Shown: one piece after another, positions 1-53,702 of the stretch
Layout of the letters: every line of letters starts with the position of its first letter
How positions within the stretch are numbered: the stretch's first letter is position 1
DNA from: Microbacteriaceae bacterium 3FA27C10
Lineage (GTDB): Bacteria > Actinomycetota > Actinomycetes > Actinomycetales > Microbacteriaceae
Assembly: GCA_005502775.1 (NCBI GenBank)
Contig: SCNI01000026.1
Span: forward strand, 1-53,702
Length of the DNA stretch: 53,702 nucleotides
Reading direction: 5' to 3'
The notes under the pieces: model-generated
The model's database searches: none
The model's input: the letters and a program-made list of their open reading frames with translations, nothing else
What the model was told of the DNA's origin: nothing
Made by a program: the position numbers and the translations under genes

Positions 1-113
1 CGGTGCACGTGCACCGTCTGCGCTTCCTGGATCATCGCCATGCCGGGCGAGCCGGCCGGGATGTCGGTGCCCTTGTGGAACACGAACACGTTCGACAGGC
101 CGAGGCCGCGGGA
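1..113. repeat. Terminal direct repeat, left copy (circular overlap)
   Basis: These 113 bases are identical to 53590-53702. The reading frame of the VirB4-like gene passes from position 1 into 53589 without interruption, so this is the overlap left when a circular molecule is written linearly. It is not a biological long terminal repeat. Confidence 0.97.
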
Positions 114-1265
114 GAGCTTCTGGTTCGCCCGGGCGAGCTGCGCCGAGGGGCCGGCGGCGATGTGCCAACCCTCTTCGTAGACGCAGTTCGTGGCCCAGCC
201 GCGGTCCTCGCGGAGCCGGCCGAGGAGCCACATGTGCCCAATGGCCATGACCGCCGGCACCGCCGGCCCTTGATCGGGGAGCTGCGAGATATCAAACGCG
301 GTGAGCTTGCCGCGGAGGTCGACGTTATTGGACGTCTCCCCGTCGAGGAGGCCACCGTAGTCCTGCAGCAGCGTGTTGAGGGTGAACCGGACAGAGAGGC
401 CGGCCTGGTGCAGCGCGTCGATCGCCTGCGGTGAGAGGCCGGCGTAGTCGTCCATATCGGCCACCCGCGACAGGTTCGGCAGCACATCCGCCAACGTCGG
501 CGTGCGGCCGTCCTGGTAGCCCGCAACGGTGCGGCGGAGAGCCGCGCGGAGGGCTTCTTCCTCCCACTCGTTCAGGGCCTCATCTTCGCGCGCGAGACGG
601 GCAACGACGTTGAGGAGCTGCATCTGGCCGACCATGCCGGTGCCGCGGCTGATCATCGGGTCCAGGAGATTGAGGCGGGTGCCGGTCCCGTCGACGGCGA
701 ACTTGATCGGCTCGTGCCCGTAGGCGCGGGCCAGCTCGGCGTATTCGCCCTCTCCCCCGCGATCCTTCTTGTCGAACACCACCGCCCGCCGCTTGTTCAG
801 CAGCAGCGGCCGGATCACGTACACGGTCTTCGTCAGCGACGACTTGCCGGAGCCGACGTCACCGATCACGACGACGTTCGGGCTCGACACCAGGCGCGGG
901 GTCGCGTTGTAGGCGGTCACGGGGTCGTGGGCGATCATCGTTCGGGAGAGCACGTCTCGGCCGATCACCACCCCGTTGGTGCCGGTCGGTGCTCCAATGA
1001 TGGCTGTGTTGAGGATCTCGGCCTGCCTCGTCGACGTCGGCGCCCCCGGCAACGCGGGCGCGTAGAAGCCGCGGCGGGCGGCGCCGAGCTTCGTGCGGAG
1101 CCGGGAACCGGGCATCGTCCACGGCACGATCTCGCGCGCCTCGCCGGTGACTTCGTCGACCTGCGCGACCGACTCCACTGGCGGCGCGAACGCGCGCAGC
1201 ACCGGCATCGTGTGCCACACCTTCGAGCTCTTGGATGCGGCCTTCTCGGCGGCGTTTGCGCTCAC
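1..1265 (-). CDS. VirB4/TraE-like conjugation ATPase, N-terminal part (continues at the right end)
   Basis: Start is GTG at 1265, overlapping the stop of the upstream gene. The frame is open to position 1 and continues at 53589-53376, giving 492 residues on the circle. Visible motifs are a Walker A P-loop GDVGSGKSS at about residues 135-143 and an acidic Walker-B-like VYEEGW at about 362-367, followed by a conserved region with HKGTD. VirB4-type ATPases energise assembly of the transfer channel at the inner face of the membrane. The protein is shorter than proteobacterial VirB4 because it is essentially the ATPase domain. The N-terminal function may be supplied by the SCO6880-type protein encoded just upstream. 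It belongs to a tightly packed operon with VirB6/VirB8-like genes upstream and a wall hydrolase downstream. Confidence 0.88.
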   Translation of the reverse strand, partial: MSANAAEKAASKSSKVWHTMPVLRAFAPPVESVAQVDEVTGEAREIVPWTMPGSRLRTKLGAARRGFYAPALPGAPTSTRQAEILNTAIIGAPTGTNGVVIGRDVLSRTMIAHDPVTAYNATPRLVSSPNVVVIGDVGSGKSSLTKTVYVIRPLLLNKRRAVVFDKKDRGGEGEYAELARAYGHEPIKFAVDGTGTRLNLLDPMISRGTGMVGQMQLLNVVARLAREDEALNEWEEEALRAALRRTVAGYQDGRTPTLADVLPNLSRVADMDDYAGLSPQAIDALHQAGLSVRFTLNTLLQDYGGLLDGETSNNVDLRGKLTAFDISQLPDQGPAVPAVMAIGHMWLLGRLREDRGWATNCVYEEGWHIAAGPSAQLARANQKLSRGLGLSNVFVFHKGTDIPAGSPGMAMIQEAQTVHVH

Positions 1266-2911
1266 AGCGCCTCCCTCTCGCTCTTGCCCGCGAGGGCATT
1301 GATGAACCTCGAACCGAACGACGACCGACCCGCGGTCAGGCCTCGACCGATCGGCCACGTGGTGCCAGATGCGGCCGCCTGGTAGGAGTCCTGCCACTCC
1401 AGCCGCTCAATCCCCAGCCCGGTCGCGCACGTCTCCTCCAACGCCCGAGAAGCCCGCATGAGGGCGTCCCGGTCCCGTTCGGAAATCGTCACGTAGCCGA
1501 CCCACGCGCCGCCATGGTGGGGCGAGCCGTGGGCAAGGTCGATTGCACGCCGGCGAGCGGCGGAGAGGTTGGCGCCGGTTTCGTCGTTCTCGACGCGGCC
1601 CTTTTGGGCGTCGTCTAGCCGGTCAGCTCGGTCGCGGGTGACATCCTTCGCGGTCGCGGCTTTCGCCTCGCCCTTGGGCACCAGGTGTAGATGGAACGAC
1701 AGGGTGCGAATGAAGCGGATATCGGAGCCGGTGAGGAGGTCGAGCGCCCAGAGCTGGCCGCGGGCGCCCATCGCCATGTTCTCCGACCGGATCGCCGCGG
1801 TACGGTGCCACCACTCCACGGGCGTGCCCATGATCGGGTCGACGTCGTCGACGATCTGTGCCGAGAACTCGTCATGTGAGGCGACACCGAGGCGGGCCGG
1901 GTCGACGCCCTTGACGAGATCGATCGGTCGGGACGGGTTCTGCTGGTGCAGCATCACCGCTGCCAGCCGCCGCGCGGTCAGCACGTCGACGTGGCCCACC
2001 TTGGCTTCGGTGAGGCCGCGCAGCGTCGAAGCAATCTCCTGCCGCATCAGGCCGCGCCATCCGTCGCGGCCCTCGCCGTACTTCGCGGCCGCGTCGTGGA
2101 ACGCGGCCGTGATCGGCCACGAGACGGTGAAGAAATGGCGCTGCACCATCGCGTCTTCGCTGTTCAGGCGCAGCACGTTCTCGTAGGACCGCACGGCCTC
2201 GGCCGGAGCTTCGGGGTCGAGGGAGCTGAGCACCCAGAACTCCTGCATGGCCGAGTCCGCTGGCAGCACCCGGGTGGTGATCTGCACGTCGCTGACCAGG
2301 TTCATCGGAGTGGCCCTCGAGGCCAGAAACAGGCCGAACGCTTCGGCGGCGCGGCGGAGCTTCGCGGACGACTCGGACCCCGATACCTGCCCGGTGGCGG
2401 TGAACGTGACCGAGAGATACGGCTGTTCCCCGAGCGGGGCGTGCCAGGCAATCCCGGGCTCGTTGTGACCGCACTGCAGCCACCCCATGCCGTCGGCACC
2501 ATCCGGATGGCTCCTCATGACCGTGAGCTGACGGGCCGCCTCCCACTTCTCAGTACGGCTACGCGCCTGCGCGGCGGCCTGCTCGCGCTGGTCCCACTCG
2601 GCAACCTCAAAGGGCTCGAACGCATCCGTTCCGCTCTTCACCCGGGACCGCCACCGCGCCCGGCGAGTGCGCCGGTCGAGGATCGAGCCGCGGTGCGTGC
2701 GCTGGGTCAGGAAGAACACCACCAGGCCCACGCCAAGCCCTAGCGCGAGGCCCCAGATGCCGAAGATCGGGGTGAACACGAGCATGGCCAGGAACGCCCC
2801 GACGAGGCCCACGATGCGGGTCCTGGAGACGGTCCCGCCGAAGAACGAACGATGCCCGCTCTCACCGCCGATGTGCCGAGCGGCGTCGCTATGCAGTTGC
2901 TCCGTGGTCAC
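1262..2911 (-). CDS. SCO6880-family (PrgI-like) type IV secretion membrane protein
   Basis: 549 residues. A hydrophobic segment at about residues 33-68 forms two closely spaced membrane helices, followed by a long cytoplasmic region rich in Arg/Glu. This arrangement matches the SCO6880 family found with VirB4-like ATPases in actinobacterial conjugative elements, where the protein is thought to act as the membrane-anchored N-terminal partner of VirB4. The gene overlaps the VirB6-like gene upstream and the VirB4-like gene downstream by 4 bases (ATGA/GTGA type), indicating translational coupling. No enzymatic motif is evident. Family assignment is by overall pattern and context. Confidence 0.8.
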   Translation of the reverse strand: MTTEQLHSDAARHIGGESGHRSFFGGTVSRTRIVGLVGAFLAMLVFTPIFGIWGLALGLGVGLVVFFLTQRTHRGSILDRRTRRARWRSRVKSGTDAFEPFEVAEWDQREQAAAQARSRTEKWEAARQLTVMRSHPDGADGMGWLQCGHNEPGIAWHAPLGEQPYLSVTFTATGQVSGSESSAKLRRAAEAFGLFLASRATPMNLVSDVQITTRVLPADSAMQEFWVLSSLDPEAPAEAVRSYENVLRLNSEDAMVQRHFFTVSWPITAAFHDAAAKYGEGRDGWRGLMRQEIASTLRGLTEAKVGHVDVLTARRLAAVMLHQQNPSRPIDLVKGVDPARLGVASHDEFSAQIVDDVDPIMGTPVEWWHRTAAIRSENMAMGARGQLWALDLLTGSDIRFIRTLSFHLHLVPKGEAKAATAKDVTRDRADRLDDAQKGRVENDETGANLSAARRRAIDLAHGSPHHGGAWVGYVTISERDRDALMRASRALEETCATGLGIERLEWQDSYQAAASGTTWPIGRGLTAGRSSFGSRFINALAGKSEREAL

Positions 2912-4320
2912 TGGCCCGCTCCCTCGTCATCCATCGTGTCCAGCGACTGCTGCGCGGCCGCGTCGGTGTACTCGACCGCCTTCTCCCCGACCTTCGCGCC
3001 CGCCGCGATCGCGCCAGCCGCCACCAGGGTAGGAACACCGATCACGGCACCGACGCCGGTCGCGGACTCCCCCGCCCCGGCCGCTGCGGTTCCCGCCGCG
3101 ATGCCCTCGCCGGCTCCGGCCATGCCTGCTGCTGCACCGGACGCGCCGGCCCCTGCGCTCGACGCCGAGGCTGCTCCGGCGGTCGCACGGGCACCGCTCG
3201 TGGCTCCCGCACCGGCTCCGGTAGCTCGCTCCGCGGCAGCCGCCCCAAGGCCACCACCGCCGGAACCCACTGGCACAAGTTCACCCAGGTCGCCCGAGCT
3301 CGATTGTGACGAGGTCGTGGGAGAGCTGTGCTGCGTGACTTCCGGGTGCTGCTTCTCGGTGTGCTCGGTCATGCTTTTCGACCCCCAGGAGCCGGGGTCT
3401 TTGCCCGCCCCGTTGCTGCCTCCCGTGCCCATCGGGATCACGGGCGCGAAGCTCTTCAACAGCAGCGGCGAGAACGCTGCGATGAACAGCGCGATCACGG
3501 CGACGATGAGGCCGACGAGCGATTGCAGGGAGGCGTTGTTGCCGAAGGTGTTCACGCTCGACCCCATCATCTGGAACGCCACCCCGAGGAGCAGGAACAG
3601 TAGCGGGTGGGCGGCGAGGATGCCGACCCAGAGGCCAATGACGCGCATGCCGAACTTTCGGTGGTTCTCGTCGATGATCCACACGATGCCCAGAGGCACG
3701 ATGACGCCCATGAAGTACAGGGCGACGAGCTGCACGATCAGGATGCACAGCACCAGCAGCAACCCGATGAGCATCAGAATCATCAAGATCGCGGCGACGG
3801 GCACTCCCCCAGCCATACCGACCGGGTCGGCCTCGTCGAGCATGGTCTGGAACCCGCTGATCGTATCGTCGATGCTGCCAGTGATGCCCCAGCTCATGAA
3901 CACGCTCGACAACGAGTGGAAGAAGTTCACCAGCAGCAAGCCGATCAGCGGACCGAACATCGCCCCGCCGAGGAACAACGGCGTGTAGAGGCCTAGGGAT
4001 TCGGCCAGGGCTCGACCGGACTGGTGACCGCGCGCGGTCCGGACGAGCTGCATGAGGAGGACGACGATCATGACGAGAATCGCTGTCGCGAACGAGATCG
4101 CGTAGGCGCTGAGGAACCAGTCGACGGACAGATCGGGCAGCGTTGCCGAGGTCAGCGCCGGCAGGAGGTCGTTGGCGAGGCTCTTCGATGCGTCTCGCAT
4201 CGCCTCAAACGTCTTGCCCCACGGGTCTTGGAGGAACCCGAGCACCTGGCCGCCGCCGTTGATGATGTCGCCAATTCCATCCGAGGCGCACTCGAACGGA
4301 TTGCTGCACCCGGGGTTCAT
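2908..4320 (-). CDS. VirB6/TrbL-like polytopic conjugal transfer protein
   Basis: 470 residues from ATG 4320, which overlaps the stop of the upstream VirB8-like gene (TGATG). Longer in-frame starts would lie inside that gene and are unlikely. The N-terminal 300 residues contain about six to eight membrane helices separated by short loops, as in VirB6/TrbL channel subunits. The last 170 residues are low-complexity Ala/Gly/Ser with no predicted fold. A long Ala/Gly-rich cytoplasmic tail is common in actinobacterial VirB6-like proteins. It probably forms the inner-membrane part of the transfer channel. Confidence 0.82.
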   Translation of the reverse strand: MNPGCSNPFECASDGIGDIINGGGQVLGFLQDPWGKTFEAMRDASKSLANDLLPALTSATLPDLSVDWFLSAYAISFATAILVMIVVLLMQLVRTARGHQSGRALAESLGLYTPLFLGGAMFGPLIGLLLVNFFHSLSSVFMSWGITGSIDDTISGFQTMLDEADPVGMAGGVPVAAILMILMLIGLLLVLCILIVQLVALYFMGVIVPLGIVWIIDENHRKFGMRVIGLWVGILAAHPLLFLLLGVAFQMMGSSVNTFGNNASLQSLVGLIVAVIALFIAAFSPLLLKSFAPVIPMGTGGSNGAGKDPGSWGSKSMTEHTEKQHPEVTQHSSPTTSSQSSSGDLGELVPVGSGGGGLGAAAAERATGAGAGATSGARATAGAASASSAGAGASGAAAGMAGAGEGIAAGTAAAGAGESATGVGAVIGVPTLVAAGAIAAGAKVGEKAVEYTDAAAQQSLDTMDDEGAGQ

Positions 4321-5006
4321 CAGCACCCTCCTGTGAAGGTCGTTCCGATCGCGTAGAGGTCTTGGGTAGTGCGGGAGAGCGAGCCGCTTTCGAGCTTCCA
4401 CGCGCCGTCCTGCCAGACAAGCACGAAGGTCGATGCAGAGCGAAGCTGCGGGCTCAGCTCTCCGTCAATCACGTAACCTGACCCGACTGAAACCTCGGTC
4501 CTGTCGGGCTCAGCGGATTCGACATGCCAGACCCCGGGCACGGTCGAAAGGTAGAACGGTGTCCCATCGGGAACCACACCTCTTGATGGATTCGGGTTGG
4601 CAGCCGCGGCCGCACTGAGGTTGGCGAATCCCGGTGTCGCCGACGAGGCGATCACTGACTCTCCCACCTGGTTCGCCTCATCGGCCCCCGGCCCCGGATA
4701 GCGGAACGTCCAGCGGACCATCGCGGCGGCCACTTCTACGGCGCCGTTGGTGGTGTGAGGCGCAGCTTCTTGTGCCGCAAGGAGCATCGCGGCGTCTCGC
4801 CCCGGTCCGCCGAGGCATCCCGTGGGTGCCTGGTCGGTCACGACGGTGGTGCTCGGTGTCGGGGTAGGCGCTGGCGCCGCGTCGACCTGGTTGCTCGAGG
4901 CGGGGCGGAGGGTGACCACGAGCACGACGACTGCTGCCGCGATCACGGCGACTCCGGCGATGAACCAAGGCCAGATGCGGCGCGGTGGGCGCGCTTCAGC
5001 TCGCAT
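4320..5006 (-). CDS. VirB8/TcpC-like membrane-anchored transfer protein
   Basis: 228 residues. There is a short positively charged N-terminus, one membrane helix at about residues 12-33, a Pro/Thr-rich linker at about 43-55, and an extracytoplasmic domain of about 165 residues. The single-helix anchor, outward domain and position before a VirB6-like gene match VirB8/TcpC proteins (NTF2-like fold), which bridge channel components outside the membrane. Two cysteines (about residue 64 and the C-terminal Cys228) could form a disulfide. Homology is inferred from topology and context. Confidence 0.65.
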   Translation of the reverse strand: MRAEARPPRRIWPWFIAGVAVIAAAVVVLVVTLRPASSNQVDAAPAPTPTPSTTVVTDQAPTGCLGGPGRDAAMLLAAQEAAPHTTNGAVEVAAAMVRWTFRYPGPGADEANQVGESVIASSATPGFANLSAAAAANPNPSRGVVPDGTPFYLSTVPGVWHVESAEPDRTEVSVGSGYVIDGELSPQLRSASTFVLVWQDGAWKLESGSLSRTTQDLYAIGTTFTGGC

Positions 5007-5009
5007 GGA

Positions 5010-5321
5010 TTAGCTCCCGAAGACGGCCAGGATCGCGCCGACAATGACCGCGAGGGCGGCGAGAAGGCCGAGGGAGATTCCAGACACGAGTGCGCGGGTA
5101 CGGCTGGTCTTGTACTCCATCGGATTGTTGCCGGCGGATGCGGTCGCCATCGAGGCGACGTTGACGATGAGGAACACAATCGCGGCGACGATCGCGAGTC
5201 CCCACAGGCCGGCGAGGAGTTTTTGCCAGAGGGCGGTGAACTCGGTGCCGAAGATCGCGAAGTCCGGGATGATGCCGTCGATCGGGTTGTCGATCGCCAG
5301 CACGCGGGTGGTGAGGCTCAT
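5010..5321 (-). CDS. Small two-helix membrane protein, VirB2/pilin-like
   Basis: 103 residues with a short polar N-terminus, a first membrane helix at about 39-58 and a second at about 78-100. Size, topology and position between the MinD-like ATPase and VirB8-like genes resemble VirB2/TrbC-type subunits or small channel proteins of Gram-positive secretion systems. It lacks a clear cleavable signal peptide, so a processed pilin is not certain. The gene lies 3 bases upstream of the VirB8-like start. Confidence 0.55.
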   Translation of the reverse strand: MSLTTRVLAIDNPIDGIIPDFAIFGTEFTALWQKLLAGLWGLAIVAAIVFLIVNVASMATASAGNNPMEYKTSRTRALVSGISLGLLAALAVIVGAILAVFGS

Positions 5322-5338
5322 GGTTGTCTCCTTCTGGC

Positions 5339-6532
5339 TTACTTGGTGTTCTTCTGGATGGTGTGGACGACCGCGGCCGCGGCCGCGGTGAACGCCGCCC
5401 GGGTGGCCGGCGATACCTTGCCGAGGGTGATCTGGCCGCGTTCGGCGATGTGGGGGTCGTAGGGGATGGTGAACACTCCCCCGACGTCGGCGCGGGCGAT
5501 GATGTTGTCGAGCCGGGCGACGAGCTGCGGGTTCTCGGGGCGCCCGTCGACGAGTCGCACGATGATCGCCGTGTTCGCGAGCTGCGCACCCTTCGGACTT
5601 TCCGACCGCAGCCGATCGAGCATGGCCACTGCCTCCAGCACAACGTCGGCCGAGTTCAGCACCGGCACCACGAGCGCATCCGTCGTCTCGATCGCGCCCG
5701 CGAATGCCGAGCTGGTGGGCTGGTTGCCGGAGTCCATGACGCGGATCGCGTAGAACTCATCGATCACCCGGGCTGCTGACACGACGTCGTCGTGGGTCAG
5801 AGGCGCCCGGTTCCCGACGGAGCCGATTATGGAGGCGTAGCTGGTCTGTGGGGCGGTGTAGCCGGCGAGCTGGCCGGCGCTGCGGATGCTTCCCGCGTCG
5901 CGCACCAGCTCGGCCACGCCGCGTGAGGGGTTCCCTTCGGCGCGGAAGGAGAGCGTGCCGCGATCGTCGGAGACTTCGAGCACCGCTACCGATCCTCCAC
6001 GGATCGTGGCGAGCAGGCCGCCGAGCACAATCGACGTCGGGGTCTTCCCGCTCGAGCCCTTTGGGTTCGCGACGAGCACGCCCACCGCCTCGGTGCCGAC
6101 AAACTGTCGGATCACCGTCTCCCATCCGGCGAGCTGCGCGGCCGCCTGGAGCTGCTGCTTCTCCGACTCCCCCGGTTCCATCTTCATTCCGAGTCGGCTC
6201 ATCAGTCCGCGCCACCCCTGCGTCGCTGTGGGTGCCTTCTCGATCGTGCTGATGACCGCCAGGTCGTCGAGCGGTTCCGGCGCGAGCTCCGCTTGGAACT
6301 CGGCATCGGTGATCGGCGCTGCGTGAGCACCGACGGCCCGTCCGGGCTCCTCGTTCGCCTCGACCGCGGTCACGACGTCGGCAGGCAGTGCGGCCGGCGC
6401 GATCTCCGTGGCCACTCCCCCGCCCACGGCTCGGAGGGCGGCCGGCGGGGCGGCATCCTCGACGTAGCCGGCGGCTTGATACGCCCCCGAGAAATGGGAT
6501 GTGCGCGACTCATCGACAGGTTCTGAACTCAT
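5339..6532 (-). CDS. MinD/ParA-like ATPase heading the conjugation operon
   Basis: 397 residues from ATG 6532, which has a GGGAG ribosome-binding site upstream (6542-6546); an ATG 21 bases earlier is less well placed. The first 145 residues are low-complexity acidic/Ala-rich. The deviant P-loop PKGSSGKTPTS (about residues 157-167) has the signature lysine of the MinD/ParA/SIMIBI class, with Pro replacing the usual second Thr. Such ATPases lead transfer operons of actinobacterial conjugative elements and may position the channel. It is distinct from the plasmid's partition ParA at 8117-8776. Confidence 0.72.
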   Translation of the reverse strand: MSSEPVDESRTSHFSGAYQAAGYVEDAAPPAALRAVGGGVATEIAPAALPADVVTAVEANEEPGRAVGAHAAPITDAEFQAELAPEPLDDLAVISTIEKAPTATQGWRGLMSRLGMKMEPGESEKQQLQAAAQLAGWETVIRQFVGTEAVGVLVANPKGSSGKTPTSIVLGGLLATIRGGSVAVLEVSDDRGTLSFRAEGNPSRGVAELVRDAGSIRSAGQLAGYTAPQTSYASIIGSVGNRAPLTHDDVVSAARVIDEFYAIRVMDSGNQPTSSAFAGAIETTDALVVPVLNSADVVLEAVAMLDRLRSESPKGAQLANTAIIVRLVDGRPENPQLVARLDNIIARADVGGVFTIPYDPHIAERGQITLGKVSPATRAAFTAAAAAVVHTIQKNTK

Positions 6533-6816
6533 CTTTGGGACTCCCAGTCTCATTTGTGTGCATGAAAGTTGTAGCCGACCGAAAAGGCTGGCCCGCTACC
6601 GGTGCATTCTCGTGGCTCGCAGCGTTTTGCCCGATCATCAGCTTGACGCTCCCTGATTCCCGCCTGCACGCCACCGATGCGCGGAATTGAGACGATGTGA
6701 GCCATCATGCCCATACGCTCTTACCCCCCGAAGTGGTGACTTCTGACTAGGTTATGCCTAACTTGGGACATTAGACCGGAATTCCTTAGCTTGCAATTGG
6801 ATTACAAGGTAGGTGT
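6533..6816. promoter_or_regulatory. Divergent promoter region: transfer operon (-) and regulator (+)
   Basis: No convincing gene lies here. The stretch 6740-6816 is markedly AT-richer than its surroundings and holds imperfect dyads (AGGTTATGCCTAAC near 6751; CTTG...CAAG near 6790-6808). It is the only intergenic gap upstream of the conjugation operon and lies next to a winged-helix regulator, so it probably carries both promoters and an operator. Exact -35/-10 boxes cannot be assigned safely. Confidence 0.45.
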
Positions 6817-6825
6817 TTGATCCTG

Positions 6826-7206
6826 ATGACCGCCGCAACGCCCGACCTTTCGGGCCACACGACGACGCTCCGAGAGCGGGGGCACAATGGAGCCATGCCG
6901 AGCCGTCGCGACCCGACCGACATGCCTGAGCGAGCCGAGGTGGCCTATCGCTCCATTTCGGGCAGCTCGCGCATGATGACGCTGCGCTTCCTGCTCGACC
7001 ACCCCAAGTCGACGGTGGCCGCAATCGCTGACGCCACCGGCGTGAGCCCCGCATCAGCGCGCGTCTCTCTCACCGACCTCGAAGAAGCCGGCTACGTCAC
7101 CGCTGACGTCGAAGGCCAGCGCAACGGGCGCACCGTCCGCTACTCCGCCGATCGCGGAAAATTCGTCGACGACCTGAGCTTGCTCTGGTCCTGGATGGTT
7201 CGCTGA
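6826..7206 (+). CDS. Winged-helix (MarR/ArsR-like) transcriptional regulator
   Basis: 126 residues if translation starts at ATG 6826; TTG 6817 or ATG 6895 are alternatives. The folded part begins near 'PERAEVAYRSISG'. A helix-turn-helix at about residues 63-85 (TVAAIADATGVSPASARVSL) is followed by a wing containing GQRNGRTVRYS. No metal-binding cysteines are present. Lying divergent to the transfer operon, it is a natural candidate for its repressor. The palindrome GTTGACACCTAGGTGTCAAC, found in variants at 7225, 17925 and 52271, is a candidate operator; this link is inference. Confidence 0.68.
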   Translation: MTAATPDLSGHTTTLRERGHNGAMPSRRDPTDMPERAEVAYRSISGSSRMMTLRFLLDHPKSTVAAIADATGVSPASARVSLTDLEEAGYVTADVEGQRNGRTVRYSADRGKFVDDLSLLWSWMVR

Positions 7207-7214
7207 CTCCGTCA

Positions 7215-7244
7215 GCTCGAGCTGATTGACACCTAGGCGTCAAC
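7215..7244. promoter_or_regulatory. Palindromic site A (GCTCGAGC + TTGACACCTAGGCGTCAA)
   Basis: One of three related sites (others at 17925-17953 and 52261-52290). The core ATTGACACCTAGGCGTCAAC is a near-perfect 20-bp dyad. The octamer GCTCGAGC precedes it by 2 bases, as at 52261. The core includes TTGACA, the -35 consensus, so a bound repressor could occlude a promoter. A recombination or transfer site is the alternative. Confidence 0.6.
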
Positions 7245-7252
7245 GCCCCTCC

Positions 7253-7418
7253 CCCGCTGCGCGGGCGTTACAGCGCCAAGACCGGCCGCCACATCGTAGT
7301 TCGCTCCCGGCGCTCCGTTCCGGAGTTCTCGAACGCGCCCCTGGCGGGGCTTACTTCGCCCGAGAACTCCGGCACTGCGCACCTCCCGCTCACCATCGAT
7401 GCTCTTGCCGGTTTTGGC
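7253..7418 (+). ncRNA. Structured leader element, copy 1 (upstream of redoxin gene)
   Basis: P0 hairpin CCCGC-TGC-GCGGG is at 7253-7265. The outer stem P1 pairs 7273-7286 (GCGCCAAGACCGGC) with 7407-7418 (GCCGGTTTTGGC). Inside, P2 pairs 7320-7331 perfectly with 7361-7372 (CCGGAGTTCTCG/CGAGAACTCCGG) and encloses P3, GCCCC-TGGC-GGGGC at 7337-7350. Conserved unpaired blocks are ATCGTAGTTCGCTCC (7293-7307) and TTACTTCGCCC (7351-7361). The start codon of the redoxin gene is 29 bases downstream. Three other copies keep the same pairing with different bases. Whether it acts as RNA or folded single-stranded DNA is not known. Confidence 0.75.
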
Positions 7419-7446
7419 ACTTCAAAACGTCTGGGAGGAACAGATC

Positions 7447-7674
7447 ATGGTCACCGTCTATGGCCGAAGCAACTGCCCACAATGCACCGCCACCACGCGA
7501 ACCCTCGAGATCAAGGATGTCGACCACGTCTACCTCGACGTGGAGCAATACCCCGATGCCAACGACTTCCTGCGCTCGCTTGGACACCAGCAGCTCCCCG
7601 TCGTCATCGCCGGTCCGACCCACTGGTCAGGCTTCCGCCCCGACCTCATCGTGGCGCTGGCGCGAGGCAACTGA
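7447..7674 (+). CDS. NrdH-like glutaredoxin/redoxin 1
   Basis: 75 residues from ATG 7447, chosen because a strong Shine-Dalgarno GGGAGGA lies at 7433-7439. The redox site is C-P-Q-C at about residues 11-14, and the C-terminus WSGFRPDLI matches the NrdH signature. NrdH proteins donate electrons to class Ib ribonucleotide reductase or act as general dithiol reductants. No nrdI/E/F genes accompany it here, so it must work with host partners. It directly follows structured element copy 1. A second, diverged NrdH-like gene lies at 51535-51771 behind copy 4. Confidence 0.85.
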   Translation: MVTVYGRSNCPQCTATTRTLEIKDVDHVYLDVEQYPDANDFLRSLGHQQLPVVIAGPTHWSGFRPDLIVALARGN

Positions 7675-7682
7675 ACCTCGAA

Positions 7683-8117
7683 TCACGTGGCAACTCTGTG
7701 AGTTACAGAGTTTGTGAGTTCGTCCTCTGTGGTGCCCTCAAGAGAATCGATATTCGCTAGAAGTAGGTCGATCGCTATGCGGATGAGGGTGTTCTCGGTG
7801 ATGCGCTCTCCACCGGTGCCCTTTGCACGATTCAGGCGCCGCGCGTGCATGGTCAGGTTTGCGTACTGGTCCTCTCGCAGCCGCGCTTCTTTTCGTTCGA
7901 GCTGGCTGTAGTGGGAGTGCCCTTGCGGCGCTGAGAGCTTGGAGCTGGCTCGCTTGGGCGCCTTGGGCGCCTTGGTCGCCTCCTTGTTTGCGGGCGCGGG
8001 ACGCTTCGTAATTGCAACCTTGGGAGCTTGTTCGCCGGCGGCCTTCGGCTGCGCCTGCACTTGCGAAATCGGCTCCGGGAGTCGCCCGAGCATTGTGCTC
8101 AGATCTGCGCGTGCCAT
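7683..8117 (-). CDS. Small partition partner (ParB-equivalent DNA-binding protein)
   Basis: 144 residues from ATG 8117, which overlaps the parA stop (TGATG). The N-terminal 60 residues are basic and Ala/Pro/Lys-rich. The C-terminal part (about 90-130, 'ITENTLIRIAIDLLLANID') has the pattern of a ribbon-helix-helix or small helical DNA-binding domain. A basic small protein coupled to parA and flanked by repeats matches the centromere-binding protein of a type Ib partition operon. It likely binds the GTTACAGAGT-like repeats upstream of parA and autoregulates. No sequence family is recognised with certainty. Confidence 0.68.
   Translation of the reverse strand: MARADLSTMLGRLPEPISQVQAQPKAAGEQAPKVAITKRPAPANKEATKAPKAPKRASSKLSAPQGHSHYSQLERKEARLREDQYANLTMHARRLNRAKGTGGERITENTLIRIAIDLLLANIDSLEGTTEDELTNSVTHRVAT
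7692..7712. repeat. Inverted repeat AACTCTGT...ACAGAGTT
   Basis: A perfect 8-bp dyad with a 5-bp spacer, inside the 3' end of the partition-partner gene. The half-site matches the repeats upstream of parA (for example ACAGAGT near 8811 and AACTCTGT near 8869), so it is probably another binding site of the same protein, flanking the par operon on its other side. Confidence 0.6.
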
Positions 8118-8776
8118 CACTTGCTCCCCACTGTCGCTGGTTCATTGGCCCAGATAGCCATGAGTTCCATAGCCACGTGGGTGTAGTCAAAGATTGCGTT
8201 CGCGTTCTGACGAGTGTCGGGGTACTGCGTTACCACTCGACCTTGCAATGGCGCATCCGAATGGGCCGCATAGAGCCTGACGTACTGACGGAAGCGCGGA
8301 AGCTTCAAGCCGTCGTCGACGAGCTGCTCCCAGTCCTCGAGCTGACCGGGGCGACGACGGTCGATCTTGCTCAGAAGGATGCGGAACGGGAGGCCTCGCG
8401 GCTCAATGTGCGCTCTGATCGTCCTCACCAGTGCGGGCGTGTTCAATGGCTCCGGGTTCAGCGGAAGGATCACGTAGTCGGCGGCGTCGAGAACTGCCGA
8501 CAGTACCGTGGTGTCTTCGAGGCTGCCGGGAGTGTCAACGAAGATCACGTCGTAGGGAAGCTCGCGCATCCGTGCCAGGTTATTGGGATCTACGTCGGCG
8601 GCGAAGTCGAACGGGAGCCCCTCCCCCGCATTTTCGGCCCACCAGGTCGTAGAACCTTGTGGGTCTACGTCAACGACGAGGACACGCGAGTGCTTGGCCA
8701 TGACTGCCGCCAGATTCATGGTGGTGGTGGTCTTCCCGACTCCACCCTTCTGCCCAACCAGCGCAACGATTCTCAT
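8117..8776 (-). CDS. parA: ParA-family plasmid partition ATPase
   Basis: 219 residues. Deviant Walker [14 protein letters not shown] at residues 9-21, A' motif VVDVDPQGS at about 34-42 and Walker B VIFVDTPG at about 77-84 are all intact. It lacks an N-terminal regulatory HTH, which is typical of small type Ib ParA proteins, where the partner protein does the autoregulation. It is coupled to the downstream small basic gene. The repeat-rich region at 8790-9020 lies immediately upstream. It moves plasmid copies apart on the nucleoid before division. Confidence 0.93.
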
Positions 8777-8789
8777 GAGAGCCAGTCTG

Positions 8790-9020
8790 CCCGGTAACGC
8801 CGTAACTTACAGAGTCACGAAGTCGGCGAGTCTGAAAGTTCGGTAGTTCGTATCTAACAGACTCCGTAACTCTGTATGTACGAGAGTTTGTGTATCTGTT
8901 ACTGCGTAAGTTACAGACTCGATGGCTGGGCACACCCGGCCTGTGCCCTACGCCCCTACGCCTCCACGAAAACTACAAACATACGGACTTACAAAGTTAC
9001 AAAGTTACAAAGTTACATGA
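8790..9020. promoter_or_regulatory. Centromere-like (parS/parC) region with dispersed repeats
   Basis: The gap upstream of parA is AT-rich and full of short repeats in both orientations: GTAACTTACAGAGTCAC near 8799, CCGTAACTCTGTA near 8865, GTAAGTTACAGACTC near 8906, and three tandem TTACAAAG units followed by TTACATG at 8989-9018. The common core is TTACA(G/A)A(G). Such arrays are the binding platform of the partition partner and usually contain the par promoter. A matching dyad lies downstream at 7692-7712. Confidence 0.72.
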
Positions 9021-9051
9021 CAGGATGTCGATCCCGACAGGACTCGAGATG

Positions 9052-9309
9052 TCAATCGCCAGACTCATCAGTGAGGGGCGGGTAGCCACCGTCAGCGTGG
9101 GGGAGTGTCTCCATCCACAGCATGGCATCGAGAGCGAGTGCTAGCGCATTCGTAGCGGCTTCGAGCGCCTTCTGAGAGTCTGTCCAGTCGGGGTTGTATC
9201 GATCGCGTGTCATAACGATCCGTCCCTGCTTTTGCAAAACGGTGAGTTGCGTCAGTGACTCACGCACGTTGAGGCGGATGTCGTTGGCTCCGGCCGGTTC
9301 TGGGTTCAT
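9052..9309 (-). CDS. Hypothetical protein, 85 aa
   Basis: 85 residues from ATG 9309. It is soluble, with a predicted helical middle (about 45-68, Ala/Leu-rich) and an acidic C-terminus, and has no recognisable domain. It lies between the par region and a small membrane protein in the same orientation, and is probably a backbone gene. A start at ATG 9213 would give 53 residues. Confidence 0.5.
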   Translation of the reverse strand: MNPEPAGANDIRLNVRESLTQLTVLQKQGRIVMTRDRYNPDWTDSQKALEAATNALALALDAMLWMETLPHADGGYPPLTDESGD

Positions 9310-9337
9310 GTCAGCACATCCAGGGGACTAGATCATT

Positions 9338-9541
9338 TCAGCTATCGGGATAAAGGATTGCATGACCGATCAGGCCGACAATCAGTGGACCGATGATGAG
9401 GAGCAGACCGAGCGCGAAAGCGGCGAGGGCTGCGCGGTTGAAGCCGCGGCGGCCGCGGATCGGTAGCACGCGGGGGAGTACGAGGAGTACAGCGCCGCAG
9501 GCGAAGACAGCGAAGCCGGCCGTCTGGATCGCCTGCATCAT
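9338..9541 (-). CDS. Small two-helix membrane protein
   Basis: 67 residues from ATG 9541, with GAGAGG just upstream supporting this start over a longer one. Two membrane helices (about 5-25 and 36-60) are joined by a short basic loop with RGRRG. The function is unknown. Position among backbone genes suggests a transfer or exclusion role, but nothing in the sequence shows it. Confidence 0.5.
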   Translation of the reverse strand: MMQAIQTAGFAVFACGAVLLVLPRVLPIRGRRGFNRAALAAFALGLLLIIGPLIVGLIGHAILYPDS

Positions 9542-9616
9542 GCACCTCTCTTCGCACACCTTCCCTCTTCAGCGTTGCACATACCTCGCATCCCAGCGGA
9601 CGTGATCCGGGGGAGC

Positions 9617-9662
9617 GCGAGGGGGTAGCCCCCTCGCGGCCGGCCCGTGGAGGGCCGGCCGC
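9617..9662. terminator. Two tandem perfect hairpins
   Basis: GCGAGGGGG-TAG-CCCCCTCGC (9617-9637) and GCGGCCGGCCC-GTGGA-GGGCCGGCCGC (9636-9662) stand back to back just past the stop of the DUF3560 gene. They lack a long T run, which is common for terminators in GC-rich actinobacteria. Confidence 0.7.
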
Positions 9663-9669
9663 TGCGCTT

Positions 9670-10617
9670 TTACGCCGGGCGCTGGTGGGCTTGGATCTCG
9701 ACGTAGGGCGTGGTCATGGTGAATGCGTGTCCTTCGCGTTGGAGGGTGATGATGCTGATGGTCTTGAGGTTCGCTCGCGCGACTTCGTACCACTGGCCTC
9801 GGATGCGTACACGGTCGCCTTTCTGGATTGTTTCGCGGCTGTGGTTGCTGGTCTGGCCGGATTCGACCTGCTGCGCGTGGATGCCTTCCCAGTAGGCGAG
9901 CTGGTCGCGGAGTTCTGCCAGCTGTGGGGCGAGTCGGGCCGTGCGGGCCGCGATGAGCTCCTGGCCGGCCGGTACGTATCCGCGCTCGTCGTCGTAGCGG
10001 TCGGCGGTGATGCGTCGTTCGGTTCGGCGGATGTCGGCGCCGAGTTTTTCGATGCGGTTTGCGACGGTGACGGGGGAGTAGCGGCTGGCCGTGGTGGCAC
10101 GGGCCGCTTCGGCGCGGTCGCGGGCGTGTTCGGTGGCGTTGGTGGCTTCGATGGCGCGGCGGGTGGCGGTGTCGGCTTTGCTGATCGCGTTGCGGTGTCT
10201 GGTTTCGGAGTGGTGGCCGATTTTGATGGGCTCGCCACCGTAGGGGAGGGCGTCGAGTGCGTGACGTTCGCGTTCCCAGGCGGCGTCTTCGGCGGAGCTC
10301 TTGCGCTCGGCCTTGTGCTCGAGCGCAGCTACTCGCTCGGCTTGCCGTGCGATCTTGCCAGCTTCGACGTCGGCGGTTGCGCGAGTGGTTTGGTCGATGG
10401 TCTCGGTGACGTCGAATCCGGCTTCTTCGAGTGCCTCGCGGGTGCGGCGGATGACGTGCCATTTTGGGAGGCGGTCGCGGGACTGGGGGACGTACCAACT
10501 GCTGATACTGCGGCCCCAGCGCCAGCCGGTGCGCTTGAGGACCTCGGCGGTGCCGTCTCCTCGGCTGGTTCCTTCGATCAGAGTTCCCTCTTCGTGGGTG
10601 TGGGTGATGGTGAGCAT
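9670..10617 (-). CDS. DUF3560-family protein
   Basis: 315 residues. The N-terminal 75 residues (WRWGRSISSWYVPQSRD and following) form a compact domain. The middle (about 80-210) is a long charged coiled coil. The C-terminus (about 265-305, KGDRVRIRGQWYEVARAN) looks like an SH3/KOW-type beta domain. The arrangement corresponds to DUF3560, frequent on actinobacterial plasmids; biochemical function is unknown. It is the last of three genes headed by structured element copy 2, with two small genes upstream. Confidence 0.7.
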   Translation of the reverse strand: MLTITHTHEEGTLIEGTSRGDGTAEVLKRTGWRWGRSISSWYVPQSRDRLPKWHVIRRTREALEEAGFDVTETIDQTTRATADVEAGKIARQAERVAALEHKAERKSSAEDAAWERERHALDALPYGGEPIKIGHHSETRHRNAISKADTATRRAIEATNATEHARDRAEAARATTASRYSPVTVANRIEKLGADIRRTERRITADRYDDERGYVPAGQELIAARTARLAPQLAELRDQLAYWEGIHAQQVESGQTSNHSRETIQKGDRVRIRGQWYEVARANLKTISIITLQREGHAFTMTTPYVEIQAHQRPA

Positions 10618-10629
10618 GAGTTGGGCCTT

Positions 10630-10839
10630 TCAGTGTTCGGTGATCGTGTAGCCGGGAAAGAGACCGTCGCCCATCAGCGCGAGCTCTTCGACGGTGGAGT
10701 GCATGAGGTCGTGCTCGTCGAACGGGGTGAGACCCTTCTCCCAGCCCGACCCGTACTGGTGATCCAGCCATCGGGAGGCCAGGTGCACGTCGTTGTCTCC
10801 GATGAGGGTGGTTCCGTCCGGGAGGGTGAGCGTGAGCAC
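10630..10839 (-). CDS. Hypothetical small protein, 69 aa
   Basis: 69 residues, acidic, with beta-rich N-terminus (LTLTLPDGTTLIGDNDVHLA). No known domain is recognised. It sits 12 bases upstream of the DUF3560 gene and 10 bases downstream of another small gene, clearly in one operon. The role is unknown. Confidence 0.55.
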   Translation of the reverse strand: MLTLTLPDGTTLIGDNDVHLASRWLDHQYGSGWEKGLTPFDEHDLMHSTVEELALMGDGLFPGYTITEH

Positions 10840-10849
10840 GGTGGTACTC

Positions 10850-11077
10850 CTAGTGATCGGCGACGGTGACGCCGCGCTCGGCGAGGAGTTCCCGGTTCGC
10901 GGGGGTGATGTTGGCCCATCCGGCGGGGGAGAGAACGGCCACAGGGTCGCCGTCGGCGTCGTTGAGAACGATGCAGGTGCGCACGTCGAGCAGCTGCCCG
11001 GTGCCGGGGCAGAAGATGGTTTTCTGGACGAGGTACTTGACCATCTCGGCGCGGAGGATTTCTTCGAGGTCGTTCAT
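10850..11077 (-). CDS. Hypothetical small protein, 75 aa
   Basis: 75 residues from ATG 11077, fixed by the Shine-Dalgarno GGGAGAG 6 bases upstream. The frame runs further upstream, but only into the structured leader. It contains the segment VQKTIFCPGTGQLLDVRTC, with two cysteines flanking a predicted beta hairpin that could be a small metal or redox site. It is the first gene of the operon behind structured element copy 2. Confidence 0.6.
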   Translation of the reverse strand: MNDLEEILRAEMVKYLVQKTIFCPGTGQLLDVRTCIVLNDADGDPVAVLSPAGWANITPANRELLAERGVTVADH

Positions 11078-11103
11078 GGTGTCTCTCCCTGATCGCTGAC
11101 AAT

Positions 11104-11285
11104 TTTTTTGTGCCTTCCGGCGAGAGATTCGATTGCGAGCGGGAGCGCCTGGAGTGCCCGGAATCTCGGGCGAAATAAGCCCGCAGGGCGCGTCCGAGAT
11201 TGTGGGCACGCAGGGTGCGGAGCGAGCTACGATCGGCCGCCGGAAAGCACAAACAAACCCCTATGGGGCAGTGCCGCGCAGCGGC
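11104..11285 (-). ncRNA. Structured leader element, copy 2 (upstream of DUF3560 operon)
   Basis: Read on the minus strand. P0 is GCCGC-TGC-GCGGC (11285-11273). P1 pairs 11253-11238 (TTTGTGCTTTCCGGCG) with 11122-11107 (CGCCGGAAGGCACAAA): 16 pairs, one of them G-U. P2 is AATCTCG/CGAGATT (11201-11195 with 11168-11162). P3 is GCCC-TGC-GGGC (11189-11179). The conserved blocks CGATCGTAGCTCGCTCC and TTATTTCGCCC are in the same places as in copies 1, 3 and 4. The first start codon lies 27 bases beyond. Confidence 0.75.
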
Positions 11286-11306
11286 TCCGATTCTCGGTCA
11301 GAGCTG

Positions 11307-11325
11307 ACGCCGGCGGCGCCGGCGT
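11307..11325. terminator. Hairpin ACGCCGGC-GGC-GCCGGCGT
   Basis: A perfect 8-bp stem between the ParB gene and structured element copy 2. It may insulate the two units or be part of the leader. No T tract follows. Confidence 0.35.
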
Positions 11326-11398
11326 TCCGTGTTCCCGGCAGGGAATGCTGTAAATGCAATAGTTTTTCGAGTCGGCCTCCGTGCCGACGCCGTGACGG

Positions 11399-11439
11399 GG
11401 CCCGGATCGGCAGGGGAGAGGGTGCTGCCGATCCGGGCC
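11399..11439. terminator. Strong hairpin after the ParB gene
   Basis: Arms GGCCCGGATCGGCAG (11399-11413) and CTGCCGATCCGGGCC (11425-11439) pair over 15 bp with an 11-nt loop, 11 bases beyond the parB stop. It is a probable intrinsic terminator without a T run, and it separates parB from the next leader. Confidence 0.72.
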
Positions 11440-11449
11440 GGTCTAAGGG

Positions 11450-12928
11450 TTACTCGTCGAAGATTCCGTCGTCCTCACCCGTCATCTCGTCCTCATCCGT
11501 GGGTGCGGGCTCGATTTCGTCTGCCTGTGCTTCGTAGGCGGTTCGCTGGGCGGCGCGTGCTTCCTGCAGCTCGGCCTGCTTGTCGATGACAATCTGCTCG
11601 ACCTCGGACAGCGGGTAGCCCCATGCCGCGATTTGCGCGAAGTAGGCAGCGGCCGCGCGGTCGGGGTTCCGCCAGGTGTTGACGCTGGTGCCACCCTCGA
11701 TTGCGCCCAGCACCACGGCCAGGGATACGTGCACGGCTTTCGTGGGAGTGGCCTCGATGATCGCGGCCAACTTGTCGGGGGAGTAGTACCCGGACCGCTC
11801 GACGTCGAAGAACTCGTGCGCGAGCACGTTCCCGTTCTGCGTGCCCCGCGCTGCATCGGCGGCGAACTCGGTCAGGCCGCGCCCCACGAACCGGGCCGCG
11901 TCCTTCGGGAGGGTCTTCCGGTTCACCAGACCCGCGAGCCAGGCTCGGCGCACGGTCTCGGCGGATTTCCACGCCTTGTTGTTGGCGATCAGCACCTTCC
12001 GCTCAGCTTTCTCGTCCTCGGTCATCGGCTGCCGGACCTCACCGTTCGCCGCGACCTTCTTGAATCCAGCCTCCTTGAACCCGTCGGTGGGGAGGTAGTA
12101 GCGGGTCAGGACTTCGCCCTGCCAGTCGGTGCTCACGAACACCGCCCGTCCCTCGATGTCGGCGATGTCCTCGACGGTGGCGCGCTCACCCGCCGCGGTG
12201 GCAAGTTCCTGGATGCTGGTGTGGTCGTCCTTCTCCCACGTCGAGGGCTGACGCTCCAACACCACGAAGCCGCGCCCTGCCGCCTCGTCCTGTGCGGCGG
12301 TGATGGCCTGGGTGCGGGCGCGGTCGTCGCGGGCGCGCTGCGCCGCATGCTCGAACCCTCCGGGGTTCTCGGTCGCGACCTCGATCAGGTTCGCCACTGT
12401 GGCGTCGTCGCCCTCGAATTCAATCAGCACCGCCGCCTGATCCAGTGTCAGTTCGTGCTGGTGGATCGCGGTCGCGGCGGTCGCGTTCTCCGCCACAGCG
12501 ATCCCAGCCTCGACGGTGGCTCGTTTCACACCGACCCGCTTCGCGATCGTCGCCACGCTCAGCCCTTCGAACGCCAGCTGCTGGTACGCCGCCGCGCGGT
12601 CGCCGTCGGTGATCGCTTTCCGCTGATCGTTCTCCACGATCTGCTCGATGATCCGCGCCGCAGTCTGATCATCCGCATTCGTGATGTACACCGGGATCGA
12701 CGCCACACCCGCCTCCCGCGCACCGAGGGTACGGCGCTGACCCGCGCGCACGAGCACGTTGCCGTGCTCGTCCCGGCGAGCAAGCACCGGCATCAGCACG
12801 CCGAACTGCTTGATGGTGGCCACGAAGTCCTTGTCCACGGGGGCGCTCGGTCGCACGTTCGCCTCCAACACCAGCACGCTCGGGTCGATGTGCTCCAACG
12901 TTCCCAGCGCAGTAGTCGTGTCAGTCAT
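11450..12928 (-). CDS. ParB/Srx-domain DNA-binding protein
   Basis: 492 residues. The N-terminal ParB/sulfiredoxin-like domain (about 15-90) carries VRAGQRRTLGAREAG, the equivalent of the CTP-binding GERR box with Gln replacing Glu. A helix-turn-helix follows at about 125-150 (GLSVATIAKRVGVKRATVEA). The long C-terminal region (about 200-470) is mixed and ends in an acidic tail. Length and lack of an adjacent parA distinguish it from the par operon at 7.7-8.8 kb. Large stand-alone ParB-domain proteins are common in conjugative plasmids, often in the leading region. Structured element copy 3 lies directly upstream and a terminator directly downstream. Confidence 0.82.
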   Translation of the reverse strand: MTDTTTALGTLEHIDPSVLVLEANVRPSAPVDKDFVATIKQFGVLMPVLARRDEHGNVLVRAGQRRTLGAREAGVASIPVYITNADDQTAARIIEQIVENDQRKAITDGDRAAAYQQLAFEGLSVATIAKRVGVKRATVEAGIAVAENATAATAIHQHELTLDQAAVLIEFEGDDATVANLIEVATENPGGFEHAAQRARDDRARTQAITAAQDEAAGRGFVVLERQPSTWEKDDHTSIQELATAAGERATVEDIADIEGRAVFVSTDWQGEVLTRYYLPTDGFKEAGFKKVAANGEVRQPMTEDEKAERKVLIANNKAWKSAETVRRAWLAGLVNRKTLPKDAARFVGRGLTEFAADAARGTQNGNVLAHEFFDVERSGYYSPDKLAAIIEATPTKAVHVSLAVVLGAIEGGTSVNTWRNPDRAAAAYFAQIAAWGYPLSEVEQIVIDKQAELQEARAAQRTAYEAQADEIEPAPTDEDEMTGEDDGIFDE

Positions 12929-12950
12929 TTCTCTCTCCGTTCAACTTTTT

Positions 12951-13124
12951 TTCGCCTGTCTGGCAAGCGCAGCGATGGAGAGCGGACGGCCTGGAGTGCG
13001 TGCCGTGTCGGGCGAAATAAGCCCGCCAGGGCGCGTCCGACACGGTGGGCACGGAAGGCAGGGAGCGAACTATCGTGGAGTGGCCAGGCAGACGAACAAC
13101 CCACAGACGGTGCCGCGCAGCGGC
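12951..13124 (-). ncRNA. Structured leader element, copy 3 (upstream of parB-like gene)
   Basis: Minus strand. P0 is GCCGC-TGC-GCGGC (13124-13112). P1 pairs 13096-13083 (TTCGTCTGCCTGGC) with 12964-12951 (GCCAGACAGGCGAA), 13 of 14 positions paired. P2 is CCGTGTCGG/CCGACACGG (13045-13037 with 13011-13003), 9 bp perfect. P3 is GCCC-TGGC-GGGC (13032-13021). The blocks ACGATAGTTCGCTCC and TTATTTCGCCC are conserved. The parB-like start codon is 23 bases beyond the outer stem. Confidence 0.75.
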
Positions 13125-13257
13125 TCCACCCAGGGAGCCGCCGGCGACTCACGAAGCTCCGCCAAGGGAGCCACTGGCGCGGATGGTTCGGTTGTGTGTT
13201 GACCAGGACGGTGCGATAATCGTTGTACGACGGACCGGTTACCGGGACGTTGCCAGC

Positions 13258-13289
13258 CGAAGGCCCCGCACGCGGGGCCTTCGTTCTTT
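13258..13289 (+). terminator. Intrinsic terminator with T-rich tail
   Basis: CGAAGGCCCC-GCACGC-GGGGCCTTCG (13258-13283) followed by TTCTTT. On the plus strand it would end a short transcript initiated near the -10-like GATAAT at 13215-13220. On the minus strand it lies just past the DUF3800 stop, so it may serve both directions. A plus-strand RNA of about 60 nt is possible but unproven. Confidence 0.7.
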
Positions 13290-13298
13290 AATCGCAGC

Positions 13299-14015
13299 TC
13301 ACGGCACCCACGTCCAGTTATGGGTGGTGCTCGGATCGATCTGAGCGGTAAGCCGACGCATTGTTGCGGCGGCCGCAGGATGCTTCTCAACGACCGTGTT
13401 CCGGCGATGATGCACATACGCGGCGAGATCCGCGATCTGAAGACCACCGCTCGAGCGAGACGACGCGAAATTGATGGGCGCGGAGATCCGGGTCAGCTGA
13501 CTCGACCGATACCCGGGGGTCCCGATGAGTTGGTAGCTCTCGAACTGCTTCTTGTGGACATCTTGTGTGGCGATCTCGTCGGCAACAACGATCACCGGAT
13601 CGGTCTCGCCGGTTCGCCGCGCATAGTCGTCGATTCGCTCAAGGAGATGACTGAACACGATGCTGTGTGGCTGGTCCGGGTAGGAGTAGCGGGCATTGAG
13701 ACGGTTGATGTCGAGGCCGCGGAACAGGTACACGACGCCCGCATCCTGGGCGACGTGGAGCGCTGCCCGGTAGATGCCGGCGGCCTCGCGGTGTTTCCCC
13801 CTGAGGGGCTTCCACTCACCCGACCCGCCCATGAGCTCGTGACCGTGGAATTCCGCGTCCGGGGGAGTGCCATGCAGCTGCGATGTGGTCTCCCGGATGC
13901 GGCTGAGCCCTTCGTCGACTCGATCCCACGCACTCTGCGGAGCCACCGCGGCCGCGATGTAGTAGTGGTCCTTGTTGTAGGACTCGTCGATATAGGCGAT
14001 CAGCATCGGACCCAT
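13299..14015 (-). CDS. DUF3800-family protein
   Basis: 238 residues from ATG 14015, preceded by GCGAGAG; an upstream in-frame start adds 8 residues. The N-terminus MLIAYIDESYNKDHYYIAAA carries the DUF3800 signature (aspartate-containing IDES strand, as in RNase H-like folds), and a conserved Asp/Asp pair recurs later (VVADE; GGLQIADLAAYV). DUF3800 proteins are presumed metal-dependent nucleases of unknown role. They are widespread on mobile elements and near defence genes, and have been reported beside unexplained structured-RNA motifs. Structured element copy 3 lies 175 bases away. A gene fragment and cargo genes lie upstream. Confidence 0.8.
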   Translation of the reverse strand: MGPMLIAYIDESYNKDHYYIAAAVAPQSAWDRVDEGLSRIRETTSQLHGTPPDAEFHGHELMGGSGEWKPLRGKHREAAGIYRAALHVAQDAGVVYLFRGLDINRLNARYSYPDQPHSIVFSHLLERIDDYARRTGETDPVIVVADEIATQDVHKKQFESYQLIGTPGYRSSQLTRISAPINFASSRSSGGLQIADLAAYVHHRRNTVVEKHPAAAATMRRLTAQIDPSTTHNWTWVP

Positions 14016-14052
14016 TCTCTCGCCTCGGCGACCCGTCACCGTTGTAGTCGCC

Positions 14053-14132
14053 CTAACGGCCAGGCCGCGGAATGGTCACGGCGGAGCGCCAGACCCACGC
14101 CTGGTGGATGGCGCCGCCCTGGGTTTCCCACA
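14053..14132 (-). pseudogene. 3' fragment of a homologue of the gene at 15590-15913
   Basis: Translation of this strand gives WETQGGAIHQAWVWRSAVTI followed by PRPGR and a stop. The first 20 residues equal residues in the C-terminus of the 107-aa protein encoded at 15590-15913. The match begins abruptly at 14131, next to the cargo genes. The fragment looks like the original 3' end of that gene, cut off when 1.5 kb containing two membrane-protein genes entered, or a partial duplication. Confidence 0.75.
14071..14131. repeat. Direct repeat flanking the two-gene cargo, left copy
   Basis: 61 bp matching 15617-15677 at all but four positions. The pair brackets genes 14229-15556. Confidence 0.85.
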
Positions 14133-14228
14133 GCGGCCGTTCACGGCCGGCCTGACCGGCTGTAATCCGGATCGCCTCTCGATCGAACGGTATAGTCCCG
14201 AACAGGCGGGAACGACGAGCGGGGAGCA

Positions 14229-14693
14229 GTGGACACAGTCGCCCAGGGAAGCGTGCAGAGCACCAGAGACGTAGTCGTCGTTGTGCCCGGCGCCCAAGAC
14301 CTCTCCGGAGAAGCGCTCGCCTACTTCACGAGTAGCACGCAAAAATATGCCGAAAAGCTGTTGGACGAGGCGTCAAAGATCGAGGAAGGGCATCGAGATC
14401 AATCCTCGACCGTTGCGCAATACACGACAGGGCATATCGCCCAGGCCGAAACGTTCTTGCGAACACGCGGGTATGGGATCGCTCGCAAGAGGTCAAAGTG
14501 GGTGGGACCTCTACGAATACTCCAATACGTTCTCACCGCCATCGTCGGTGTGACCTCAAACCTGATGCTCGCCAGCTCCCCTTGGTTACTTACACAGTCC
14601 GCCTGGAGCACGGTCTTTGCCGTATCCCTAGCAGTCGGAATCATCGTGGTCATCATCACTGAAGTGATCGAGAGAGCGGAGAGCGCGCGATGA
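14229..14693 (+). CDS. Small membrane protein of a two-gene cargo
   Basis: 154 residues from GTG 14229; GGGGAG is only 2 bases upstream, so a slightly later start is possible. The N-terminal 95 residues are cytoplasmic and partly helical. Two membrane helices follow at about 97-115 and 124-146. No family is recognised. It overlaps the next gene by 4 bases (ATGA), so the two proteins are probably made in equal amounts and may form a complex. Base composition is visibly less GC-rich than the flanks, consistent with separate acquisition. Confidence 0.6.
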   Translation: MDTVAQGSVQSTRDVVVVVPGAQDLSGEALAYFTSSTQKYAEKLLDEASKIEEGHRDQSSTVAQYTTGHIAQAETFLRTRGYGIARKRSKWVGPLRILQYVLTAIVGVTSNLMLASSPWLLTQSAWSTVFAVSLAVGIIVVIITEVIERAESAR

Positions 14694-15556
14694 GCTCCAA
14701 AGTTCTACGTCCGGATGCAGAAGAGATGCTCACGAGAGTGCTGCGCGCCGAAAGAGACCGACTGATTGCATCTGCGGAGGCGTCTAACGGAGGGGGGCGC
14801 CTCGACGCATTGGACATAGTCCGCGCCTATTACGAGCCTGACGAAAAGCTCATCCAGCTTTCGTTGGAGGCCCAAGCCCGACAGGCGCAGATTCAGCGCC
14901 GCAATAGTGCCCTCTCGCTAGGCGTCGCTTTGCTCGGTATCGCACTGCTCATCTTGGCGTTTGTGAGCCTGCTGGCCGGCAAGACCGATCTGAACTTCTT
15001 TGCAAGCAACTCGTACGTCGTACCCGTAATTTTTGCCGTGTTCGGTCTAGCAGCTGGCAGCATTCCGATCTACCTGATGAGAACTTGGAACCGGCGCGAT
15101 GCGGGCATCCAGCGGCTGCTTTACGAGCAGTCTCGACGGCGATACGACGACCTATCTAATGCGTTGCAACAGGGCGAGGCAACAATAAGCGAGCGTCTAA
15201 ATTCGGATCTCGCGCTCATAGAGCAGATGTCGGACCGGGGGCCCCTGCCGAGCGCCGCGCTCTTCCTCGTTCGCTGGGGACGTATCGAACGAGAAATTGT
15301 CAGACTGTCCGCTTCGTTTGCTCCAGATCAACGCCAACCGTTTGGCCGACAGGTGGGGTCCCTCCTCGAAGCAGGGGTTCTCCCCGAAGAAGTAGTCGAC
15401 GAGTTGCGTCGACTACTTCGAGTGCGGAATGCGCTAGCCCACGGGGGTTCAGCTTCACACTCAGAAATTATCCGGGCGGTTGGCCGGTCTGCGCTCTTGC
15501 TGGACGAGTTGAAGAAGATTGAGACCCCTACAAGGGAGTCGGACAGCAGCGATTGA
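14690..15556 (+). CDS. Membrane protein with HEPN-like C-terminal domain
   Basis: 288 residues. Two membrane helices at about 75-96 and 109-130, a coiled-coil-like segment at about 138-180, then an all-helical C-terminal domain ending in LLRVRNALAHGG. RNALAH (about residues 246-251) fits the Rx4-6H catalytic motif of HEPN RNases, preceded by a long helix as in HEPN folds. HEPN domains are effectors in toxin-antitoxin and abortive-infection systems. The partner gene upstream is translationally coupled. A defence or toxin function is inference. The motif also occurs in non-catalytic HEPN-like proteins. Confidence 0.55.
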   Translation: MSSKVLRPDAEEMLTRVLRAERDRLIASAEASNGGGRLDALDIVRAYYEPDEKLIQLSLEAQARQAQIQRRNSALSLGVALLGIALLILAFVSLLAGKTDLNFFASNSYVVPVIFAVFGLAAGSIPIYLMRTWNRRDAGIQRLLYEQSRRRYDDLSNALQQGEATISERLNSDLALIEQMSDRGPLPSAALFLVRWGRIEREIVRLSASFAPDQRQPFGRQVGSLLEAGVLPEEVVDELRRLLRVRNALAHGGSASHSEIIRAVGRSALLLDELKKIETPTRESDSSD

Positions 15557-15589
15557 GGTCCCACCTCTCACTGGCCCGAAACCCCCGCA

Positions 15590-15913
15590 TCATGTTCTTG
15601 GCCGGCCACGCTTAGGGATCGTCACAGCGGAGCGCCAGACCCACGCCTGATGGATGGCGCCGCCCTGGGTTTCCCACTCGACGAGCACCATCCGGTCGTT
15701 GTAAGCGAGCACCTTCCCGGTGACCTGCACCGTCCATTCGGGGTAGCGCACCCATGCGCGAACTCGGGGGGCTTCCTCGGGCGCCGGCTGCTCGACGGCG
15801 TCGCCGGTGGACTTCTTCTCTTCCTCCGACAGCGAGAGCGGGGTGGGGCGCACCAGGAACGCGTTGATCGCCTTGTCGGTCATGTCTGACCCGTAGCGGC
15901 GATTGCTTCCCAT
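15590..15913 (-). CDS. Hypothetical protein, 107 aa (plasmid backbone)
   Basis: 107 residues from ATG 15913; an ATG at 15883 would give 97. The C-terminal half (about 52-98) is beta-rich with several tryptophans (WVRYPEWTVQVTGKVLAYND), suggesting a small beta-barrel/Tudor-like domain. The N-terminal half is acidic and unstructured. Its 3' end is duplicated as a fragment at 14053-14132 on the other side of the cargo. An SOS-box-like sequence overlaps its promoter. It lies downstream of the coupling-protein gene in the same orientation. Confidence 0.6.
   Translation of the reverse strand: MGSNRRYGSDMTDKAINAFLVRPTPLSLSEEEKKSTGDAVEQPAPEEAPRVRAWVRYPEWTVQVTGKVLAYNDRMVLVEWETQGGAIHQAWVWRSAVTIPKRGRPRT
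15617..15677. repeat. Direct repeat flanking the two-gene cargo, right copy
   Basis: Lies inside the 3' part of the 107-aa gene. 57 of 61 bases match 14071-14131. Confidence 0.85.
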
Positions 15914-15923
15914 GCCGCCAGAT

Positions 15924-15939
15924 TAGAACATATATTCGA
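15924..15939. promoter_or_regulatory. SOS-box-like sequence TAGAACATATATTCGA
   Basis: Compared with the actinobacterial LexA consensus TCGAACNNNNGTTCGA this has a GAAC half, a 4-base AT spacer and an imperfect TTCGA half (three mismatches over 16). It overlaps a -10-like TCTAAT (minus strand) ahead of the 107-aa gene, so DNA-damage control of that gene is possible but not established. Confidence 0.35.
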
Positions 15940-15976
15940 ATGTCGGCTACGGGGTCAGGCCGTAGCTGGTGGCCGG

Positions 15977-17881
15977 CTAGTCGTCGACGGCGGTCTTCTC
16001 AGTCGTGGCCACGGCCGCGGGCGCGGGCTCGTCGACGGCCTCGAGTTCGATGGCCGGGGGAGTGGCCGGCGGGGGAGTGGTCGCAGCTCGTCGGGTGGGG
16101 AGCGCGCGGAAGGGGGCGATCCCGCCGGCCTGGATGATCCAGAACGCGCCGTCGGCGGCTTCGCGGACGTCTTGGGGCGGGACGAGGAAGGTGTGTTGTG
16201 CACGGCCGGAGCGCAGCTCCTCGCCGGTGGCGGCGCCGGAGGCTTCCATCTGCATGATGGTGCCGGCGTATTGCACGACGTCTTCGGGGTCTTTGGAGCG
16301 CCCGAAGATGAGTGCGGCGCCAGAGGAGAGGGCGCGGCGGCGGGAGATCTCATCGCGGGAGAGGCCGGCGACGGACTGGGCGGCGAGGATGAGGCCCATG
16401 CCGGCGCTGCGGGCCGTCTCGAACAGGCTCGTGGCGGTGTCGCCGGGGTCGGTGGTGCCGGTGACTAGCTGGGGGAACTCGTCGACGACCACGAGCGTGG
16501 GCGTCTTGTCGCGGCGTTCGAGCCGGGTGGAGAGGTAGTTCCGGAGGTCGAGCAGCAGCAGGTCGCCGAGCCGCGCCTGGGTGTCGCTGATGGGGGAGAG
16601 GGGCACGATCCGCAAATCGGCTTGGGGATCACCGTAGGACCAGCCTTCGGGGCCGATCCACTGCTGCAAGGGGCGCAGCTCCACGAGCAGGCTGGAGAGG
16701 GCGCGTTCGCCTGCGGTCGTGCCGTCCCGGTCGACCTTGTGGAGCACGATGCCGAGGTCGACACGATCGTCGATGAAGTTCTCCGGACGGGTGAGGCGTT
16801 CCCGGAGATCATCGACGCTGCTGAGCGGCGATGACGCCTGCACGACCTGGAGCACGCCCCGGATTTCGTTGAGGTAATACTGGTTCGCGCCATCCGGGGG
16901 TGGCATGAGCCGCATCAGCTTCGACGTCACCTGGTCGGCGGTGCCGGTGAACAGGTTCCACGGGCCGCCGACCTCGGCGGTGCGGCCGAACGATCGGGCG
17001 ATCGCCTGCAGCTTTTCGGCGTCGGCAGGGTCGCCCTTCGCGTCAATGAACACCACCGGCCACCCGTACATCAGCGCACACAGCATCATGTCCGACAGCA
17101 GCACCGTCTTGCCGGTGCCTGACTCTGCGATCAGCAGCGCTCGGACGGATGCGGCGTCGGCGGGGAGCATCATCAGCTTGCCATCCTCGTCGGTCCAGTC
17201 GCGCACGCGGCGCACGTCGTAGAACCGTTCCGCGAGGTTCTTCACGGTCGCTCGTGACACGAACCCGAATCCCTGCCGCCCGTGTGGGCCGGGCAGGGGA
17301 GCGGTAAGAGCTTTGTCGGAGGTGCTGGCGATGGCGCCGGTTTCGGCGTCGAGCTGCACACCCACCCGGCGCGCTGCGGTCGCATCCGCGGCGCGCTTCC
17401 GCGCTTGCTCGATCTGGGTCTGCCGCAGCACGTCAGAAATCCGCCGCGTGCGCACGCGGCGCGCGATCCGGCGCCGGTGAGCAGAGAGGGCGACGGGGAT
17501 CAGGAGCACACCGGATGCGAGGTTGGCGATCGCCCACGGCAGGAACGTCGGGAGAATCTGGTCGCCCCAGTCGGGGGAGCTGCGGAACGCCTCGGCCTGC
17601 CCGGAACTGAACCACCCCGCCAGCAGCAGCCCCTCGACCATGAGGAGTGCGACGACGGCGAGCACGCCAACGGTGTTGAGTACCCATCGCCAGGGCGAGA
17701 CGATCCAGAACCGGGTCTTGGTCGCCACGATCTCGCCCGATACCGCGACGACGACGACCGGGATCAGCAGCGGCAGCAGCACGAGCGCGAGCACCACTTT
17801 GAAAGCGAGCGCGACGACCGCCGTGAGCGCGTCACCCCCGGGGTCACCCTGGGTCTGGTCGGGCTGCTGCGGGTTGCTCAT
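15977..17881 (-). CDS. VirD4/TraG-like type IV coupling protein
   Basis: 634 residues. Four membrane helices lie in the first 130 residues. Walker A AESGTGKTVLL is at about 252-262 and Walker B LVVVDEFPQL at about 463-472, followed by a conserved AAQSVAGLSRD element typical of VirD4/TraG. Coupling proteins bind the DNA-relaxase complex and hand it to the channel. The gene is about 9.5 kb from the channel operon, unlike most systems. Upstream lies palindromic site B, then the replication-relaxation gene; a shared operator with the transfer operon is suggested by sites A-C. Confidence 0.9.
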   Translation of the reverse strand: MSNPQQPDQTQGDPGGDALTAVVALAFKVVLALVLLPLLIPVVVVAVSGEIVATKTRFWIVSPWRWVLNTVGVLAVVALLMVEGLLLAGWFSSGQAEAFRSSPDWGDQILPTFLPWAIANLASGVLLIPVALSAHRRRIARRVRTRRISDVLRQTQIEQARKRAADATAARRVGVQLDAETGAIASTSDKALTAPLPGPHGRQGFGFVSRATVKNLAERFYDVRRVRDWTDEDGKLMMLPADAASVRALLIAESGTGKTVLLSDMMLCALMYGWPVVFIDAKGDPADAEKLQAIARSFGRTAEVGGPWNLFTGTADQVTSKLMRLMPPPDGANQYYLNEIRGVLQVVQASSPLSSVDDLRERLTRPENFIDDRVDLGIVLHKVDRDGTTAGERALSSLLVELRPLQQWIGPEGWSYGDPQADLRIVPLSPISDTQARLGDLLLLDLRNYLSTRLERRDKTPTLVVVDEFPQLVTGTTDPGDTATSLFETARSAGMGLILAAQSVAGLSRDEISRRRALSSGAALIFGRSKDPEDVVQYAGTIMQMEASGAATGEELRSGRAQHTFLVPPQDVREAADGAFWIIQAGGIAPFRALPTRRAATTPPPATPPAIELEAVDEPAPAAVATTEKTAVDD

Positions 17882-17924
17882 CCTCGTATCCCCTTCACTG
17901 CCTCAGCGGTACGCTGTCGCCGAC

Positions 17925-17953
17925 GTTGACACCTAGGTGTCAACGGCTCGAGC
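17925..17953. promoter_or_regulatory. Palindromic site B (GTTGACACCTAGGTGTCAAC)
   Basis: A perfect 20-bp dyad at 17925-17944 followed by GCTCGAGC at 17946-17953, i.e. the same modules as sites A and C in inverted orientation. It lies 44 bases upstream of the coupling-protein start and overlaps the stop codon of the replication-relaxation gene. It contains TTGACA, so it probably overlaps the promoter of the coupling-protein gene. Confidence 0.72.
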
Positions 17954-18650
17954 GGGCACCTTCCAGCTCGACGGCCACGGCCTGATCCGCGATCGCCTGC
18001 CAGGCCGCGTCGTCGTCCCTCGGCCACTGCCCTCGGGCATCCAGAATCGGCTGCCACACGAACCGGGTGCGCAGCGATCCGAGCGCTCTCGTGTGCTCGT
18101 CGGCGCCGGCCGCGCGCAGCGCCGCCGGGGTGCCGAAATAGATCACCCGGCCGAAGCCCTCGCGCTCCAGCCGGCGGGCGTGATCGTCGATGATCTTCCC
18201 GTACCGGGCACCCGTCTTCGGCGTCAGCTCCACCTCAACCAGCTCACGCACACCATCCCGAGTAGCGACACCGTCGGCCTGGTGATCGTTCCGGTTAGCC
18301 GGCTTCCGGTCCCGCTCCCACGAGTACCCCCGACACAAGAACCGGGCCGCGGCCGACGCCACCACGATCTCGTGCCGCGTCGTCTGCCGGTAGAGGTTCG
18401 GCGCCGCTTTCCCGGTCGCCTGATGCGTCGCCCACACAATCGACCCATCCCGGAACGTGAGCCGCTGCCGGTCAACCAGACCGACCTCCGCAAGCCGCGC
18501 AACCCACTGCTGCGCCTTCCGCAGACTCACCGGCTCACCCGCCCCCGACAAGCCCCCGAGCGCGAACCTGATCGCATCCATGTCACACAGCCGAACCATG
18601 TCCAGCCAGGCCAACATCTGCTCGTCCCGCTCGGTCAACCGCATGCGCAC
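17940..18650 (-). CDS. Replication-relaxation family protein
   Basis: 236 residues. The N-terminal winged helix (about 3-60, 'LTERDEQMLAWLDMVRLCDM') and the segment LVEVELTPKTGARYGKIIDD at about 137-156 are characteristic of the replication-relaxation family (RR), which resembles a nuclease/relaxase fold with the E-x-K type core. Members occur next to VirD4-like genes on actinobacterial plasmids and are proposed to act in plasmid DNA processing. Since no classical relaxase was recognised, this is the best candidate for the DNA-nicking or recruiting component; that is inference. Confidence 0.75.
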   Translation of the reverse strand: MRMRLTERDEQMLAWLDMVRLCDMDAIRFALGGLSGAGEPVSLRKAQQWVARLAEVGLVDRQRLTFRDGSIVWATHQATGKAAPNLYRQTTRHEIVVASAAARFLCRGYSWERDRKPANRNDHQADGVATRDGVRELVEVELTPKTGARYGKIIDDHARRLEREGFGRVIYFGTPAALRAAGADEHTRALGSLRTRFVWQPILDARGQWPRDDDAAWQAIADQAVAVELEGARSSR

Positions 18651-19310
18651 CCCCTAGAGCCTTTCAATTCGACCCTACGTTGCACCCACGACAACCGCTA
18701 GACCAAAAACCCCCTAAATGAGTCACAACCCAAAATCACAACCGCGCCTCACCTTCGTTCCGGCATCAGCTCACGGCCCTCATCGGTCACCCTTCACCGC
18801 ACCAAGAATCGACTACTCCACCATCCCCACCACTACCTATTCACCATCACTTTCTCTTCTCTCTTTCTCTCTGTTTTCCCCCACCACTCCACCACCCCTT
18901 TACTTCCCAACCTCCATCAAATCTGCATCGCTGAGTTGGGGGAGGTTGGGAAGCGGGCGTAGCCCGGGGGTGGTGGAATGGTGGGGGAAAACAGGCTCTA
19001 ACCGTTCGCCAACCTATTCGCGCTCGGTGAATAGGTTTACGAACCGCCCTGCTGGGGGAGTGTGGCCGGCGCGGTCAGGCGCGGACTCGGCATTCAGAAG
19101 CCGTTCCCTGCACGATAGGCGCTACGACGCCGGATGCAAACCCCTCACCGCATCGCTCGCCTCGGCATCGACGTAGCGCCGGCACTGGCGTTACGTCCTC
19201 AGCTCGACGTCGACGCATCCGGTAACCACCCCTGGCATCCGGCCGCGGCATCGGCGCCCGGTGCAGCTCGCCTGCTGGCAACCTTGTAACTGAGATGAAA
19301 GCTTGTGTGG
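18651..19310. other. Probable replication origin region (no convincing gene)
   Basis: 660 bp downstream of rep and upstream of the replication-relaxation gene. It has an AT-richer start, a polypyrimidine tract at 18850-18903, an ACCTATTCACC motif at 18835-18845, and the same motif as a dyad at 19011-19037 (AACCTATTC/GAATAGGTT, 9 bp perfect). The distal part repeats CATCCGG (about 19131 as its complement, 19215, 19236) and has an imperfect hairpin at 19169-19198. An ORF of 152 codons on the plus strand here is low-complexity and not credible. Confidence 0.55.
19011..19037. repeat. Dyad AACCTATTC...GAATAGGTT
   Basis: A 9-bp perfect inverted repeat with a 9-nt spacer. A third half-site occurs at 18835-18845. 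Possible Rep binding sites (iterons). Confidence 0.55.
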
Positions 19311-20432
19311 TCACTGGGCTGCTCCTCTCGACTGCCGGCGGGCGCGTTCCCACGCTCGCTGCTGCTCGTGCATCGCGGCGATCGCCTCGTCGATCGCCGC
19401 CTGGTCGCGGCTGGCCCATCGGGCCTCCTCGGCCTCCCGCTCACGCCGGCGGGCCTCCAGCTCGGCCCGAGCCTGGAGCGCGCGGAGCTGAGCTTCCTCG
19501 GCCGGCGTTGGCTCGGCCGGGTCGATCGCGTTCCGGATTTGCCACCCCAGATACGCCACCGGATCACGCTGGCCACCAGGCTCCGCCACCGTCAAACCGG
19601 CCCGTTTGTTGCCGCGGGCGAGCGCATCCATGAACGCGTCAATCGTCCACCTGTCGGGGTCGACCGCACAGCGCTCCAGCATCGCGCACACCTGGCCGAT
19701 GTGCCGGCCATCGGCCAACCACCGCATCCTCGCCACGAGCCCCGCCGCAAAGCGCTGCACCCCGATCGCCCTTGGCCGACCAGAACCCGGGGAGCCCTGG
19801 CGGTGTGTTCTCTTCTTCATTGCTGGAGGTCGCGGAGCGGCCGACTCGCGCGCGCTTGCGCGCGTTGGTTTAACTTCTAGATCAGGAGCTTTAACACCAA
19901 GATCACCCCTACGGGGTAGATGGACATTTTCAACAGCCCACCGTTTCGGCATCGTGAGCGCACGCACGGATGCGGCCTTGATCTGCCGGCCACCGTGTGC
20001 GCTCTCAGCGGCCTCCCGCTCGGCCACGGTGAGGTAGCGGCCCTCCACGATCGTCACCGCCAACCCGAGCGCTTCCAGCAGCCCCCGGGCACGCTGCACG
20101 GTCTTCTTACACACCCCCGTCACCTCGGCCACCGTCTCGTGCGCGGTGCTCACACCGCGACCCGTATCGGCGTCGGCCGAGAGCATGTCGGCGTGCGCGA
20201 TCCGCAGCAGCGTGTCCGGCGCGATCGACACCGCCCGGCGCAGCTCCTCACCCTCTGGGGTCCGCAGAGCATCCATCACCGCATCGAACCACGCGGCGCC
20301 GCTCTTCCAGGCCGGCACGGCCGCATAGGCCCCCGGGGGAGCCTCCAGGCTCCAAGAGCCCGACCGCTTCGAGATCGTCGATCCTGCGGAATCCTGTGGC
20401 CCCGAAATCAGGTCGTCGAAGCGATCCGACAC
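19311..20432 (-). CDS. Winged-helix plasmid replication initiator-like protein
   Basis: 373 residues from GTG 20432. A helix-turn-helix/winged helix at about 94-140 (AHETVAEVTGVCKKTVQRAR ...) is followed by a linker rich in Arg/Pro/Lys, a second folded region (about 220-285) and a C-terminal charged coiled coil (about 300-365, Glu/Arg/Gln-rich). This layout is that of Rep-like proteins of actinobacterial theta plasmids. The gene borders the only long non-coding, repeat-bearing, AT-richer region, and a candidate regulatory RNA is divergent from it. Rep function is inferred from this context; sequence similarity to a defined Rep family is not certain. Confidence 0.62.
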   Translation of the reverse strand: MSDRFDDLISGPQDSAGSTISKRSGSWSLEAPPGAYAAVPAWKSGAAWFDAVMDALRTPEGEELRRAVSIAPDTLLRIAHADMLSADADTGRGVSTAHETVAEVTGVCKKTVQRARGLLEALGLAVTIVEGRYLTVAEREAAESAHGGRQIKAASVRALTMPKRWAVENVHLPRRGDLGVKAPDLEVKPTRASARESAAPRPPAMKKRTHRQGSPGSGRPRAIGVQRFAAGLVARMRWLADGRHIGQVCAMLERCAVDPDRWTIDAFMDALARGNKRAGLTVAEPGGQRDPVAYLGWQIRNAIDPAEPTPAEEAQLRALQARAELEARRREREAEEARWASRDQAAIDEAIAAMHEQQRAWERARRQSRGAAQ

Positions 20433-20460
20433 ACCGGTAGGCGTGCTTAGGCGCGAAAAG

Positions 20461-20640
20461 GGGACATCAAGTCCCAGATGAGGTACTATGGCCTCGTCTC
20501 CTCAAAGAGAACGCGGCAGAGCCTCCCGGCTCTACCGGGCACTTGAACAGGAACCGCTCCAAACCTCGATCTGTCGCCAAACAAGTAGCGAGGTTGGGAG
20601 CCAGAGCTTCGGGCCCGCCCTAGTGGCGGGCCTCTCTCGT
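20461..20640 (+). ncRNA. Candidate small RNA divergent from rep
   Basis: A promoter-like pair GGGACA (20461-20466) and TACTAT (20484-20489), 17 bp apart, would start an RNA near 20496. It contains hairpin AGAGCC-TCCC-GGCTCT (20518-20533), a second stem 20559-20568/20589-20598 (9 of 10 pairs), and ends in the terminator GCCCGCC-CTAGT-GGCGGGC (20613-20631) with a pyrimidine tail. No open frame with ribosome-binding site is seen. Position upstream of rep on the opposite strand suggests copy-number control. Confidence 0.5.
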
Positions 20641-20864
20641 TAAGCCGCCGGAATAGGCAGCTCCATACGAGTGGGATCTGCGGGGGAGGGGACGTACTCG
20701 GGACGTCCCAGGTCTTCGGCGAGCAGGCGGAGAAGGTAGTCGTTGATCGACAGCCCCAGTTCGTCAGCCCTCAACCGCGCTTCAGCGGCGAGATCAACCG
20801 GGGGGCGCGTGCCGAGCAGCTCTCGAGCACCTTTGGACTTCCGTCCGGGCTTTCCGTAGGCCAT
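20640..20864 (-). CDS. Small ribbon-helix-helix-like DNA-binding protein
   Basis: 74 residues from ATG 20864; a TTG four codons upstream is less likely. A basic N-terminus (GKPGRKSKGARELLG) is followed by the helix pattern RLRADELGLSINDYLLRLLAEDLG, resembling ribbon-helix-helix antitoxins or copy-control repressors. There is no adjacent toxin in the same operon. The gene is convergent with the candidate sRNA and two genes from rep, so a role in plasmid copy control or partition is plausible. Confidence 0.6.
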   Translation of the reverse strand: MAYGKPGRKSKGARELLGTRPPVDLAAEARLRADELGLSINDYLLRLLAEDLGRPEYVPSPADPTRMELPIPAA

Positions 20865-20944
20865 GCTGACACTCAAGCGTTAAATCTGTAACTGCTACTG
20901 GCATGGGTGCGGCGTGTCCTCATTCCACTGCGCGATAGGCACGG

Positions 20945-22258
20945 GTGAACGACCCGGAGCTCTATCGTCTCTTCATGACCCTTTCTCCTGCCCCCGCGTG
21001 TCCTTGCGCAAACGCGCACCGACGCCTCATGGATCTACATGAGGACATTCACCGGGCGATCGAGAACTACCTCGATGAAAACGAGTTCCGACGCTGGCTG
21101 AACTCGGCAATCCAAAACTCGCGAGGAGTCACCTTTCTGCTCCAGAAACAGAAAGCAAAGTGGGGCGACTTCGATGCGTGGTACGGCGAGTGGCAAGAAC
21201 GTGCCCGCCACAACCCGGTGCTGTCCTGGGGAGTCACGGCTCGAAATCGGATCGTCAAGGAGGAAGATCTCGCAACTCTCAGCCAAGCGGTGATCGGAGT
21301 GTATGACACCCGACGACGCGGCTACCAAGATGCGTTCTCAGTCCCGCCGGTAACGCCACCGGAAGCGATCCTCGCGTCTTTTCTCAAAGCAGCCGCTAAG
21401 GATGGCAAAGAGCGTCACGGATGGATTCGCGTGTCCAGGCGATGGATCGACGACCAGTTGCCAGATTATGAACTGACAGCAGCTCTGCGCGAAATGTATC
21501 GCGCAGTCTCGGAAGTGGTGGAACGAGCCCACGCAGCGAGCCGCGTAACAACATGCGCAGTTACGCCGTTCGCCCGCGAGTGCGTTGATAGCCATATCGA
21601 TCCGGAATTGGATTGTCTCGGCTCCGACAGTCCCATTCCGACGATGCTGCTCGATATGGCTACGGGCAAGGTCTCGGGTGTGGAATTCGTGCCCATCGAG
21701 CGGGACGAAGCGTTAGCTGAGGTTGGTAGGGAGCGATACGGGAGCCCTCCATTGCTGAACTGGACCGACCCCATCGAGCACGTGGTCCAGCGGATGGAAC
21801 TCTCCAAGCAGTTTCTCCAATCTGACGGATACGCAGGTCCGATGCTCGTTCTACTCGGCGGCGGCCGGCGGAGGATGTTTCCCCTCCCTTTCAGCGACAG
21901 CGAGCCGCGAGCCGCGAAGGTCGCCGCTGCCGTCGACAGCGTCGGCGCCTGGCCGTTCGACGGCGCTGTGTACTCATCAGAGACATGGTTGGGCTTACCT
22001 GGCTCCCAGGGCGAACTGCTCGGAGTGCCCGCCGCCCGTCTCCTCCCCAGCAACCGGGAGTTTTTCGACAGTGATCCCCGAGGTCGCCGCGACGAGGCAC
22101 TGATCGTGGTCGGCATCTCAGCTGACGGCCGAAGCCTGATCCTGTACCAGCCGTTCGGACGAGTTGTCGGCGGATATCTATTCGGAGAAATGGCAAACGA
22201 TGACTCGGGTACAGCCATCCCAGACTTCCTCCGACCCGTCTTTGACCGTTGGTCTTAG
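20945..22258 (+). CDS. Hypothetical protein, 437 aa
   Basis: 437 residues from GTG 20945; ATG 20975 is an alternative. It is soluble and mostly helical in the N-terminal half with the conserved-looking stretch FLLQKQKAKWGDFDAWYGEW followed by ARNRIVKEEDL. It has a mixed alpha/beta C-terminal half with GGGRRRMFPLPF. I do not recognise a named domain. It stands alone between a small DNA-binding gene and a strong terminator, so it may be a passenger gene. Confidence 0.6.
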   Translation: MNDPELYRLFMTLSPAPACPCANAHRRLMDLHEDIHRAIENYLDENEFRRWLNSAIQNSRGVTFLLQKQKAKWGDFDAWYGEWQERARHNPVLSWGVTARNRIVKEEDLATLSQAVIGVYDTRRRGYQDAFSVPPVTPPEAILASFLKAAAKDGKERHGWIRVSRRWIDDQLPDYELTAALREMYRAVSEVVERAHAASRVTTCAVTPFARECVDSHIDPELDCLGSDSPIPTMLLDMATGKVSGVEFVPIERDEALAEVGRERYGSPPLLNWTDPIEHVVQRMELSKQFLQSDGYAGPMLVLLGGGRRRMFPLPFSDSEPRAAKVAAAVDSVGAWPFDGAVYSSETWLGLPGSQGELLGVPAARLLPSNREFFDSDPRGRRDEALIVVGISADGRSLILYQPFGRVVGGYLFGEMANDDSGTAIPDFLRPVFDRWS

Positions 22259-22337
22259 CTCCAACAATCTCGGAGCGGCCCCGGGGGATCTTCACCAGGC
22301 GGCTCGGAGTCGGCAGCGCAACGCTCATGTAACCCAA

Positions 22338-22372
22338 GAAGCCCCCGATCCCATATAGGGATCGAGGGCTTC
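22338..22372. terminator. Bidirectional terminator hairpin
   Basis: GAAGCCCCCGATCCC-ATATA-GGGATCGAGGGCTTC: 14 paired bases with a single bulged C, between the convergent genes ending at 22258 and 22389. Confidence 0.8.
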
Positions 22373-22388
22373 CGCTGTTCACCAGTCG

Positions 22389-22598
22389 TCAGACGCGCTG
22401 GCTGATCGTTCCTCCCGGGTTGCCGTCGGCTGCCCGCTTGGTCACGAACTGACCGGTCGAGGCCGACCGGTGCACAGTGGTGTTGTTACTGGTTCCGGAC
22501 CCGACGCGTTCGGTCGTGGTCTTCCCCGGCCACCGGGCGGCTGCGGCGTTGCTGACGAAGCGGCCGCTCGAGGCGGAGCGATTAACAGTGCGACCCAT
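22389..22598 (-). CDS. Small protein with two RSAS(S/T)G(R/Q)FV repeats
   Basis: 69 residues from ATG 22598 with GAAAGG upstream. Two similar halves, NRSASSGRFVSNAAA and HRSASTGQFVTKRAA, each follow a Thr-rich segment. Such short repeat proteins of unknown function are common in actinobacteria and proteobacteria. It precedes no partner in its operon, but the next upstream gene (22685-22822) encodes another small Ser/Arg/Lys-rich protein of the kind often found with it. Confidence 0.65.
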   Translation of the reverse strand: MGRTVNRSASSGRFVSNAAAARWPGKTTTERVGSGTSNNTTVHRSASTGQFVTKRAADGNPGGTISQRV

Positions 22599-22684
22599 GG
22601 TCATCACCTTTCTCTGGAGAGTTGAGTTGGAACCGGGCTCCTGGCGAGGCGGGGCATCGCCGGCCAAGAGGCGGCTGTCGGTGT

Positions 22685-22822
22685 CTACTTGGCGCGCTGC
22701 GAGAGCGCGCTAGCAGCCACGCTCTTGTTGCGCGCCGAGGAGCGGCCGTCGCGCAGAACGGCAGATGCCTTGCGTGCGACGCCCTTGCTCGTGACGCGGC
22801 TCGAGGACCGGGACTTAGCCAT
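22685..22822 (-). CDS. Small basic Ser/Arg-rich protein, 45 aa
   Basis: 45 residues from ATG 22822, supported by GGAGAAG 7 bases upstream. Composition is Ser, Ala, Arg, Lys with ASALSQ near the C-terminus and no hydrophobic segment. The pattern SRVTSKGVARKASAVLRDG resembles a conserved family of very small proteins of unknown function often encoded beside RSASSGRF-type proteins. It is too short for a firm statement. Confidence 0.55.
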   Translation of the reverse strand: MAKSRSSSRVTSKGVARKASAVLRDGRSSARNKSVAASALSQRAK

Positions 22823-23016
22823 AGGACTCTTCTCCTTCCCCGTTCGCGTGAGGTACGCTGGGGGCTTCACCCGCAAAGTGAGCACCCGTGCCCTTCCGAA
22901 TGACCTCGGAGGGGCACACCTGTTCCGGTTGTCTGTGCTGCCGCGATCGACGCAGCACAGCTGACGGGCCGAACGCCCGTACATCTCTGACGGTGCCCGG
23001 CCGACGTCGCTGTCGG

Positions 23017-23268
23017 CTACGCATCGTTCTCTTCTTGGAAGACAAGAAATCCGCCAAGGCCGCGTTCGGGCATGACGTCTTCGACGAGATCGGCCGGCAT
23101 CTCCATGATGGCCAATGACGTGCGCGTCTCAGCGAGCTCGTCCTCCTGCACATCCATCGCCTCGATGGTGAACTTCATCCTCGCCACGCCGTTACGCGAC
23201 ATGTACTGCAGCGCGGACGTGAGATCGATGTCCGGAAACTCATCATCCGGATCGTCGTTGCGGTCCAT
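23017..23268 (-). CDS. Hypothetical acidic protein, 83 aa
   Basis: 83 residues from ATG 23268; the longer frame upstream is Cys/Arg-rich and not credible. Strongly acidic, with MDRNDDPDDEFPDIDL at the start. No domain is recognised. The 270-bp gap upstream (23269-23540), shared with the divergent ribbon-helix-helix gene, is AT-richer around 23335-23400 and probably holds both promoters. Confidence 0.5.
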   Translation of the reverse strand: MDRNDDPDDEFPDIDLTSALQYMSRNGVARMKFTIEAMDVQEDELAETRTSLAIMEMPADLVEDVMPERGLGGFLVFQEENDA

Positions 23269-23540
23269 CGGGCCATCCAATCTTCCATGCTCTAAGCCAT
23301 GCCTTGATCGTAACCCAGAACCACCGACAATGCCCATTTTGTGTGTAAATAATGTGTTACAGGGGTGCACTACGTGGGCGTAATGGGGATAGAGTAAGGG
23401 CATAAACCGCCCCCACCACACCCCTCGGCGACCAAAAAGAGCGAAGGCGCTGCTCCGCCCGCCGAGGGCAAGGCACCCGAAATTCGACAGATCTCGGGAA
23501 CCCGTCAGAGAGAAAATGCGCTTAATCGAAGGAATCGACA

Positions 23541-23780
23541 GTGGCCACCGGAAGCAAGACACGTGAGAACACGAGCACAGTCCGTCTCAACGTAAACCTC
23601 AACGAGGAAGCCGCCGCGGCAATCAAGCAGATCGCGGATGAGCGCGACATTTCCGTCACAGAAGCGATTCGGCGAGCCATTTCACTCTTCAGCTACGTCG
23701 ACGACGAGACCCGCAAGGGCAGGCGCCTGCAGACCACCGACCCTGACCGCACCGACGTCAGAGAGATCGTACTTATTTGA
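23541..23780 (+). CDS. Ribbon-helix-helix (CopG/Arc-type) protein
   Basis: 79 residues from GTG 23541. STVRLNVNLNEEAAAAIKQI is the beta strand and first helix, DISVTEAIRRAISLF the second helix: a complete ribbon-helix-helix fold with typical spacing. The C-terminal 25 residues are charged. Such proteins repress their own promoter or act as antitoxins. No toxin is recognised beside it; the next gene encodes an unknown 101-aa protein behind a terminator. Confidence 0.78.
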   Translation: MATGSKTRENTSTVRLNVNLNEEAAAAIKQIADERDISVTEAIRRAISLFSYVDDETRKGRRLQTTDPDRTDVREIVLI

Positions 23781-23786
23781 CGAGAC

Positions 23787-23824
23787 GGGAGAGGCGAGTG
23801 CCAGTGAGCGCTCGCCTCTCCCGT
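23787..23824 (+). terminator. Hairpin after the ribbon-helix-helix gene
   Basis: CGGGAGAGGCGAG (23787-23799) pairs perfectly with CTCGCCTCTCCCG (23812-23824) over 13 bp, 6 bases past the stop codon. Confidence 0.8.
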
Positions 23825-23876
23825 TCGACGGACAAAGTCGTCGAACCACGCTCACACATCCGTCAGGAGTTTTCAC

Positions 23877-24182
23877 ATGGGCCGCGACCAGGTCACGAAC
23901 TGCTACATCGAAGAGTACGAGAACGACCACGGCCAACCGAGCGCGCGACTTCGCGAAAAGGTCACTGGAAGGAAGGTTGATCTGGGCACGACCAACGATT
24001 CAGAGGCGCAGCACTTCCTCAATTTCCTTCGCGCAGCTCAGGCCAACCGAGAACTGCTACCTGACGTCTTCTCCAAAAGCGGAGAGGATGATTGCGTCGC
24101 CGTCTCAGGTGATGTCGACTTCGACGCCCCAGACGAAATCAGGTTCCTCCACAACGCAAACCTCTCATACCACTTTGCGTGA
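23877..24182 (+). CDS. Hypothetical acidic protein, 101 aa
   Basis: 101 residues from ATG 23877, with GTCAGGAG upstream. Strongly acidic, soluble, alpha/beta pattern, no membrane helix, no recognised domain. It is the last backbone-type gene before the metal-resistance island. Confidence 0.5.
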   Translation: MGRDQVTNCYIEEYENDHGQPSARLREKVTGRKVDLGTTNDSEAQHFLNFLRAAQANRELLPDVFSKSGEDDCVAVSGDVDFDAPDEIRFLHNANLSYHFA

Positions 24183-24216
24183 GCTGCATCCCAGATGCCG
24201 GAAACGTGTCGTTAAC

Positions 24217-24237
24217 GACTGTTCTTAGAACAGTCGC
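24217..24237. repeat. Perfect palindrome CGACTGTTCT-T-AGAACAGTCG
   Basis: A 10-bp dyad around a single T, just past the 101-aa gene. Downstream at about 24241-24265 lies GATATAGCGGATAATGGACG then TTATGTCAATAG, reminiscent of serine-resolvase binding sites. It marks the boundary between backbone and metal island and may be a terminator or a recombination-site remnant. Confidence 0.45.
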
Positions 24238-24276
24238 GATATAGCGGATAATGGACGTTATGTCAATAGCGACGGA

Positions 24277-24537
24277 CTAGCCCTCCGCGGGCGCCTGGTT
24301 TCCGAGGTCGTGCAGGAACTCCCCCCAGCGCGTGTCAGCGTCAGCTCCTGAGTCGAATTTGCCCAGCCACGCGTCGAAGGCTGGCGTGCCGACGAGCTTG
24401 ATCTCGACCCGCAGGATGTGGTGGGTGCCGTCTCGGTGGACTTTCGGAACGAGCGACACGATGTGCTCGGGGTTGATCCACATCCGGGCACTGCCGGCAG
24501 GGCCATCCCTATCTGGCAGAGCGACGAAGCGCGGCAT
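24277..24537 (-). CDS. Hypothetical protein, 86 aa
   Basis: 86 residues from ATG 24537; a start at 24579 adds 14. MPRFVALPDRD opens a beta-rich domain with ARMWINPEHIVSLVPKV, similar in pattern to small beta-sheet proteins that contain a 'VNPEHVVSV' motif. It ends in an acidic segment. It is unrelated in appearance to the metal genes that follow. Function unknown. Confidence 0.5.
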   Translation of the reverse strand: MPRFVALPDRDGPAGSARMWINPEHIVSLVPKVHRDGTHHILRVEIKLVGTPAFDAWLGKFDSGADADTRWGEFLHDLGNQAPAEG

Positions 24538-24682
24538 AGGCCCTACTGTGCCGGTGCCCGGCACCTTCTCGCAATACATCCGGCTCCAGCGGCGGCCAGA
24601 AAGGCAAGCCCTCTATTGCTGATCTCGTGCCTACCGGTTGTCCCCTGGCTGATACGTTCCCTCCGCAACGCACTGGATTAAG

Positions 24683-24716
24683 GTCAGCATTCGCTGTATG
24701 GTCAGCGAGTGCTGAC
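24683..24716. promoter_or_regulatory. Operator-like palindrome at the CmtR-like gene
   Basis: GTCAGCATTCGCTG (24683-24696) and CAGCGAGTGCTGAC (24703-24716) form a 14-bp dyad with one mismatch and a 6-bp spacer. It overlaps the GTG start at 24709. It is the expected place and form for the ArsR-family autoregulatory operator. Confidence 0.78.
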
Positions 24717-25068
24717 TATTGCTTCTCAACTTGACGTCATGAACCGTCTCGGGCGCGCGATGGCTGATCCCACACGTTCGCGGATTCTCATGAGTCTGAT
24801 CGAGCAGCCCGGATATCCTGCCGAACTCGCGCACGATCTGGAGCTGACGCGGTCGAACGTGTCGAATCATTTGACCTGCTTGCGCGGGTGCGGCATCGTA
24901 GCCGCGATCCCGGAGGGCCGGCAGACCCGTTACGAGATCGCCGACCCCCATCTCACGCGCGCGCTCCTTGGCCTCGTCGATGTGGTGCTGGCTGTGGAGG
25001 ACGGCACAGGGTGTATCGACGCAGACTGTGATGTTCCACTGTGTTGCGGCCCGGGGGCGAAAGCGTGA
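24709..25068 (+). CDS. cmtR: CmtR-like Cd/Pb-sensing ArsR-family repressor
   Basis: 119 residues from GTG 24709. The MLT start and the segment RLGRAMADPTRSRILMSLIE align with mycobacterial CmtR. The recognition helix contains LTRSNVSNHLTCLRGCGIV: the two cysteines four apart match CmtR Cys57/Cys61. A Cys-rich tail (CIDADCDVPLCCG) provides the third thiolate ligand and extra cysteines. In CmtR, Cd or Pb binding releases DNA. The gene overlaps the downstream ATPase gene by 4 bases and carries its own operator, so metal would induce both. Confidence 0.88.
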   Translation: MLTIASQLDVMNRLGRAMADPTRSRILMSLIEQPGYPAELAHDLELTRSNVSNHLTCLRGCGIVAAIPEGRQTRYEIADPHLTRALLGLVDVVLAVEDGTGCIDADCDVPLCCGPGAKA

Positions 25069-27134
25069 GCAAGGAATGCTGCGGGCCCGACGAACCGCTT
25101 TCTCTGTCGATCGGCAACCGAACTTCCCTGAGCGTCGGATCACCGTCCACGAGTGCATCTCGCACAGCCGAACCTGACGCGTGCGCACACGATGCGCACG
25201 GTGACCACGAGCATGACTCCGACGAGCACGAGCATGGCGAGGCTGAAGAGTTGACGGCCTGGTGGAAAGATCGGCACCTGCTAATACCGATCGCCGCCGG
25301 CCTTCTTCTCGCAGTCGGCTACACACTCGAATGGACCGGATTCGATCTCGCTGGCAAGATCATTCTCGCCTTGAGCTTGATCGCTGGCGCGTCGACGTTC
25401 GTTCCCGGGGCAATCCGCCGCCTCATCCGTCGTCGACTTGGTGTCGGATTACTCATGACGATCGCCGCGCTGGGCGCCGTACTTCTCGGTTACGTTGGCG
25501 AGGCAGCCGCACTGGCCTTTCTTTTCTCCATTGCCGAGGCGCTAGAGGATCGGGCGATGGATCGCGCACGTCACGGACTTCGTTCCTTGCTCGCCCTAGT
25601 ACCCGAAACCGCGACGGTCTCGCGGCTCACCGGCGCGATCGAGGTACCGACGGCCGACATTCAGGAACTCGACATCCTGCTCGTCAAGGCGGGTGAACGC
25701 GTGGCCACCGACGGGATCGTGACCTCGGGGCGAAGCAGCATCGATGCCTCCGCGATCACGGGAGAATCCATCCCCGTCGAAGTCGGTCCGGGCGACTCGG
25801 TTCCCGCCGGCGCCATCAACGGCGGTGGCAGCCTCCAAATCGAGGCCACAGCGAACGGCCGCGACAACTCCCTCACCACGATCGTGCGCCTCGTCGAACA
25901 AGCACAGGCTCGTAAGGGCGAGCGTGCCCGATTGGCTGACCGTATTGCCCGGCCGCTCGTGCCGATCGTGCTGGTGGTCGCCGCGCTGGTCGCCCTGTTC
26001 GGACTTCTGATCGGAGATCCTCTGACGTGGACCGAGCGGGCCTTAGTCGTTCTCGTCGCCGCATCACCATGCGCCCTGGCGATCGCAGTCCCCGTAACCG
26101 TCATTTCCGCAATCGGCGCGGCGAGCCGCTTCGGGGTGGTGATCAAGTCCGGAGAAGCCTTCGAGCAGCTCGGCACCGTGACCACTGTCGCATTCGACAA
26201 GACCGGAACGCTCACGCGCAACAAGCCAGAGGTCGTCGCCATCGAGACCGCAACAGGTGTCGAGCGCTCTCGTGTTCTGGAGATTGCAGCAGCCCTCGAA
26301 GCCCATTCCACACACCCTCTGGCAACCGCAATCCTCGCCGAGCAGCCACACCCGCCGCTCGTCGCTGATGTTGTCGAAAACCCGGGACATGGGATTTCGG
26401 GTTCGCTCGACGGAATAACAGTCAGGGTCGGCAGCCCCCGCTGGGTCTCCCCGGGCGCACTGCAGAATCGCTGCGTCGCATTGGAGACGGACGGGATGAC
26501 CGTGATCGTTGTCGAGATCGATGGCACCACCGCAGGCCTCATCGGAATCCGCGACGAACTCAAGCCGGACGCCGCGGCCTCGATAGCCGAACTCAACGCC
26601 ATGGGCGTGACAACCATCATGCTCACGGGCGACAATTCACGAACGGCAGCCGCACTCGCCCAGCAGGTCGGTATCACCGACTACCGCGCCGAACAGCTGC
26701 CCGCCAACAAAGCGGCAGCGATCGAGCAGCTCCGGTCCGGCACTCGCACGGCAATGATCGGCGACGGCATCAACGACGCACCCGCTCTCGCGGCCGCCGA
26801 TGTGGGGATAGCCATGGGTGCCACGGGATCGGCCGCAGCCATCGAGTCAGCAGATGTCGCGTTCACCGGAACAGACCTTCGGCTCATCCCACAGGCAATC
26901 GCCCATGCTCGCCGCGGCCGGCGCATCATGACCGGCAACATAGTGCTCGCACTGGCTATCATCATCGCGCTGTTCCCACTGGCCCTGTTCGGTGTACTCG
27001 GGCTCGCCGGGGTGGTACTCGTGCACGAGATCGCCGAAGTCATCGTCATCGCAAATGGCCTGCGGGCAGCTCGAGGGCGGGCTGTCCTGCCCGCACTCCC
27101 CCAGCCTGATCGAGCGCTAGTCAACGCGCCCTAA
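25065..27134 (+). CDS. P1B-4-type heavy-metal exporting ATPase (Cd/Co/Zn)
   Basis: 689 residues from GTG 25065, which overlaps the sensor stop. The N-terminus has a CC pair and a His/Asp/Glu-rich stretch (DAHGDHEHDSDEHEHGEAEE, about 44-63) instead of a folded metal-binding domain. Six membrane helices follow. The metal-selective motif in the membrane is SPC (ASPCALAIAVP, about residue 334), the mark of subgroup P1B-4. The DKTGTLT phosphorylation site (about 378), AHSTHP, MLTGDN and GDGINDAP (about 565) are intact. P1B-4 pumps export Co, Cd, Zn or Fe. With a CmtR-type sensor, Cd or Co resistance is most likely. Confidence 0.93.
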   Translation: MSKECCGPDEPLSLSIGNRTSLSVGSPSTSASRTAEPDACAHDAHGDHEHDSDEHEHGEAEELTAWWKDRHLLIPIAAGLLLAVGYTLEWTGFDLAGKIILALSLIAGASTFVPGAIRRLIRRRLGVGLLMTIAALGAVLLGYVGEAAALAFLFSIAEALEDRAMDRARHGLRSLLALVPETATVSRLTGAIEVPTADIQELDILLVKAGERVATDGIVTSGRSSIDASAITGESIPVEVGPGDSVPAGAINGGGSLQIEATANGRDNSLTTIVRLVEQAQARKGERARLADRIARPLVPIVLVVAALVALFGLLIGDPLTWTERALVVLVAASPCALAIAVPVTVISAIGAASRFGVVIKSGEAFEQLGTVTTVAFDKTGTLTRNKPEVVAIETATGVERSRVLEIAAALEAHSTHPLATAILAEQPHPPLVADVVENPGHGISGSLDGITVRVGSPRWVSPGALQNRCVALETDGMTVIVVEIDGTTAGLIGIRDELKPDAAASIAELNAMGVTTIMLTGDNSRTAAALAQQVGITDYRAEQLPANKAAAIEQLRSGTRTAMIGDGINDAPALAAADVGIAMGATGSAAAIESADVAFTGTDLRLIPQAIAHARRGRRIMTGNIVLALAIIIALFPLALFGVLGLAGVVLVHEIAEVIVIANGLRAARGRAVLPALPQPDRALVNAP

Positions 27135-27150
27135 CCATGCGGAAGAAGAC

Positions 27151-27339
27151 ATGCGACCAAACGGGCTCCGACTCGCGTACCTGACCCTAGTGCTGCTGGG
27201 TCTCTCTTGCGTCGTCCTCATAGTCGCAGCGAGCACCACTGGCCTTGCACGTAGCATCTCGACGTGGGTGGCAGGGGGTCTTCTCCTCTCGGGCTGGGTA
27301 TCAGGTAACCGAATTCGAACTTCACGAAGAGGTCGATGA
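27151..27339 (+). CDS. Small two-helix membrane protein
   Basis: 62 residues from ATG 27151 with GGAAGAAG just upstream. Two membrane helices (about 9-27 and 35-51) and a basic C-terminus (RIRTSRRGR). It lies 16 bases behind the metal ATPase and is probably cotranscribed. In size and topology it resembles the protein at 37033-37269. Role unknown. Confidence 0.5.
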   Translation: MRPNGLRLAYLTLVLLGLSCVVLIVAASTTGLARSISTWVAGGLLLSGWVSGNRIRTSRRGR

Positions 27340-27415
27340 ACAGCCCGGCGATTGTACAGATTTGGCTTGATAGTTTGTAGACGAAATATCGACAGTTCGC
27401 CGATTGCAGAGGCCC

Positions 27416-28504
27416 ATGACCCGACTACTTCGTACATGGCCTCTGGTCGTTCCCGCCATCGCCCTCAGCGGGCTCGTCCTAACGTGGGGGCGCGATCTGC
27501 CCACGGTTGCGGTGATCGTGGTGGCGATCCTCCTTATCGGCGCCGTGCTTGCCGCGGTTCATCACGCCGAGGTGATCGCTCACCGAGTCGGTGAGCCGTT
27601 CGGCTCGCTGGTGCTCGCCGTGGCCGTCACGGTCATCGAGGTGGCCCTGATCATCACCCTGATGACCAGCGGAAAGGCAGGCACCGAGTCACTCGCACGG
27701 GACACGGCTTTCGCCGCTGTGATGATCACGTGCAACGGGATCCTCGGGCTATCACTTCTTCTCGGCGCAACCAAGCACCGACTTGTCCGGTTTAACCCGG
27801 AAGGGGCGGGCGCAGCCCTCGCGGTCGTCGCCACCCTCACGACCCTCACCCTGGTGCTTCCGACGTTCACCGAAGCGGCCCCGGACGGCCGATTCAGTGG
27901 GGCACAACTGGCGTTCATCGCCGTCGTGGCGCTGGTGCTCTACGGCGTGTTCGTCCAGACCCAGACGAACCGGCACCGAGACTTCTTCCTTCCTGTCGAC
28001 AGCGCCGGCAAGAAACTGCCGGAAACAGCGCACGCCACACCGCCTCCCACGCGAACCGCTCTGATAAGCCTCGTTCTGTTGATCGCCGCGCTCGTGTCGG
28101 TAGTTGGCCTCGCCAAGGGGGTATCCCCCGCCATCGAGGACGGCGTGCGGGCGGTCGGGATACCGAGCTCTTTCGTCGGCGTCGTCATCGCACTGTTGGT
28201 TCTCCTGCCGGAGGGAATCTCCGCCTCCCGCGCTGCGCTCCGGAACCGGATGCAGGTGAGTTTGAATCTGGGGCTGGGTTCGGCGATGGCCACGATCGGG
28301 CTGACCATCCCAGCGATCGCAGTCGCGTCGATTTGGTTGCCCACTCCCCTGCAGCTCGGACTGGGACCGGTGCAGATCGTCCTGTTCGCGTTGACCATGA
28401 TCGTCACGACTCTGACCGTCGTACCCGGACGAGCGACGCGCCTGCAGGGGGTCGTTCACCTCACACTGCTCGCGGCGTTCATCTTTCTCGCCATCAGCCC
28501 CTGA
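27416..28504 (+). CDS. chaA: Ca2+/H+ antiporter (ChaA-like, CaCA superfamily)
   Basis: 362 residues from ATG 27416. Eleven hydrophobic segments are arranged in two halves joined by a hydrophilic loop near residue 190. Both cation-binding repeats are visible: GSLVLAVAVTVIEVALIITL in the first half and VLLPEGISASRAALRNRMQ in the second, with the glutamates expected in CaCA alpha-repeats. It exchanges Ca2+ (or Na+/K+) for protons across the membrane. It is probably transcribed with the preceding metal genes. Confidence 0.88.
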   Translation: MTRLLRTWPLVVPAIALSGLVLTWGRDLPTVAVIVVAILLIGAVLAAVHHAEVIAHRVGEPFGSLVLAVAVTVIEVALIITLMTSGKAGTESLARDTAFAAVMITCNGILGLSLLLGATKHRLVRFNPEGAGAALAVVATLTTLTLVLPTFTEAAPDGRFSGAQLAFIAVVALVLYGVFVQTQTNRHRDFFLPVDSAGKKLPETAHATPPPTRTALISLVLLIAALVSVVGLAKGVSPAIEDGVRAVGIPSSFVGVVIALLVLLPEGISASRAALRNRMQVSLNLGLGSAMATIGLTIPAIAVASIWLPTPLQLGLGPVQIVLFALTMIVTTLTVVPGRATRLQGVVHLTLLAAFIFLAISP

Positions 28505-28512
28505 TCGGTGGG

Positions 28513-29328
28513 CTAGCCGACGATCCGCACGAAGTAGTAGCTGCCCCAGAGAGGGCGATGCTCCACGTAACGCCCCCAGTCGGGCGAGTCGATGCTTTGA
28601 CCGTTTCCGTCGTAGATGCCGATATGAGTTCCTGGCCAGACCACGAGATCCCCGGCCCGTGCATCGGCAGGCGCGATCGGGATGCCCATTGCGGCCTGGT
28701 TCGAAACCATTCTGGGCAGGTAGATCCCGAAGGCTGCGAACACGTACTGAGTGAGACCGTCGCAGCTAAAGCTTGTGTCGGGTGTGGCACCGGTGCCGTA
28801 GGGAACGACGCCCACGAATTGTTGCGCATAGGCGACGATTGCGTCGCCGCTATACGGGCCTGAGGGCGGGTTGACCGTGAAGGGGGTGGCTGCCGGGCTG
28901 GCTGCCTTGGCCGCTGCAGCAGCTTCTGCCGCCTGGGTGGCCGCGACAGCAGCAGCAGCGGCCTGTCGGGACGCTTCGAGTTCTTCACGGGTCGGGGCGG
29001 TGTAATTATCGCGGCTCACGGCGAGGGCGGCCGACGCATCTGGCACGATGAGTGTTTGGTCACCGGCGATCGCGAGGTCCGACTGCTGGGTGCCGAAGTT
29101 TCCGCCGCCTCCAAAGGCATAGGCAGGAAGCGCCATTGTCGCGATCAACCCAGCCGTGAACGTCATGACAACGACGGTGGCGGCTCGGCGACGCCGAGAG
29201 ACCGAGGGCCTCTTCAGAGGTCGAGGTGCGGCCAGCTGCCGGGGCGCTGGGGTGCGCCTTTGTCGCGCTTGGAGTTCGCGGACCTCTCGTCGTGTCTGCG
29301 GCTGCGGGGCGTTGTCTTCTGGGGGCAC
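28513..29328 (-). CDS. Secreted NlpC/P60 (C40) cell-wall peptidase
   Basis: 271 residues from GTG 29328, preceded by AAGGA; longer starts lie in an implausible Cys/His-rich stretch. The N-terminus PQPQTRREVRELQ is followed by a basic stretch and one membrane/signal segment at about 50-70 (AATVVVMTFTAGLIATMALP). An Ala-rich linker leads to the C-terminal NlpC/P60 domain. Catalytic Cys is in FSCDGLTQYVF, His in GTHIGIYDG, third residue His in EHRPLWG. It likely cleaves peptidoglycan stem peptides. The TRRE(V/I)R N-terminus recurs in the M23 protein at 46929-48095, suggesting a shared export signal. Confidence 0.85.
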   Translation of the reverse strand: MPPEDNAPQPQTRREVRELQARQRRTPAPRQLAAPRPLKRPSVSRRRRAATVVVMTFTAGLIATMALPAYAFGGGGNFGTQQSDLAIAGDQTLIVPDASAALAVSRDNYTAPTREELEASRQAAAAAVAATQAAEAAAAAKAASPAATPFTVNPPSGPYSGDAIVAYAQQFVGVVPYGTGATPDTSFSCDGLTQYVFAAFGIYLPRMVSNQAAMGIPIAPADARAGDLVVWPGTHIGIYDGNGQSIDSPDWGRYVEHRPLWGSYYFVRIVG

Positions 29329-29552
29329 GAATGTCCTTGGGTTCCTCTTCGGAGCTTGGCACCGAATCGCCTTCCCGGTCTTGATTCGTTCACCAGCCGA
29401 GAGGCGATAGGAATGTCTTGGCCGGGTCCGCCAGCCTCGGGTGCACGGCGGATTCTTCGACGGTACGCGACGATGCAGCGCATGTCGAGTACATCCAAAC
29501 ATTTACTAACAGATGGATAACGGGCAGCGAGCGCTCTGCACCCAGCAAGGGG

Positions 29553-29774
29553 TCAATGGGTGAGCAGGATGATGATCCAGGCCAGCGAGCCGGCTAGAGG
29601 CAGGAGCACGGTGCAGATGAGCCACGCGCCCTTCTGGCTGTCCGTGAGAGCACGGGTGTGAGCGACAGTGGCGGCGCCGAGCGCAAGAATTCCGATGCTG
29701 ATGAACGGCAGCAGGTACTGCAGGAGCGCGGGACTGGAGGAGTACGCCACCGCGTGGTCCCAGGCGTCATTCAC
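29553..29774 (-). CDS. Small membrane protein, phospholipase-D-nuclease N-terminal-like
   Basis: 73 residues. Two membrane helices (about 18-39 and 50-70), the second with the pattern KGAWLICTVLLPLAGSLAWI typical of the PLDNc_N domain, found as a stand-alone membrane protein in actinobacteria. It has no catalytic domain. A promoter motif shared with lspA and the CDF gene lies about 75 bases upstream. Confidence 0.6.
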   Translation of the reverse strand: MNDAWDHAVAYSSSPALLQYLLPFISIGILALGAATVAHTRALTDSQKGAWLICTVLLPLAGSLAWIIILLTH

Positions 29775-29845
29775 CGCGCCGCACGCGTCGGGTACGCGCT
29801 GCGGGGGTACTTCCGACGGGTGGGCACGGGGTCAGGGTATGGGCG

Positions 29846-29871
29846 ATAGTTCAGAATTTTCTGAATAGTCG
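29846..29871. promoter_or_regulatory. Shared promoter/operator motif, copy 1
   Basis: ATAGTTCAGAATTTTCTGAA then TAGTCG matches the lspA promoter at 33045-33070 at 22 of 26 positions. The core TTCAGAATTTTCTGAA is itself a palindrome, so it can serve the small membrane gene on the minus strand. A -10-like AATAGT follows on the plus strand, but no plus-strand gene is seen there. Confidence 0.6.
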
Positions 29872-29964
29872 CTGCGTGGCCCGCAGGCTTTCTGACCGCA
29901 CCGCCATCTCCTGTTCGGATTGAGCGCCGCCGCCGAGCTCGAGGGATGTTCGCCGGTCGCATCA

Positions 29965-31077
29965 TCAGCCCCTGTGCGGGCGATGAGCTGTCGCGAGATT
30001 TCGCTTGTCGAGCGCCATTTCGATTCTGCGCCGCAATCTCACCGCCGGACGTTCCACGATCCAGTAGACGAGTTGCGCGGCCGCGATCGAGAGCAGCACT
30101 GAGACGCTGTCGGTCAGTAGAGGGAAATCGATCGTCGGGCCGACGAGTGCGAGAACGATTTTGTGGAGAAGGTAGATCGAAAACGACAGGACACCCATGC
30201 GGACCGCGACGCGGCTGTTGAACAGTCGACCGACGGCGCTCTCTGGGCGGGTGATGAGAAACCAGAAGATGGCGATGAGGCTGATCCCCTGGATCGTGTC
30301 CGCGATGCTCAGTTCGAACGCCATCGAGGGCACGATCGACGTCGCGGCCACCACGACAGCCGCGACGCCGGCGACGATCGGAAGGTGTGCGGCTACCCAC
30401 CGCGTGACGCGATTTGGTCGACGGAGACGGTCGCCCATGACGGGGTTGAGGAGCAGAGCAAGCGCTGCACCCCAAAGGATGGAATCGATGCGGGTGTCAG
30501 TGCCGCTGTAGAGGCGGTCGAAGACTGCCCCGTTCAGCCCCAGCACGATCCTCCAGACCGGCACGACCAGGGCGATGGCGATGCAGATGCGGCCGATGAG
30601 GTGCCGGTTCGCGCCGGCTTTGTAGGCCAGAAGCAGGGCGAGCGGCACCACAAGGTAGTACTGCTCTTCGACGGCCAGCGTCCACATCTGACTGGTCTCC
30701 GGGGGGAGGCCGGCATCGCCTACTTCGATGATGTAGTAGTTGGTGACGTTGAGAAGCTCGGCGACCACACCCCACCCATCGATCTGTGCTGGCAGGATGC
30801 CCGCTCCTGCCAGCGCGATTGCAAGGAAGACGGTGAAGTATGCAGCGGGGAGGATGCGGAAGGACCGCCTGAGGTAGAACCGGCCGAGTCGGATGGATGA
30901 TGTGGTTTCGATCTCACGCCGCAGCAGGGTCGTGATGAGGTAGCCGCTCAAGAAGAAGAAGATGGTCACGCCGAGATGGCCTGGCCAGAATCCTTGGTCT
31001 GTTCGGCCATGACCGATGAAAACGATCAGTACGGCGAGAGCGCGTAGACCGTCAAGTGAGGGTATGCGGGAGTTCAC
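29965..31077 (-). CDS. Acyltransferase-3 family membrane O-acyltransferase
   Basis: 370 residues from GTG 31077, preceded by AGGA. The opening NSRIPSLDGLRALAVLIVFI plus the His in FIGHGRTD, the RRSFRILPA motif and MWTLAVEEQYY are hallmarks of the OafA/YrhL acyltransferase-3 family, with about ten membrane helices. Such enzymes transfer acetyl or other acyl groups onto cell-surface polysaccharides, peptidoglycan or lipids. In this island it sits among wall hydrolases, so a surface-modifying role fits. The substrate is unknown. Confidence 0.88.
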   Translation of the reverse strand: MNSRIPSLDGLRALAVLIVFIGHGRTDQGFWPGHLGVTIFFFLSGYLITTLLRREIETTSSIRLGRFYLRRSFRILPAAYFTVFLAIALAGAGILPAQIDGWGVVAELLNVTNYYIIEVGDAGLPPETSQMWTLAVEEQYYLVVPLALLLAYKAGANRHLIGRICIAIALVVPVWRIVLGLNGAVFDRLYSGTDTRIDSILWGAALALLLNPVMGDRLRRPNRVTRWVAAHLPIVAGVAAVVVAATSIVPSMAFELSIADTIQGISLIAIFWFLITRPESAVGRLFNSRVAVRMGVLSFSIYLLHKIVLALVGPTIDFPLLTDSVSVLLSIAAAQLVYWIVERPAVRLRRRIEMALDKRNLATAHRPHRG

Positions 31078-31206
31078 GAGTTGTCCTAGAACAATCGCCC
31101 GGCGCTTGACGCGCGAGGGGGCAAAGTGGTGACCGCTCAAACGGTGCGAGCGCACGCGTCCGGCAGCAGGAAGTCAGGCGGGATGGCTCCGCGGACTCAC
31201 CTGGTT

Positions 31207-31608
31207 CTAGGTTCTGCTGACGGATAGCTCTTCAAGCGTGCGGGGCGTTCGTGGCAACTCCAGGGCCGTGACGGTCCGCGGCGCAGCATCGACGGGGTCG
31301 TGGTTTGCGACCCAGGGTGGTGCCGCGCCGTCTGCGACGTCCTCTGGTTCGCCCAGACGGGGGCGCGGGACTGTTTCGTGCTCGGTCTCGGCCGCGCGAA
31401 TATCTGGCTCTGAGACCTGGGTTGCGTCGTTGACGATGCCGGCCGGCGTCACATGGGCGGCTGCAGTCGCGGGGGATGCCTCGGCGGTCGCTGCGTGCGC
31501 GAGGAGCATTGTGATAGCCAGCGCCAACGCGATCGCTGCCGCCACGATGGGCCGCGCCAGCTTGGATGGCCGGCCGGTGAGAAGAGCTTGCGCGGAGCGG
31601 ATCAGCAC
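31207..31608 (-). CDS. Secreted or membrane-anchored hypothetical protein
   Basis: 133 residues. One hydrophobic segment at about 17-41 ends in ATAEASPATA, consistent with a signal peptide or anchor. The remaining 90 residues are Pro/Ala/Glu-rich and probably disordered. It overlaps the lipoprotein gene upstream by 7 bases. No family recognised. Confidence 0.55.
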   Translation of the reverse strand: MLIRSAQALLTGRPSKLARPIVAAAIALALAITMLLAHAATAEASPATAAAHVTPAGIVNDATQVSEPDIRAAETEHETVPRPRLGEPEDVADGAAPPWVANHDPVDAAPRTVTALELPRTPRTLEELSVSRT

Positions 31609-32027
31609 ACTCCGATCGTGCCCGTGAGAGCTTGGGCGAGTTGTGCGCTGAGGTCGTCGACCTTCGTTTGGTCGAGGCGCTGGCCCAGCTGCACCGATTG
31701 CGCTTGTGAGATGAGAGCGTCGATCGTGGTTCTCGCAGTGTCCACGGATTCGGATTGTCCGGGCAGGGTGCTGAGTAGCACGTTCGCGGCTTGGAGGGTA
31801 TCAATGGCGGCCGCTGGATCGACGGGGATCTGTGAGACTGCGGTCTCGACGTCGGCGGTGACCCGGTCGACGACTGGGGTGATCGCGGAACACGCGGTGT
31901 CGGACGCCTGCTGCGTCACGAATTCGCCGACGGATGAGCATCCGGTGAGCAAGCCCACCGTCAAGGTGGCAGCACCCACACCGATGACGAGGCTGAGGGG
32001 TCTGGATCGCTTGCGCATGGCCATCAT
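31602..32027 (-). CDS. Putative lipoprotein, 141 aa
   Basis: 141 residues; starts at ATG 32027, 32024 or 32018 are possible. The signal peptide ends in a lipobox LTGC at about 27-30. The mature part is helical with several regularly spaced hydrophobics (about 45-135) and two more cysteines (one early, one C-terminal) that could pair. It is a likely substrate of the LspA and Lnt enzymes encoded nearby. The gene overlaps the zinc-finger-like gene upstream. Confidence 0.65.
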   Translation of the reverse strand: MMAMRKRSRPLSLVIGVGAATLTVGLLTGCSSVGEFVTQQASDTACSAITPVVDRVTADVETAVSQIPVDPAAAIDTLQAANVLLSTLPGQSESVDTARTTIDALISQAQSVQLGQRLDQTKVDDLSAQLAQALTGTIGVC

Positions 32028-32314
32028 CCGAAGAGGTCACCGAGCCAGGATTCGCGGCCTCGCTTTTTCTGGCCACCGTGCGAGCTGCCGTCGTAGCCGT
32101 GTCCGCTCGAGCGCTTCCGGTCGTGGTCGCTTCCGTGGCCGTCGCGCCCGTAGCTACCTCTGGTTTGCTCGGCGACGGCGGGGGCGGATCGCTCGACGAT
32201 CTTGTCGAGCTCTCCACGGTCGAGCCAGACCCCTCTGCACTGGGGGCAGTAGTCGATCTCGATTCCTTCGCGATTTGAGATCAGCAGCGTTGTGTCATCG
32301 ATGGGGCATTTCAT
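32024..32314 (-). CDS. TFIIB-type zinc-ribbon protein
   Basis: 96 residues. MKCPIDDTTLL ... IDYCPQCRGVWLDRGELDKI contains C-x(n)-C-x2-C with the CRGVWLDRGEL signature of the bacterial zf-TFIIB family; the first Cys of the usual CPxC pair is followed by PID, so only three cysteines are evident. The C-terminal half is His/Gly/Ser-rich (GHGYDGSSHGGQKK) and may bind metal. Partners of this family are unknown. It is coupled to a DUF3093-like gene. Confidence 0.78.
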   Translation of the reverse strand: MKCPIDDTTLLISNREGIEIDYCPQCRGVWLDRGELDKIVERSAPAVAEQTRGSYGRDGHGSDHDRKRSSGHGYDGSSHGGQKKRGRESWLGDLFG

Positions 32315-32811
32315 TCTTCTTCTCCTTTTCGGGTGGGGATTTGGGCTGAGGGTGATGGCGTTCCGGCGGGGTCTCCGCCGAGACAGCGGATGAGCTCGTT
32401 AGGGTGCCTGGTGGAGACCAGCCAATAGGGCACCGGGTCGCCGGGGTCGGTGATGGCGATTTTCACGACGGGCTTCACCCATCCCCGGATGCAGAGCCAC
32501 GCTCGAGCGTCGAGTTTCGGTCCTCGCTGCTGGGTCGCCGCGTCACCGTCGTAGCCCCGGATCTCACCGAGGAGTGCGCGAGGGATCACGGCTCGGCCGA
32601 CACGTAAGGTGTCGGCCGAGACCTCGATGACGGGCGCCGTTAAAACGAAGAGAGCGATGACGCCGGTGTACAGGACCACCCCGACGGTGATACCGACCAG
32701 AAATCCTGGCACCGCGGTGATCGGCAGGAAGACGATGAGACTGGCGGGGATGACGAGCCCGATGTAGAGGAACATCGATAGGGCCGGGCGAAGTCGTTCG
32801 CGATACTGCAT
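32311..32811 (-). CDS. DUF3093-family membrane protein
   Basis: 166 residues from ATG 32811, overlapping the upstream stop (TGATG). Two membrane helices lie in the first 65 residues, then a soluble beta-rich domain with GPKLDARAWLCIRGWV and VPYWLVSTRHPNELI, the conserved C-terminal signature of actinobacterial DUF3093. Function unknown. In chromosomes, members often sit near dut and other housekeeping genes; here it is in a metal/envelope island. Confidence 0.78.
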   Translation of the reverse strand: MQYRERLRPALSMFLYIGLVIPASLIVFLPITAVPGFLVGITVGVVLYTGVIALFVLTAPVIEVSADTLRVGRAVIPRALLGEIRGYDGDAATQQRGPKLDARAWLCIRGWVKPVVKIAITDPGDPVPYWLVSTRHPNELIRCLGGDPAGTPSPSAQIPTRKGEEE

Positions 32812-33026
32812 CACTGATTGCTACCCCGCCGTTCGAGTTGATCGGTCAGGCCGGTCAGTAGTTGCTCCGCCTGTTCGGTGGGGATCGCGCCGTTATCGAC
32901 CTGATCAGTGATATCGATCAGACGAAGCTTGGTCGACGCCGCGGCGCTGTCGATCGGGGCGGCGTCGAGAACCCGGAGCAGCCGAAGGCGCGCGATCAGC
33001 GCCGGCGCGCTCCATTTGGTGGTCAT
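32811..33026 (-). CDS. Small helical hypothetical protein, 71 aa
   Basis: 71 residues from ATG 33026. Arg/Leu-rich helices, no membrane segment, no recognised domain. It is divergent from lspA across a 48-bp gap that contains the shared promoter motif, and coupled to the DUF3093 gene. It could be a small regulator, but no helix-turn-helix is evident. Confidence 0.5.
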   Translation of the reverse strand: MTTKWSAPALIARLRLLRVLDAAPIDSAAASTKLRLIDITDQVDNGAIPTEQAEQLLTGLTDQLERRGSNQ

Positions 33027-33044
33027 GGGCACAGAGTAAGGCAA

Positions 33045-33070
33045 ATAGTTCAGGAAATTCTGTATAGTCG
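33045..33070 (+). promoter_or_regulatory. Shared promoter/operator motif, copy 2 (lspA, leaderless)
   Basis: ATAGTTCAGGAAATTCTG is followed directly by the -10 box TATAGT at 33063-33068. The expected transcription start falls on or next to the GTG start codon at 33075, so the lspA mRNA is probably leaderless. Confidence 0.7.
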
Positions 33071-33074
33071 TCGG

Positions 33075-33599
33075 GTGAGTGATGTACGAGCCGACCTTGC
33101 CCGCCGTCGCCTTGTCGGCGGCCTGTTCGTGCTTCTGGTGGTGGCGGCCGGTGTGATCATCGATCAGCTCGTGAAGCAGTGGGCGCTCAGCGATCTCGCG
33201 GACGGCCGCGTCATTGAAGTACTTCCGACGTTCGATCTGCGGCTGGTCTTCAACCCGGGTGTCGCATTCGGCATGGGTGCGGGTCTCGGCCCGATCGTGG
33301 CGATCGTCCTGATCGGTGTGCTGGCAGCGCTGACCGGATGGGTGGCGGTCAAGGTGTGGCGCGGTGACGTGGTGGATGCTGTTCTCCTTTCGGTGGTGTT
33401 GGCAGGCGGCTTGGGAAACGTGATCGACCGGGTGTTCCGGGCACCGGCGGATGCGCCTCTCACGGGTGAGGTCGTCGACTATCTGGCGGTGTCGTGGTTC
33501 GCCATCTTCAACCTCGCCGACGTCTTCGCGGTGGGAGGCGTCCTCGTGTGGCTTCTCGTGATCACGCTCCGCTCCCGTCGCCGTCTTCCGTCCACTTGA
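33075..33599 (+). CDS. lspA: Lipoprotein signal peptidase (signal peptidase II)
   Basis: 174 residues from GTG 33075, which directly follows its -10 box. Four membrane helices, the conserved NPGVAFGM segment, and both catalytic aspartates in GNVIDRVFR and NLADVFAVGG are present. The enzyme cleaves the signal peptide of diacylated prolipoproteins at the membrane. A plasmid copy beside lnt and lipoprotein genes suggests a dedicated maturation route, or an LspA variant insensitive to an inhibitor; the latter is speculation. It converges on resB, and the two 3' ends overlap by 38 bases. Confidence 0.93.
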   Translation: MSDVRADLARRRLVGGLFVLLVVAAGVIIDQLVKQWALSDLADGRVIEVLPTFDLRLVFNPGVAFGMGAGLGPIVAIVLIGVLAALTGWVAVKVWRGDVVDAVLLSVVLAGGLGNVIDRVFRAPADAPLTGEVVDYLAVSWFAIFNLADVFAVGGVLVWLLVITLRSRRRLPST

Positions 33600-35208
33600 G
33601 CGCCGCCCGGTGCTTGTTCCGGAAGTCGTTGACGGCGTCCTCGAGCCGCGGGTCGTCGCCTCGTGCGAGGCCGGCGTACTCGACGGTGACGCTGCCATCT
33701 CGCCCGGTGGTTACCTTCACCCAGAGGCGGCGGCGCGCGATGAACAATGACGTCAAGAGGCCGGCGGTGGCGAGGATGGAGAACACCAAGACGACGTCCT
33801 GAGCCGGGTCGTAGCTGAGGTCGAATGAGGCGAACCGGCTGATGCCATCGAGCGTGATGGTTCCGAGCCCGTTCGGGAGCTCAGCCGTGTCACCTGGACG
33901 GAGTTGAAGTGAGTCCACTCCAGTATTGCCACCGGTGAGCTGGGTGAGCGTGCTGGTGTCGAGCGAGTACACCGAGGTGGGTACGCCGCCATCGAGCCCG
34001 AGATCCCCCTGGAAGACGTTGAGGGTCACCGTGGGGTAGATGAGGTCGGGGTAGGAGGAGTATTTGGCCCCGGAGTCCGCGGTTTCCTCGGTTGGGTAGA
34101 GGAATCCGAGAAGCCCGAGCTGCTCGCTGAGCCCGTCGGGAATCTTGATCACGCCGAGTGAGGTCAGATTGGAGTCCTGTGGCAGGAACGGGATGGCGCT
34201 CGAGAAGACGGTGTCGCCGGCGGGGTTCCGGATGGTGATGCGGGGTGCGTAGCCGTTTCCGAGGAGGAAGATGTCGGCGCCGGCGAGTTCCAGGGGCCGA
34301 TTGACCTTGATGACGTCGCTGCGCACCGAGTCGGTGCCTGGTTCGGTGATCGACACGGACGCGGTGTAATCCAACGGTTGGCCCAGCGCGCCCCTGTCGA
34401 CCCCTTCATATGTGACTTCGAACGTGTCGAGGGTGATGCGGTAGGGGCTGAGCACTTCGGGGGTGAACAGGCGTCCGGGGTTGAAGGTGTCGTAGGAGCT
34501 CTGCACGTTCGCGAATCCCTCACCTTCCACAACGACCCGTTGCCCGGCGTAGCCGAAGAGTCCACCGATCGCCACGGCGACGAGAAGTCCGACGAGTGAG
34601 AGGTGGAAGACGAGGTTGCCGGTTTCGCGGAGGTACCCGCGCTCGGCCGATAGTGAGGTCGTGGCCCCGTCGGTGTAGCGTGCCACGCGATATCGCGCAG
34701 CTTTGAGCACCCGTTCGGCCTCGCGCAGCGCCAGGGCGTCGTCGACGGGCTGTGGGTAGGTATCGGTCCGGTGAGCAGGCAGCCTGCTCAGCCGCGCCGG
34801 CGTCCGTGGTGGGCGTGCCCGGAGAGCGTCCCAGTGATGCTTGGCGCGCGGGACGACGCACCCGATCAAGGAGATGAACAGCAGAATGTAGATGCTCGAG
34901 TACCAGAACGAACCGTAGGAGTCGAACGCTTGGACGGCCTCGAGAAACGGGGTGATGCCGGGGTTGTTGTCGATGTATTGCACGACCCCGTTGGGGTCGG
35001 AGCTGCGCTGTGGGAGCAATGATCCGGGGATCGAGGCGAGGGCGAGCAGAAGAAGCAGGAACAGGGCGGTTCGCATGCTCGTGAGCTGGCGCCACGCCCA
35101 TCGGGCCCAGGTGACGCTCGAGGATGTGCGCGGCAGTTCGGCGTCGACGTGGTCGGCGGGGCGGCGAGGGTCGGTGTCGGACGTATCCGAGCGGGTCGGT
35201 GAGGTCAT
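33562..35208 (-). CDS. resB: ResB-like cytochrome c biogenesis protein
   Basis: 548 residues from ATG 35208, overlapping the upstream M23 stop (ATGA). Three membrane helices at the N-terminal end (about 45-62, 100-118, 205-225) and one near the C-terminus enclose a large extracytoplasmic domain, as in ResB/Ccs1. PQRSSDPNGVVQYIDNNPG is a conserved ResB element. ResB normally works with CcsA/ResC to deliver heme for c-type cytochrome maturation. No ccsA is present on the plasmid, so it must use the host's partner. CcdA and a TlpA-like gene elsewhere in the island belong to the same pathway. Confidence 0.88.
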   Translation of the reverse strand: MTSPTRSDTSDTDPRRPADHVDAELPRTSSSVTWARWAWRQLTSMRTALFLLLLLALASIPGSLLPQRSSDPNGVVQYIDNNPGITPFLEAVQAFDSYGSFWYSSIYILLFISLIGCVVPRAKHHWDALRARPPRTPARLSRLPAHRTDTYPQPVDDALALREAERVLKAARYRVARYTDGATTSLSAERGYLRETGNLVFHLSLVGLLVAVAIGGLFGYAGQRVVVEGEGFANVQSSYDTFNPGRLFTPEVLSPYRITLDTFEVTYEGVDRGALGQPLDYTASVSITEPGTDSVRSDVIKVNRPLELAGADIFLLGNGYAPRITIRNPAGDTVFSSAIPFLPQDSNLTSLGVIKIPDGLSEQLGLLGFLYPTEETADSGAKYSSYPDLIYPTVTLNVFQGDLGLDGGVPTSVYSLDTSTLTQLTGGNTGVDSLQLRPGDTAELPNGLGTITLDGISRFASFDLSYDPAQDVVLVFSILATAGLLTSLFIARRRLWVKVTTGRDGSVTVEYAGLARGDDPRLEDAVNDFRNKHRAALKWTEDGDGSGA

Positions 35209-36479
35209 CCGAGTGCGGCGCCGCGTGCGGCCATGAATGGTTGGGGGTCGATGCGGGTGCCGTCGACGGTGACTTCGTAGTGCAGGTGGCAGCCGGTGGA
35301 CACACCGGTGGTGCCGGCGAGTGATATCAGTTGCCCTGCGGCGACGGACTCTCCCGGGCTCACGACGAGTTGGCTGTTGTGGGCGTAGCTGGTTTGCACT
35401 CCTGCACCGTGGCTGATCTGTACCCAGTTGCCGAGGCCGCCGAACCAGCCCGCATAGTTGACGGTGCCGGCGGAGGCGGCGTACACGGGCGTGCCGCATC
35501 CGGCGCCGAGATCGACGCCGCGGTGATAGCTGCTCGCTCCTGCTGTCGGGGCGACACGGGGACCGAATCCGTCGGAGATCCGGCCACCCACTGGGCGCGC
35601 CCAGCCCTGGTCGGAGAGCTGTCCCGCATCCAGTTGTGGGGAGCTCCCGTTTCCGGCGGCCGCGGCCGCTGCTGCTGCGGCCGCGGCCGCCGCCGCTCGT
35701 CGGACTTCTTCTCCGCGGGCGTAGTCAGCCTCGGTGGCTTGCCGGTTCTCGGAGAGAACGGCGAGCTGTGCTTTGAGTGTCTCGGAGTTCGCGAGCTGGA
35801 GGCCAAGTTGCTCCTCAACGGCCTGGGAGGCGGCGATGGCTGCTTGCATCGCAGCTTCGGCTTCGACCGCGAGGCGCTCGCGCTCGGTTTTTGCCACGAT
35901 CGCCTGGTCGGTGAGCGCCTGGGCGGTGTTGCTGGTAGTCTCAGCCTGCCGGTAGAGCTGGTCGATATTTTCGGAGAGCCGCGACGTGGTCGCCAACCGG
36001 TTGAGGAAGTTGTCGCTGTCGGATCCCGAAAGCAGAAGTTGTGCGGTGAGCTGATCGCTTCCGCCCGTGCGCGCGAGGGAGCTCACGAGCCGGCCGACAG
36101 TGAGTCGTGCCGCGCCGGCGGCCTGTTCGGCCGATGCGGCTTGCGCCTCGAGGTCGCGGGCTCGTTCACCCGCGCGGTCGCGGGCATCCTGTGCGACGTC
36201 CCACTCGTCGGTGAGGGCTACCGCTTGCTGCTGAGCAGCCGCGAGGTCGGCTTCGATCTGGCTGATGAGCGCGGTGAGCTCGCCGATCTGGGCCTGTTTG
36301 GTGGACTCGTCGGCGCGGGCGGCCTCGACCTCTGCCCAGGTGGGATATTCCTCCGCTGAGGCGGCGTAGGGCGTTGATGCCAGGCCGATCGTGACGAGCG
36401 CCGTCAGGACGATCGAGATCGTGGTGCGAGATCGGCGCCGTGGCGTGCGGCGACCGACCCCCGGGGTCGAGGGGATCAT
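35205..36479 (-). CDS. Secreted M23 metallopeptidase with coiled coil (wall hydrolase)
   Basis: 424 residues from ATG 36479. Signal peptide at about 18-42 (ISIVLTALVTIGLA ... AASAEE), then a long coiled coil (about 55-275) with an Ala run of 14 residues, and a C-terminal LytM/M23 domain. Zinc ligands are H in SSYHRGVDLG (H-x3-D) and H-L-H in TGCHLHYEV. The architecture (coiled coil plus LytM) is that of EnvC/RipA-type envelope-splitting or regulatory hydrolases. DUF6153-like gene upstream, resB downstream with overlap. The catalytic core is nearly identical to that of the M23 protein at 46929-48095 around DGFGPRVAPTAGASS. Confidence 0.9.
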   Translation of the reverse strand: MIPSTPGVGRRTPRRRSRTTISIVLTALVTIGLASTPYAASAEEYPTWAEVEAARADESTKQAQIGELTALISQIEADLAAAQQQAVALTDEWDVAQDARDRAGERARDLEAQAASAEQAAGAARLTVGRLVSSLARTGGSDQLTAQLLLSGSDSDNFLNRLATTSRLSENIDQLYRQAETTSNTAQALTDQAIVAKTERERLAVEAEAAMQAAIAASQAVEEQLGLQLANSETLKAQLAVLSENRQATEADYARGEEVRRAAAAAAAAAAAAAAGNGSSPQLDAGQLSDQGWARPVGGRISDGFGPRVAPTAGASSYHRGVDLGAGCGTPVYAASAGTVNYAGWFGGLGNWVQISHGAGVQTSYAHNSQLVVSPGESVAAGQLISLAGTTGVSTGCHLHYEVTVDGTRIDPQPFMAARGAALG

Positions 36480-36544
36480 GATTCTGCTTTCCGATGCGGT
36501 GATGTGATGGCGCGCGAAAGCGCCCAGGGCATGGAAGGCGGAAT

Positions 36545-36928
36545 CTAGATGCGGAGGGGGCCCGCTGACTGCAGCGCGGAAAGCGCCGGTAGGCGAAGGG
36601 TCACCGCTGCCGGCGGAGCATTTGCCCATGAGGGCGGACCGAAGGCCGTGGATGCGCGACGTGCTTGAGCGGTCACCAAGACGACAGAGCCGATAGCCGC
36701 GACGCAGATCATGGCGGCGCCGAGGCACTCGGCCACGCCGCCGCCGTCATCTGGCGTGTGGACGGTGACGTTCGAGTCGAGAACGACGATGGCGGCGGCC
36801 GCCGCGTCGGTGTCGTGGTTGGTGGAAGCCGCGTGCAGGACGGTGGTCGTCACGGCGGCCACGCAGATCAGGAGGGCCAGAAATGCGACGCGGAGCAGTC
36901 GGGCCAGTGCGCGGGAACTCAGCTGCAT
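36545..36928 (-). CDS. DUF6153-like membrane protein 1
   Basis: 127 residues. Two membrane helices (about 11-33 and 68-88) around an outward loop of about 30 residues, a basic segment, then a C-terminal tail ending LSALQSAGPLRI. This matches a family of small actinobacterial membrane proteins (DUF6153-like) found in copper/redox gene clusters. Two paralogues occur at 41504-41965 and 48251-48688. It precedes an M23 peptidase, as does the third paralogue. A -10-like TACAAT lies upstream on the minus strand near 36973. Confidence 0.65.
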   Translation of the reverse strand: MQLSSRALARLLRVAFLALLICVAAVTTTVLHAASTNHDTDAAAAAIVVLDSNVTVHTPDDGGGVAECLGAAMICVAAIGSVVLVTAQARRASTAFGPPSWANAPPAAVTLRLPALSALQSAGPLRI

Positions 36929-37032
36929 AAGTCTCCTCGCCTCCTGGTGCTCCGCGACTCCGTCTCAGCGATTGTAAACGAGATCATGTACTCTCGAAGG
37001 CGCCTGGCCGCCACTGCATTGAACGGAACGTC

Positions 37033-37269
37033 GTGTCTTCTCCTGGTTCTCCTTCCCCGGAACGTCGACGCTGGACATCGGCGCAGTTCGCCTACCTTGC
37101 GTTGGCGCTGAACGGGCTGTGCCTGGTCGTGCTGTTCGCGAACCTCCTGACGGGGAACACCTGGTGGGAGATTGCGGTGCCGATCGCGATCGGCTTCCTC
37201 GTGCTGGGAGGCCTCAGTGGTTTCCAGACCCGTCGGCTGCGTGTGAAGGAGCGGAGCCAGCACCGGTAA
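37033..37269 (+). CDS. Small two-helix membrane protein, 78 aa
   Basis: 78 residues from GTG 37033. Two membrane helices (about 17-38 and 44-63) with charged ends (QTRRLRVKERSQHR). Similar topology to the protein at 27151-27339. It lies divergent from the DUF6153-like gene across about 100 bases. Function unknown. Confidence 0.55.
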   Translation: MSSPGSPSPERRRWTSAQFAYLALALNGLCLVVLFANLLTGNTWWEIAVPIAIGFLVLGGLSGFQTRRLRVKERSQHR

Positions 37270-37271
37270 CG

Positions 37272-37634
37272 TCACCGGCGCCGCCGGTGAGGGGGTGGCT
37301 CGCTGGTATCGATCACTCGGAACACCACACCGGTAGCGATGAACACCGCGGACCCGATGAGCACGAGTACCTGCCACAGCTCCTCCTCGAATCCGAAGGG
37401 CCAGGCGGGGTTCCAGATCACCGCCAGGGGTACCATCGGCAGTCCCCACCACCACTTTCTGTGCTGGATGGCGATGACGACGACGATCAATGCCAGGATG
37501 CTCACCGCGTAGCGCACATACAGGTAGAAGTCGGTGTGGATGATACCGATGGTCGCCAGGAGCACGATCGCGCCGAGGACCGCGGGGAGCATGCCCGGGC
37601 GGATGTATCGCGTTCGCGTTGCCCGGGCGGTCAC
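37272..37634 (-). CDS. DUF6804-like membrane protein
   Basis: 120 residues with four membrane helices and a conserved-looking centre RKWWWGLPMVPLAVIWNPAW, resembling small membrane proteins of the DUF6804 type. It overlaps the copC stop by 4 bases and so belongs to the copper-related operon. Function unknown. Confidence 0.6.
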   Translation of the reverse strand: MTARATRTRYIRPGMLPAVLGAIVLLATIGIIHTDFYLYVRYAVSILALIVVVIAIQHRKWWWGLPMVPLAVIWNPAWPFGFEEELWQVLVLIGSAVFIATGVVFRVIDTSEPPPHRRRR

Positions 37635-38269
37635 GACGCTGAGTCCTGAGCGTTGGCGCGACGCTTGGCACGGGTTGAGGCGATGATCGCGATGACCACA
37701 ATGAGAAGGACGACGACGATGCCGCCGATGAGCGCGATGGGGAACAACGAATCATAAGCGTCTCCGCTAGAGACGGCTGTCGGGGTGGGCGCCGGAGTTT
37801 CGGTGCTCGCGGTGGCGGGCGCGGTCGCCGTCGGGGTGGGCGTCGGTGTCGCGGTGGGTGTGGGTGTGGGTGTCGGTTCGACGGTGTAGCTGAACGCATA
37901 TTGGCCCGAGATGGGGTGGCCGTCAGCTGAAACGGTCTGCCAGAGCACCTGGTAGCTGCCGGCTGTCGTGGGTGAGACGGCTTTGGTGAGCGTGCTGGCG
38001 TCAATGGTGACGTCGCCGGTCGAGATGTCCGTTCCTGCCGGATCGATGACGGCGATGGCGATGCCCGTGTCGAAGCCGGCGAGCGGTTCTTCGTTGAAGG
38101 TGAGTTGCACCTGCGTGAGCGGGGTGCTGATGACCTCATCGGCGGCGGGGGTGGATGACGCGAGAGCGTCATGGGCGTTGGCGGCAGCGGGTGCGGTGAA
38201 AAGCATCGCCGTGGCGGCGAGGGTGGCGATGGCGCCGGCGAGTGCGCGGCGGCGGAGGGTGTTCGTCAT
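37631..38269 (-). CDS. copC: CopC-domain copper-binding protein, membrane anchored
   Basis: 212 residues. The signal peptide ends AAANA-HDALASSTPAA, so the mature protein begins with His, the N-terminal copper ligand of CopC. The domain continues to VSADGHPISGQYAFSYTV, which has the second conserved His. A Thr/Pro/Ala linker of about 40 residues (encoded by a repetitive stretch around 37790-37875) leads to a C-terminal membrane helix. It binds Cu(II) outside the cell and may pass copper to the CopD-type protein encoded two genes downstream in the same operon. Confidence 0.92.
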   Translation of the reverse strand: MTNTLRRRALAGAIATLAATAMLFTAPAAANAHDALASSTPAADEVISTPLTQVQLTFNEEPLAGFDTGIAIAVIDPAGTDISTGDVTIDASTLTKAVSPTTAGSYQVLWQTVSADGHPISGQYAFSYTVEPTPTPTPTATPTPTPTATAPATASTETPAPTPTAVSSGDAYDSLFPIALIGGIVVVLLIVVIAIIASTRAKRRANAQDSAS

Positions 38270-39234
38270 GGTGCTTCTTTCGTGTCTCGGGTGTTGAGGC
38301 GGTGGAGGTAGTCGTTGTAGGCATCGAGATCGGCGTCACCGTGTTTGTCGTGGCGGCGATCAGCGGCGCGGGCTCGGCGGGTGTCATCGCGGTGCCATCT
38401 GGATAGGAGCACGAGCACGATGATCAGGGTGGGTAGCTCCCCGTAGGACCAGGCGAGGGCGCCGGCGACGAGCTGGTCTTGCAGGGGGTCGATGCCCCAG
38501 CTCGCAGGTGGGGAAGCGAAGTAGGCGATGAGCGGCACCGAGGCGAGCATGATGATGACGCCGAAGAAGGCGTGCAGGGGCATTTCGGCGAAGACGTCGA
38601 GGAGGCGTCCGAGATGGGATTGTCGTGCGGGGAGCGGGTCGGCGGAGATCAAGGGGATGGTGAAGAGAATGCCGCTGGCAAGGAACAGCAGCTCGAGCCC
38701 GATGTGACCGGTCCAGCTTCCGAGGAGGGCGTTGGCGATGCCGCTGAGGTACAGGCCGTAGAAGGTGAACAGGAACAAGGGGATCATGACTGCCGGGTGC
38801 AACAGCAGTTTCGCGGCACGGGACCGGAGCCCGGTCAGCGCAGCACGTTGCACAAGGATGCCGAGCCCCCGATGGGGCACTGCCTTCAGCAGCAGAGTTC
38901 CCGGTGAGCCGAGCACAAGCAGGGGCGGCACGGCCATCATCAGGGTGAGCTGCTGGAACATGAACACCGAGAACATGCGGTAGCCGTATCCTTCGAGACC
39001 GGCACCCATCGTGATGATGAGGATGAGGCAGCCGGCGACGAAACAGACGGTCCGCGTGACCGACCAGCGCCGACCCGTGAGCCAGAGGCGTGCAGCACCG
39101 ATGCTGTAGGCGACGAGCAAAACGAGTGCGATGGCGGGGATGAGCGGGATCGGTTGCAGGTTAGGGGCGAGGAACTGTGTGAGGTCAGGGGGTGCGGCCG
39201 GCACCCAGACCGGCCCTGTGGGGTCTCCGGTCAT
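38266..39234 (-). CDS. ctaG: CtaG-family (caa3-type) cytochrome oxidase assembly protein
   Basis: 322 residues with seven to eight membrane helices. MFSVFMFQQLTLMMAVPPLLVLGSP, HPLHAFFGV-like and the DPLQDQLVAGALAW segment are typical of the Bacillus-type CtaG family, needed for copper insertion into cytochrome oxidase. The tail is charged (about 275-322). A second CtaG domain is fused to CopD in the adjacent gene, and the two proteins share the DPL-x-DQ-x2-AG motif, so one arose by duplication. Coupled by 4-base overlaps on both sides. Confidence 0.85.
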   Translation of the reverse strand: MTGDPTGPVWVPAAPPDLTQFLAPNLQPIPLIPAIALVLLVAYSIGAARLWLTGRRWSVTRTVCFVAGCLILIITMGAGLEGYGYRMFSVFMFQQLTLMMAVPPLLVLGSPGTLLLKAVPHRGLGILVQRAALTGLRSRAAKLLLHPAVMIPLFLFTFYGLYLSGIANALLGSWTGHIGLELLFLASGILFTIPLISADPLPARQSHLGRLLDVFAEMPLHAFFGVIIMLASVPLIAYFASPPASWGIDPLQDQLVAGALAWSYGELPTLIIVLVLLSRWHRDDTRRARAADRRHDKHGDADLDAYNDYLHRLNTRDTKEAP

Positions 39235-41207
39235 TTCGGTGTTTTCCGCTCGCTCATCGCACGGAGCATCGCGTTGTACTCGTTCAGGTCACGGTCACCG
39301 GTTCGGTCGGCGTTCCTGTCGATTCGCCTGGTTTCTCGGGCGTCGGAGCGAGACCACAGGGTGACCATCGTGATGGCGAGGACCAGGGTGGGGATCTCTC
39401 CGACGCTCCATGCCACTCCCCCGGCCGCCTGCTGATCAGCGAGGGGATCGACCGCCCATCCTTGGGTGATGACGCCGTACCAGTCCGGCAGGAACAGCTC
39501 AGTTGAGGTGATGATGCTGAGTCCGAAGAAGGCGTGTGATGCCATGACGACGAGCAGGGTCACCAGCCGCATCGGGTAAGGGAGTCGGTAGGGAATCGGG
39601 TCGGTGCCGATCATGGAGAGAGCAAAGAGGTAACCGACGATCAGGAAGTGCGCGATCATCCACTGATGACCGATCGGATCGGCGAGCGACCAGCCGAACA
39701 GCGGCGAGTAGTAGAAGACCAGGGTCGATCCGACGAACAGCACGGCCACCACCAGAGGGTGTGTGATCGCCGCGGTGACGCGTGATCGGGTGATGGCCAT
39801 GATCCACTCCCGGGGCCCGCGGCTTCCGTCTTTTCGCGGGTGAATCGCTCGGAGCGCCAGCGTGACGGGCGCGCCCAGCACGAGGAAGATCGGCACCATC
39901 ATGCTGAGGGTCATGTGCTCGAGCATGTGTTGGCTGAACAGGTACGTTCCATACACGGCGGGAGCGCCGTTGGTGACGTAGACGAGCACGGCGAGACCGA
40001 CGATCCAGCTCACGGTTCGCAGGATCGGCCAGGGGTCGCCGCGGTGGCGGAGCCGGCGCACGCCGGCGAGGTACAGAACGAGCGCGAACCCGGCGCCGAT
40101 CGCCCAGATCGGGTCGATCGTCCAGCTGTCGAAGAAGCGTCCGAGCGACAGGGGTGCCGGCAGCGATTGTCCGGTGAGGATCTGTGAGGGTGTCACGGCT
40201 AGGTCTTCACCGACCGGTGGCGCGGTGCGGGCGAGAACCACGGCCGCGCCCGAGGCGACTCCCATCAGGAGGGTTTCGGAAACGATCAGCCACGCGATGA
40301 TCCGGCGTGCCCCGGCGGAGCTGTCGAATCGGCCGATCAGGTATCGGCGGTGCGCCGCTCCAGCCACGCCGAGGGCGAGGAGAGCGACGATCTTGATCAG
40401 GAGGATCTTCCCGTAGCCTGTGCTCCAGAGTTGGTCGGGCTGGTCGAATCGGAGCGCGGCCGAGATGGTGCCCGAGGCGGCGACGACGACGAAGCAGATC
40501 AGCGCGATGGTGGAGTAGCGGCGCAGAAGCATGCCGGCGGGTCCGTGGTCGGTGCGGCTCATCAGTACCGCGGCGACGAGGAGTCCGCCGATCCAGGTGG
40601 CGGCGCCGCCGGCGTGCAGCCAGAGCGCGGTGGAGGCGGCGGAGTGGCTGCCAGCGCCCGCGGCATGTCCTTGCAGCGCGATCGGGATGAGGGTGGCGAA
40701 TGCGGCGACGAGCGCCGTCGCCACGAGGGCGGGTGCGCGTACCGCGAAGCAGAACACCGCGAGGAACGCTGCGGCGATGGTGGTGGTCAGCCAGCCCTGC
40801 CCCAGGCTGACTTCGGTGAGGAATTGCCCGAAGCTGGCCGGGAAGATATCGAATGGGACGGGGCCGGCGAGGGAGAAATACGCCAGCACGGATGTGCCGA
40901 AGGAGAGGGCGGCCCAGGCGCAGGCACCTCCGGCGGCGATGTCCATCGCGGTGCTGTATCCGGCCGTCTCTGTGGGCAGCGCGAAGACGGCGAGCACCAG
41001 TGCCCCGATGGTCAACGCGGAGGCGATGTTCACGAGACTCTTCGCGATGGGCAGCCCGATATCGACGACCGGACCGGCGTCGAGCAAGAGTGTGGGCTGC
41101 TGCAGCCACGCTGAAACGGCCAGGCTTCCTCCGACCGCGACGGTGGCCAGGAGAAGCGCTGCAGGGGCGAAGATGACGAGCACTCGCCGGGTGGCCATGC
41201 TCGTCAT
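39231..41207 (-). CDS. CopD-CtaG fusion protein
   Basis: 658 residues. The N-terminal half (about 1-330) is a CopD copper-import domain with eight membrane helices and the conserved segment LWLHAGGAATWIGGLLVAA. The C-terminal half (about 350-640) is a complete CtaG domain with FSQHMLEHMTLSMMVPIFL and DPLADQQAAGGVAW. Fusions of this order are known in actinobacteria and are thought to route imported copper to oxidase assembly. Transcribed with copC and a second ctaG. Confidence 0.9.
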   Translation of the reverse strand: MTSMATRRVLVIFAPAALLLATVAVGGSLAVSAWLQQPTLLLDAGPVVDIGLPIAKSLVNIASALTIGALVLAVFALPTETAGYSTAMDIAAGGACAWAALSFGTSVLAYFSLAGPVPFDIFPASFGQFLTEVSLGQGWLTTTIAAAFLAVFCFAVRAPALVATALVAAFATLIPIALQGHAAGAGSHSAASTALWLHAGGAATWIGGLLVAAVLMSRTDHGPAGMLLRRYSTIALICFVVVAASGTISAALRFDQPDQLWSTGYGKILLIKIVALLALGVAGAAHRRYLIGRFDSSAGARRIIAWLIVSETLLMGVASGAAVVLARTAPPVGEDLAVTPSQILTGQSLPAPLSLGRFFDSWTIDPIWAIGAGFALVLYLAGVRRLRHRGDPWPILRTVSWIVGLAVLVYVTNGAPAVYGTYLFSQHMLEHMTLSMMVPIFLVLGAPVTLALRAIHPRKDGSRGPREWIMAITRSRVTAAITHPLVVAVLFVGSTLVFYYSPLFGWSLADPIGHQWMIAHFLIVGYLFALSMIGTDPIPYRLPYPMRLVTLLVVMASHAFFGLSIITSTELFLPDWYGVITQGWAVDPLADQQAAGGVAWSVGEIPTLVLAITMVTLWSRSDARETRRIDRNADRTGDRDLNEYNAMLRAMSERKTPK

Positions 41208-41407
41208 GAGGGGTTCTCGTCGCGGTTCTCGGTGGCGAGGCGCGCGGCGAGCTTTTTCCGCTCTTCGGCTTCGATCTTGGCTCGCGCTTTGCGTTCATGG
41301 CTGTCGGCTTTGATGATCGACCGCACGATGATGACGAAGATCCCGCCGACGAGAATCGTGGGGGTGACGGAATAGATGGCGTTGAACCAATAATTGTCCA
41401 TGCCCAT
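41204..41407 (-). CDS. Small membrane protein at the head of the CopD operon
   Basis: 67 residues. A single membrane helix (about 13-29) is followed by a highly charged helical tail (ADSHERKARAKIEAEERKK). It overlaps the CopD-CtaG start by 4 bases. One-helix, charged-tail proteins of this form accompany oxidase or copper genes in actinobacteria. Function unknown. Confidence 0.6.
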   Translation of the reverse strand: MGMDNYWFNAIYSVTPTILVGGIFVIIVRSIIKADSHERKARAKIEAEERKKLAARLATENRDENPS

Positions 41408-41503
41408 AGGGCGCTCCTGATACGGACGGACGTCCCAGGCAGGCGCGTGGGAGTCAATGACGGACGGATGAGCGCGACGACGTCGCGGCGAAGTCCGTCG
41501 GTA

Positions 41504-41965
41504 TCAGATGCGGGAGATGCCTAGTAGAGCAAGGGTCGGCACGAGGGGGGTCACCGTTGAATGTGGGGCGCTCTCGGGGCGGGGTGGGGCCGGGCTTGGC
41601 AGCAGCCGGATGCCTCCGGCCCGCAGCAGTGCGAGGACCGCGAGGAGACATCCGATTCCCAAGGCGAGGCAGAGCGCAGCGCAGCCGGCTACGAGCAGTG
41701 CCGCCGAGTTTCCGGAGGTGGAACTCGGTTCGTCGGGGACCGCGACGGTCTCGTGGTCCTGCACGACGCTCGCGACCGTGGCCGACGATGCGGCCTGGGC
41801 GGTGGCGGAATCAGCGAGATGACCGAAGAGTAGAGCCAGCATCGCGGTGAGGATCGAGAACCCTGCGATCATTGCCCAGCGCGCCCGGCGGGGTGCGGTG
41901 CGGGTGCGGATCACGGGTGTGCTCTCGATGCGGGGACGGATGGTGTCGTTCCAGGGTAGCAACAT
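41504..41965 (-). CDS. DUF6153-like membrane protein 2
   Basis: 153 residues from ATG 41965; a start further downstream is possible because no ribosome-binding site is obvious. Two membrane helices (about 30-49 and 82-108), an outward loop rich in Ala/Ser/Val, and a C-terminus ending LALLGISRI, like its paralogues at 36545 and 48251. It heads the minus-strand copper operon, divergent from lnt. Confidence 0.6.
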   Translation of the reverse strand: MLLPWNDTIRPRIESTPVIRTRTAPRRARWAMIAGFSILTAMLALLFGHLADSATAQAASSATVASVVQDHETVAVPDEPSSTSGNSAALLVAGCAALCLALGIGCLLAVLALLRAGGIRLLPSPAPPRPESAPHSTVTPLVPTLALLGISRI

Positions 41966-42021
41966 CGTTTGTGAGCTCGGCGCGGGGTATTTCACGGACT
42001 CGCCCCCTAGGGTCGCATTCT

Positions 42022-43566
42022 GTGACCCCTGCCTCTCGCCCGTTGCCGCTGTGGCTGGCGTTGCTCGTCGCTGTCCTCGCCGGGCCCATGCTCGATGCCG
42101 GATTCCCCGGGCAAGACCTGTGGCCGTTGACACTGGCGGGCGTGGCGATGGTTCTGATCGCGCTCCGCGGACAATCGGTGCTGCGCGGTCTGCTGCTCGG
42201 ATTCATCGCCGGCGTTGCGTTCTACCTGCTCCAGATTTCGTGGGCGGCCGAATACCTAGGTCCTGTTCCGTGGCTAGCGCTCACGGTGACGGAGTCGCTG
42301 TTCTGGGCCGGTTTCGGTGCTCTGACGGCGCTGGCCTACCGCTTCGTCCCTGCTGCGTGGCCGGGGCGGTGGGGTCGCCTTGTGGTGACGCCGCTCGTGG
42401 TCGCCGGCCTCTGGGTGGCTCGAGAAGAACTGTCCGGCGCATGGCCTTACGGCGGTTTCTCGTGGGGCCGGGTGGCGATGTCTCAGTCGATGAGCCCGTT
42501 CGCTCCGATCGTGTCGTGGGGCGGGATGGCGGCGCTCTCCTTCGCACTCGTGGCTATCGTCGCGGTGATCGTGTCGCTCACGGCCGAGCGATCCCGGCTG
42601 CTGCCGGCGACCGGCGCTGTGGTGGCCACGACGACGATGCTGCTGCTTGTCCCGGTGTTCCCGGTCGAGAGCACCGGAACATTTCGGATCGGTGCGGTGC
42701 AGGGCAACGGGCCTGCGGGGTATTTCTCCGAGCGTTCTCGCGGCGATCTGCTTGCTGCGCAGCTCGCGGCGAGTGCGCCGCTGCGTGACGCGGATGTCGA
42801 TGCGGTGATCTGGCCCGAGAACGCGAGCGAGTTCGATCCTCTTTCCTCTGCTGAGGAAGACGCGCGCCTCACGGCCATAGCGGCCTGGTTGGGCGCACCT
42901 CTCACCTTGGGCACGATCACCGAAAGGGATGGACTGTTCTACAATTCGACACTCGCTATCGACCCGGCTGCCGGGGTGCTCGACGTCTATGACAAGAAGC
43001 ATCCGGTGCCGTTCGGGGAGTATGTGCCGGATCGACAGTTCTGGGAGAAGCTGGCGCCTGACCTGATCGGTTTAATTCAGCGCGAGTACGTGCCCGGGCA
43101 GCGCGACGGCGTGCTGCAGTTGGGCGCGATGGTGGCTGGTTCGGCGATCTGCTTCGACATCACGGATGATCGGGTGATGCGCTCGCTCATCGCTGATGGC
43201 GCGGAGATCATCCTCGCGCAATCGAACAATGCCGATTTCGGAAGGACCGATGAGAGCGTGCAGCAGCTCGCGATCGCTCGCCTTCGGGCAATCGAACTCG
43301 GCCGGACGGTGGTGAACATCTCGACCGTCGGCACGAGCGCCATCATCGCGCCGGATGGTGCGACGGTCGCTCAGCTCGAACCGTTCACCGCCGGCGTGAT
43401 GGTTGCGGACGTCACCACGACGCGAGACGTCACCCCGGCCGCACGCTGGGGAGGCTCGTTTGCGCTGGTAATCAGTCTTTGGCCGCTGATGGTGCTCGCG
43501 GCCGCAGCCACGGCGTCTGTCGGTCTCAGACGCTCTCGTCGCCCATTTCGTGCTCGGGATCGGTGA
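42022..43566 (+). CDS. lnt: Apolipoprotein N-acyltransferase
   Basis: 514 residues from GTG 42022. A -10-like TAGGGT lies 8 bases upstream, so the mRNA is probably leaderless. Six to eight membrane helices flank a carbon-nitrogen hydrolase domain. The catalytic triad is complete: Glu in IWPENASEFD, Lys in YDKKHPVPFGEY, Cys in GSAICFDITDD. The enzyme adds the third acyl chain to lipoprotein N-termini. With lspA on the same plasmid, two of three lipoprotein maturation steps are covered; lgt is absent. The 3' end overlaps the convergent ArsR-type gene by 41 bases. Confidence 0.93.
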   Translation: MTPASRPLPLWLALLVAVLAGPMLDAGFPGQDLWPLTLAGVAMVLIALRGQSVLRGLLLGFIAGVAFYLLQISWAAEYLGPVPWLALTVTESLFWAGFGALTALAYRFVPAAWPGRWGRLVVTPLVVAGLWVAREELSGAWPYGGFSWGRVAMSQSMSPFAPIVSWGGMAALSFALVAIVAVIVSLTAERSRLLPATGAVVATTTMLLLVPVFPVESTGTFRIGAVQGNGPAGYFSERSRGDLLAAQLAASAPLRDADVDAVIWPENASEFDPLSSAEEDARLTAIAAWLGAPLTLGTITERDGLFYNSTLAIDPAAGVLDVYDKKHPVPFGEYVPDRQFWEKLAPDLIGLIQREYVPGQRDGVLQLGAMVAGSAICFDITDDRVMRSLIADGAEIILAQSNNADFGRTDESVQQLAIARLRAIELGRTVVNISTVGTSAIIAPDGATVAQLEPFTAGVMVADVTTTRDVTPAARWGGSFALVISLWPLMVLAAAATASVGLRRSRRPFRARDR

Positions 43567-43846
43567 CGAGGACAACCCCGAGAAGATCGCTCAGCGCGTG
43601 TGCCATCCGCTTGTCGGCGAGCTCGTACCGCACCCGCCGGCCTTCGTGCGCGACGACGACTAGGCCGCAGCCACGGAGGCAGGCAAGATGGTTCGACATG
43701 CGTTGGCGGGTCACGTCCAGCATCTCGGAGAGCTCAGCGGGATACGCCGGGCCCGATGAAAGCTCCACGAGAATCCGTGAGCGGATCGGGTCGGAGAGGG
43801 CGTGCCCGAAGCGGGCGAGCGCGTCGACCGCGGTCAGAGTTTCCAT
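43526..43846 (-). CDS. CmtR/ArsR-like metal-sensing repressor 2
   Basis: 106 residues from ATG 43846; TATCAT lies 6 bases upstream, consistent with a leaderless mRNA. Recognition helix and metal site VTRQRMSNHLACLRGCGLVV keep the two CmtR-type cysteines. The C-terminal tail (VTDPEHEMGDESV) has His, Asp and Glu but no third cysteine, so metal preference may differ from the first sensor (harder metals such as Zn, Co or Ni). Divergent from the CDF exporter gene, whose promoter it probably controls. Confidence 0.85.
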   Translation of the reverse strand: METLTAVDALARFGHALSDPIRSRILVELSSGPAYPAELSEMLDVTRQRMSNHLACLRGCGLVVVAHEGRRVRYELADKRMAHALSDLLGVVLVTDPEHEMGDESV

Positions 43847-43887
43847 ACGGGAATGATATCCGTTCTCAACTGTCTCAAGGCTCAGCA

Positions 43888-43911
43888 ATAGTTCATCCAA
43901 CTGTGTACCAT
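43888..43911 (+). promoter_or_regulatory. Shared promoter/operator motif, copy 3 (CDF exporter)
   Basis: ATAGTTCA (43888-43895), ten bases, then -10 box TACCAT (43906-43911), the same spacing as at lspA. The ATG at 43919 is 7 bases further, so the transcript is leaderless. It lies in the gap between the metal-sensor gene and its presumed target. Confidence 0.68.
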
Positions 43912-43918
43912 TCACGGT

Positions 43919-44842
43919 ATGGGAACGAATCATTCGCACGCGCCCGCCACGCCCTCGAGGAGCCATGTCAAGCGGCTGGCGATCGCCTTGTCGATCACCG
44001 CCACGATCTTCGTGGCGGAGGTTTTCGGATCGATCCTCACCGGCAGCCTTGCCCTCCTCATCGATGCGGCACACATGCTCACCGACGTCTTGGGGCTCAG
44101 CGTCGCGCTGGTCGCCGCTCACTTGATGACCAGGCCCACGACCGCCAAGCGCACGTGGGGATTCGCCCGGGCTGAAGTTCTCGCCGCACTGGGGCAAGCC
44201 ATTGTGCTGCTCGGTGTGGGCGTGTTCGTGTTCGTTGAAGGCATCCAACGGCTATTTGCTCCTCCCGAAATCGCTTCCGGCGAACTCATCATCTTCGGCG
44301 CTATCGGTCTTGCGGCGAACATCGCGTCGATCATCGTGCTGCTCGGTGACCGGTCCACGAACTTCAACCTGCGCGCCGCGTTCCTCGAGGTCGTGAATGA
44401 CGCGCTCGGGTCCGTGGCAGTCATCGTCAGCGCGATCATCATCGGCCTGACCGGCTTCTATCAGGCCGACGCCATCGTGGCGATGCTGATCGGCACCCTG
44501 ATCATTCCCCGCACCCTCAAGCTGCTTCGGGAGACGATCAGCGTGCTGCTGGAGACCACCCCTGCAGGGCTGGATCTCGATGAGGTCCGTGCGCACATTC
44601 TCCAGCTGCCCAGCGTTCTTGAGGTGCATGACCTCCACGCCAGCCGGGTCGCTTCCAACCTGCCAGTGATCACCGCTCACGTCGTCATCGAGGAGAGCTG
44701 CTTCCGCGACGGCAGCGCCCCGAAGCTGCTCGATGATCTGCAGAGCTGTGTGGCGAGTCATTTCTCGGTGTCGATCGAGCACTCGACGTTCCAGCTCGAG
44801 CCCGCCGCTCACTCCGAGCATGAGGATGCCGTTCACCGGTGA
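43919..44842 (+). CDS. Cation diffusion facilitator (CzcD/ZitB-type metal exporter)
   Basis: 307 residues. Six membrane helices; the metal site motifs LLIDAAHMLTDVLGL (H-x3-D) in helix 2 and EVVNDALGSVAVI (N/D-x3-D region) in helix 5 are present; here helix 5 reads VVNDALGS rather than the usual HxxxD, which can shift selectivity. N-terminus has HSHAPA and the C-terminus ends HSEHEDAVH. The cytoplasmic domain has HDLHA and a His-rich end. It exports Zn, Co, Cd or Mn in exchange for protons. Controlled, by position, by the adjacent CmtR-like repressor. Confidence 0.9.
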   Translation: MGTNHSHAPATPSRSHVKRLAIALSITATIFVAEVFGSILTGSLALLIDAAHMLTDVLGLSVALVAAHLMTRPTTAKRTWGFARAEVLAALGQAIVLLGVGVFVFVEGIQRLFAPPEIASGELIIFGAIGLAANIASIIVLLGDRSTNFNLRAAFLEVVNDALGSVAVIVSAIIIGLTGFYQADAIVAMLIGTLIIPRTLKLLRETISVLLETTPAGLDLDEVRAHILQLPSVLEVHDLHASRVASNLPVITAHVVIEESCFRDGSAPKLLDDLQSCVASHFSVSIEHSTFQLEPAAHSEHEDAVHR

Positions 44843-44867
44843 TCCTCCCGCGCCGTCGACGAGCTCA

Positions 44868-45596
44868 TCAGATCGGAGTCACGAATCCGCCGATCAGCCC
44901 TTGCAGCTGATAGATGATGGCGGTCCAGATGCCGCTCACCATCAAGGCGCCGAGGAGGATCAGCAACACTCCCCCGGCGATGTTCAGCGGCCGAATGAAT
45001 CGGCGCAAGAGCATGGTGGCCCGCAGCGCGAAGGTGAAGCCCCACGCCAGCAGTAGAAATGGGATGCCGAGCCCGATGCAGTAGACGAACCCGAGAAGGG
45101 CACCCCGGCCGGCGGAGCCGCTGCCGAGGCTGAGCGCTGAGATCGCCACCAAGGTCGGGCCGAAGCAGGGTGTCCAGCCGAGCCCGAAGACGATCCCTAA
45201 CAGCGGCGCTCCACCGATCCCGACAGCCGGCTTGACGGACAGACGTGCCGTGCGCTGCAGCCCGGGGATGAAGCCGATGAACACGATCCCCATCACGATG
45301 ACGGCGACCCCGAGGATGCGCGTGATGACGTCCTGCCATTGCACCAGCCACGTCCCGAGAGCGCCGAACAGCACTCCGTAGGCGATGAAGACGACTGCGA
45401 AGCCGAGCACGAAGAGCGAGGCGCCGAGAAGCACTCTGCTGCGTGAGCGTGCGATGTCGGCCGATCCCCCGACGTAGGCGAGGTATCCCGGCACGAGGGG
45501 CAGCACACAGGGTGAGGCGAATGACACGAGGCCGGCGAGGAGGGCGAACGGAATCGCGATCAGGAGCTGCCCGTTGAAGACGAGCTCGGGGATCAC
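44868..45596 (-). CDS. ccdA: CcdA-type thiol:disulfide electron transporter
   Basis: 242 residues with six membrane helices. The two redox cysteines are in SFASPCVLPLVPGYLAYVGG and GWTPCFGPTLVAI, both classical CcdA motifs. It carries reducing power across the membrane to extracytoplasmic thioredoxin-like proteins such as ResA/TlpA, needed for cytochrome c maturation. It overlaps the upstream TlpA-like gene by 4 bases, its probable electron acceptor. Confidence 0.92.
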   Translation of the reverse strand: MIPELVFNGQLLIAIPFALLAGLVSFASPCVLPLVPGYLAYVGGSADIARSRSRVLLGASLFVLGFAVVFIAYGVLFGALGTWLVQWQDVITRILGVAVIVMGIVFIGFIPGLQRTARLSVKPAVGIGGAPLLGIVFGLGWTPCFGPTLVAISALSLGSGSAGRGALLGFVYCIGLGIPFLLLAWGFTFALRATMLLRRFIRPLNIAGGVLLILLGALMVSGIWTAIIYQLQGLIGGFVTPI

Positions 45597-46198
45597 GCCG
45601 GCTCCTCCAGCACCCGGTCGATGAGTGATTCCAGGATCGATACCTCGGTGACACGGCCGAGGATGCGAGCGGCCACTCGCCCTTGCCGGTCCAGCACCAA
45701 GGTGGTCGGCACGGCGTTCGGTGCGACCTGCCCGGCGAAGCTCAGCTGCACGCCGGCATCGGTGTCGATGATCGAGGGGTAGGTGACTCCGAACGTGGTG
45801 GCGAACTCTTGTGCGGTCGCGGCCTGGTCCCTGACGTTAACGCCGAGGAATCCGACGTTCTGTGCGAGGTACTGCTGGTAGACCGCTTCGAGATCGGGCG
45901 CTTCCAGGCGGCAGGGTGCGCAGGCGGCGTACCAGAAGTTCACTACGAGCACTTCGCCGGCGTAATCCGATGAGCTGATCTGCTCCCCGTTCTCGCCGGT
46001 GCCGGCGAAGGTGATCGGGGCTGTTCGTTGGGTTTCGGTGAGCTCGAGGACCGATCCGTCGCCGGCGACGTAACCGCTGTCGGTGACGCTGTTGGTCAGC
46101 TCGTCGGTCCCACCGGCCGCGCAGCCGGAGAGGACGAGGAGGAGGATGGCAGCGGCACCCGAAACCGCTGCCATCCGGCTATTGGGCGATCGCGGCAT
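45593..46198 (-). CDS. TlpA/ResA-like thioredoxin lipoprotein
   Basis: 201 residues from ATG 46198. A signal peptide with lipobox LSGC at about 23-26 makes it a membrane-anchored lipoprotein. The thioredoxin fold has active site WYAACAPCRLEAPDL (C-A-P-C) and the cis-proline in NAVPTTLVLD. It probably reduces apocytochrome c or copper-protein cysteines outside the cell, recharged by CcdA. It overlaps the DsbA-like gene by 20 bases. Confidence 0.9.
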   Translation of the reverse strand: MPRSPNSRMAAVSGAAAILLLVLSGCAAGGTDELTNSVTDSGYVAGDGSVLELTETQRTAPITFAGTGENGEQISSSDYAGEVLVVNFWYAACAPCRLEAPDLEAVYQQYLAQNVGFLGVNVRDQAATAQEFATTFGVTYPSIIDTDAGVQLSFAGQVAPNAVPTTLVLDRQGRVAARILGRVTEVSILESLIDRVLEEPA

Positions 46199-46910
46199 CA
46201 AGTTGCGCCTTGAAGCCGTCGAGACTGTCGATGGTCATCTTCTCCCCGTTGAGGAAGAAGGTGGGGGTCGAATCGACGCCGAGCGCGACGCCCTCGTCGT
46301 AGTCCTGCAGGACGCGTTCGAGGGTGGCCGGGTCGGCGACTGCCGCATCGTAGGCGGCCATGTCGAGGCCGAGCTTTTCCGCATAGGTGCGGAACATCGG
46401 CGATAGATCCTGTTGGCTCTCTCCCCATGACTTCTGCGTCTCGAACATCATCTTGTACATCTCCTCGAACGCGCCCTGCTGTGACGCCGCCTCGACCGCT
46501 ACTGCGGCGTTGCGGGAATTGAAGTGCGAGGGAATCGGGAAGTAGCGGGTGACGAAGGTGATTTGGCCTTTGTATTCCTCGCGGAACTGCTCCACATAGG
46601 GGTAGAACGCACCGCAGGCTTCGCATTCGAAGTCGAGGAACTCCACCAGGGTGACTTTCCCGTCGGGAGCTTCGTCGAGAACGTGACTGTTGTCTCGCAC
46701 GACGGATGCGCTTTGGGCGGCTTCGGCGGTGCGGCTGACGCTCTGGGTGACGCTGACAGCGATGATCGAGATTCCGACGGCGATCACGGCGAAGACCGCG
46801 ATGAGGACGACGATCACGAGGGTGCGTTTGGGCTTTCGCTGTGCAGCCAGTTGTTCCGCCGTGGCGCGCGCGGCTTGGGTGCGAGCAGAGGGCGTTTTCT
46901 TCTGATTCAT
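46179..46910 (-). CDS. DsbA-like membrane-anchored thiol oxidoreductase
   Basis: 243 residues. A basic N-terminus, one membrane helix at about 31-55, then a DsbA/thioredoxin-4 domain with active site DFECEACGAFYPYV (C-E-A-C) and cis-Pro in GVDSTPTFFLNGE. Such proteins form or isomerise disulfides in exported proteins of actinobacteria. With CcdA and TlpA in the same operon, both oxidising and reducing branches are present. M23 gene upstream, 18 bases away. Confidence 0.92.
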   Translation of the reverse strand: MNQKKTPSARTQAARATAEQLAAQRKPKRTLVIVVLIAVFAVIAVGISIIAVSVTQSVSRTAEAAQSASVVRDNSHVLDEAPDGKVTLVEFLDFECEACGAFYPYVEQFREEYKGQITFVTRYFPIPSHFNSRNAAVAVEAASQQGAFEEMYKMMFETQKSWGESQQDLSPMFRTYAEKLGLDMAAYDAAVADPATLERVLQDYDEGVALGVDSTPTFFLNGEKMTIDSLDGFKAQLDAAIAQ

Positions 46911-46928
46911 GGGTCCGGTTCCGTTTCG

Positions 46929-48095
46929 TCAGTTTCGTGCGGAGATCCAGGCGAATGGATCGACAGGGGTGTCTTCGACATGGATCTCGAGGTGCGTGTG
47001 CGCACCGGTGGAGACCCCGGTGTTACCGACGGCGCCGATCTGCTGGCCGGCGACCACGAGCTGTCCTTCGGTCACCACCGGTGATCCCGTGAGCATGTGG
47101 CCGTACCAGCTGCTGACGTTCACCCCGTCGATGACGTGGTCGATGACGACGTAGACGCCGAGGCCGCCCTGATCGGTTTCTTGGACCAGTCGGACGACTC
47201 CGGCGGCAACAGCGTTCACTGGCGTGCCCTGTCCCGGGGTGAAGTCGACACCCTTGTGGTTGGAGCTCGCGCCAGCCGTTGGGGCGACACGAGGACCGAA
47301 CCCGTCGCTGATGGGCACACCGACCGGGAATGGCCACTGCACGGCGCTGGTCGGGTTGTTGGTGAAGGTGTTAGCGGTGCGGTATCCGGCAACTGCAGCC
47401 TTCTTCTCAGCGATCACCTCCGCCTCGGTGACGGAATACCCGTCTCGGCTGATTGGCTGGCCGGGGGCCGCCGCGACGGTAAGGAGCTCCTGCGGTTGGA
47501 GTTCGGTGGCTGATGGAGTGGAGGCGAAGGATAGGGACGAGTTGGTGGCCGAAAGCGAGGTGGCTGCGACCAGAAGTGCGGAGAACGACAGCGCCATCAA
47601 AGCCCGCGCGCCGGGTGCTCGGCGCTTCGCACGCACTGGCACGGATGTCGCGGGTGACGGAGTCGCGAGAGGAACGTGGCGCCGAGGCGGTGCCGCGCGC
47701 CCTCGTGGTGCAACTGGTGTGATGTCAGCAACCCATGCGGTCGCGACGACTGGAGCCGTGGCCAGAATCTCATTGGAAGTAACGACCTTGAGCGATTCTG
47801 ATGCCGTGCTGCGGCCTGGGTCCTTGACGCTCCGCGCATCGTCGGGATCGGCGTCTCGTTCCTCGGCTGGTGCTTGTCGGGGCGGCGAGCCTCGGCCCGC
47901 TGAGGCCGACTGCTGTTCTTCTGCGATCCGCTCGAGTTGGCGTATCTCACGGCGCGTGAGAGCGACCGGAGGCCCCGGTTCGAGAGCGTGGCGGCCGCGC
48001 GCGTTCTGGGTTGGGGTTGGAAGTTCTGAGCGCTCTCGTTCACGCAGCGCTCGACGGCTGGGAAGAGCGCCGTCTTGGTCGGGTGTTTGCGTCAC
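46929..48095 (-). CDS. M23 metallopeptidase 2 with long N-terminal region
   Basis: 388 residues from GTG 48095. The cytoplasmic-side N-terminus is long, charged and Pro/Arg-rich and includes LTRREIRQLERIAEE, resembling the N-terminus of the NlpC/P60 protein at 28513-29328. One membrane segment lies at about 158-178 (ARALMALSFSALLVAATSL). The C-terminal M23 domain has zinc ligands in SSNHKGVDFTPG (H-x3-D) and THLEIHV. The domain core is almost identical to that of the other M23 protein. First gene of the M23-DsbA-TlpA-CcdA operon, behind a DUF6153-like gene. Confidence 0.88.
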   Translation of the reverse strand: MTQTPDQDGALPSRRALRERERSELPTPTQNARGRHALEPGPPVALTRREIRQLERIAEEQQSASAGRGSPPRQAPAEERDADPDDARSVKDPGRSTASESLKVVTSNEILATAPVVATAWVADITPVAPRGRAAPPRRHVPLATPSPATSVPVRAKRRAPGARALMALSFSALLVAATSLSATNSSLSFASTPSATELQPQELLTVAAAPGQPISRDGYSVTEAEVIAEKKAAVAGYRTANTFTNNPTSAVQWPFPVGVPISDGFGPRVAPTAGASSNHKGVDFTPGQGTPVNAVAAGVVRLVQETDQGGLGVYVVIDHVIDGVNVSSWYGHMLTGSPVVTEGQLVVAGQQIGAVGNTGVSTGAHTHLEIHVEDTPVDPFAWISARN

Positions 48096-48250
48096 AAATC
48101 GTGCTTTCGTACTGCACCAGCAACTCAGGGACGGCCATTTTCGAAGCGTGAACGCGGGAATTGTCCCGTGCGTGACGTCGAATCCGTCCGGAGAGCCGCT
48201 AGCGGCGGGTCTGGCGGTCGGTAGGACGCTCGGAGGCGTCCGCGGATCGC

Positions 48251-48688
48251 CTAGGTACGGATGACTGTCAGTGCGAAAAGTGATGGTGCGGTGCGCGGGA
48301 TGGCGCGCGCAACGGCAAGGCGATGCCTCTGCGGAGGAGTCGCTGCCGGTTCGCCCGGCGAAGGTTCTCGGGCTCTCACGGCTCGTTTCACCAACGCGAG
48401 AACGCCGAGTGCGCACAACACCCCTGCAGCAGCACATCCGATCAGACCGGCGGCCGCGATCATCACGTCGGATGACGTAGCTGTGGCGATCGAATCGACA
48501 TGGTCAGTGCTATCGACAAGCACATCCGCCATGAGCACGGAGGGCTGGCCTGAGTGACTGACCGTGGTGTCGAGCGCGTGCATCGACAACAGACCCATGA
48601 CGACGGCGAGCAGGGCAACCAGCCCCACAACGACCTTGGTCAACGTCGCGACTGCGGGTCGGGAGGAGGGTCGCGATACAGATCGCAC
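48251..48688 (-). CDS. DUF6153-like membrane protein 3
   Basis: 145 residues. Start fixed at GTG 48688 by the strong Shine-Dalgarno AGGAGG (48693-48698) 4 bases upstream; a longer frame exists. Two membrane helices (about 15-33 and 76-98) around a polar loop of about 40 residues, basic segment KRAVRAREPS, C-terminus ending SLFALTVIRT. Third paralogue of the family in this island. The shared promoter motif at 48792-48815 drives it. Confidence 0.65.
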   Translation of the reverse strand: MRSVSRPSSRPAVATLTKVVVGLVALLAVVMGLLSMHALDTTVSHSGQPSVLMADVLVDSTDHVDSIATATSSDVMIAAAGLIGCAAAGVLCALGVLALVKRAVRAREPSPGEPAATPPQRHRLAVARAIPRTAPSLFALTVIRT

Positions 48689-48791
48689 GTCTCCTCCTAG
48701 CCGATTGGTTCCGGTCACGAATTCATTGCCGGTCGTTCGCAACGCGTTCCGGTGCGGGTGGCTGCGGACGGATCAATGATACAGACCCCGC

Positions 48792-48815
48792 TTAATACAG
48801 GAAAACTTGAACTAT
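48792..48815 (-). promoter_or_regulatory. Shared promoter/operator motif, copy 4
   Basis: On the minus strand ATAGTTCA (48815-48808), ten bases ending CTG, then -10 box TATTAA (48797-48792), matching the lspA and CDF promoters in content and spacing. Transcription would start near 48785 toward the DUF6153-like gene and the M23-DsbA-TlpA-CcdA operon. Confidence 0.68.
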
Positions 48816-48874
48816 TGCCGGTAGGTTACACGAGCGAACAGCCGCAGTAGCTGGGAGCCCCAACAGACAGGAGA

Positions 48875-49648
48875 ATGAACACCAAAGTGGAACTCTCGTT
48901 CGCTTTTACCCCGGATCTACTCGTCGCATTCCTCACCCTCTTCGTCCTCGAGATCGTGCTGGGTGTCGACAACGTCATCTTCATCTCGATCCTCGCGAGC
49001 AGACTTCCCGCCGCACAACAGGCCAAAGCTCGTGTGCTCGGTCTCACCCTGGCCATGCTGGCCCGGATCGCTTTACTCTTCGGGGCTTCCTGGATTATCA
49101 CCCTGACAACCGATCTGTTCAGCGTGTTCGGCAAAGGGTTCTCGGGCCGCGATCTCATCTTGATCGGCGGCGGATTGTTCCTCGTCTACAAAGCGGTTCG
49201 TGAGATTCACGACAAGCTGGAGGGGCGGAGTGAGGCCGCTGCAGGCGCCGGCAAGGCTGCATCGTTCCGTGCCGTGATCGTGCAGATTGTTCTTCTGGAC
49301 ATCGTCTTCTCGTTCGACTCCGTGATTACAGCGGTCGGGATGGTCGACAATCTCGTCGTCATCATTACCGCGGTCGTGCTGTCCTTCGGTGTGATGATCC
49401 TGAGCTCGAAGTACATCTTCGCGTTCGTGAACCGGCATCCGACCGTGAAGATGTTGGCCCTGGCATTCCTGGTGCTGATCGGTGCGTTCCTGATCGCTGA
49501 TGGGTTCGAAGTGAAGATCGATAAGGCGCTCATCTACGGACCGATCGCGTTCGCTATCGTCGTGGAGGCTTTGAATCTGGCGTACAAGCGACGCCAGCAC
49601 AAGCGTGGCGAAGTGACGCCCGCACCGGTTGATCTGCATGAGAGGTAG
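48875..49648 (+). CDS. TerC-family integral membrane protein
   Basis: 257 residues with seven to nine membrane helices. The family's metal-binding signatures EIVLGVDNVIFISI and VFSFDSVITAVGM are intact. TerC members export Mn2+ or support tellurite and envelope-stress resistance, and in several bacteria metallate exported enzymes. It is divergent from DUF6153-like gene 3. It is followed by a SURF1 gene that starts within or just after its end. Confidence 0.92.
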   Translation: MNTKVELSFAFTPDLLVAFLTLFVLEIVLGVDNVIFISILASRLPAAQQAKARVLGLTLAMLARIALLFGASWIITLTTDLFSVFGKGFSGRDLILIGGGLFLVYKAVREIHDKLEGRSEAAAGAGKAASFRAVIVQIVLLDIVFSFDSVITAVGMVDNLVVIITAVVLSFGVMILSSKYIFAFVNRHPTVKMLALAFLVLIGAFLIADGFEVKIDKALIYGPIAFAIVVEALNLAYKRRQHKRGEVTPAPVDLHER

Positions 49649-49760
49649 CCAGCTGGAGTCCTCTCGCGGTTCTATCGAGTCGCGACGCCGCGATAGTGCT
49701 GTTTCGCGCTCCCAGCGCGCGGACGGGCCTGTCGCGGTGTACGACACAGTCACGGAAGGC

Positions 49761-50774
49761 ATGACGGGCTGGCGTTTCCTGCGCACGTGGCGGTGGTTCG
49801 GGTACATCGCCGCAACCGCGGTTTTCGCGATCGTCTGCGTAGCGCTTTCCTCCTGGCAGTACGGTCGCGGTCAGCAGACCTCGGCAGAGAACACCATCGT
49901 CGCTGCCAATTTCTCGGCGTCTCCCATCCCGCTCGAGGTGGCGCTGCCTACCCGCTCGTCATATGACGAGAGCCAGAATTGGCAGCGGGTCAGCCTCAGC
50001 GGGGTCTACCTCCCCGATGACGAGCTCTCAATCCGCAATCGTCCGCTCGCCGGCGCGAACGGATTCGAGGTTGTCACGCCCATCCGGCTCGACGATGGCT
50101 CCACCTTCTTCATCGACCGCGGTTGGGTGGCACCGTCACCCGACGACGCACTCTCCCCCGATCTCATCCCATCTGCTCCCTCCGACCGGGTCGATGTCGT
50201 CGTGCGTCTGCGACCGAGCGAGGCACCACGCGGAACCGGAACGGTATCGGACGGACAGATCGGATCGGTGAACCTTCCCGCCATGCAGCAGGAAATCGAC
50301 GCCCCCACATACTCAGGAGCGTACGGCGTGCTCGACAGCCAATCCCCCGCCGGCGCATCCGGGCTGGAGCCACTTCAAACGTCTGTGCCTCTCAAGGACG
50401 TCGGCACTCACTACTCCTACACCCTTCAATGGCTCCTTTTTGGAATCCTTGGTTTCGTTGCTCTCGGCCTGGGTGCCCGCCGAGAATATCGACGCCTCAA
50501 CGTCGATGAGCCTGACGAGAAAGCTCGCGCATCCCAGCGACAGCGCAAGCGCGCCAGGAAACCGTTCAGCGAGGAGGAGCTCGAAGACGAGGCAATCGAT
50601 GGCTACATCCCACTCAGCCGGTGGGGCTCACCGCAGAGCACCTCCCCAATTGCCCGTCCAGCGCTTCGACCGCTCGCTCAAAGAACCGGCAGTATTGAGC
50701 CAACAAGCAGTTCGGATGAACCGACCGTCTATGTCATCTACACCGACCCGGATGCGGATGGAGAGCAACCCTGA
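49761..50774 (+). CDS. SURF1-family cytochrome oxidase assembly protein
   Basis: 337 residues from ATG 49761; GTG 49737 is an alternative. First membrane helix at about 13-33 followed by SSWQYGRGQQ, the family's W-Q-x2-R motif; central extracytoplasmic domain with NRPLAGANGFEVVTPIRLDDG and FFIDRGWV; second helix near residue 226-245; a charged, disordered C-terminal tail of about 85 residues. SURF1 assists heme a insertion into cytochrome oxidase. It ends the accessory island. No oxidase subunit gene is on the plasmid. Confidence 0.92.
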   Translation: MTGWRFLRTWRWFGYIAATAVFAIVCVALSSWQYGRGQQTSAENTIVAANFSASPIPLEVALPTRSSYDESQNWQRVSLSGVYLPDDELSIRNRPLAGANGFEVVTPIRLDDGSTFFIDRGWVAPSPDDALSPDLIPSAPSDRVDVVVRLRPSEAPRGTGTVSDGQIGSVNLPAMQQEIDAPTYSGAYGVLDSQSPAGASGLEPLQTSVPLKDVGTHYSYTLQWLLFGILGFVALGLGARREYRRLNVDEPDEKARASQRQRKRARKPFSEEELEDEAIDGYIPLSRWGSPQSTSPIARPALRPLAQRTGSIEPTSSSDEPTVYVIYTDPDADGEQP

Positions 50775-50853
50775 CGTCTGACTATGTCGCGTCTGGCTTC
50801 CGATGCCGCACGATGAGCGCGTCGGTCTCGGCGGCGGGGGCGATAATCGCGGC

Positions 50854-51093
50854 ATGCTCTTCATCGCGCGCGGCATCGAGAATGACCACTACTGGGTGGT
50901 CCGGGAACTTGACGGTGCGCTCGTGGAGACGCCCTGGCGGGTTGAGCACGAGCAGGATGGTTACCGGCTGAGCCACGCTGACGACGCCAGCGAGACGGTG
51001 CGCGGCTACGCGCTGGGCGCGTTTGCGACGCCAGAGTCAGCAGTGGGGGCGCTTCGCGCATCCTTTAGCTCTGGCGCCAGCGATACCGCGTAG
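50854..51093 (+). CDS. Hypothetical protein, 79 aa
   Basis: 79 residues from ATG 50854; GATAAT at 50841-50846 suggests a leaderless start, while ATG 50803 would add 17 residues. Mixed alpha/beta, with ENDHYWVVRELDGALVETPWRV. No domain recognised. It is convergent with ssb across a 12-bp-arm hairpin and marks the resumption of backbone. Confidence 0.5.
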   Translation: MLFIARGIENDHYWVVRELDGALVETPWRVEHEQDGYRLSHADDASETVRGYALGAFATPESAVGALRASFSSGASDTA

Positions 51094-51128
51094 GTTTTGC
51101 CGATAGGTCGCGGCGGAACCTACGCGGT
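51085..51128. terminator. Bidirectional terminator-like hairpin
   Basis: ACCGCGTAGGTT (51085-51096) and AACCTACGCGGT (51117-51128) form a perfect 12-bp stem between convergent genes. Confidence 0.75.
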
Positions 51129-51136
51129 GTGCTCTG

Positions 51137-51505
51137 CTACTTCCCGTCGTCCTCACGAGTGACGCGACGCACTTGCGCTACAGCCCGGCTGAGGTCGACG
51201 CCGATGGTGTCGGCAGCGATGACGCGTCCATAGGCTTTGGAGTCCTCGGGCCCCCAGCTACTGGTGTGTTCCCGACCGACGACGATGACGGCGTCGCCTT
51301 TGTGGAGGGTGGCAGCCGCGTTCTCGCCGAGCTCGAACTTGGCTTCCACGAAATGGGTGGTGGGATCGGCGTGCTCGATGTACTTCCCGCCCCGGTACTC
51401 CCCCGTGTTTTCGATCACCCGGAACTTCGTGATGCTGATACTGCCCGCCTGAACGACTTCGACGTCAGCGGCGAGGTTTCCGGTGATTGTGCGTGGTGTG
51501 GACAT
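51137..51505 (-). CDS. ssb: Plasmid single-stranded DNA-binding protein
   Basis: 122 residues from ATG 51505. OB-fold pattern TITGNLAADVEVVQAGSISI ... FRVIENTGEYRGGKYIE ... GDAVIVVGREHTSSW, ending without the usual acidic C-terminal DDDxPF tail (it ends RREDDGK-like), so it may not recruit host repair proteins in the normal way. Plasmid SSBs coat incoming DNA during conjugation. It follows redoxin 2 and structured element copy 4 in what appears to be the distal end of the transfer operon or a separate leading-region unit. Confidence 0.88.
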   Translation of the reverse strand: MSTPRTITGNLAADVEVVQAGSISITKFRVIENTGEYRGGKYIEHADPTTHFVEAKFELGENAAATLHKGDAVIVVGREHTSSWGPEDSKAYGRVIAADTIGVDLSRAVAQVRRVTREDDGK

Positions 51506-51534
51506 GATGGTTCTCCTTCGATGGTGGTGTGTGG

Positions 51535-51771
51535 CTAGGTGAGTTTGCTGATGAGGTCGGGGCGGAAGCCGGACCAGTGGTTGTGATCGTCGGCGACGAC
51601 GACGGGGGCTTGGCTGTAGCCGAGATCCTCGGTGACGTACTCGAGTGCCGCGTCGCTGGTGGTGAGGTCGATCTCCTCGTACCGGATGCTTTTGCTGTCG
51701 AGTGCTCGCTTGGTGGCGGTGCACTGCACGCAGGCGGGTTTGGAGTAGACCGTCACCGTTGTCTCAGCCAT
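51535..51771 (-). CDS. NrdH-like glutaredoxin/redoxin 2
   Basis: 78 residues from ATG 51771 with a strong GGGAGAGGAAG upstream. Redox site A-C-V-Q-C-T, C-terminus HWSGFRPDLISKL. About half the residues match redoxin 1 (7447-7674). Both sit directly behind a structured element, so gene and leader may have been duplicated together. 29 bases separate it from ssb. Confidence 0.85.
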   Translation of the reverse strand: MAETTVTVYSKPACVQCTATKRALDSKSIRYEEIDLTTSDAALEYVTEDLGYSQAPVVVADDHNHWSGFRPDLISKLT

Positions 51772-51799
51772 GACTTCCTCTCCCTCATCAACATTTTTC

Positions 51800-51974
51800 T
51801 GCCTGTCTGGCAAGGGGAATCGGTTGCGAGCGGGAGGCGTGGAGTGCTGGCGTTGTCGGGCGAAATCAGCCTCTTGAGGCGCGTTCGGGAACGTCGGAAC
51901 GGAGAGCCGGGAGCGAGTTACGGTGAATCGCCAGACAGGTGAAAAACCACGTCTTTCTCTTGCCGTGTAGCGGC
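51800..51974 (-). ncRNA. Structured leader element, copy 4 (upstream of redoxin 2 and ssb)
   Basis: Minus strand. P0 is GCCG-CTACA-CGGC (51974-51962). P1 is CCTGTCTGGC/GCCAGACAGG (51939-51930 with 51811-51802), 10 bp perfect. P2 is weaker (CGTTCCCG/CGACAACG, six of eight pairs). P3 is GCCTC-AA-GAGGC (51880-51869). Conserved blocks are ACCGTAACTCGCTCC and TGATTTCGCCC. The redoxin 2 start codon lies 29 bases beyond. Confidence 0.75.
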
Positions 51975-52054
51975 GCGGGTTGACGGTCATTGCGACCCGA
52001 AATGCCACTTCGCAGACTGCCGCGCGCGGGGCGCTTGCCATCGATGAAGTGGGG

Positions 52055-52246
52055 TCACTCGTGAGGCGCATCGATGGCTCCGGTAGGCCCAGGCGGGAGG
52101 TTGTTACGAACGTCGAGCCAGATCTGGTGTCGGCGGAGTGCACTACCGACGGCGGAGCGGATGACCCAGTAGAGGGCTGCGAGCAGGATTGCCGCGGGGA
52201 CGGCGTAGATGAGGATGCCGGCGCCACTGATGCCGCTGGAGATCAT
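52055..52246 (-). CDS. Small membrane protein of the transfer operon
   Basis: 63 residues from ATG 52246. One membrane helix (about 10-31) followed by a basic segment (RSAVGSALRRHQ) and a short tail. It follows the wall-hydrolase gene across palindromic site C. Possibly a channel or exclusion component; nothing more can be said. Confidence 0.5.
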   Translation of the reverse strand: MISSGISGAGILIYAVPAAILLAALYWVIRSAVGSALRRHQIWLDVRNNLPPGPTGAIDAPHE

Positions 52247-52260
52247 GGGGTTCTCTTTCT

Positions 52261-52290
52261 GCTCGAGCTGGTTGACACCCAGGTGTCAAC
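52261..52290. promoter_or_regulatory. Palindromic site C (GCTCGAGCTG + GTTGACACCCAGGTGTCAAC)
   Basis: Shares 26 of 30 bases with site A including the leading GCTCGAGCTG. The 20-bp core at 52271-52290 is palindromic but for its central pair. It overlaps the stop codon of the wall-hydrolase gene and is 25 bases ahead of the small membrane gene, so it may be an internal regulatory site of the transfer operon. Confidence 0.68.
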
Positions 52291-53371
52291 GGGCGGTGAG
52301 TTGGCCGTCGGTGAATCCGACGTCGATGTGGAGGTGGTTGCAGGTGTCGTCGAATTGGGTGAAGTGGCTGGTGGCGATCGTGGTGCCGGCTTTTGCTCGG
52401 CATTCGATTTGGCCGACGCGGGCGCCGTCGGGCATGACGGGGTCGAGGGCGGTGATGAGGCGGAGGGAGTTCCCGTCGGCGCCGGTCAGAGATTGCCCGT
52501 TGAGGCGGTAGAAGTCGACGGCGAGTCCGCCGCCGTTGAAGTAGTGCGAGGAGGCGGTGCCGGCGCCCTCGATCTGGCCGGTGCATTTCCGGTTGATGTC
52601 GGAGACGCCGACCTGATCGAAGACCTGGAGGGAGAGCACGAGCACCTGGAGAATGCGGACGTCGACGCCGCAATCAGGTACGGCCTGGCCTTGGGCGATC
52701 CAGCGGATCTCTTTGATGTGGTCGGGGGTGGAGCCGATGAGTCGGCCTTGGTCGGCGGCGTCGGCGAGCTGCTGCGCGAGTTGCACCGCGTCACCGCTGA
52801 TCGCGCACGCTCCGGCTCCCCCGGTCGAAATCAGTCCCTGCACGATCGCGGTCGCCGGCGCATAAAAGGGTGTGTAGAAGTTCGGGTCGGCGTTGATCTG
52901 CACTGCGTGCGCGGCCAGGGTGGGCTCCATCGTCTGCCAGCCCTCGACGCCCATGAGGCGGGTGAAGAACGCGGTGGCCGCCTTGAACGGGTCCATCCGG
53001 TCCGCCAGCGGCCCGTAGCCGCGCTCCTGCTGTTGGAATAGGCCGACGGAGTCGGCCACGGTGCCATCGGGGTTGATGGCGTTGTCGCCGTGGTCGAGGT
53101 TCCGGAGCGTCGATTCTCCGATCGCGGTCATGACCCCGATCGTCTGCGCCGCGGTCGGGAGTTGCAGTTCGGCGGCCGCGTTCATGATCTGCGCCGCGTT
53201 CTCCAGTTGCTCGCCCGAGAATCCGGCGATCGACTGGCTGCCGGCAGCACCTGCGTCGACAACGCCGCTGCCGCACCCTGCGCGAGCGTCCGGCGCCAAA
53301 CCGAACAGCACGGCTGTGGCCGTGAACGCGACGACGGTAGCGGCGGCGACCGCGGGGAGCTTCCAGCCCAT
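52286..53371 (-). CDS. Two-domain wall hydrolase of the transfer system (VirB1-like)
   Basis: 361 residues. Signal/anchor at about 5-31. First domain (about 50-170) resembles a lytic transglycosylase: catalytic Glu in MTAIGEST and the SVGLFQQ motif. Second domain (about 255-355) carries SSHYFNGGGLAVDFY (H-x6-D) and HLHIDVGF (H-x-H), the zinc site of LAS/M15 carboxypeptidase-like proteins. One protein thus can cut both glycan and peptide to open the wall for the channel. The gene starts 4 bases after the VirB4 stop. Confidence 0.78.
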   Translation of the reverse strand: MGWKLPAVAAATVVAFTATAVLFGLAPDARAGCGSGVVDAGAAGSQSIAGFSGEQLENAAQIMNAAAELQLPTAAQTIGVMTAIGESTLRNLDHGDNAINPDGTVADSVGLFQQQERGYGPLADRMDPFKAATAFFTRLMGVEGWQTMEPTLAAHAVQINADPNFYTPFYAPATAIVQGLISTGGAGACAISGDAVQLAQQLADAADQGRLIGSTPDHIKEIRWIAQGQAVPDCGVDVRILQVLVLSLQVFDQVGVSDINRKCTGQIEGAGTASSHYFNGGGLAVDFYRLNGQSLTGADGNSLRLITALDPVMPDGARVGQIECRAKAGTTIATSHFTQFDDTCNHLHIDVGFTDGQLTAR

Positions 53372-53375
53372 GAGG

Positions 53376-53702
53376 TCAGTCCTGGATGCCGGCGGCGGCC
53401 TTGAATGCTTCGTCGGTGTCGGTGATCTGCGTCTCCCACGGTGACCGGATGTGTTGCACCAGCGTCTCCGGCCGCGAGCTGTACTTGAAGATGTGGTGCC
53501 CGTCGGCCAGCCGCTCGATCTGCTGCGCGGTGTCGGTCCCGAACGCGAACGTGCGGGCCGCCCAGAGCGCGTCTTCGCGGAGGGTCTGCCGGTGCACGTG
53601 CACCGTCTGCGCTTCCTGGATCATCGCCATGCCGGGCGAGCCGGCCGGGATGTCGGTGCCCTTGTGGAACACGAACACGTTCGACAGGCCGAGGCCGCGG
53701 GA
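53376..53702 (-). CDS. VirB4-like ATPase, C-terminal part (continues from position 1)
   Basis: The last 109 codons of the gene whose start is at 1265. The segment from 53590 on duplicates positions 1-113. The protein ends with IRSPWETQITDTDEAFKAA. The stop TGA is at 53378-53376, and the wall-hydrolase gene follows after 4 bases. Confidence 0.88.
   Translation of the reverse strand, partial: SRGLGLSNVFVFHKGTDIPAGSPGMAMIQEAQTVHVHRQTLREDALWAARTFAFGTDTAQQIERLADGHHIFKYSSRPETLVQHIRSPWETQITDTDEAFKAAAGIQD
53590..53702. repeat. Terminal direct repeat, right copy (circular overlap)
   Basis: Identical to 1-113; see left copy. Confidence 0.97.

Follow-up and report, generated by a model that had tools for sequence, protein, structure and literature searches.

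A hairpin family of Microbacteriaceae plasmids as a probable single-stranded-DNA promoter of the Frpo/ssi type

The repeated element described here very probably constitutes a family of single-stranded-DNA promoters of the Frpo/ssi type on plasmids of Microbacteriaceae. Four copies lie in the window, i.e. the whole stretch of 53,702 nt that was analysed (contig SCNI01000026.1 of Microbacteriaceae bacterium 3FA27C10). A sequence-only reading had taken them for a transcribed RNA leader. Inspection of the sequence and alignment A1 (mean column identity 70%) found the four copies at the places and on the strands which that reading had given. The mini-hairpin P0, the stems P1, P2 and P3 and the conserved blocks were present in all of them as described. 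The 3' arm of P1 ends 22-30 nt before the start codon (7447 +, 11077 -, 12928 - and 51771 - for copies 1-4), and every copy is sense to its gene. P3 (GCCC/GGGC) exists, but three apical modules can stand in for one another and it is just one of them. That the element is a selected, covarying nucleic-acid structure, in sense orientation before backbone genes, was borne out. A hairpin promoter in single-stranded DNA describes it better, however, than an RNA leader does. The features of the window are as follows.

7253..7425, + strand: copy 1 (P0 to A-run), preceding a glutaredoxin/NrdH-like gene; orientation opposite to copies 2-4
7253..7265, + strand: P0 mini-hairpin of copy 1; loop TGC in sense, i.e. 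GCA on the antisense strand
7293..7298, - strand: -10-like hexamer TACGAT of copy 1, on the antisense strand of the element
7316..7321, - strand: GGAACG block of copy 1, 17 nt from the -10-like hexamer, in the place of a -35
7447..7671, + strand: glutaredoxin-family gene after copy 1 (Pfam PF00462)
11103..11285, - strand: copy 2, before a small gene
11228..11233, + strand: -10-like hexamer TACGAT of copy 2, on the strand opposite the gene
11205..11210, + strand: GGCACG block of copy 2, 17 nt spacing
10853..11077, - strand: small gene after copy 2, function unassigned, no family found
9670..10617, - strand: DUF3560 protein (Pfam PF12083), same strand, beyond the small gene of copy 2
12946..13124, - strand: copy 3, before a ParB-family gene
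13071..13076, + strand: -10-like hexamer TATCGT of copy 3; one-letter slip in alignment A3
13048..13053, + strand: GGCACG block of copy 3, 17 nt spacing
11453..12928, - strand: ParB-family gene after copy 3 (Pfam PF02195; TIGR00180 slightly under cut-off)
51793..51974, - strand: copy 4, before a glutaredoxin-family gene
51919..51924, + strand: -10-like hexamer TACGGT of copy 4, on the antisense strand of the element
51896..51901, + strand: GGAACG block of copy 4, 17 nt spacing
51538..51771, - strand: glutaredoxin-family gene after copy 4 (Pfam PF00462)
8117..8776, - strand: ParA-family ATPase, in the same block; no element of its own found
1262..2911, - strand: SCO6880-family protein of a conjugation/secretion cluster (NCBIfam NF042935, 61.1 bits, cut-off 60), plasmid context

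For the alternative frame 7449-7717 after copy 1 the domain search found no family.

An apical-part pattern searched against the whole genome returned exactly the four window copies (an earlier, narrower pattern had matched one), and a covariance model added a fifth copy on another contig of the same genome (G000:C30:18526-18677, +). With this model the family was present in 64 of 398 sampled Microbacteriaceae genomes. The order-wide search matched 9 of 396 genomes, six of which belong to the same family, own genome included; the other three, from other families, gave weak, partial matches (E 1.4e-4 to 2.3e-4). Among 396 genomes sampled across the phylum only the own genome was matched. Copy 3 found matches in 19 plasmid records, 15 of which span at least 80% of its length, and the family was found in Microbacteriaceae and one Arthrobacter plasmid. 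After removal of identical and short sequences, 150 aligned matches yielded 137 distinct full-length copies; a degenerate copy (L005:14785-14990) was excluded from the model. Related copies and related plasmids do not count as independent in the numbers below. In agreement with the initial reading, which recognised no named family, Rfam at gathering scores had no match in the window, and a permissive Rfam search of positions 10950-13300 gave three weak matches, all off the elements. A phage origin was rejected, as the phage collection produced just one short, chance-like match, to copy 2. Chance was rejected by the covariation and by the plasmid-record matches of copy 3.

The covariation check with added homologues, which had been proposed together with the four copies, supports the stems beyond phylogeny. 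Across the 137 copies 234 joint changes were counted where 58.0 were expected, 170 of them from one Watson-Crick pair to another, and 31 of 45 stem pairs reached p<=0.01, compared with 1 of 292 random control column pairs. The covariation score was 0.309 with 25 copies (shuffled mean 0.103, slid partner <=0.098) and 0.371 with alignment A3 (shuffled 0.102, slid <=0.071). RNAalifold recovered P1 and fragments only from the first alignment of 32 copies, because of gaps. P0 has a stem of at least 5 with a triloop in 97 of the 137 copies. A stable stem-loop, as in Frpo/ssi promoters, is indicated by the covariation and by the strand tests described below. A site in duplex DNA to which a regulator or partition protein of the plasmid binds, and which recurs ahead of the regulon, would explain the conserved blocks, the several copies and the presence of ParB among the downstream genes. 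Yet such a site gives no reason for double changes between Watson-Crick pairs in long stems, or for mismatches that favour one strand, and we regard it as the least probable of all the explanations considered.

The folded strand is the antisense strand, i.e. the template of the downstream gene. Single-sided changes away from a Watson-Crick pair gave A.C or C.A in the sense strand 119 times and G.T or T.G 45 times (binomial p 7e-9); what reads A.C in sense letters is a G.T wobble in the antisense strand. This excess is not a matter of mutation bias, since the unpaired columns lean the opposite way (144 vs 187). When folded with DNA parameters the antisense strand was the more stable one in 135 of 137 copies, by a median of 6.1 kcal/mol; gene-body controls leaned the same way but less (84 vs 51, median 1.9 kcal/mol). 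RNA parameters favoured it in 136 of 137 copies and in 96 of 137 controls. As a positive control, all eight Frpo sequences were more stable on the antisense strand, with A.C 34 vs G.T 17. As a negative control, the sense strand was favoured in 24 of 25 oriented TPP riboswitches (30 of the 34 matches listed had loci, and 5 of these 30 segments were dropped because they could not be oriented). Cobalamin riboswitches, considered as a second negative control, gave six matches in 2 of 20 genomes and were not used. In 104 of the 137 copies the P0 loop has three bases; 58 of these 104 have GNA when the antisense strand is read, and one when the sense strand is read. Loops of the type d(GNA) are stable in DNA hairpins.

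Mismatches, folding energy and P0 loops all speak against a transcribed 5' leader with an ordinary upstream promoter, be it a riboswitch, a thermosensor or a protein-binding leader. Covarying stems in sense orientation ahead of start codons are what such a leader would show. However, its strand is the wrong one, its sense fold is the weaker one in nearly every copy, opposite to the TPP riboswitches, and the z-scores of the sense RNA in copies 1-4 (-4.01, -3.88, -1.03 and 0.04) indicate unusual stability in only two of the four, being near zero for copies 3 and 4. The 150 nt that precede the elements show no excess of sigma70-like promoters (the best score averages 6.65, vs 6.99 after shuffling), and a leader does not predict the relation to relaxase strands reported below. 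We consider a leader RNA quite improbable.

The most constant letters of the element likewise disagree with an RNA leader. On the antisense strand they read TAnnnT, similar to a -10 box, and adjoin an open loop. All 137 copies have this motif, 136 of them at the aligned column and one as judged by eye. The T and A columns show no change on the tree, compared with 11 for the median column and with 18 and 25 for the columns facing them; with the columns shuffled, 53 of 20,000 trials produced a comparable motif on one strand or the other. Actinobacterial -10 boxes usually read TAnnnT. In 96 of 137 copies the motif lies 17 nt from a GGMACG-like block, which reads GGCACG or GGAACG in 100 of 137; none of the top block variants listed for the 137 copies resembles the canonical -35 TTGACA. 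When the antisense strands of F Frpo1 and Frpo2 were scanned for -35/-10 boxes, none reached the threshold used, so that the reading of these letters as boxes is without a positive control. An antisense RNA, or the folded part of one, acting on the downstream mRNA would also suit a strand that folds best with RNA parameters. But transcription from a duplex promoter at TAnnnT would head away from the hairpin and not include it, the GNA bias of the P0 loops (58 vs 1) fits DNA hairpins, and again the relaxase relation is not predicted. This makes an antisense RNA very improbable, only a little less so than the duplex site.

The elements mostly lie ahead of start codons. In 108 of the 137 copies a motif resembling a ribosome binding site and a reading frame of 40 or more codons with its start codon follow within 80 nt; on the other side this holds for 6 of 137. 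The 135 downstream reading frames include 27 ParB, 18 glutaredoxin/NrdH, 12 DUF3846, 10 ArdC, 10 DprA and 5 SSB proteins; PHROGs and PADLOC gave no match for the downstream proteins of unknown function. Where the contig has a relaxase, 61 of 63 copies, among the matches listed, lie on the relaxase strand; this holds by majority in 22 of 22 such contigs and without exception in 20 of the 22. The tally covers 108 matches among those listed, and relaxases were sought in 38 of the 64 genomes. It omits a TrwC match of G319:C1, where two copies, one on each strand, lie about 2.1 million bases away, a second TrwC match of G028:C1, a below-cut-off match of G217:C3, and the copies of G045:C4 and two of G139, on contigs with no relaxase match. 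A relaxase search of the window contig gave no match. The same strand relation is found in F (ssb, psiB and traI all +) and in ColIb-P9 (ssb, psiB, ardA and nikB all +).

The transferred strand could instead carry a priming site or single-strand origin that starts synthesis of the complementary strand and affects gene expression secondarily; this would follow the same strand logic as a promoter in single-stranded DNA. Frpo reportedly serves both transcription and primer synthesis, going by a 1997 title of Masai and Arai, which we counted in favour of priming. However, several copies per plasmid, each at a short and constant spacing from the ribosome site and start codon that follow it, are not needed for priming. 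As the main role, priming appears about as improbable as the leader RNA. Priming and promoter roles are compatible with each other.

A single-stranded-DNA promoter could work as follows. The transferred strand of the conjugative plasmid, presumably the folded one in each plasmid, would arrive in the recipient single-stranded, serving as template for the genes that follow the elements, and a long hairpin would form at each element, mimicking promoter DNA that is already partly opened. Its upper stem would present the GGMACG block at the -35 position, followed by a purine-rich spacer; the non-template arm would carry the TAnnnT -10, within a helix of weak pairing. From about -6 to -1 the hairpin would be open as an internal loop, and the lower stem P1 of about 15 bp would serve as the downstream duplex. 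RNA polymerase would bind at the element, start near the base of P1 and reach the gene about 40-50 nt later. Synthesis of the complementary strand would remove the hairpin and turn the promoter off, confining activity to the single-stranded form. Among the genes switched on would be ParB, ArdC, SSB, DprA, glutaredoxin/NrdH, DUF3846 and unknowns.

Like Frpo (F Frpo1 and Frpo2) and ssi of ColIb-P9, the element has a hairpin, here predicted and on a strand that may be the transferred one, ahead of genes of the sorts that those plasmids have in the leading region (SSB, ParB-like, anti-restriction), and these genes lie on the relaxase strand; it occurs in several copies per plasmid and its antisense fold is the more stable one. 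It differs from them in length (about 150 vs about 330 nt), in having TAnnnT with GGMACG in place of canonical boxes, a separate P0 mini-hairpin and three exchangeable apical modules, and in its occurrence in Microbacteriaceae and an Arthrobacter plasmid. With copies 2 and 3 as blastn queries no enterobacterial plasmid was matched, and with Frpo2 as the query a genus tally of the 5000 records listed contained no actinobacterial one. Single-strand origins (sso) such as that of ICEBs1 also have hairpins that work in single-stranded plasmid DNA, as may be the case here; an sso does not usually precede every gene of a set. The EGeRS of pLS20-type Gram-positive plasmids resembles our element in being a regulatory sequence that recurs ahead of the establishment genes on a conjugative plasmid. 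Reportedly it is longer, its predicted fold is without a promoter and the transferred strand is the non-template strand (PMC8708921), whereas the relaxase relation and the fold strand suggest the template strand here.

In the portions of the literature drawn on here, single-stranded-DNA promoters are shown in a few enterobacterial plasmids and defined by homology and E. coli boxes, which makes those of other lineages hard to see; no earlier description in Actinomycetota was found in the open-access literature. The present element looks like a family separate from the switches of E. coli relatives, in soil and plant actinobacteria, and is a large Actinomycetota family with comparative evidence on the folding strand. 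A.C vs G.T counts, fold asymmetry and P0 loops offer a general test for such promoters anywhere. If the interpretation is true, a newly entered plasmid turns on its first genes at once, while still single-stranded. The genes that the element precedes would then be the first to be expressed from the plasmid; many of them have no known function and would become candidates for a part in anti-defence or establishment.

Against the single-stranded-DNA promoter we counted, among other points, the gene-body antisense lean, the non-TTGACA block and the inverted window copy 1, which it leaves unexplained. Copies on both strands occur on 11 of the 30 multi-copy contigs tallied, nine of the 11 having no relaxase match in the tally. 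Possibly the family is an independently evolved class with a two-strand programme, with most copies active in the recipient, on the strand that was transferred, and the inverted ones active on the other strand while that is single-stranded in the donor or serves as lagging-strand template; we consider this unlikely, if less so than the other alternatives. The inverted copies lie before one type of glutaredoxin in the genus of the window and before an MRVFIID-type gene elsewhere.

All four copies of a structured element that the sequence-only reading had claimed in the window (contig C34, 53,702 bases of a draft genome of 4.0 Mb in 115 contigs) were confirmed at the sequence level. Their interpretation as RNA leaders was replaced: strand, place and downstream genes make it very probable that the elements are a family of single-stranded-DNA promoters, predicted to work like Frpo of the F plasmid. 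The copies and the genes behind them are as follows.

Elements and cargo in the window
7253-7425, forward strand: copy 1, ahead of a glutaredoxin-family gene
11103-11285, reverse strand: copy 2, ahead of a small gene without known function and then a DUF3560 gene
12946-13124, reverse strand: copy 3, ahead of a ParB gene
51793-51974, reverse strand: copy 4, ahead of a second glutaredoxin gene
25041-49648: cargo block encoding CopC/CopD, transporters for metals and cations, and cytochrome assembly proteins of the ResB/DsbD type

Copy 3 used as a blastn query hit 19 plasmid records (eight from Clavibacter, four from Cryobacterium, three from Herbiconiux and one each from Mycetocola, Arthrobacter, Microbacterium and Rathayibacter). 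The covariance model R1, built on 25 copies (alignment A2), had matches in 64 of the 398 genomes sampled from the family, spread over 27 of 85 genera with the genome of the window counted; in the wider samples it hit 9 of 396 genomes for the order and 1 of 396 for the phylum. Run on 71 sources, it produced 153 matches with E<=0.01. After alignment of 150 of these (A3), 137 distinct full-length copies were retained, which include those from which the model was built. A degenerate or enlarged relative was seen ahead of an ArdC-like gene on a Mycetocola plasmid (L005:14785-14990); its apical module is present and its lower part differs from the element. Three pattern matches (L125, L126 and L128) fall on contigs from MAGs that bear the labels Acidobacteriaceae, Clostridiales and a proteobacterium, for which misbinning of plasmid contigs or chance are candidate explanations.

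In the sequence-only alignment A2, pairing extended to 81.2% of cells, compared with 67.8% after shuffling; double changes occurred in 29 of 45 pairs. Because these sequences had also served to derive the structure, a phylogeny-aware count was added on A3. It yielded 234 joint changes against 58.0 expected in an alignment that, being fitted to the covariance model, is biased towards the structure; 170 of them lead from one Watson-Crick pair to another. With these homologues added, the covariation proposed from the window was supported: 31 of 45 pairs reached p<=0.01, as did 1 of 292 random column pairs. Three interchangeable versions of the apical part occur; all of them carry an A+T-rich piece within G+C-rich surroundings, which may correspond to an UP-like contact.

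A single-sided change of a Watson-Crick pair can leave G.T or A.C, and A.C in the sense letters is a G.T wobble in the antisense strand. In A3 such changes left A.C 119 times and G.T 45 times in the sense letters (p 7e-9). Unpaired columns lean the opposite way (144 vs 187), thus mutation bias does not account for the A.C excess. Under DNA parameters the antisense fold was favoured in 135 of 137 copies, with one tie and one reverse; gene bodies used as a control lean to the antisense fold too, more weakly (84 vs 51). The antisense fold was also favoured in 8 of 8 Frpo sequences, the positive control, and the sense fold in 24 of 25 TPP riboswitches. The mini-hairpin P0 has a three-base loop in 104 of 137 copies, which reads GNA in 58 of them on the antisense strand and in one on the sense strand. 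Loops of the type d(C-GNA-G) are unusually stable in DNA.

The antisense strand of every copy contains TAnnnT, in register in 136 of 137 and displaced by a one-letter alignment slip in window copy 3. The model was built from copies bearing this motif; a copy without it would probably lose just a few bits in model score. The T and A columns show no change on the tree (median 11 per column), whereas the columns opposite changed 18 and 25 times. Because the facing columns vary while they do not, these letters are conserved for their own sake and not for pairing. GGCACG or GGAACG is found in 100 of 137 copies, and the spacing between block and TAnnnT is 17 nt in 96 copies (all four of the window included), 16 in 21, 18 in 14 and 19 in 6. 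Random column orders gave a comparable motif in 53 of 20,000 cases. In the fold the hexamer lies in a weak helix, followed by an open internal loop holding the next letters and then by P1. Interpreted as a promoter, the element would supply a -35, a spacer, a -10, a discriminator already open and a duplex downstream of it. The -35-like block is noncanonical, and the elements differ from Frpo in lacking a canonical -35 and any sequence homology to it in blastn searches with copies 2 and 3; a scan for the boxes in Frpo1 and Frpo2 of F found none at the scan threshold. In the open-access literature, to which our search extended, we found no earlier description of a single-stranded-DNA promoter in Actinomycetota.

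Within 80 nt after the element, 108 of 137 copies have an RBS-like motif and a start codon that opens a frame of at least 40 codons, compared with 6 of 137 on the other side; in 96 of the 108 the distance from the match end is 16-30 nt. The 135 downstream ORFs, picked mechanically, comprise ParB (27), glutaredoxin/NrdH (18), a type starting with MRVFIID (14), DUF3846 (12), ArdC (10), DprA (10) and SSB (5), among others, and 16 without an assigned type. SSB, ParB-like and anti-restriction genes are likewise found in the leading regions of F and ColIb-P9. According to PMC7213743, ArdC is required in the recipient, which fits early expression. The small protein starting MRVFIID(T/A) (L084, L089, L092, L094, L096 and others) is often encoded divergently from an ArdC or ParB copy, and one member had no match in Pfam, PHROGs or PADLOC. 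In ParB copies of one genus, element and start codon are separated by another conserved leader, about 90 nt long, GCCCCGTAGTTGG...ACCACGGGAC (L062:3653-3748, L068:5556-5649, L069:4310-4403 and similar loci).

TrwC and MOBP relaxases were searched in 38 of the 64 element-bearing genomes. Among the matches listed, 61 of 63 copies on 22 contigs with both lie on the relaxase strand, the two others being on G028:C1 and G103:C5. The plasmids pCI2, pP27867_2 and pA19BH1 carry relaxase and elements on one strand, and the known single-stranded promoters of F and ColIb-P9 have the same strand relation to their relaxase. Given that the relaxase side is the last to enter (PMC11541004), the element-led genes would have the transferred strand as their template. 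The window also encodes ParA and an SCO6880-family conjugation protein. The search of the contigs of its genome matched no TrwC or MOBP relaxase on the window contig; the only match was on contig C30, on the same strand as a fifth copy. This copy (18526-18677) precedes a small gene without known function, with the MOBP relaxase 9 kb further on.

Among the matches listed, 11 of 30 multi-copy contigs tallied, the window included, carry copies on both strands, and 82 of 93 copies on multi-copy contigs are on the majority strand. Both orientations would not be served by a single transferred strand if the hairpin promoter works on one strand; 9 of the 11 contigs are without a relaxase used in the tally. 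A copy ahead of a glutaredoxin gene runs opposite to the others both in the window (7253-7425, forward strand) and on a Herbiconiux plasmid (L009:23285-23434, reverse strand).
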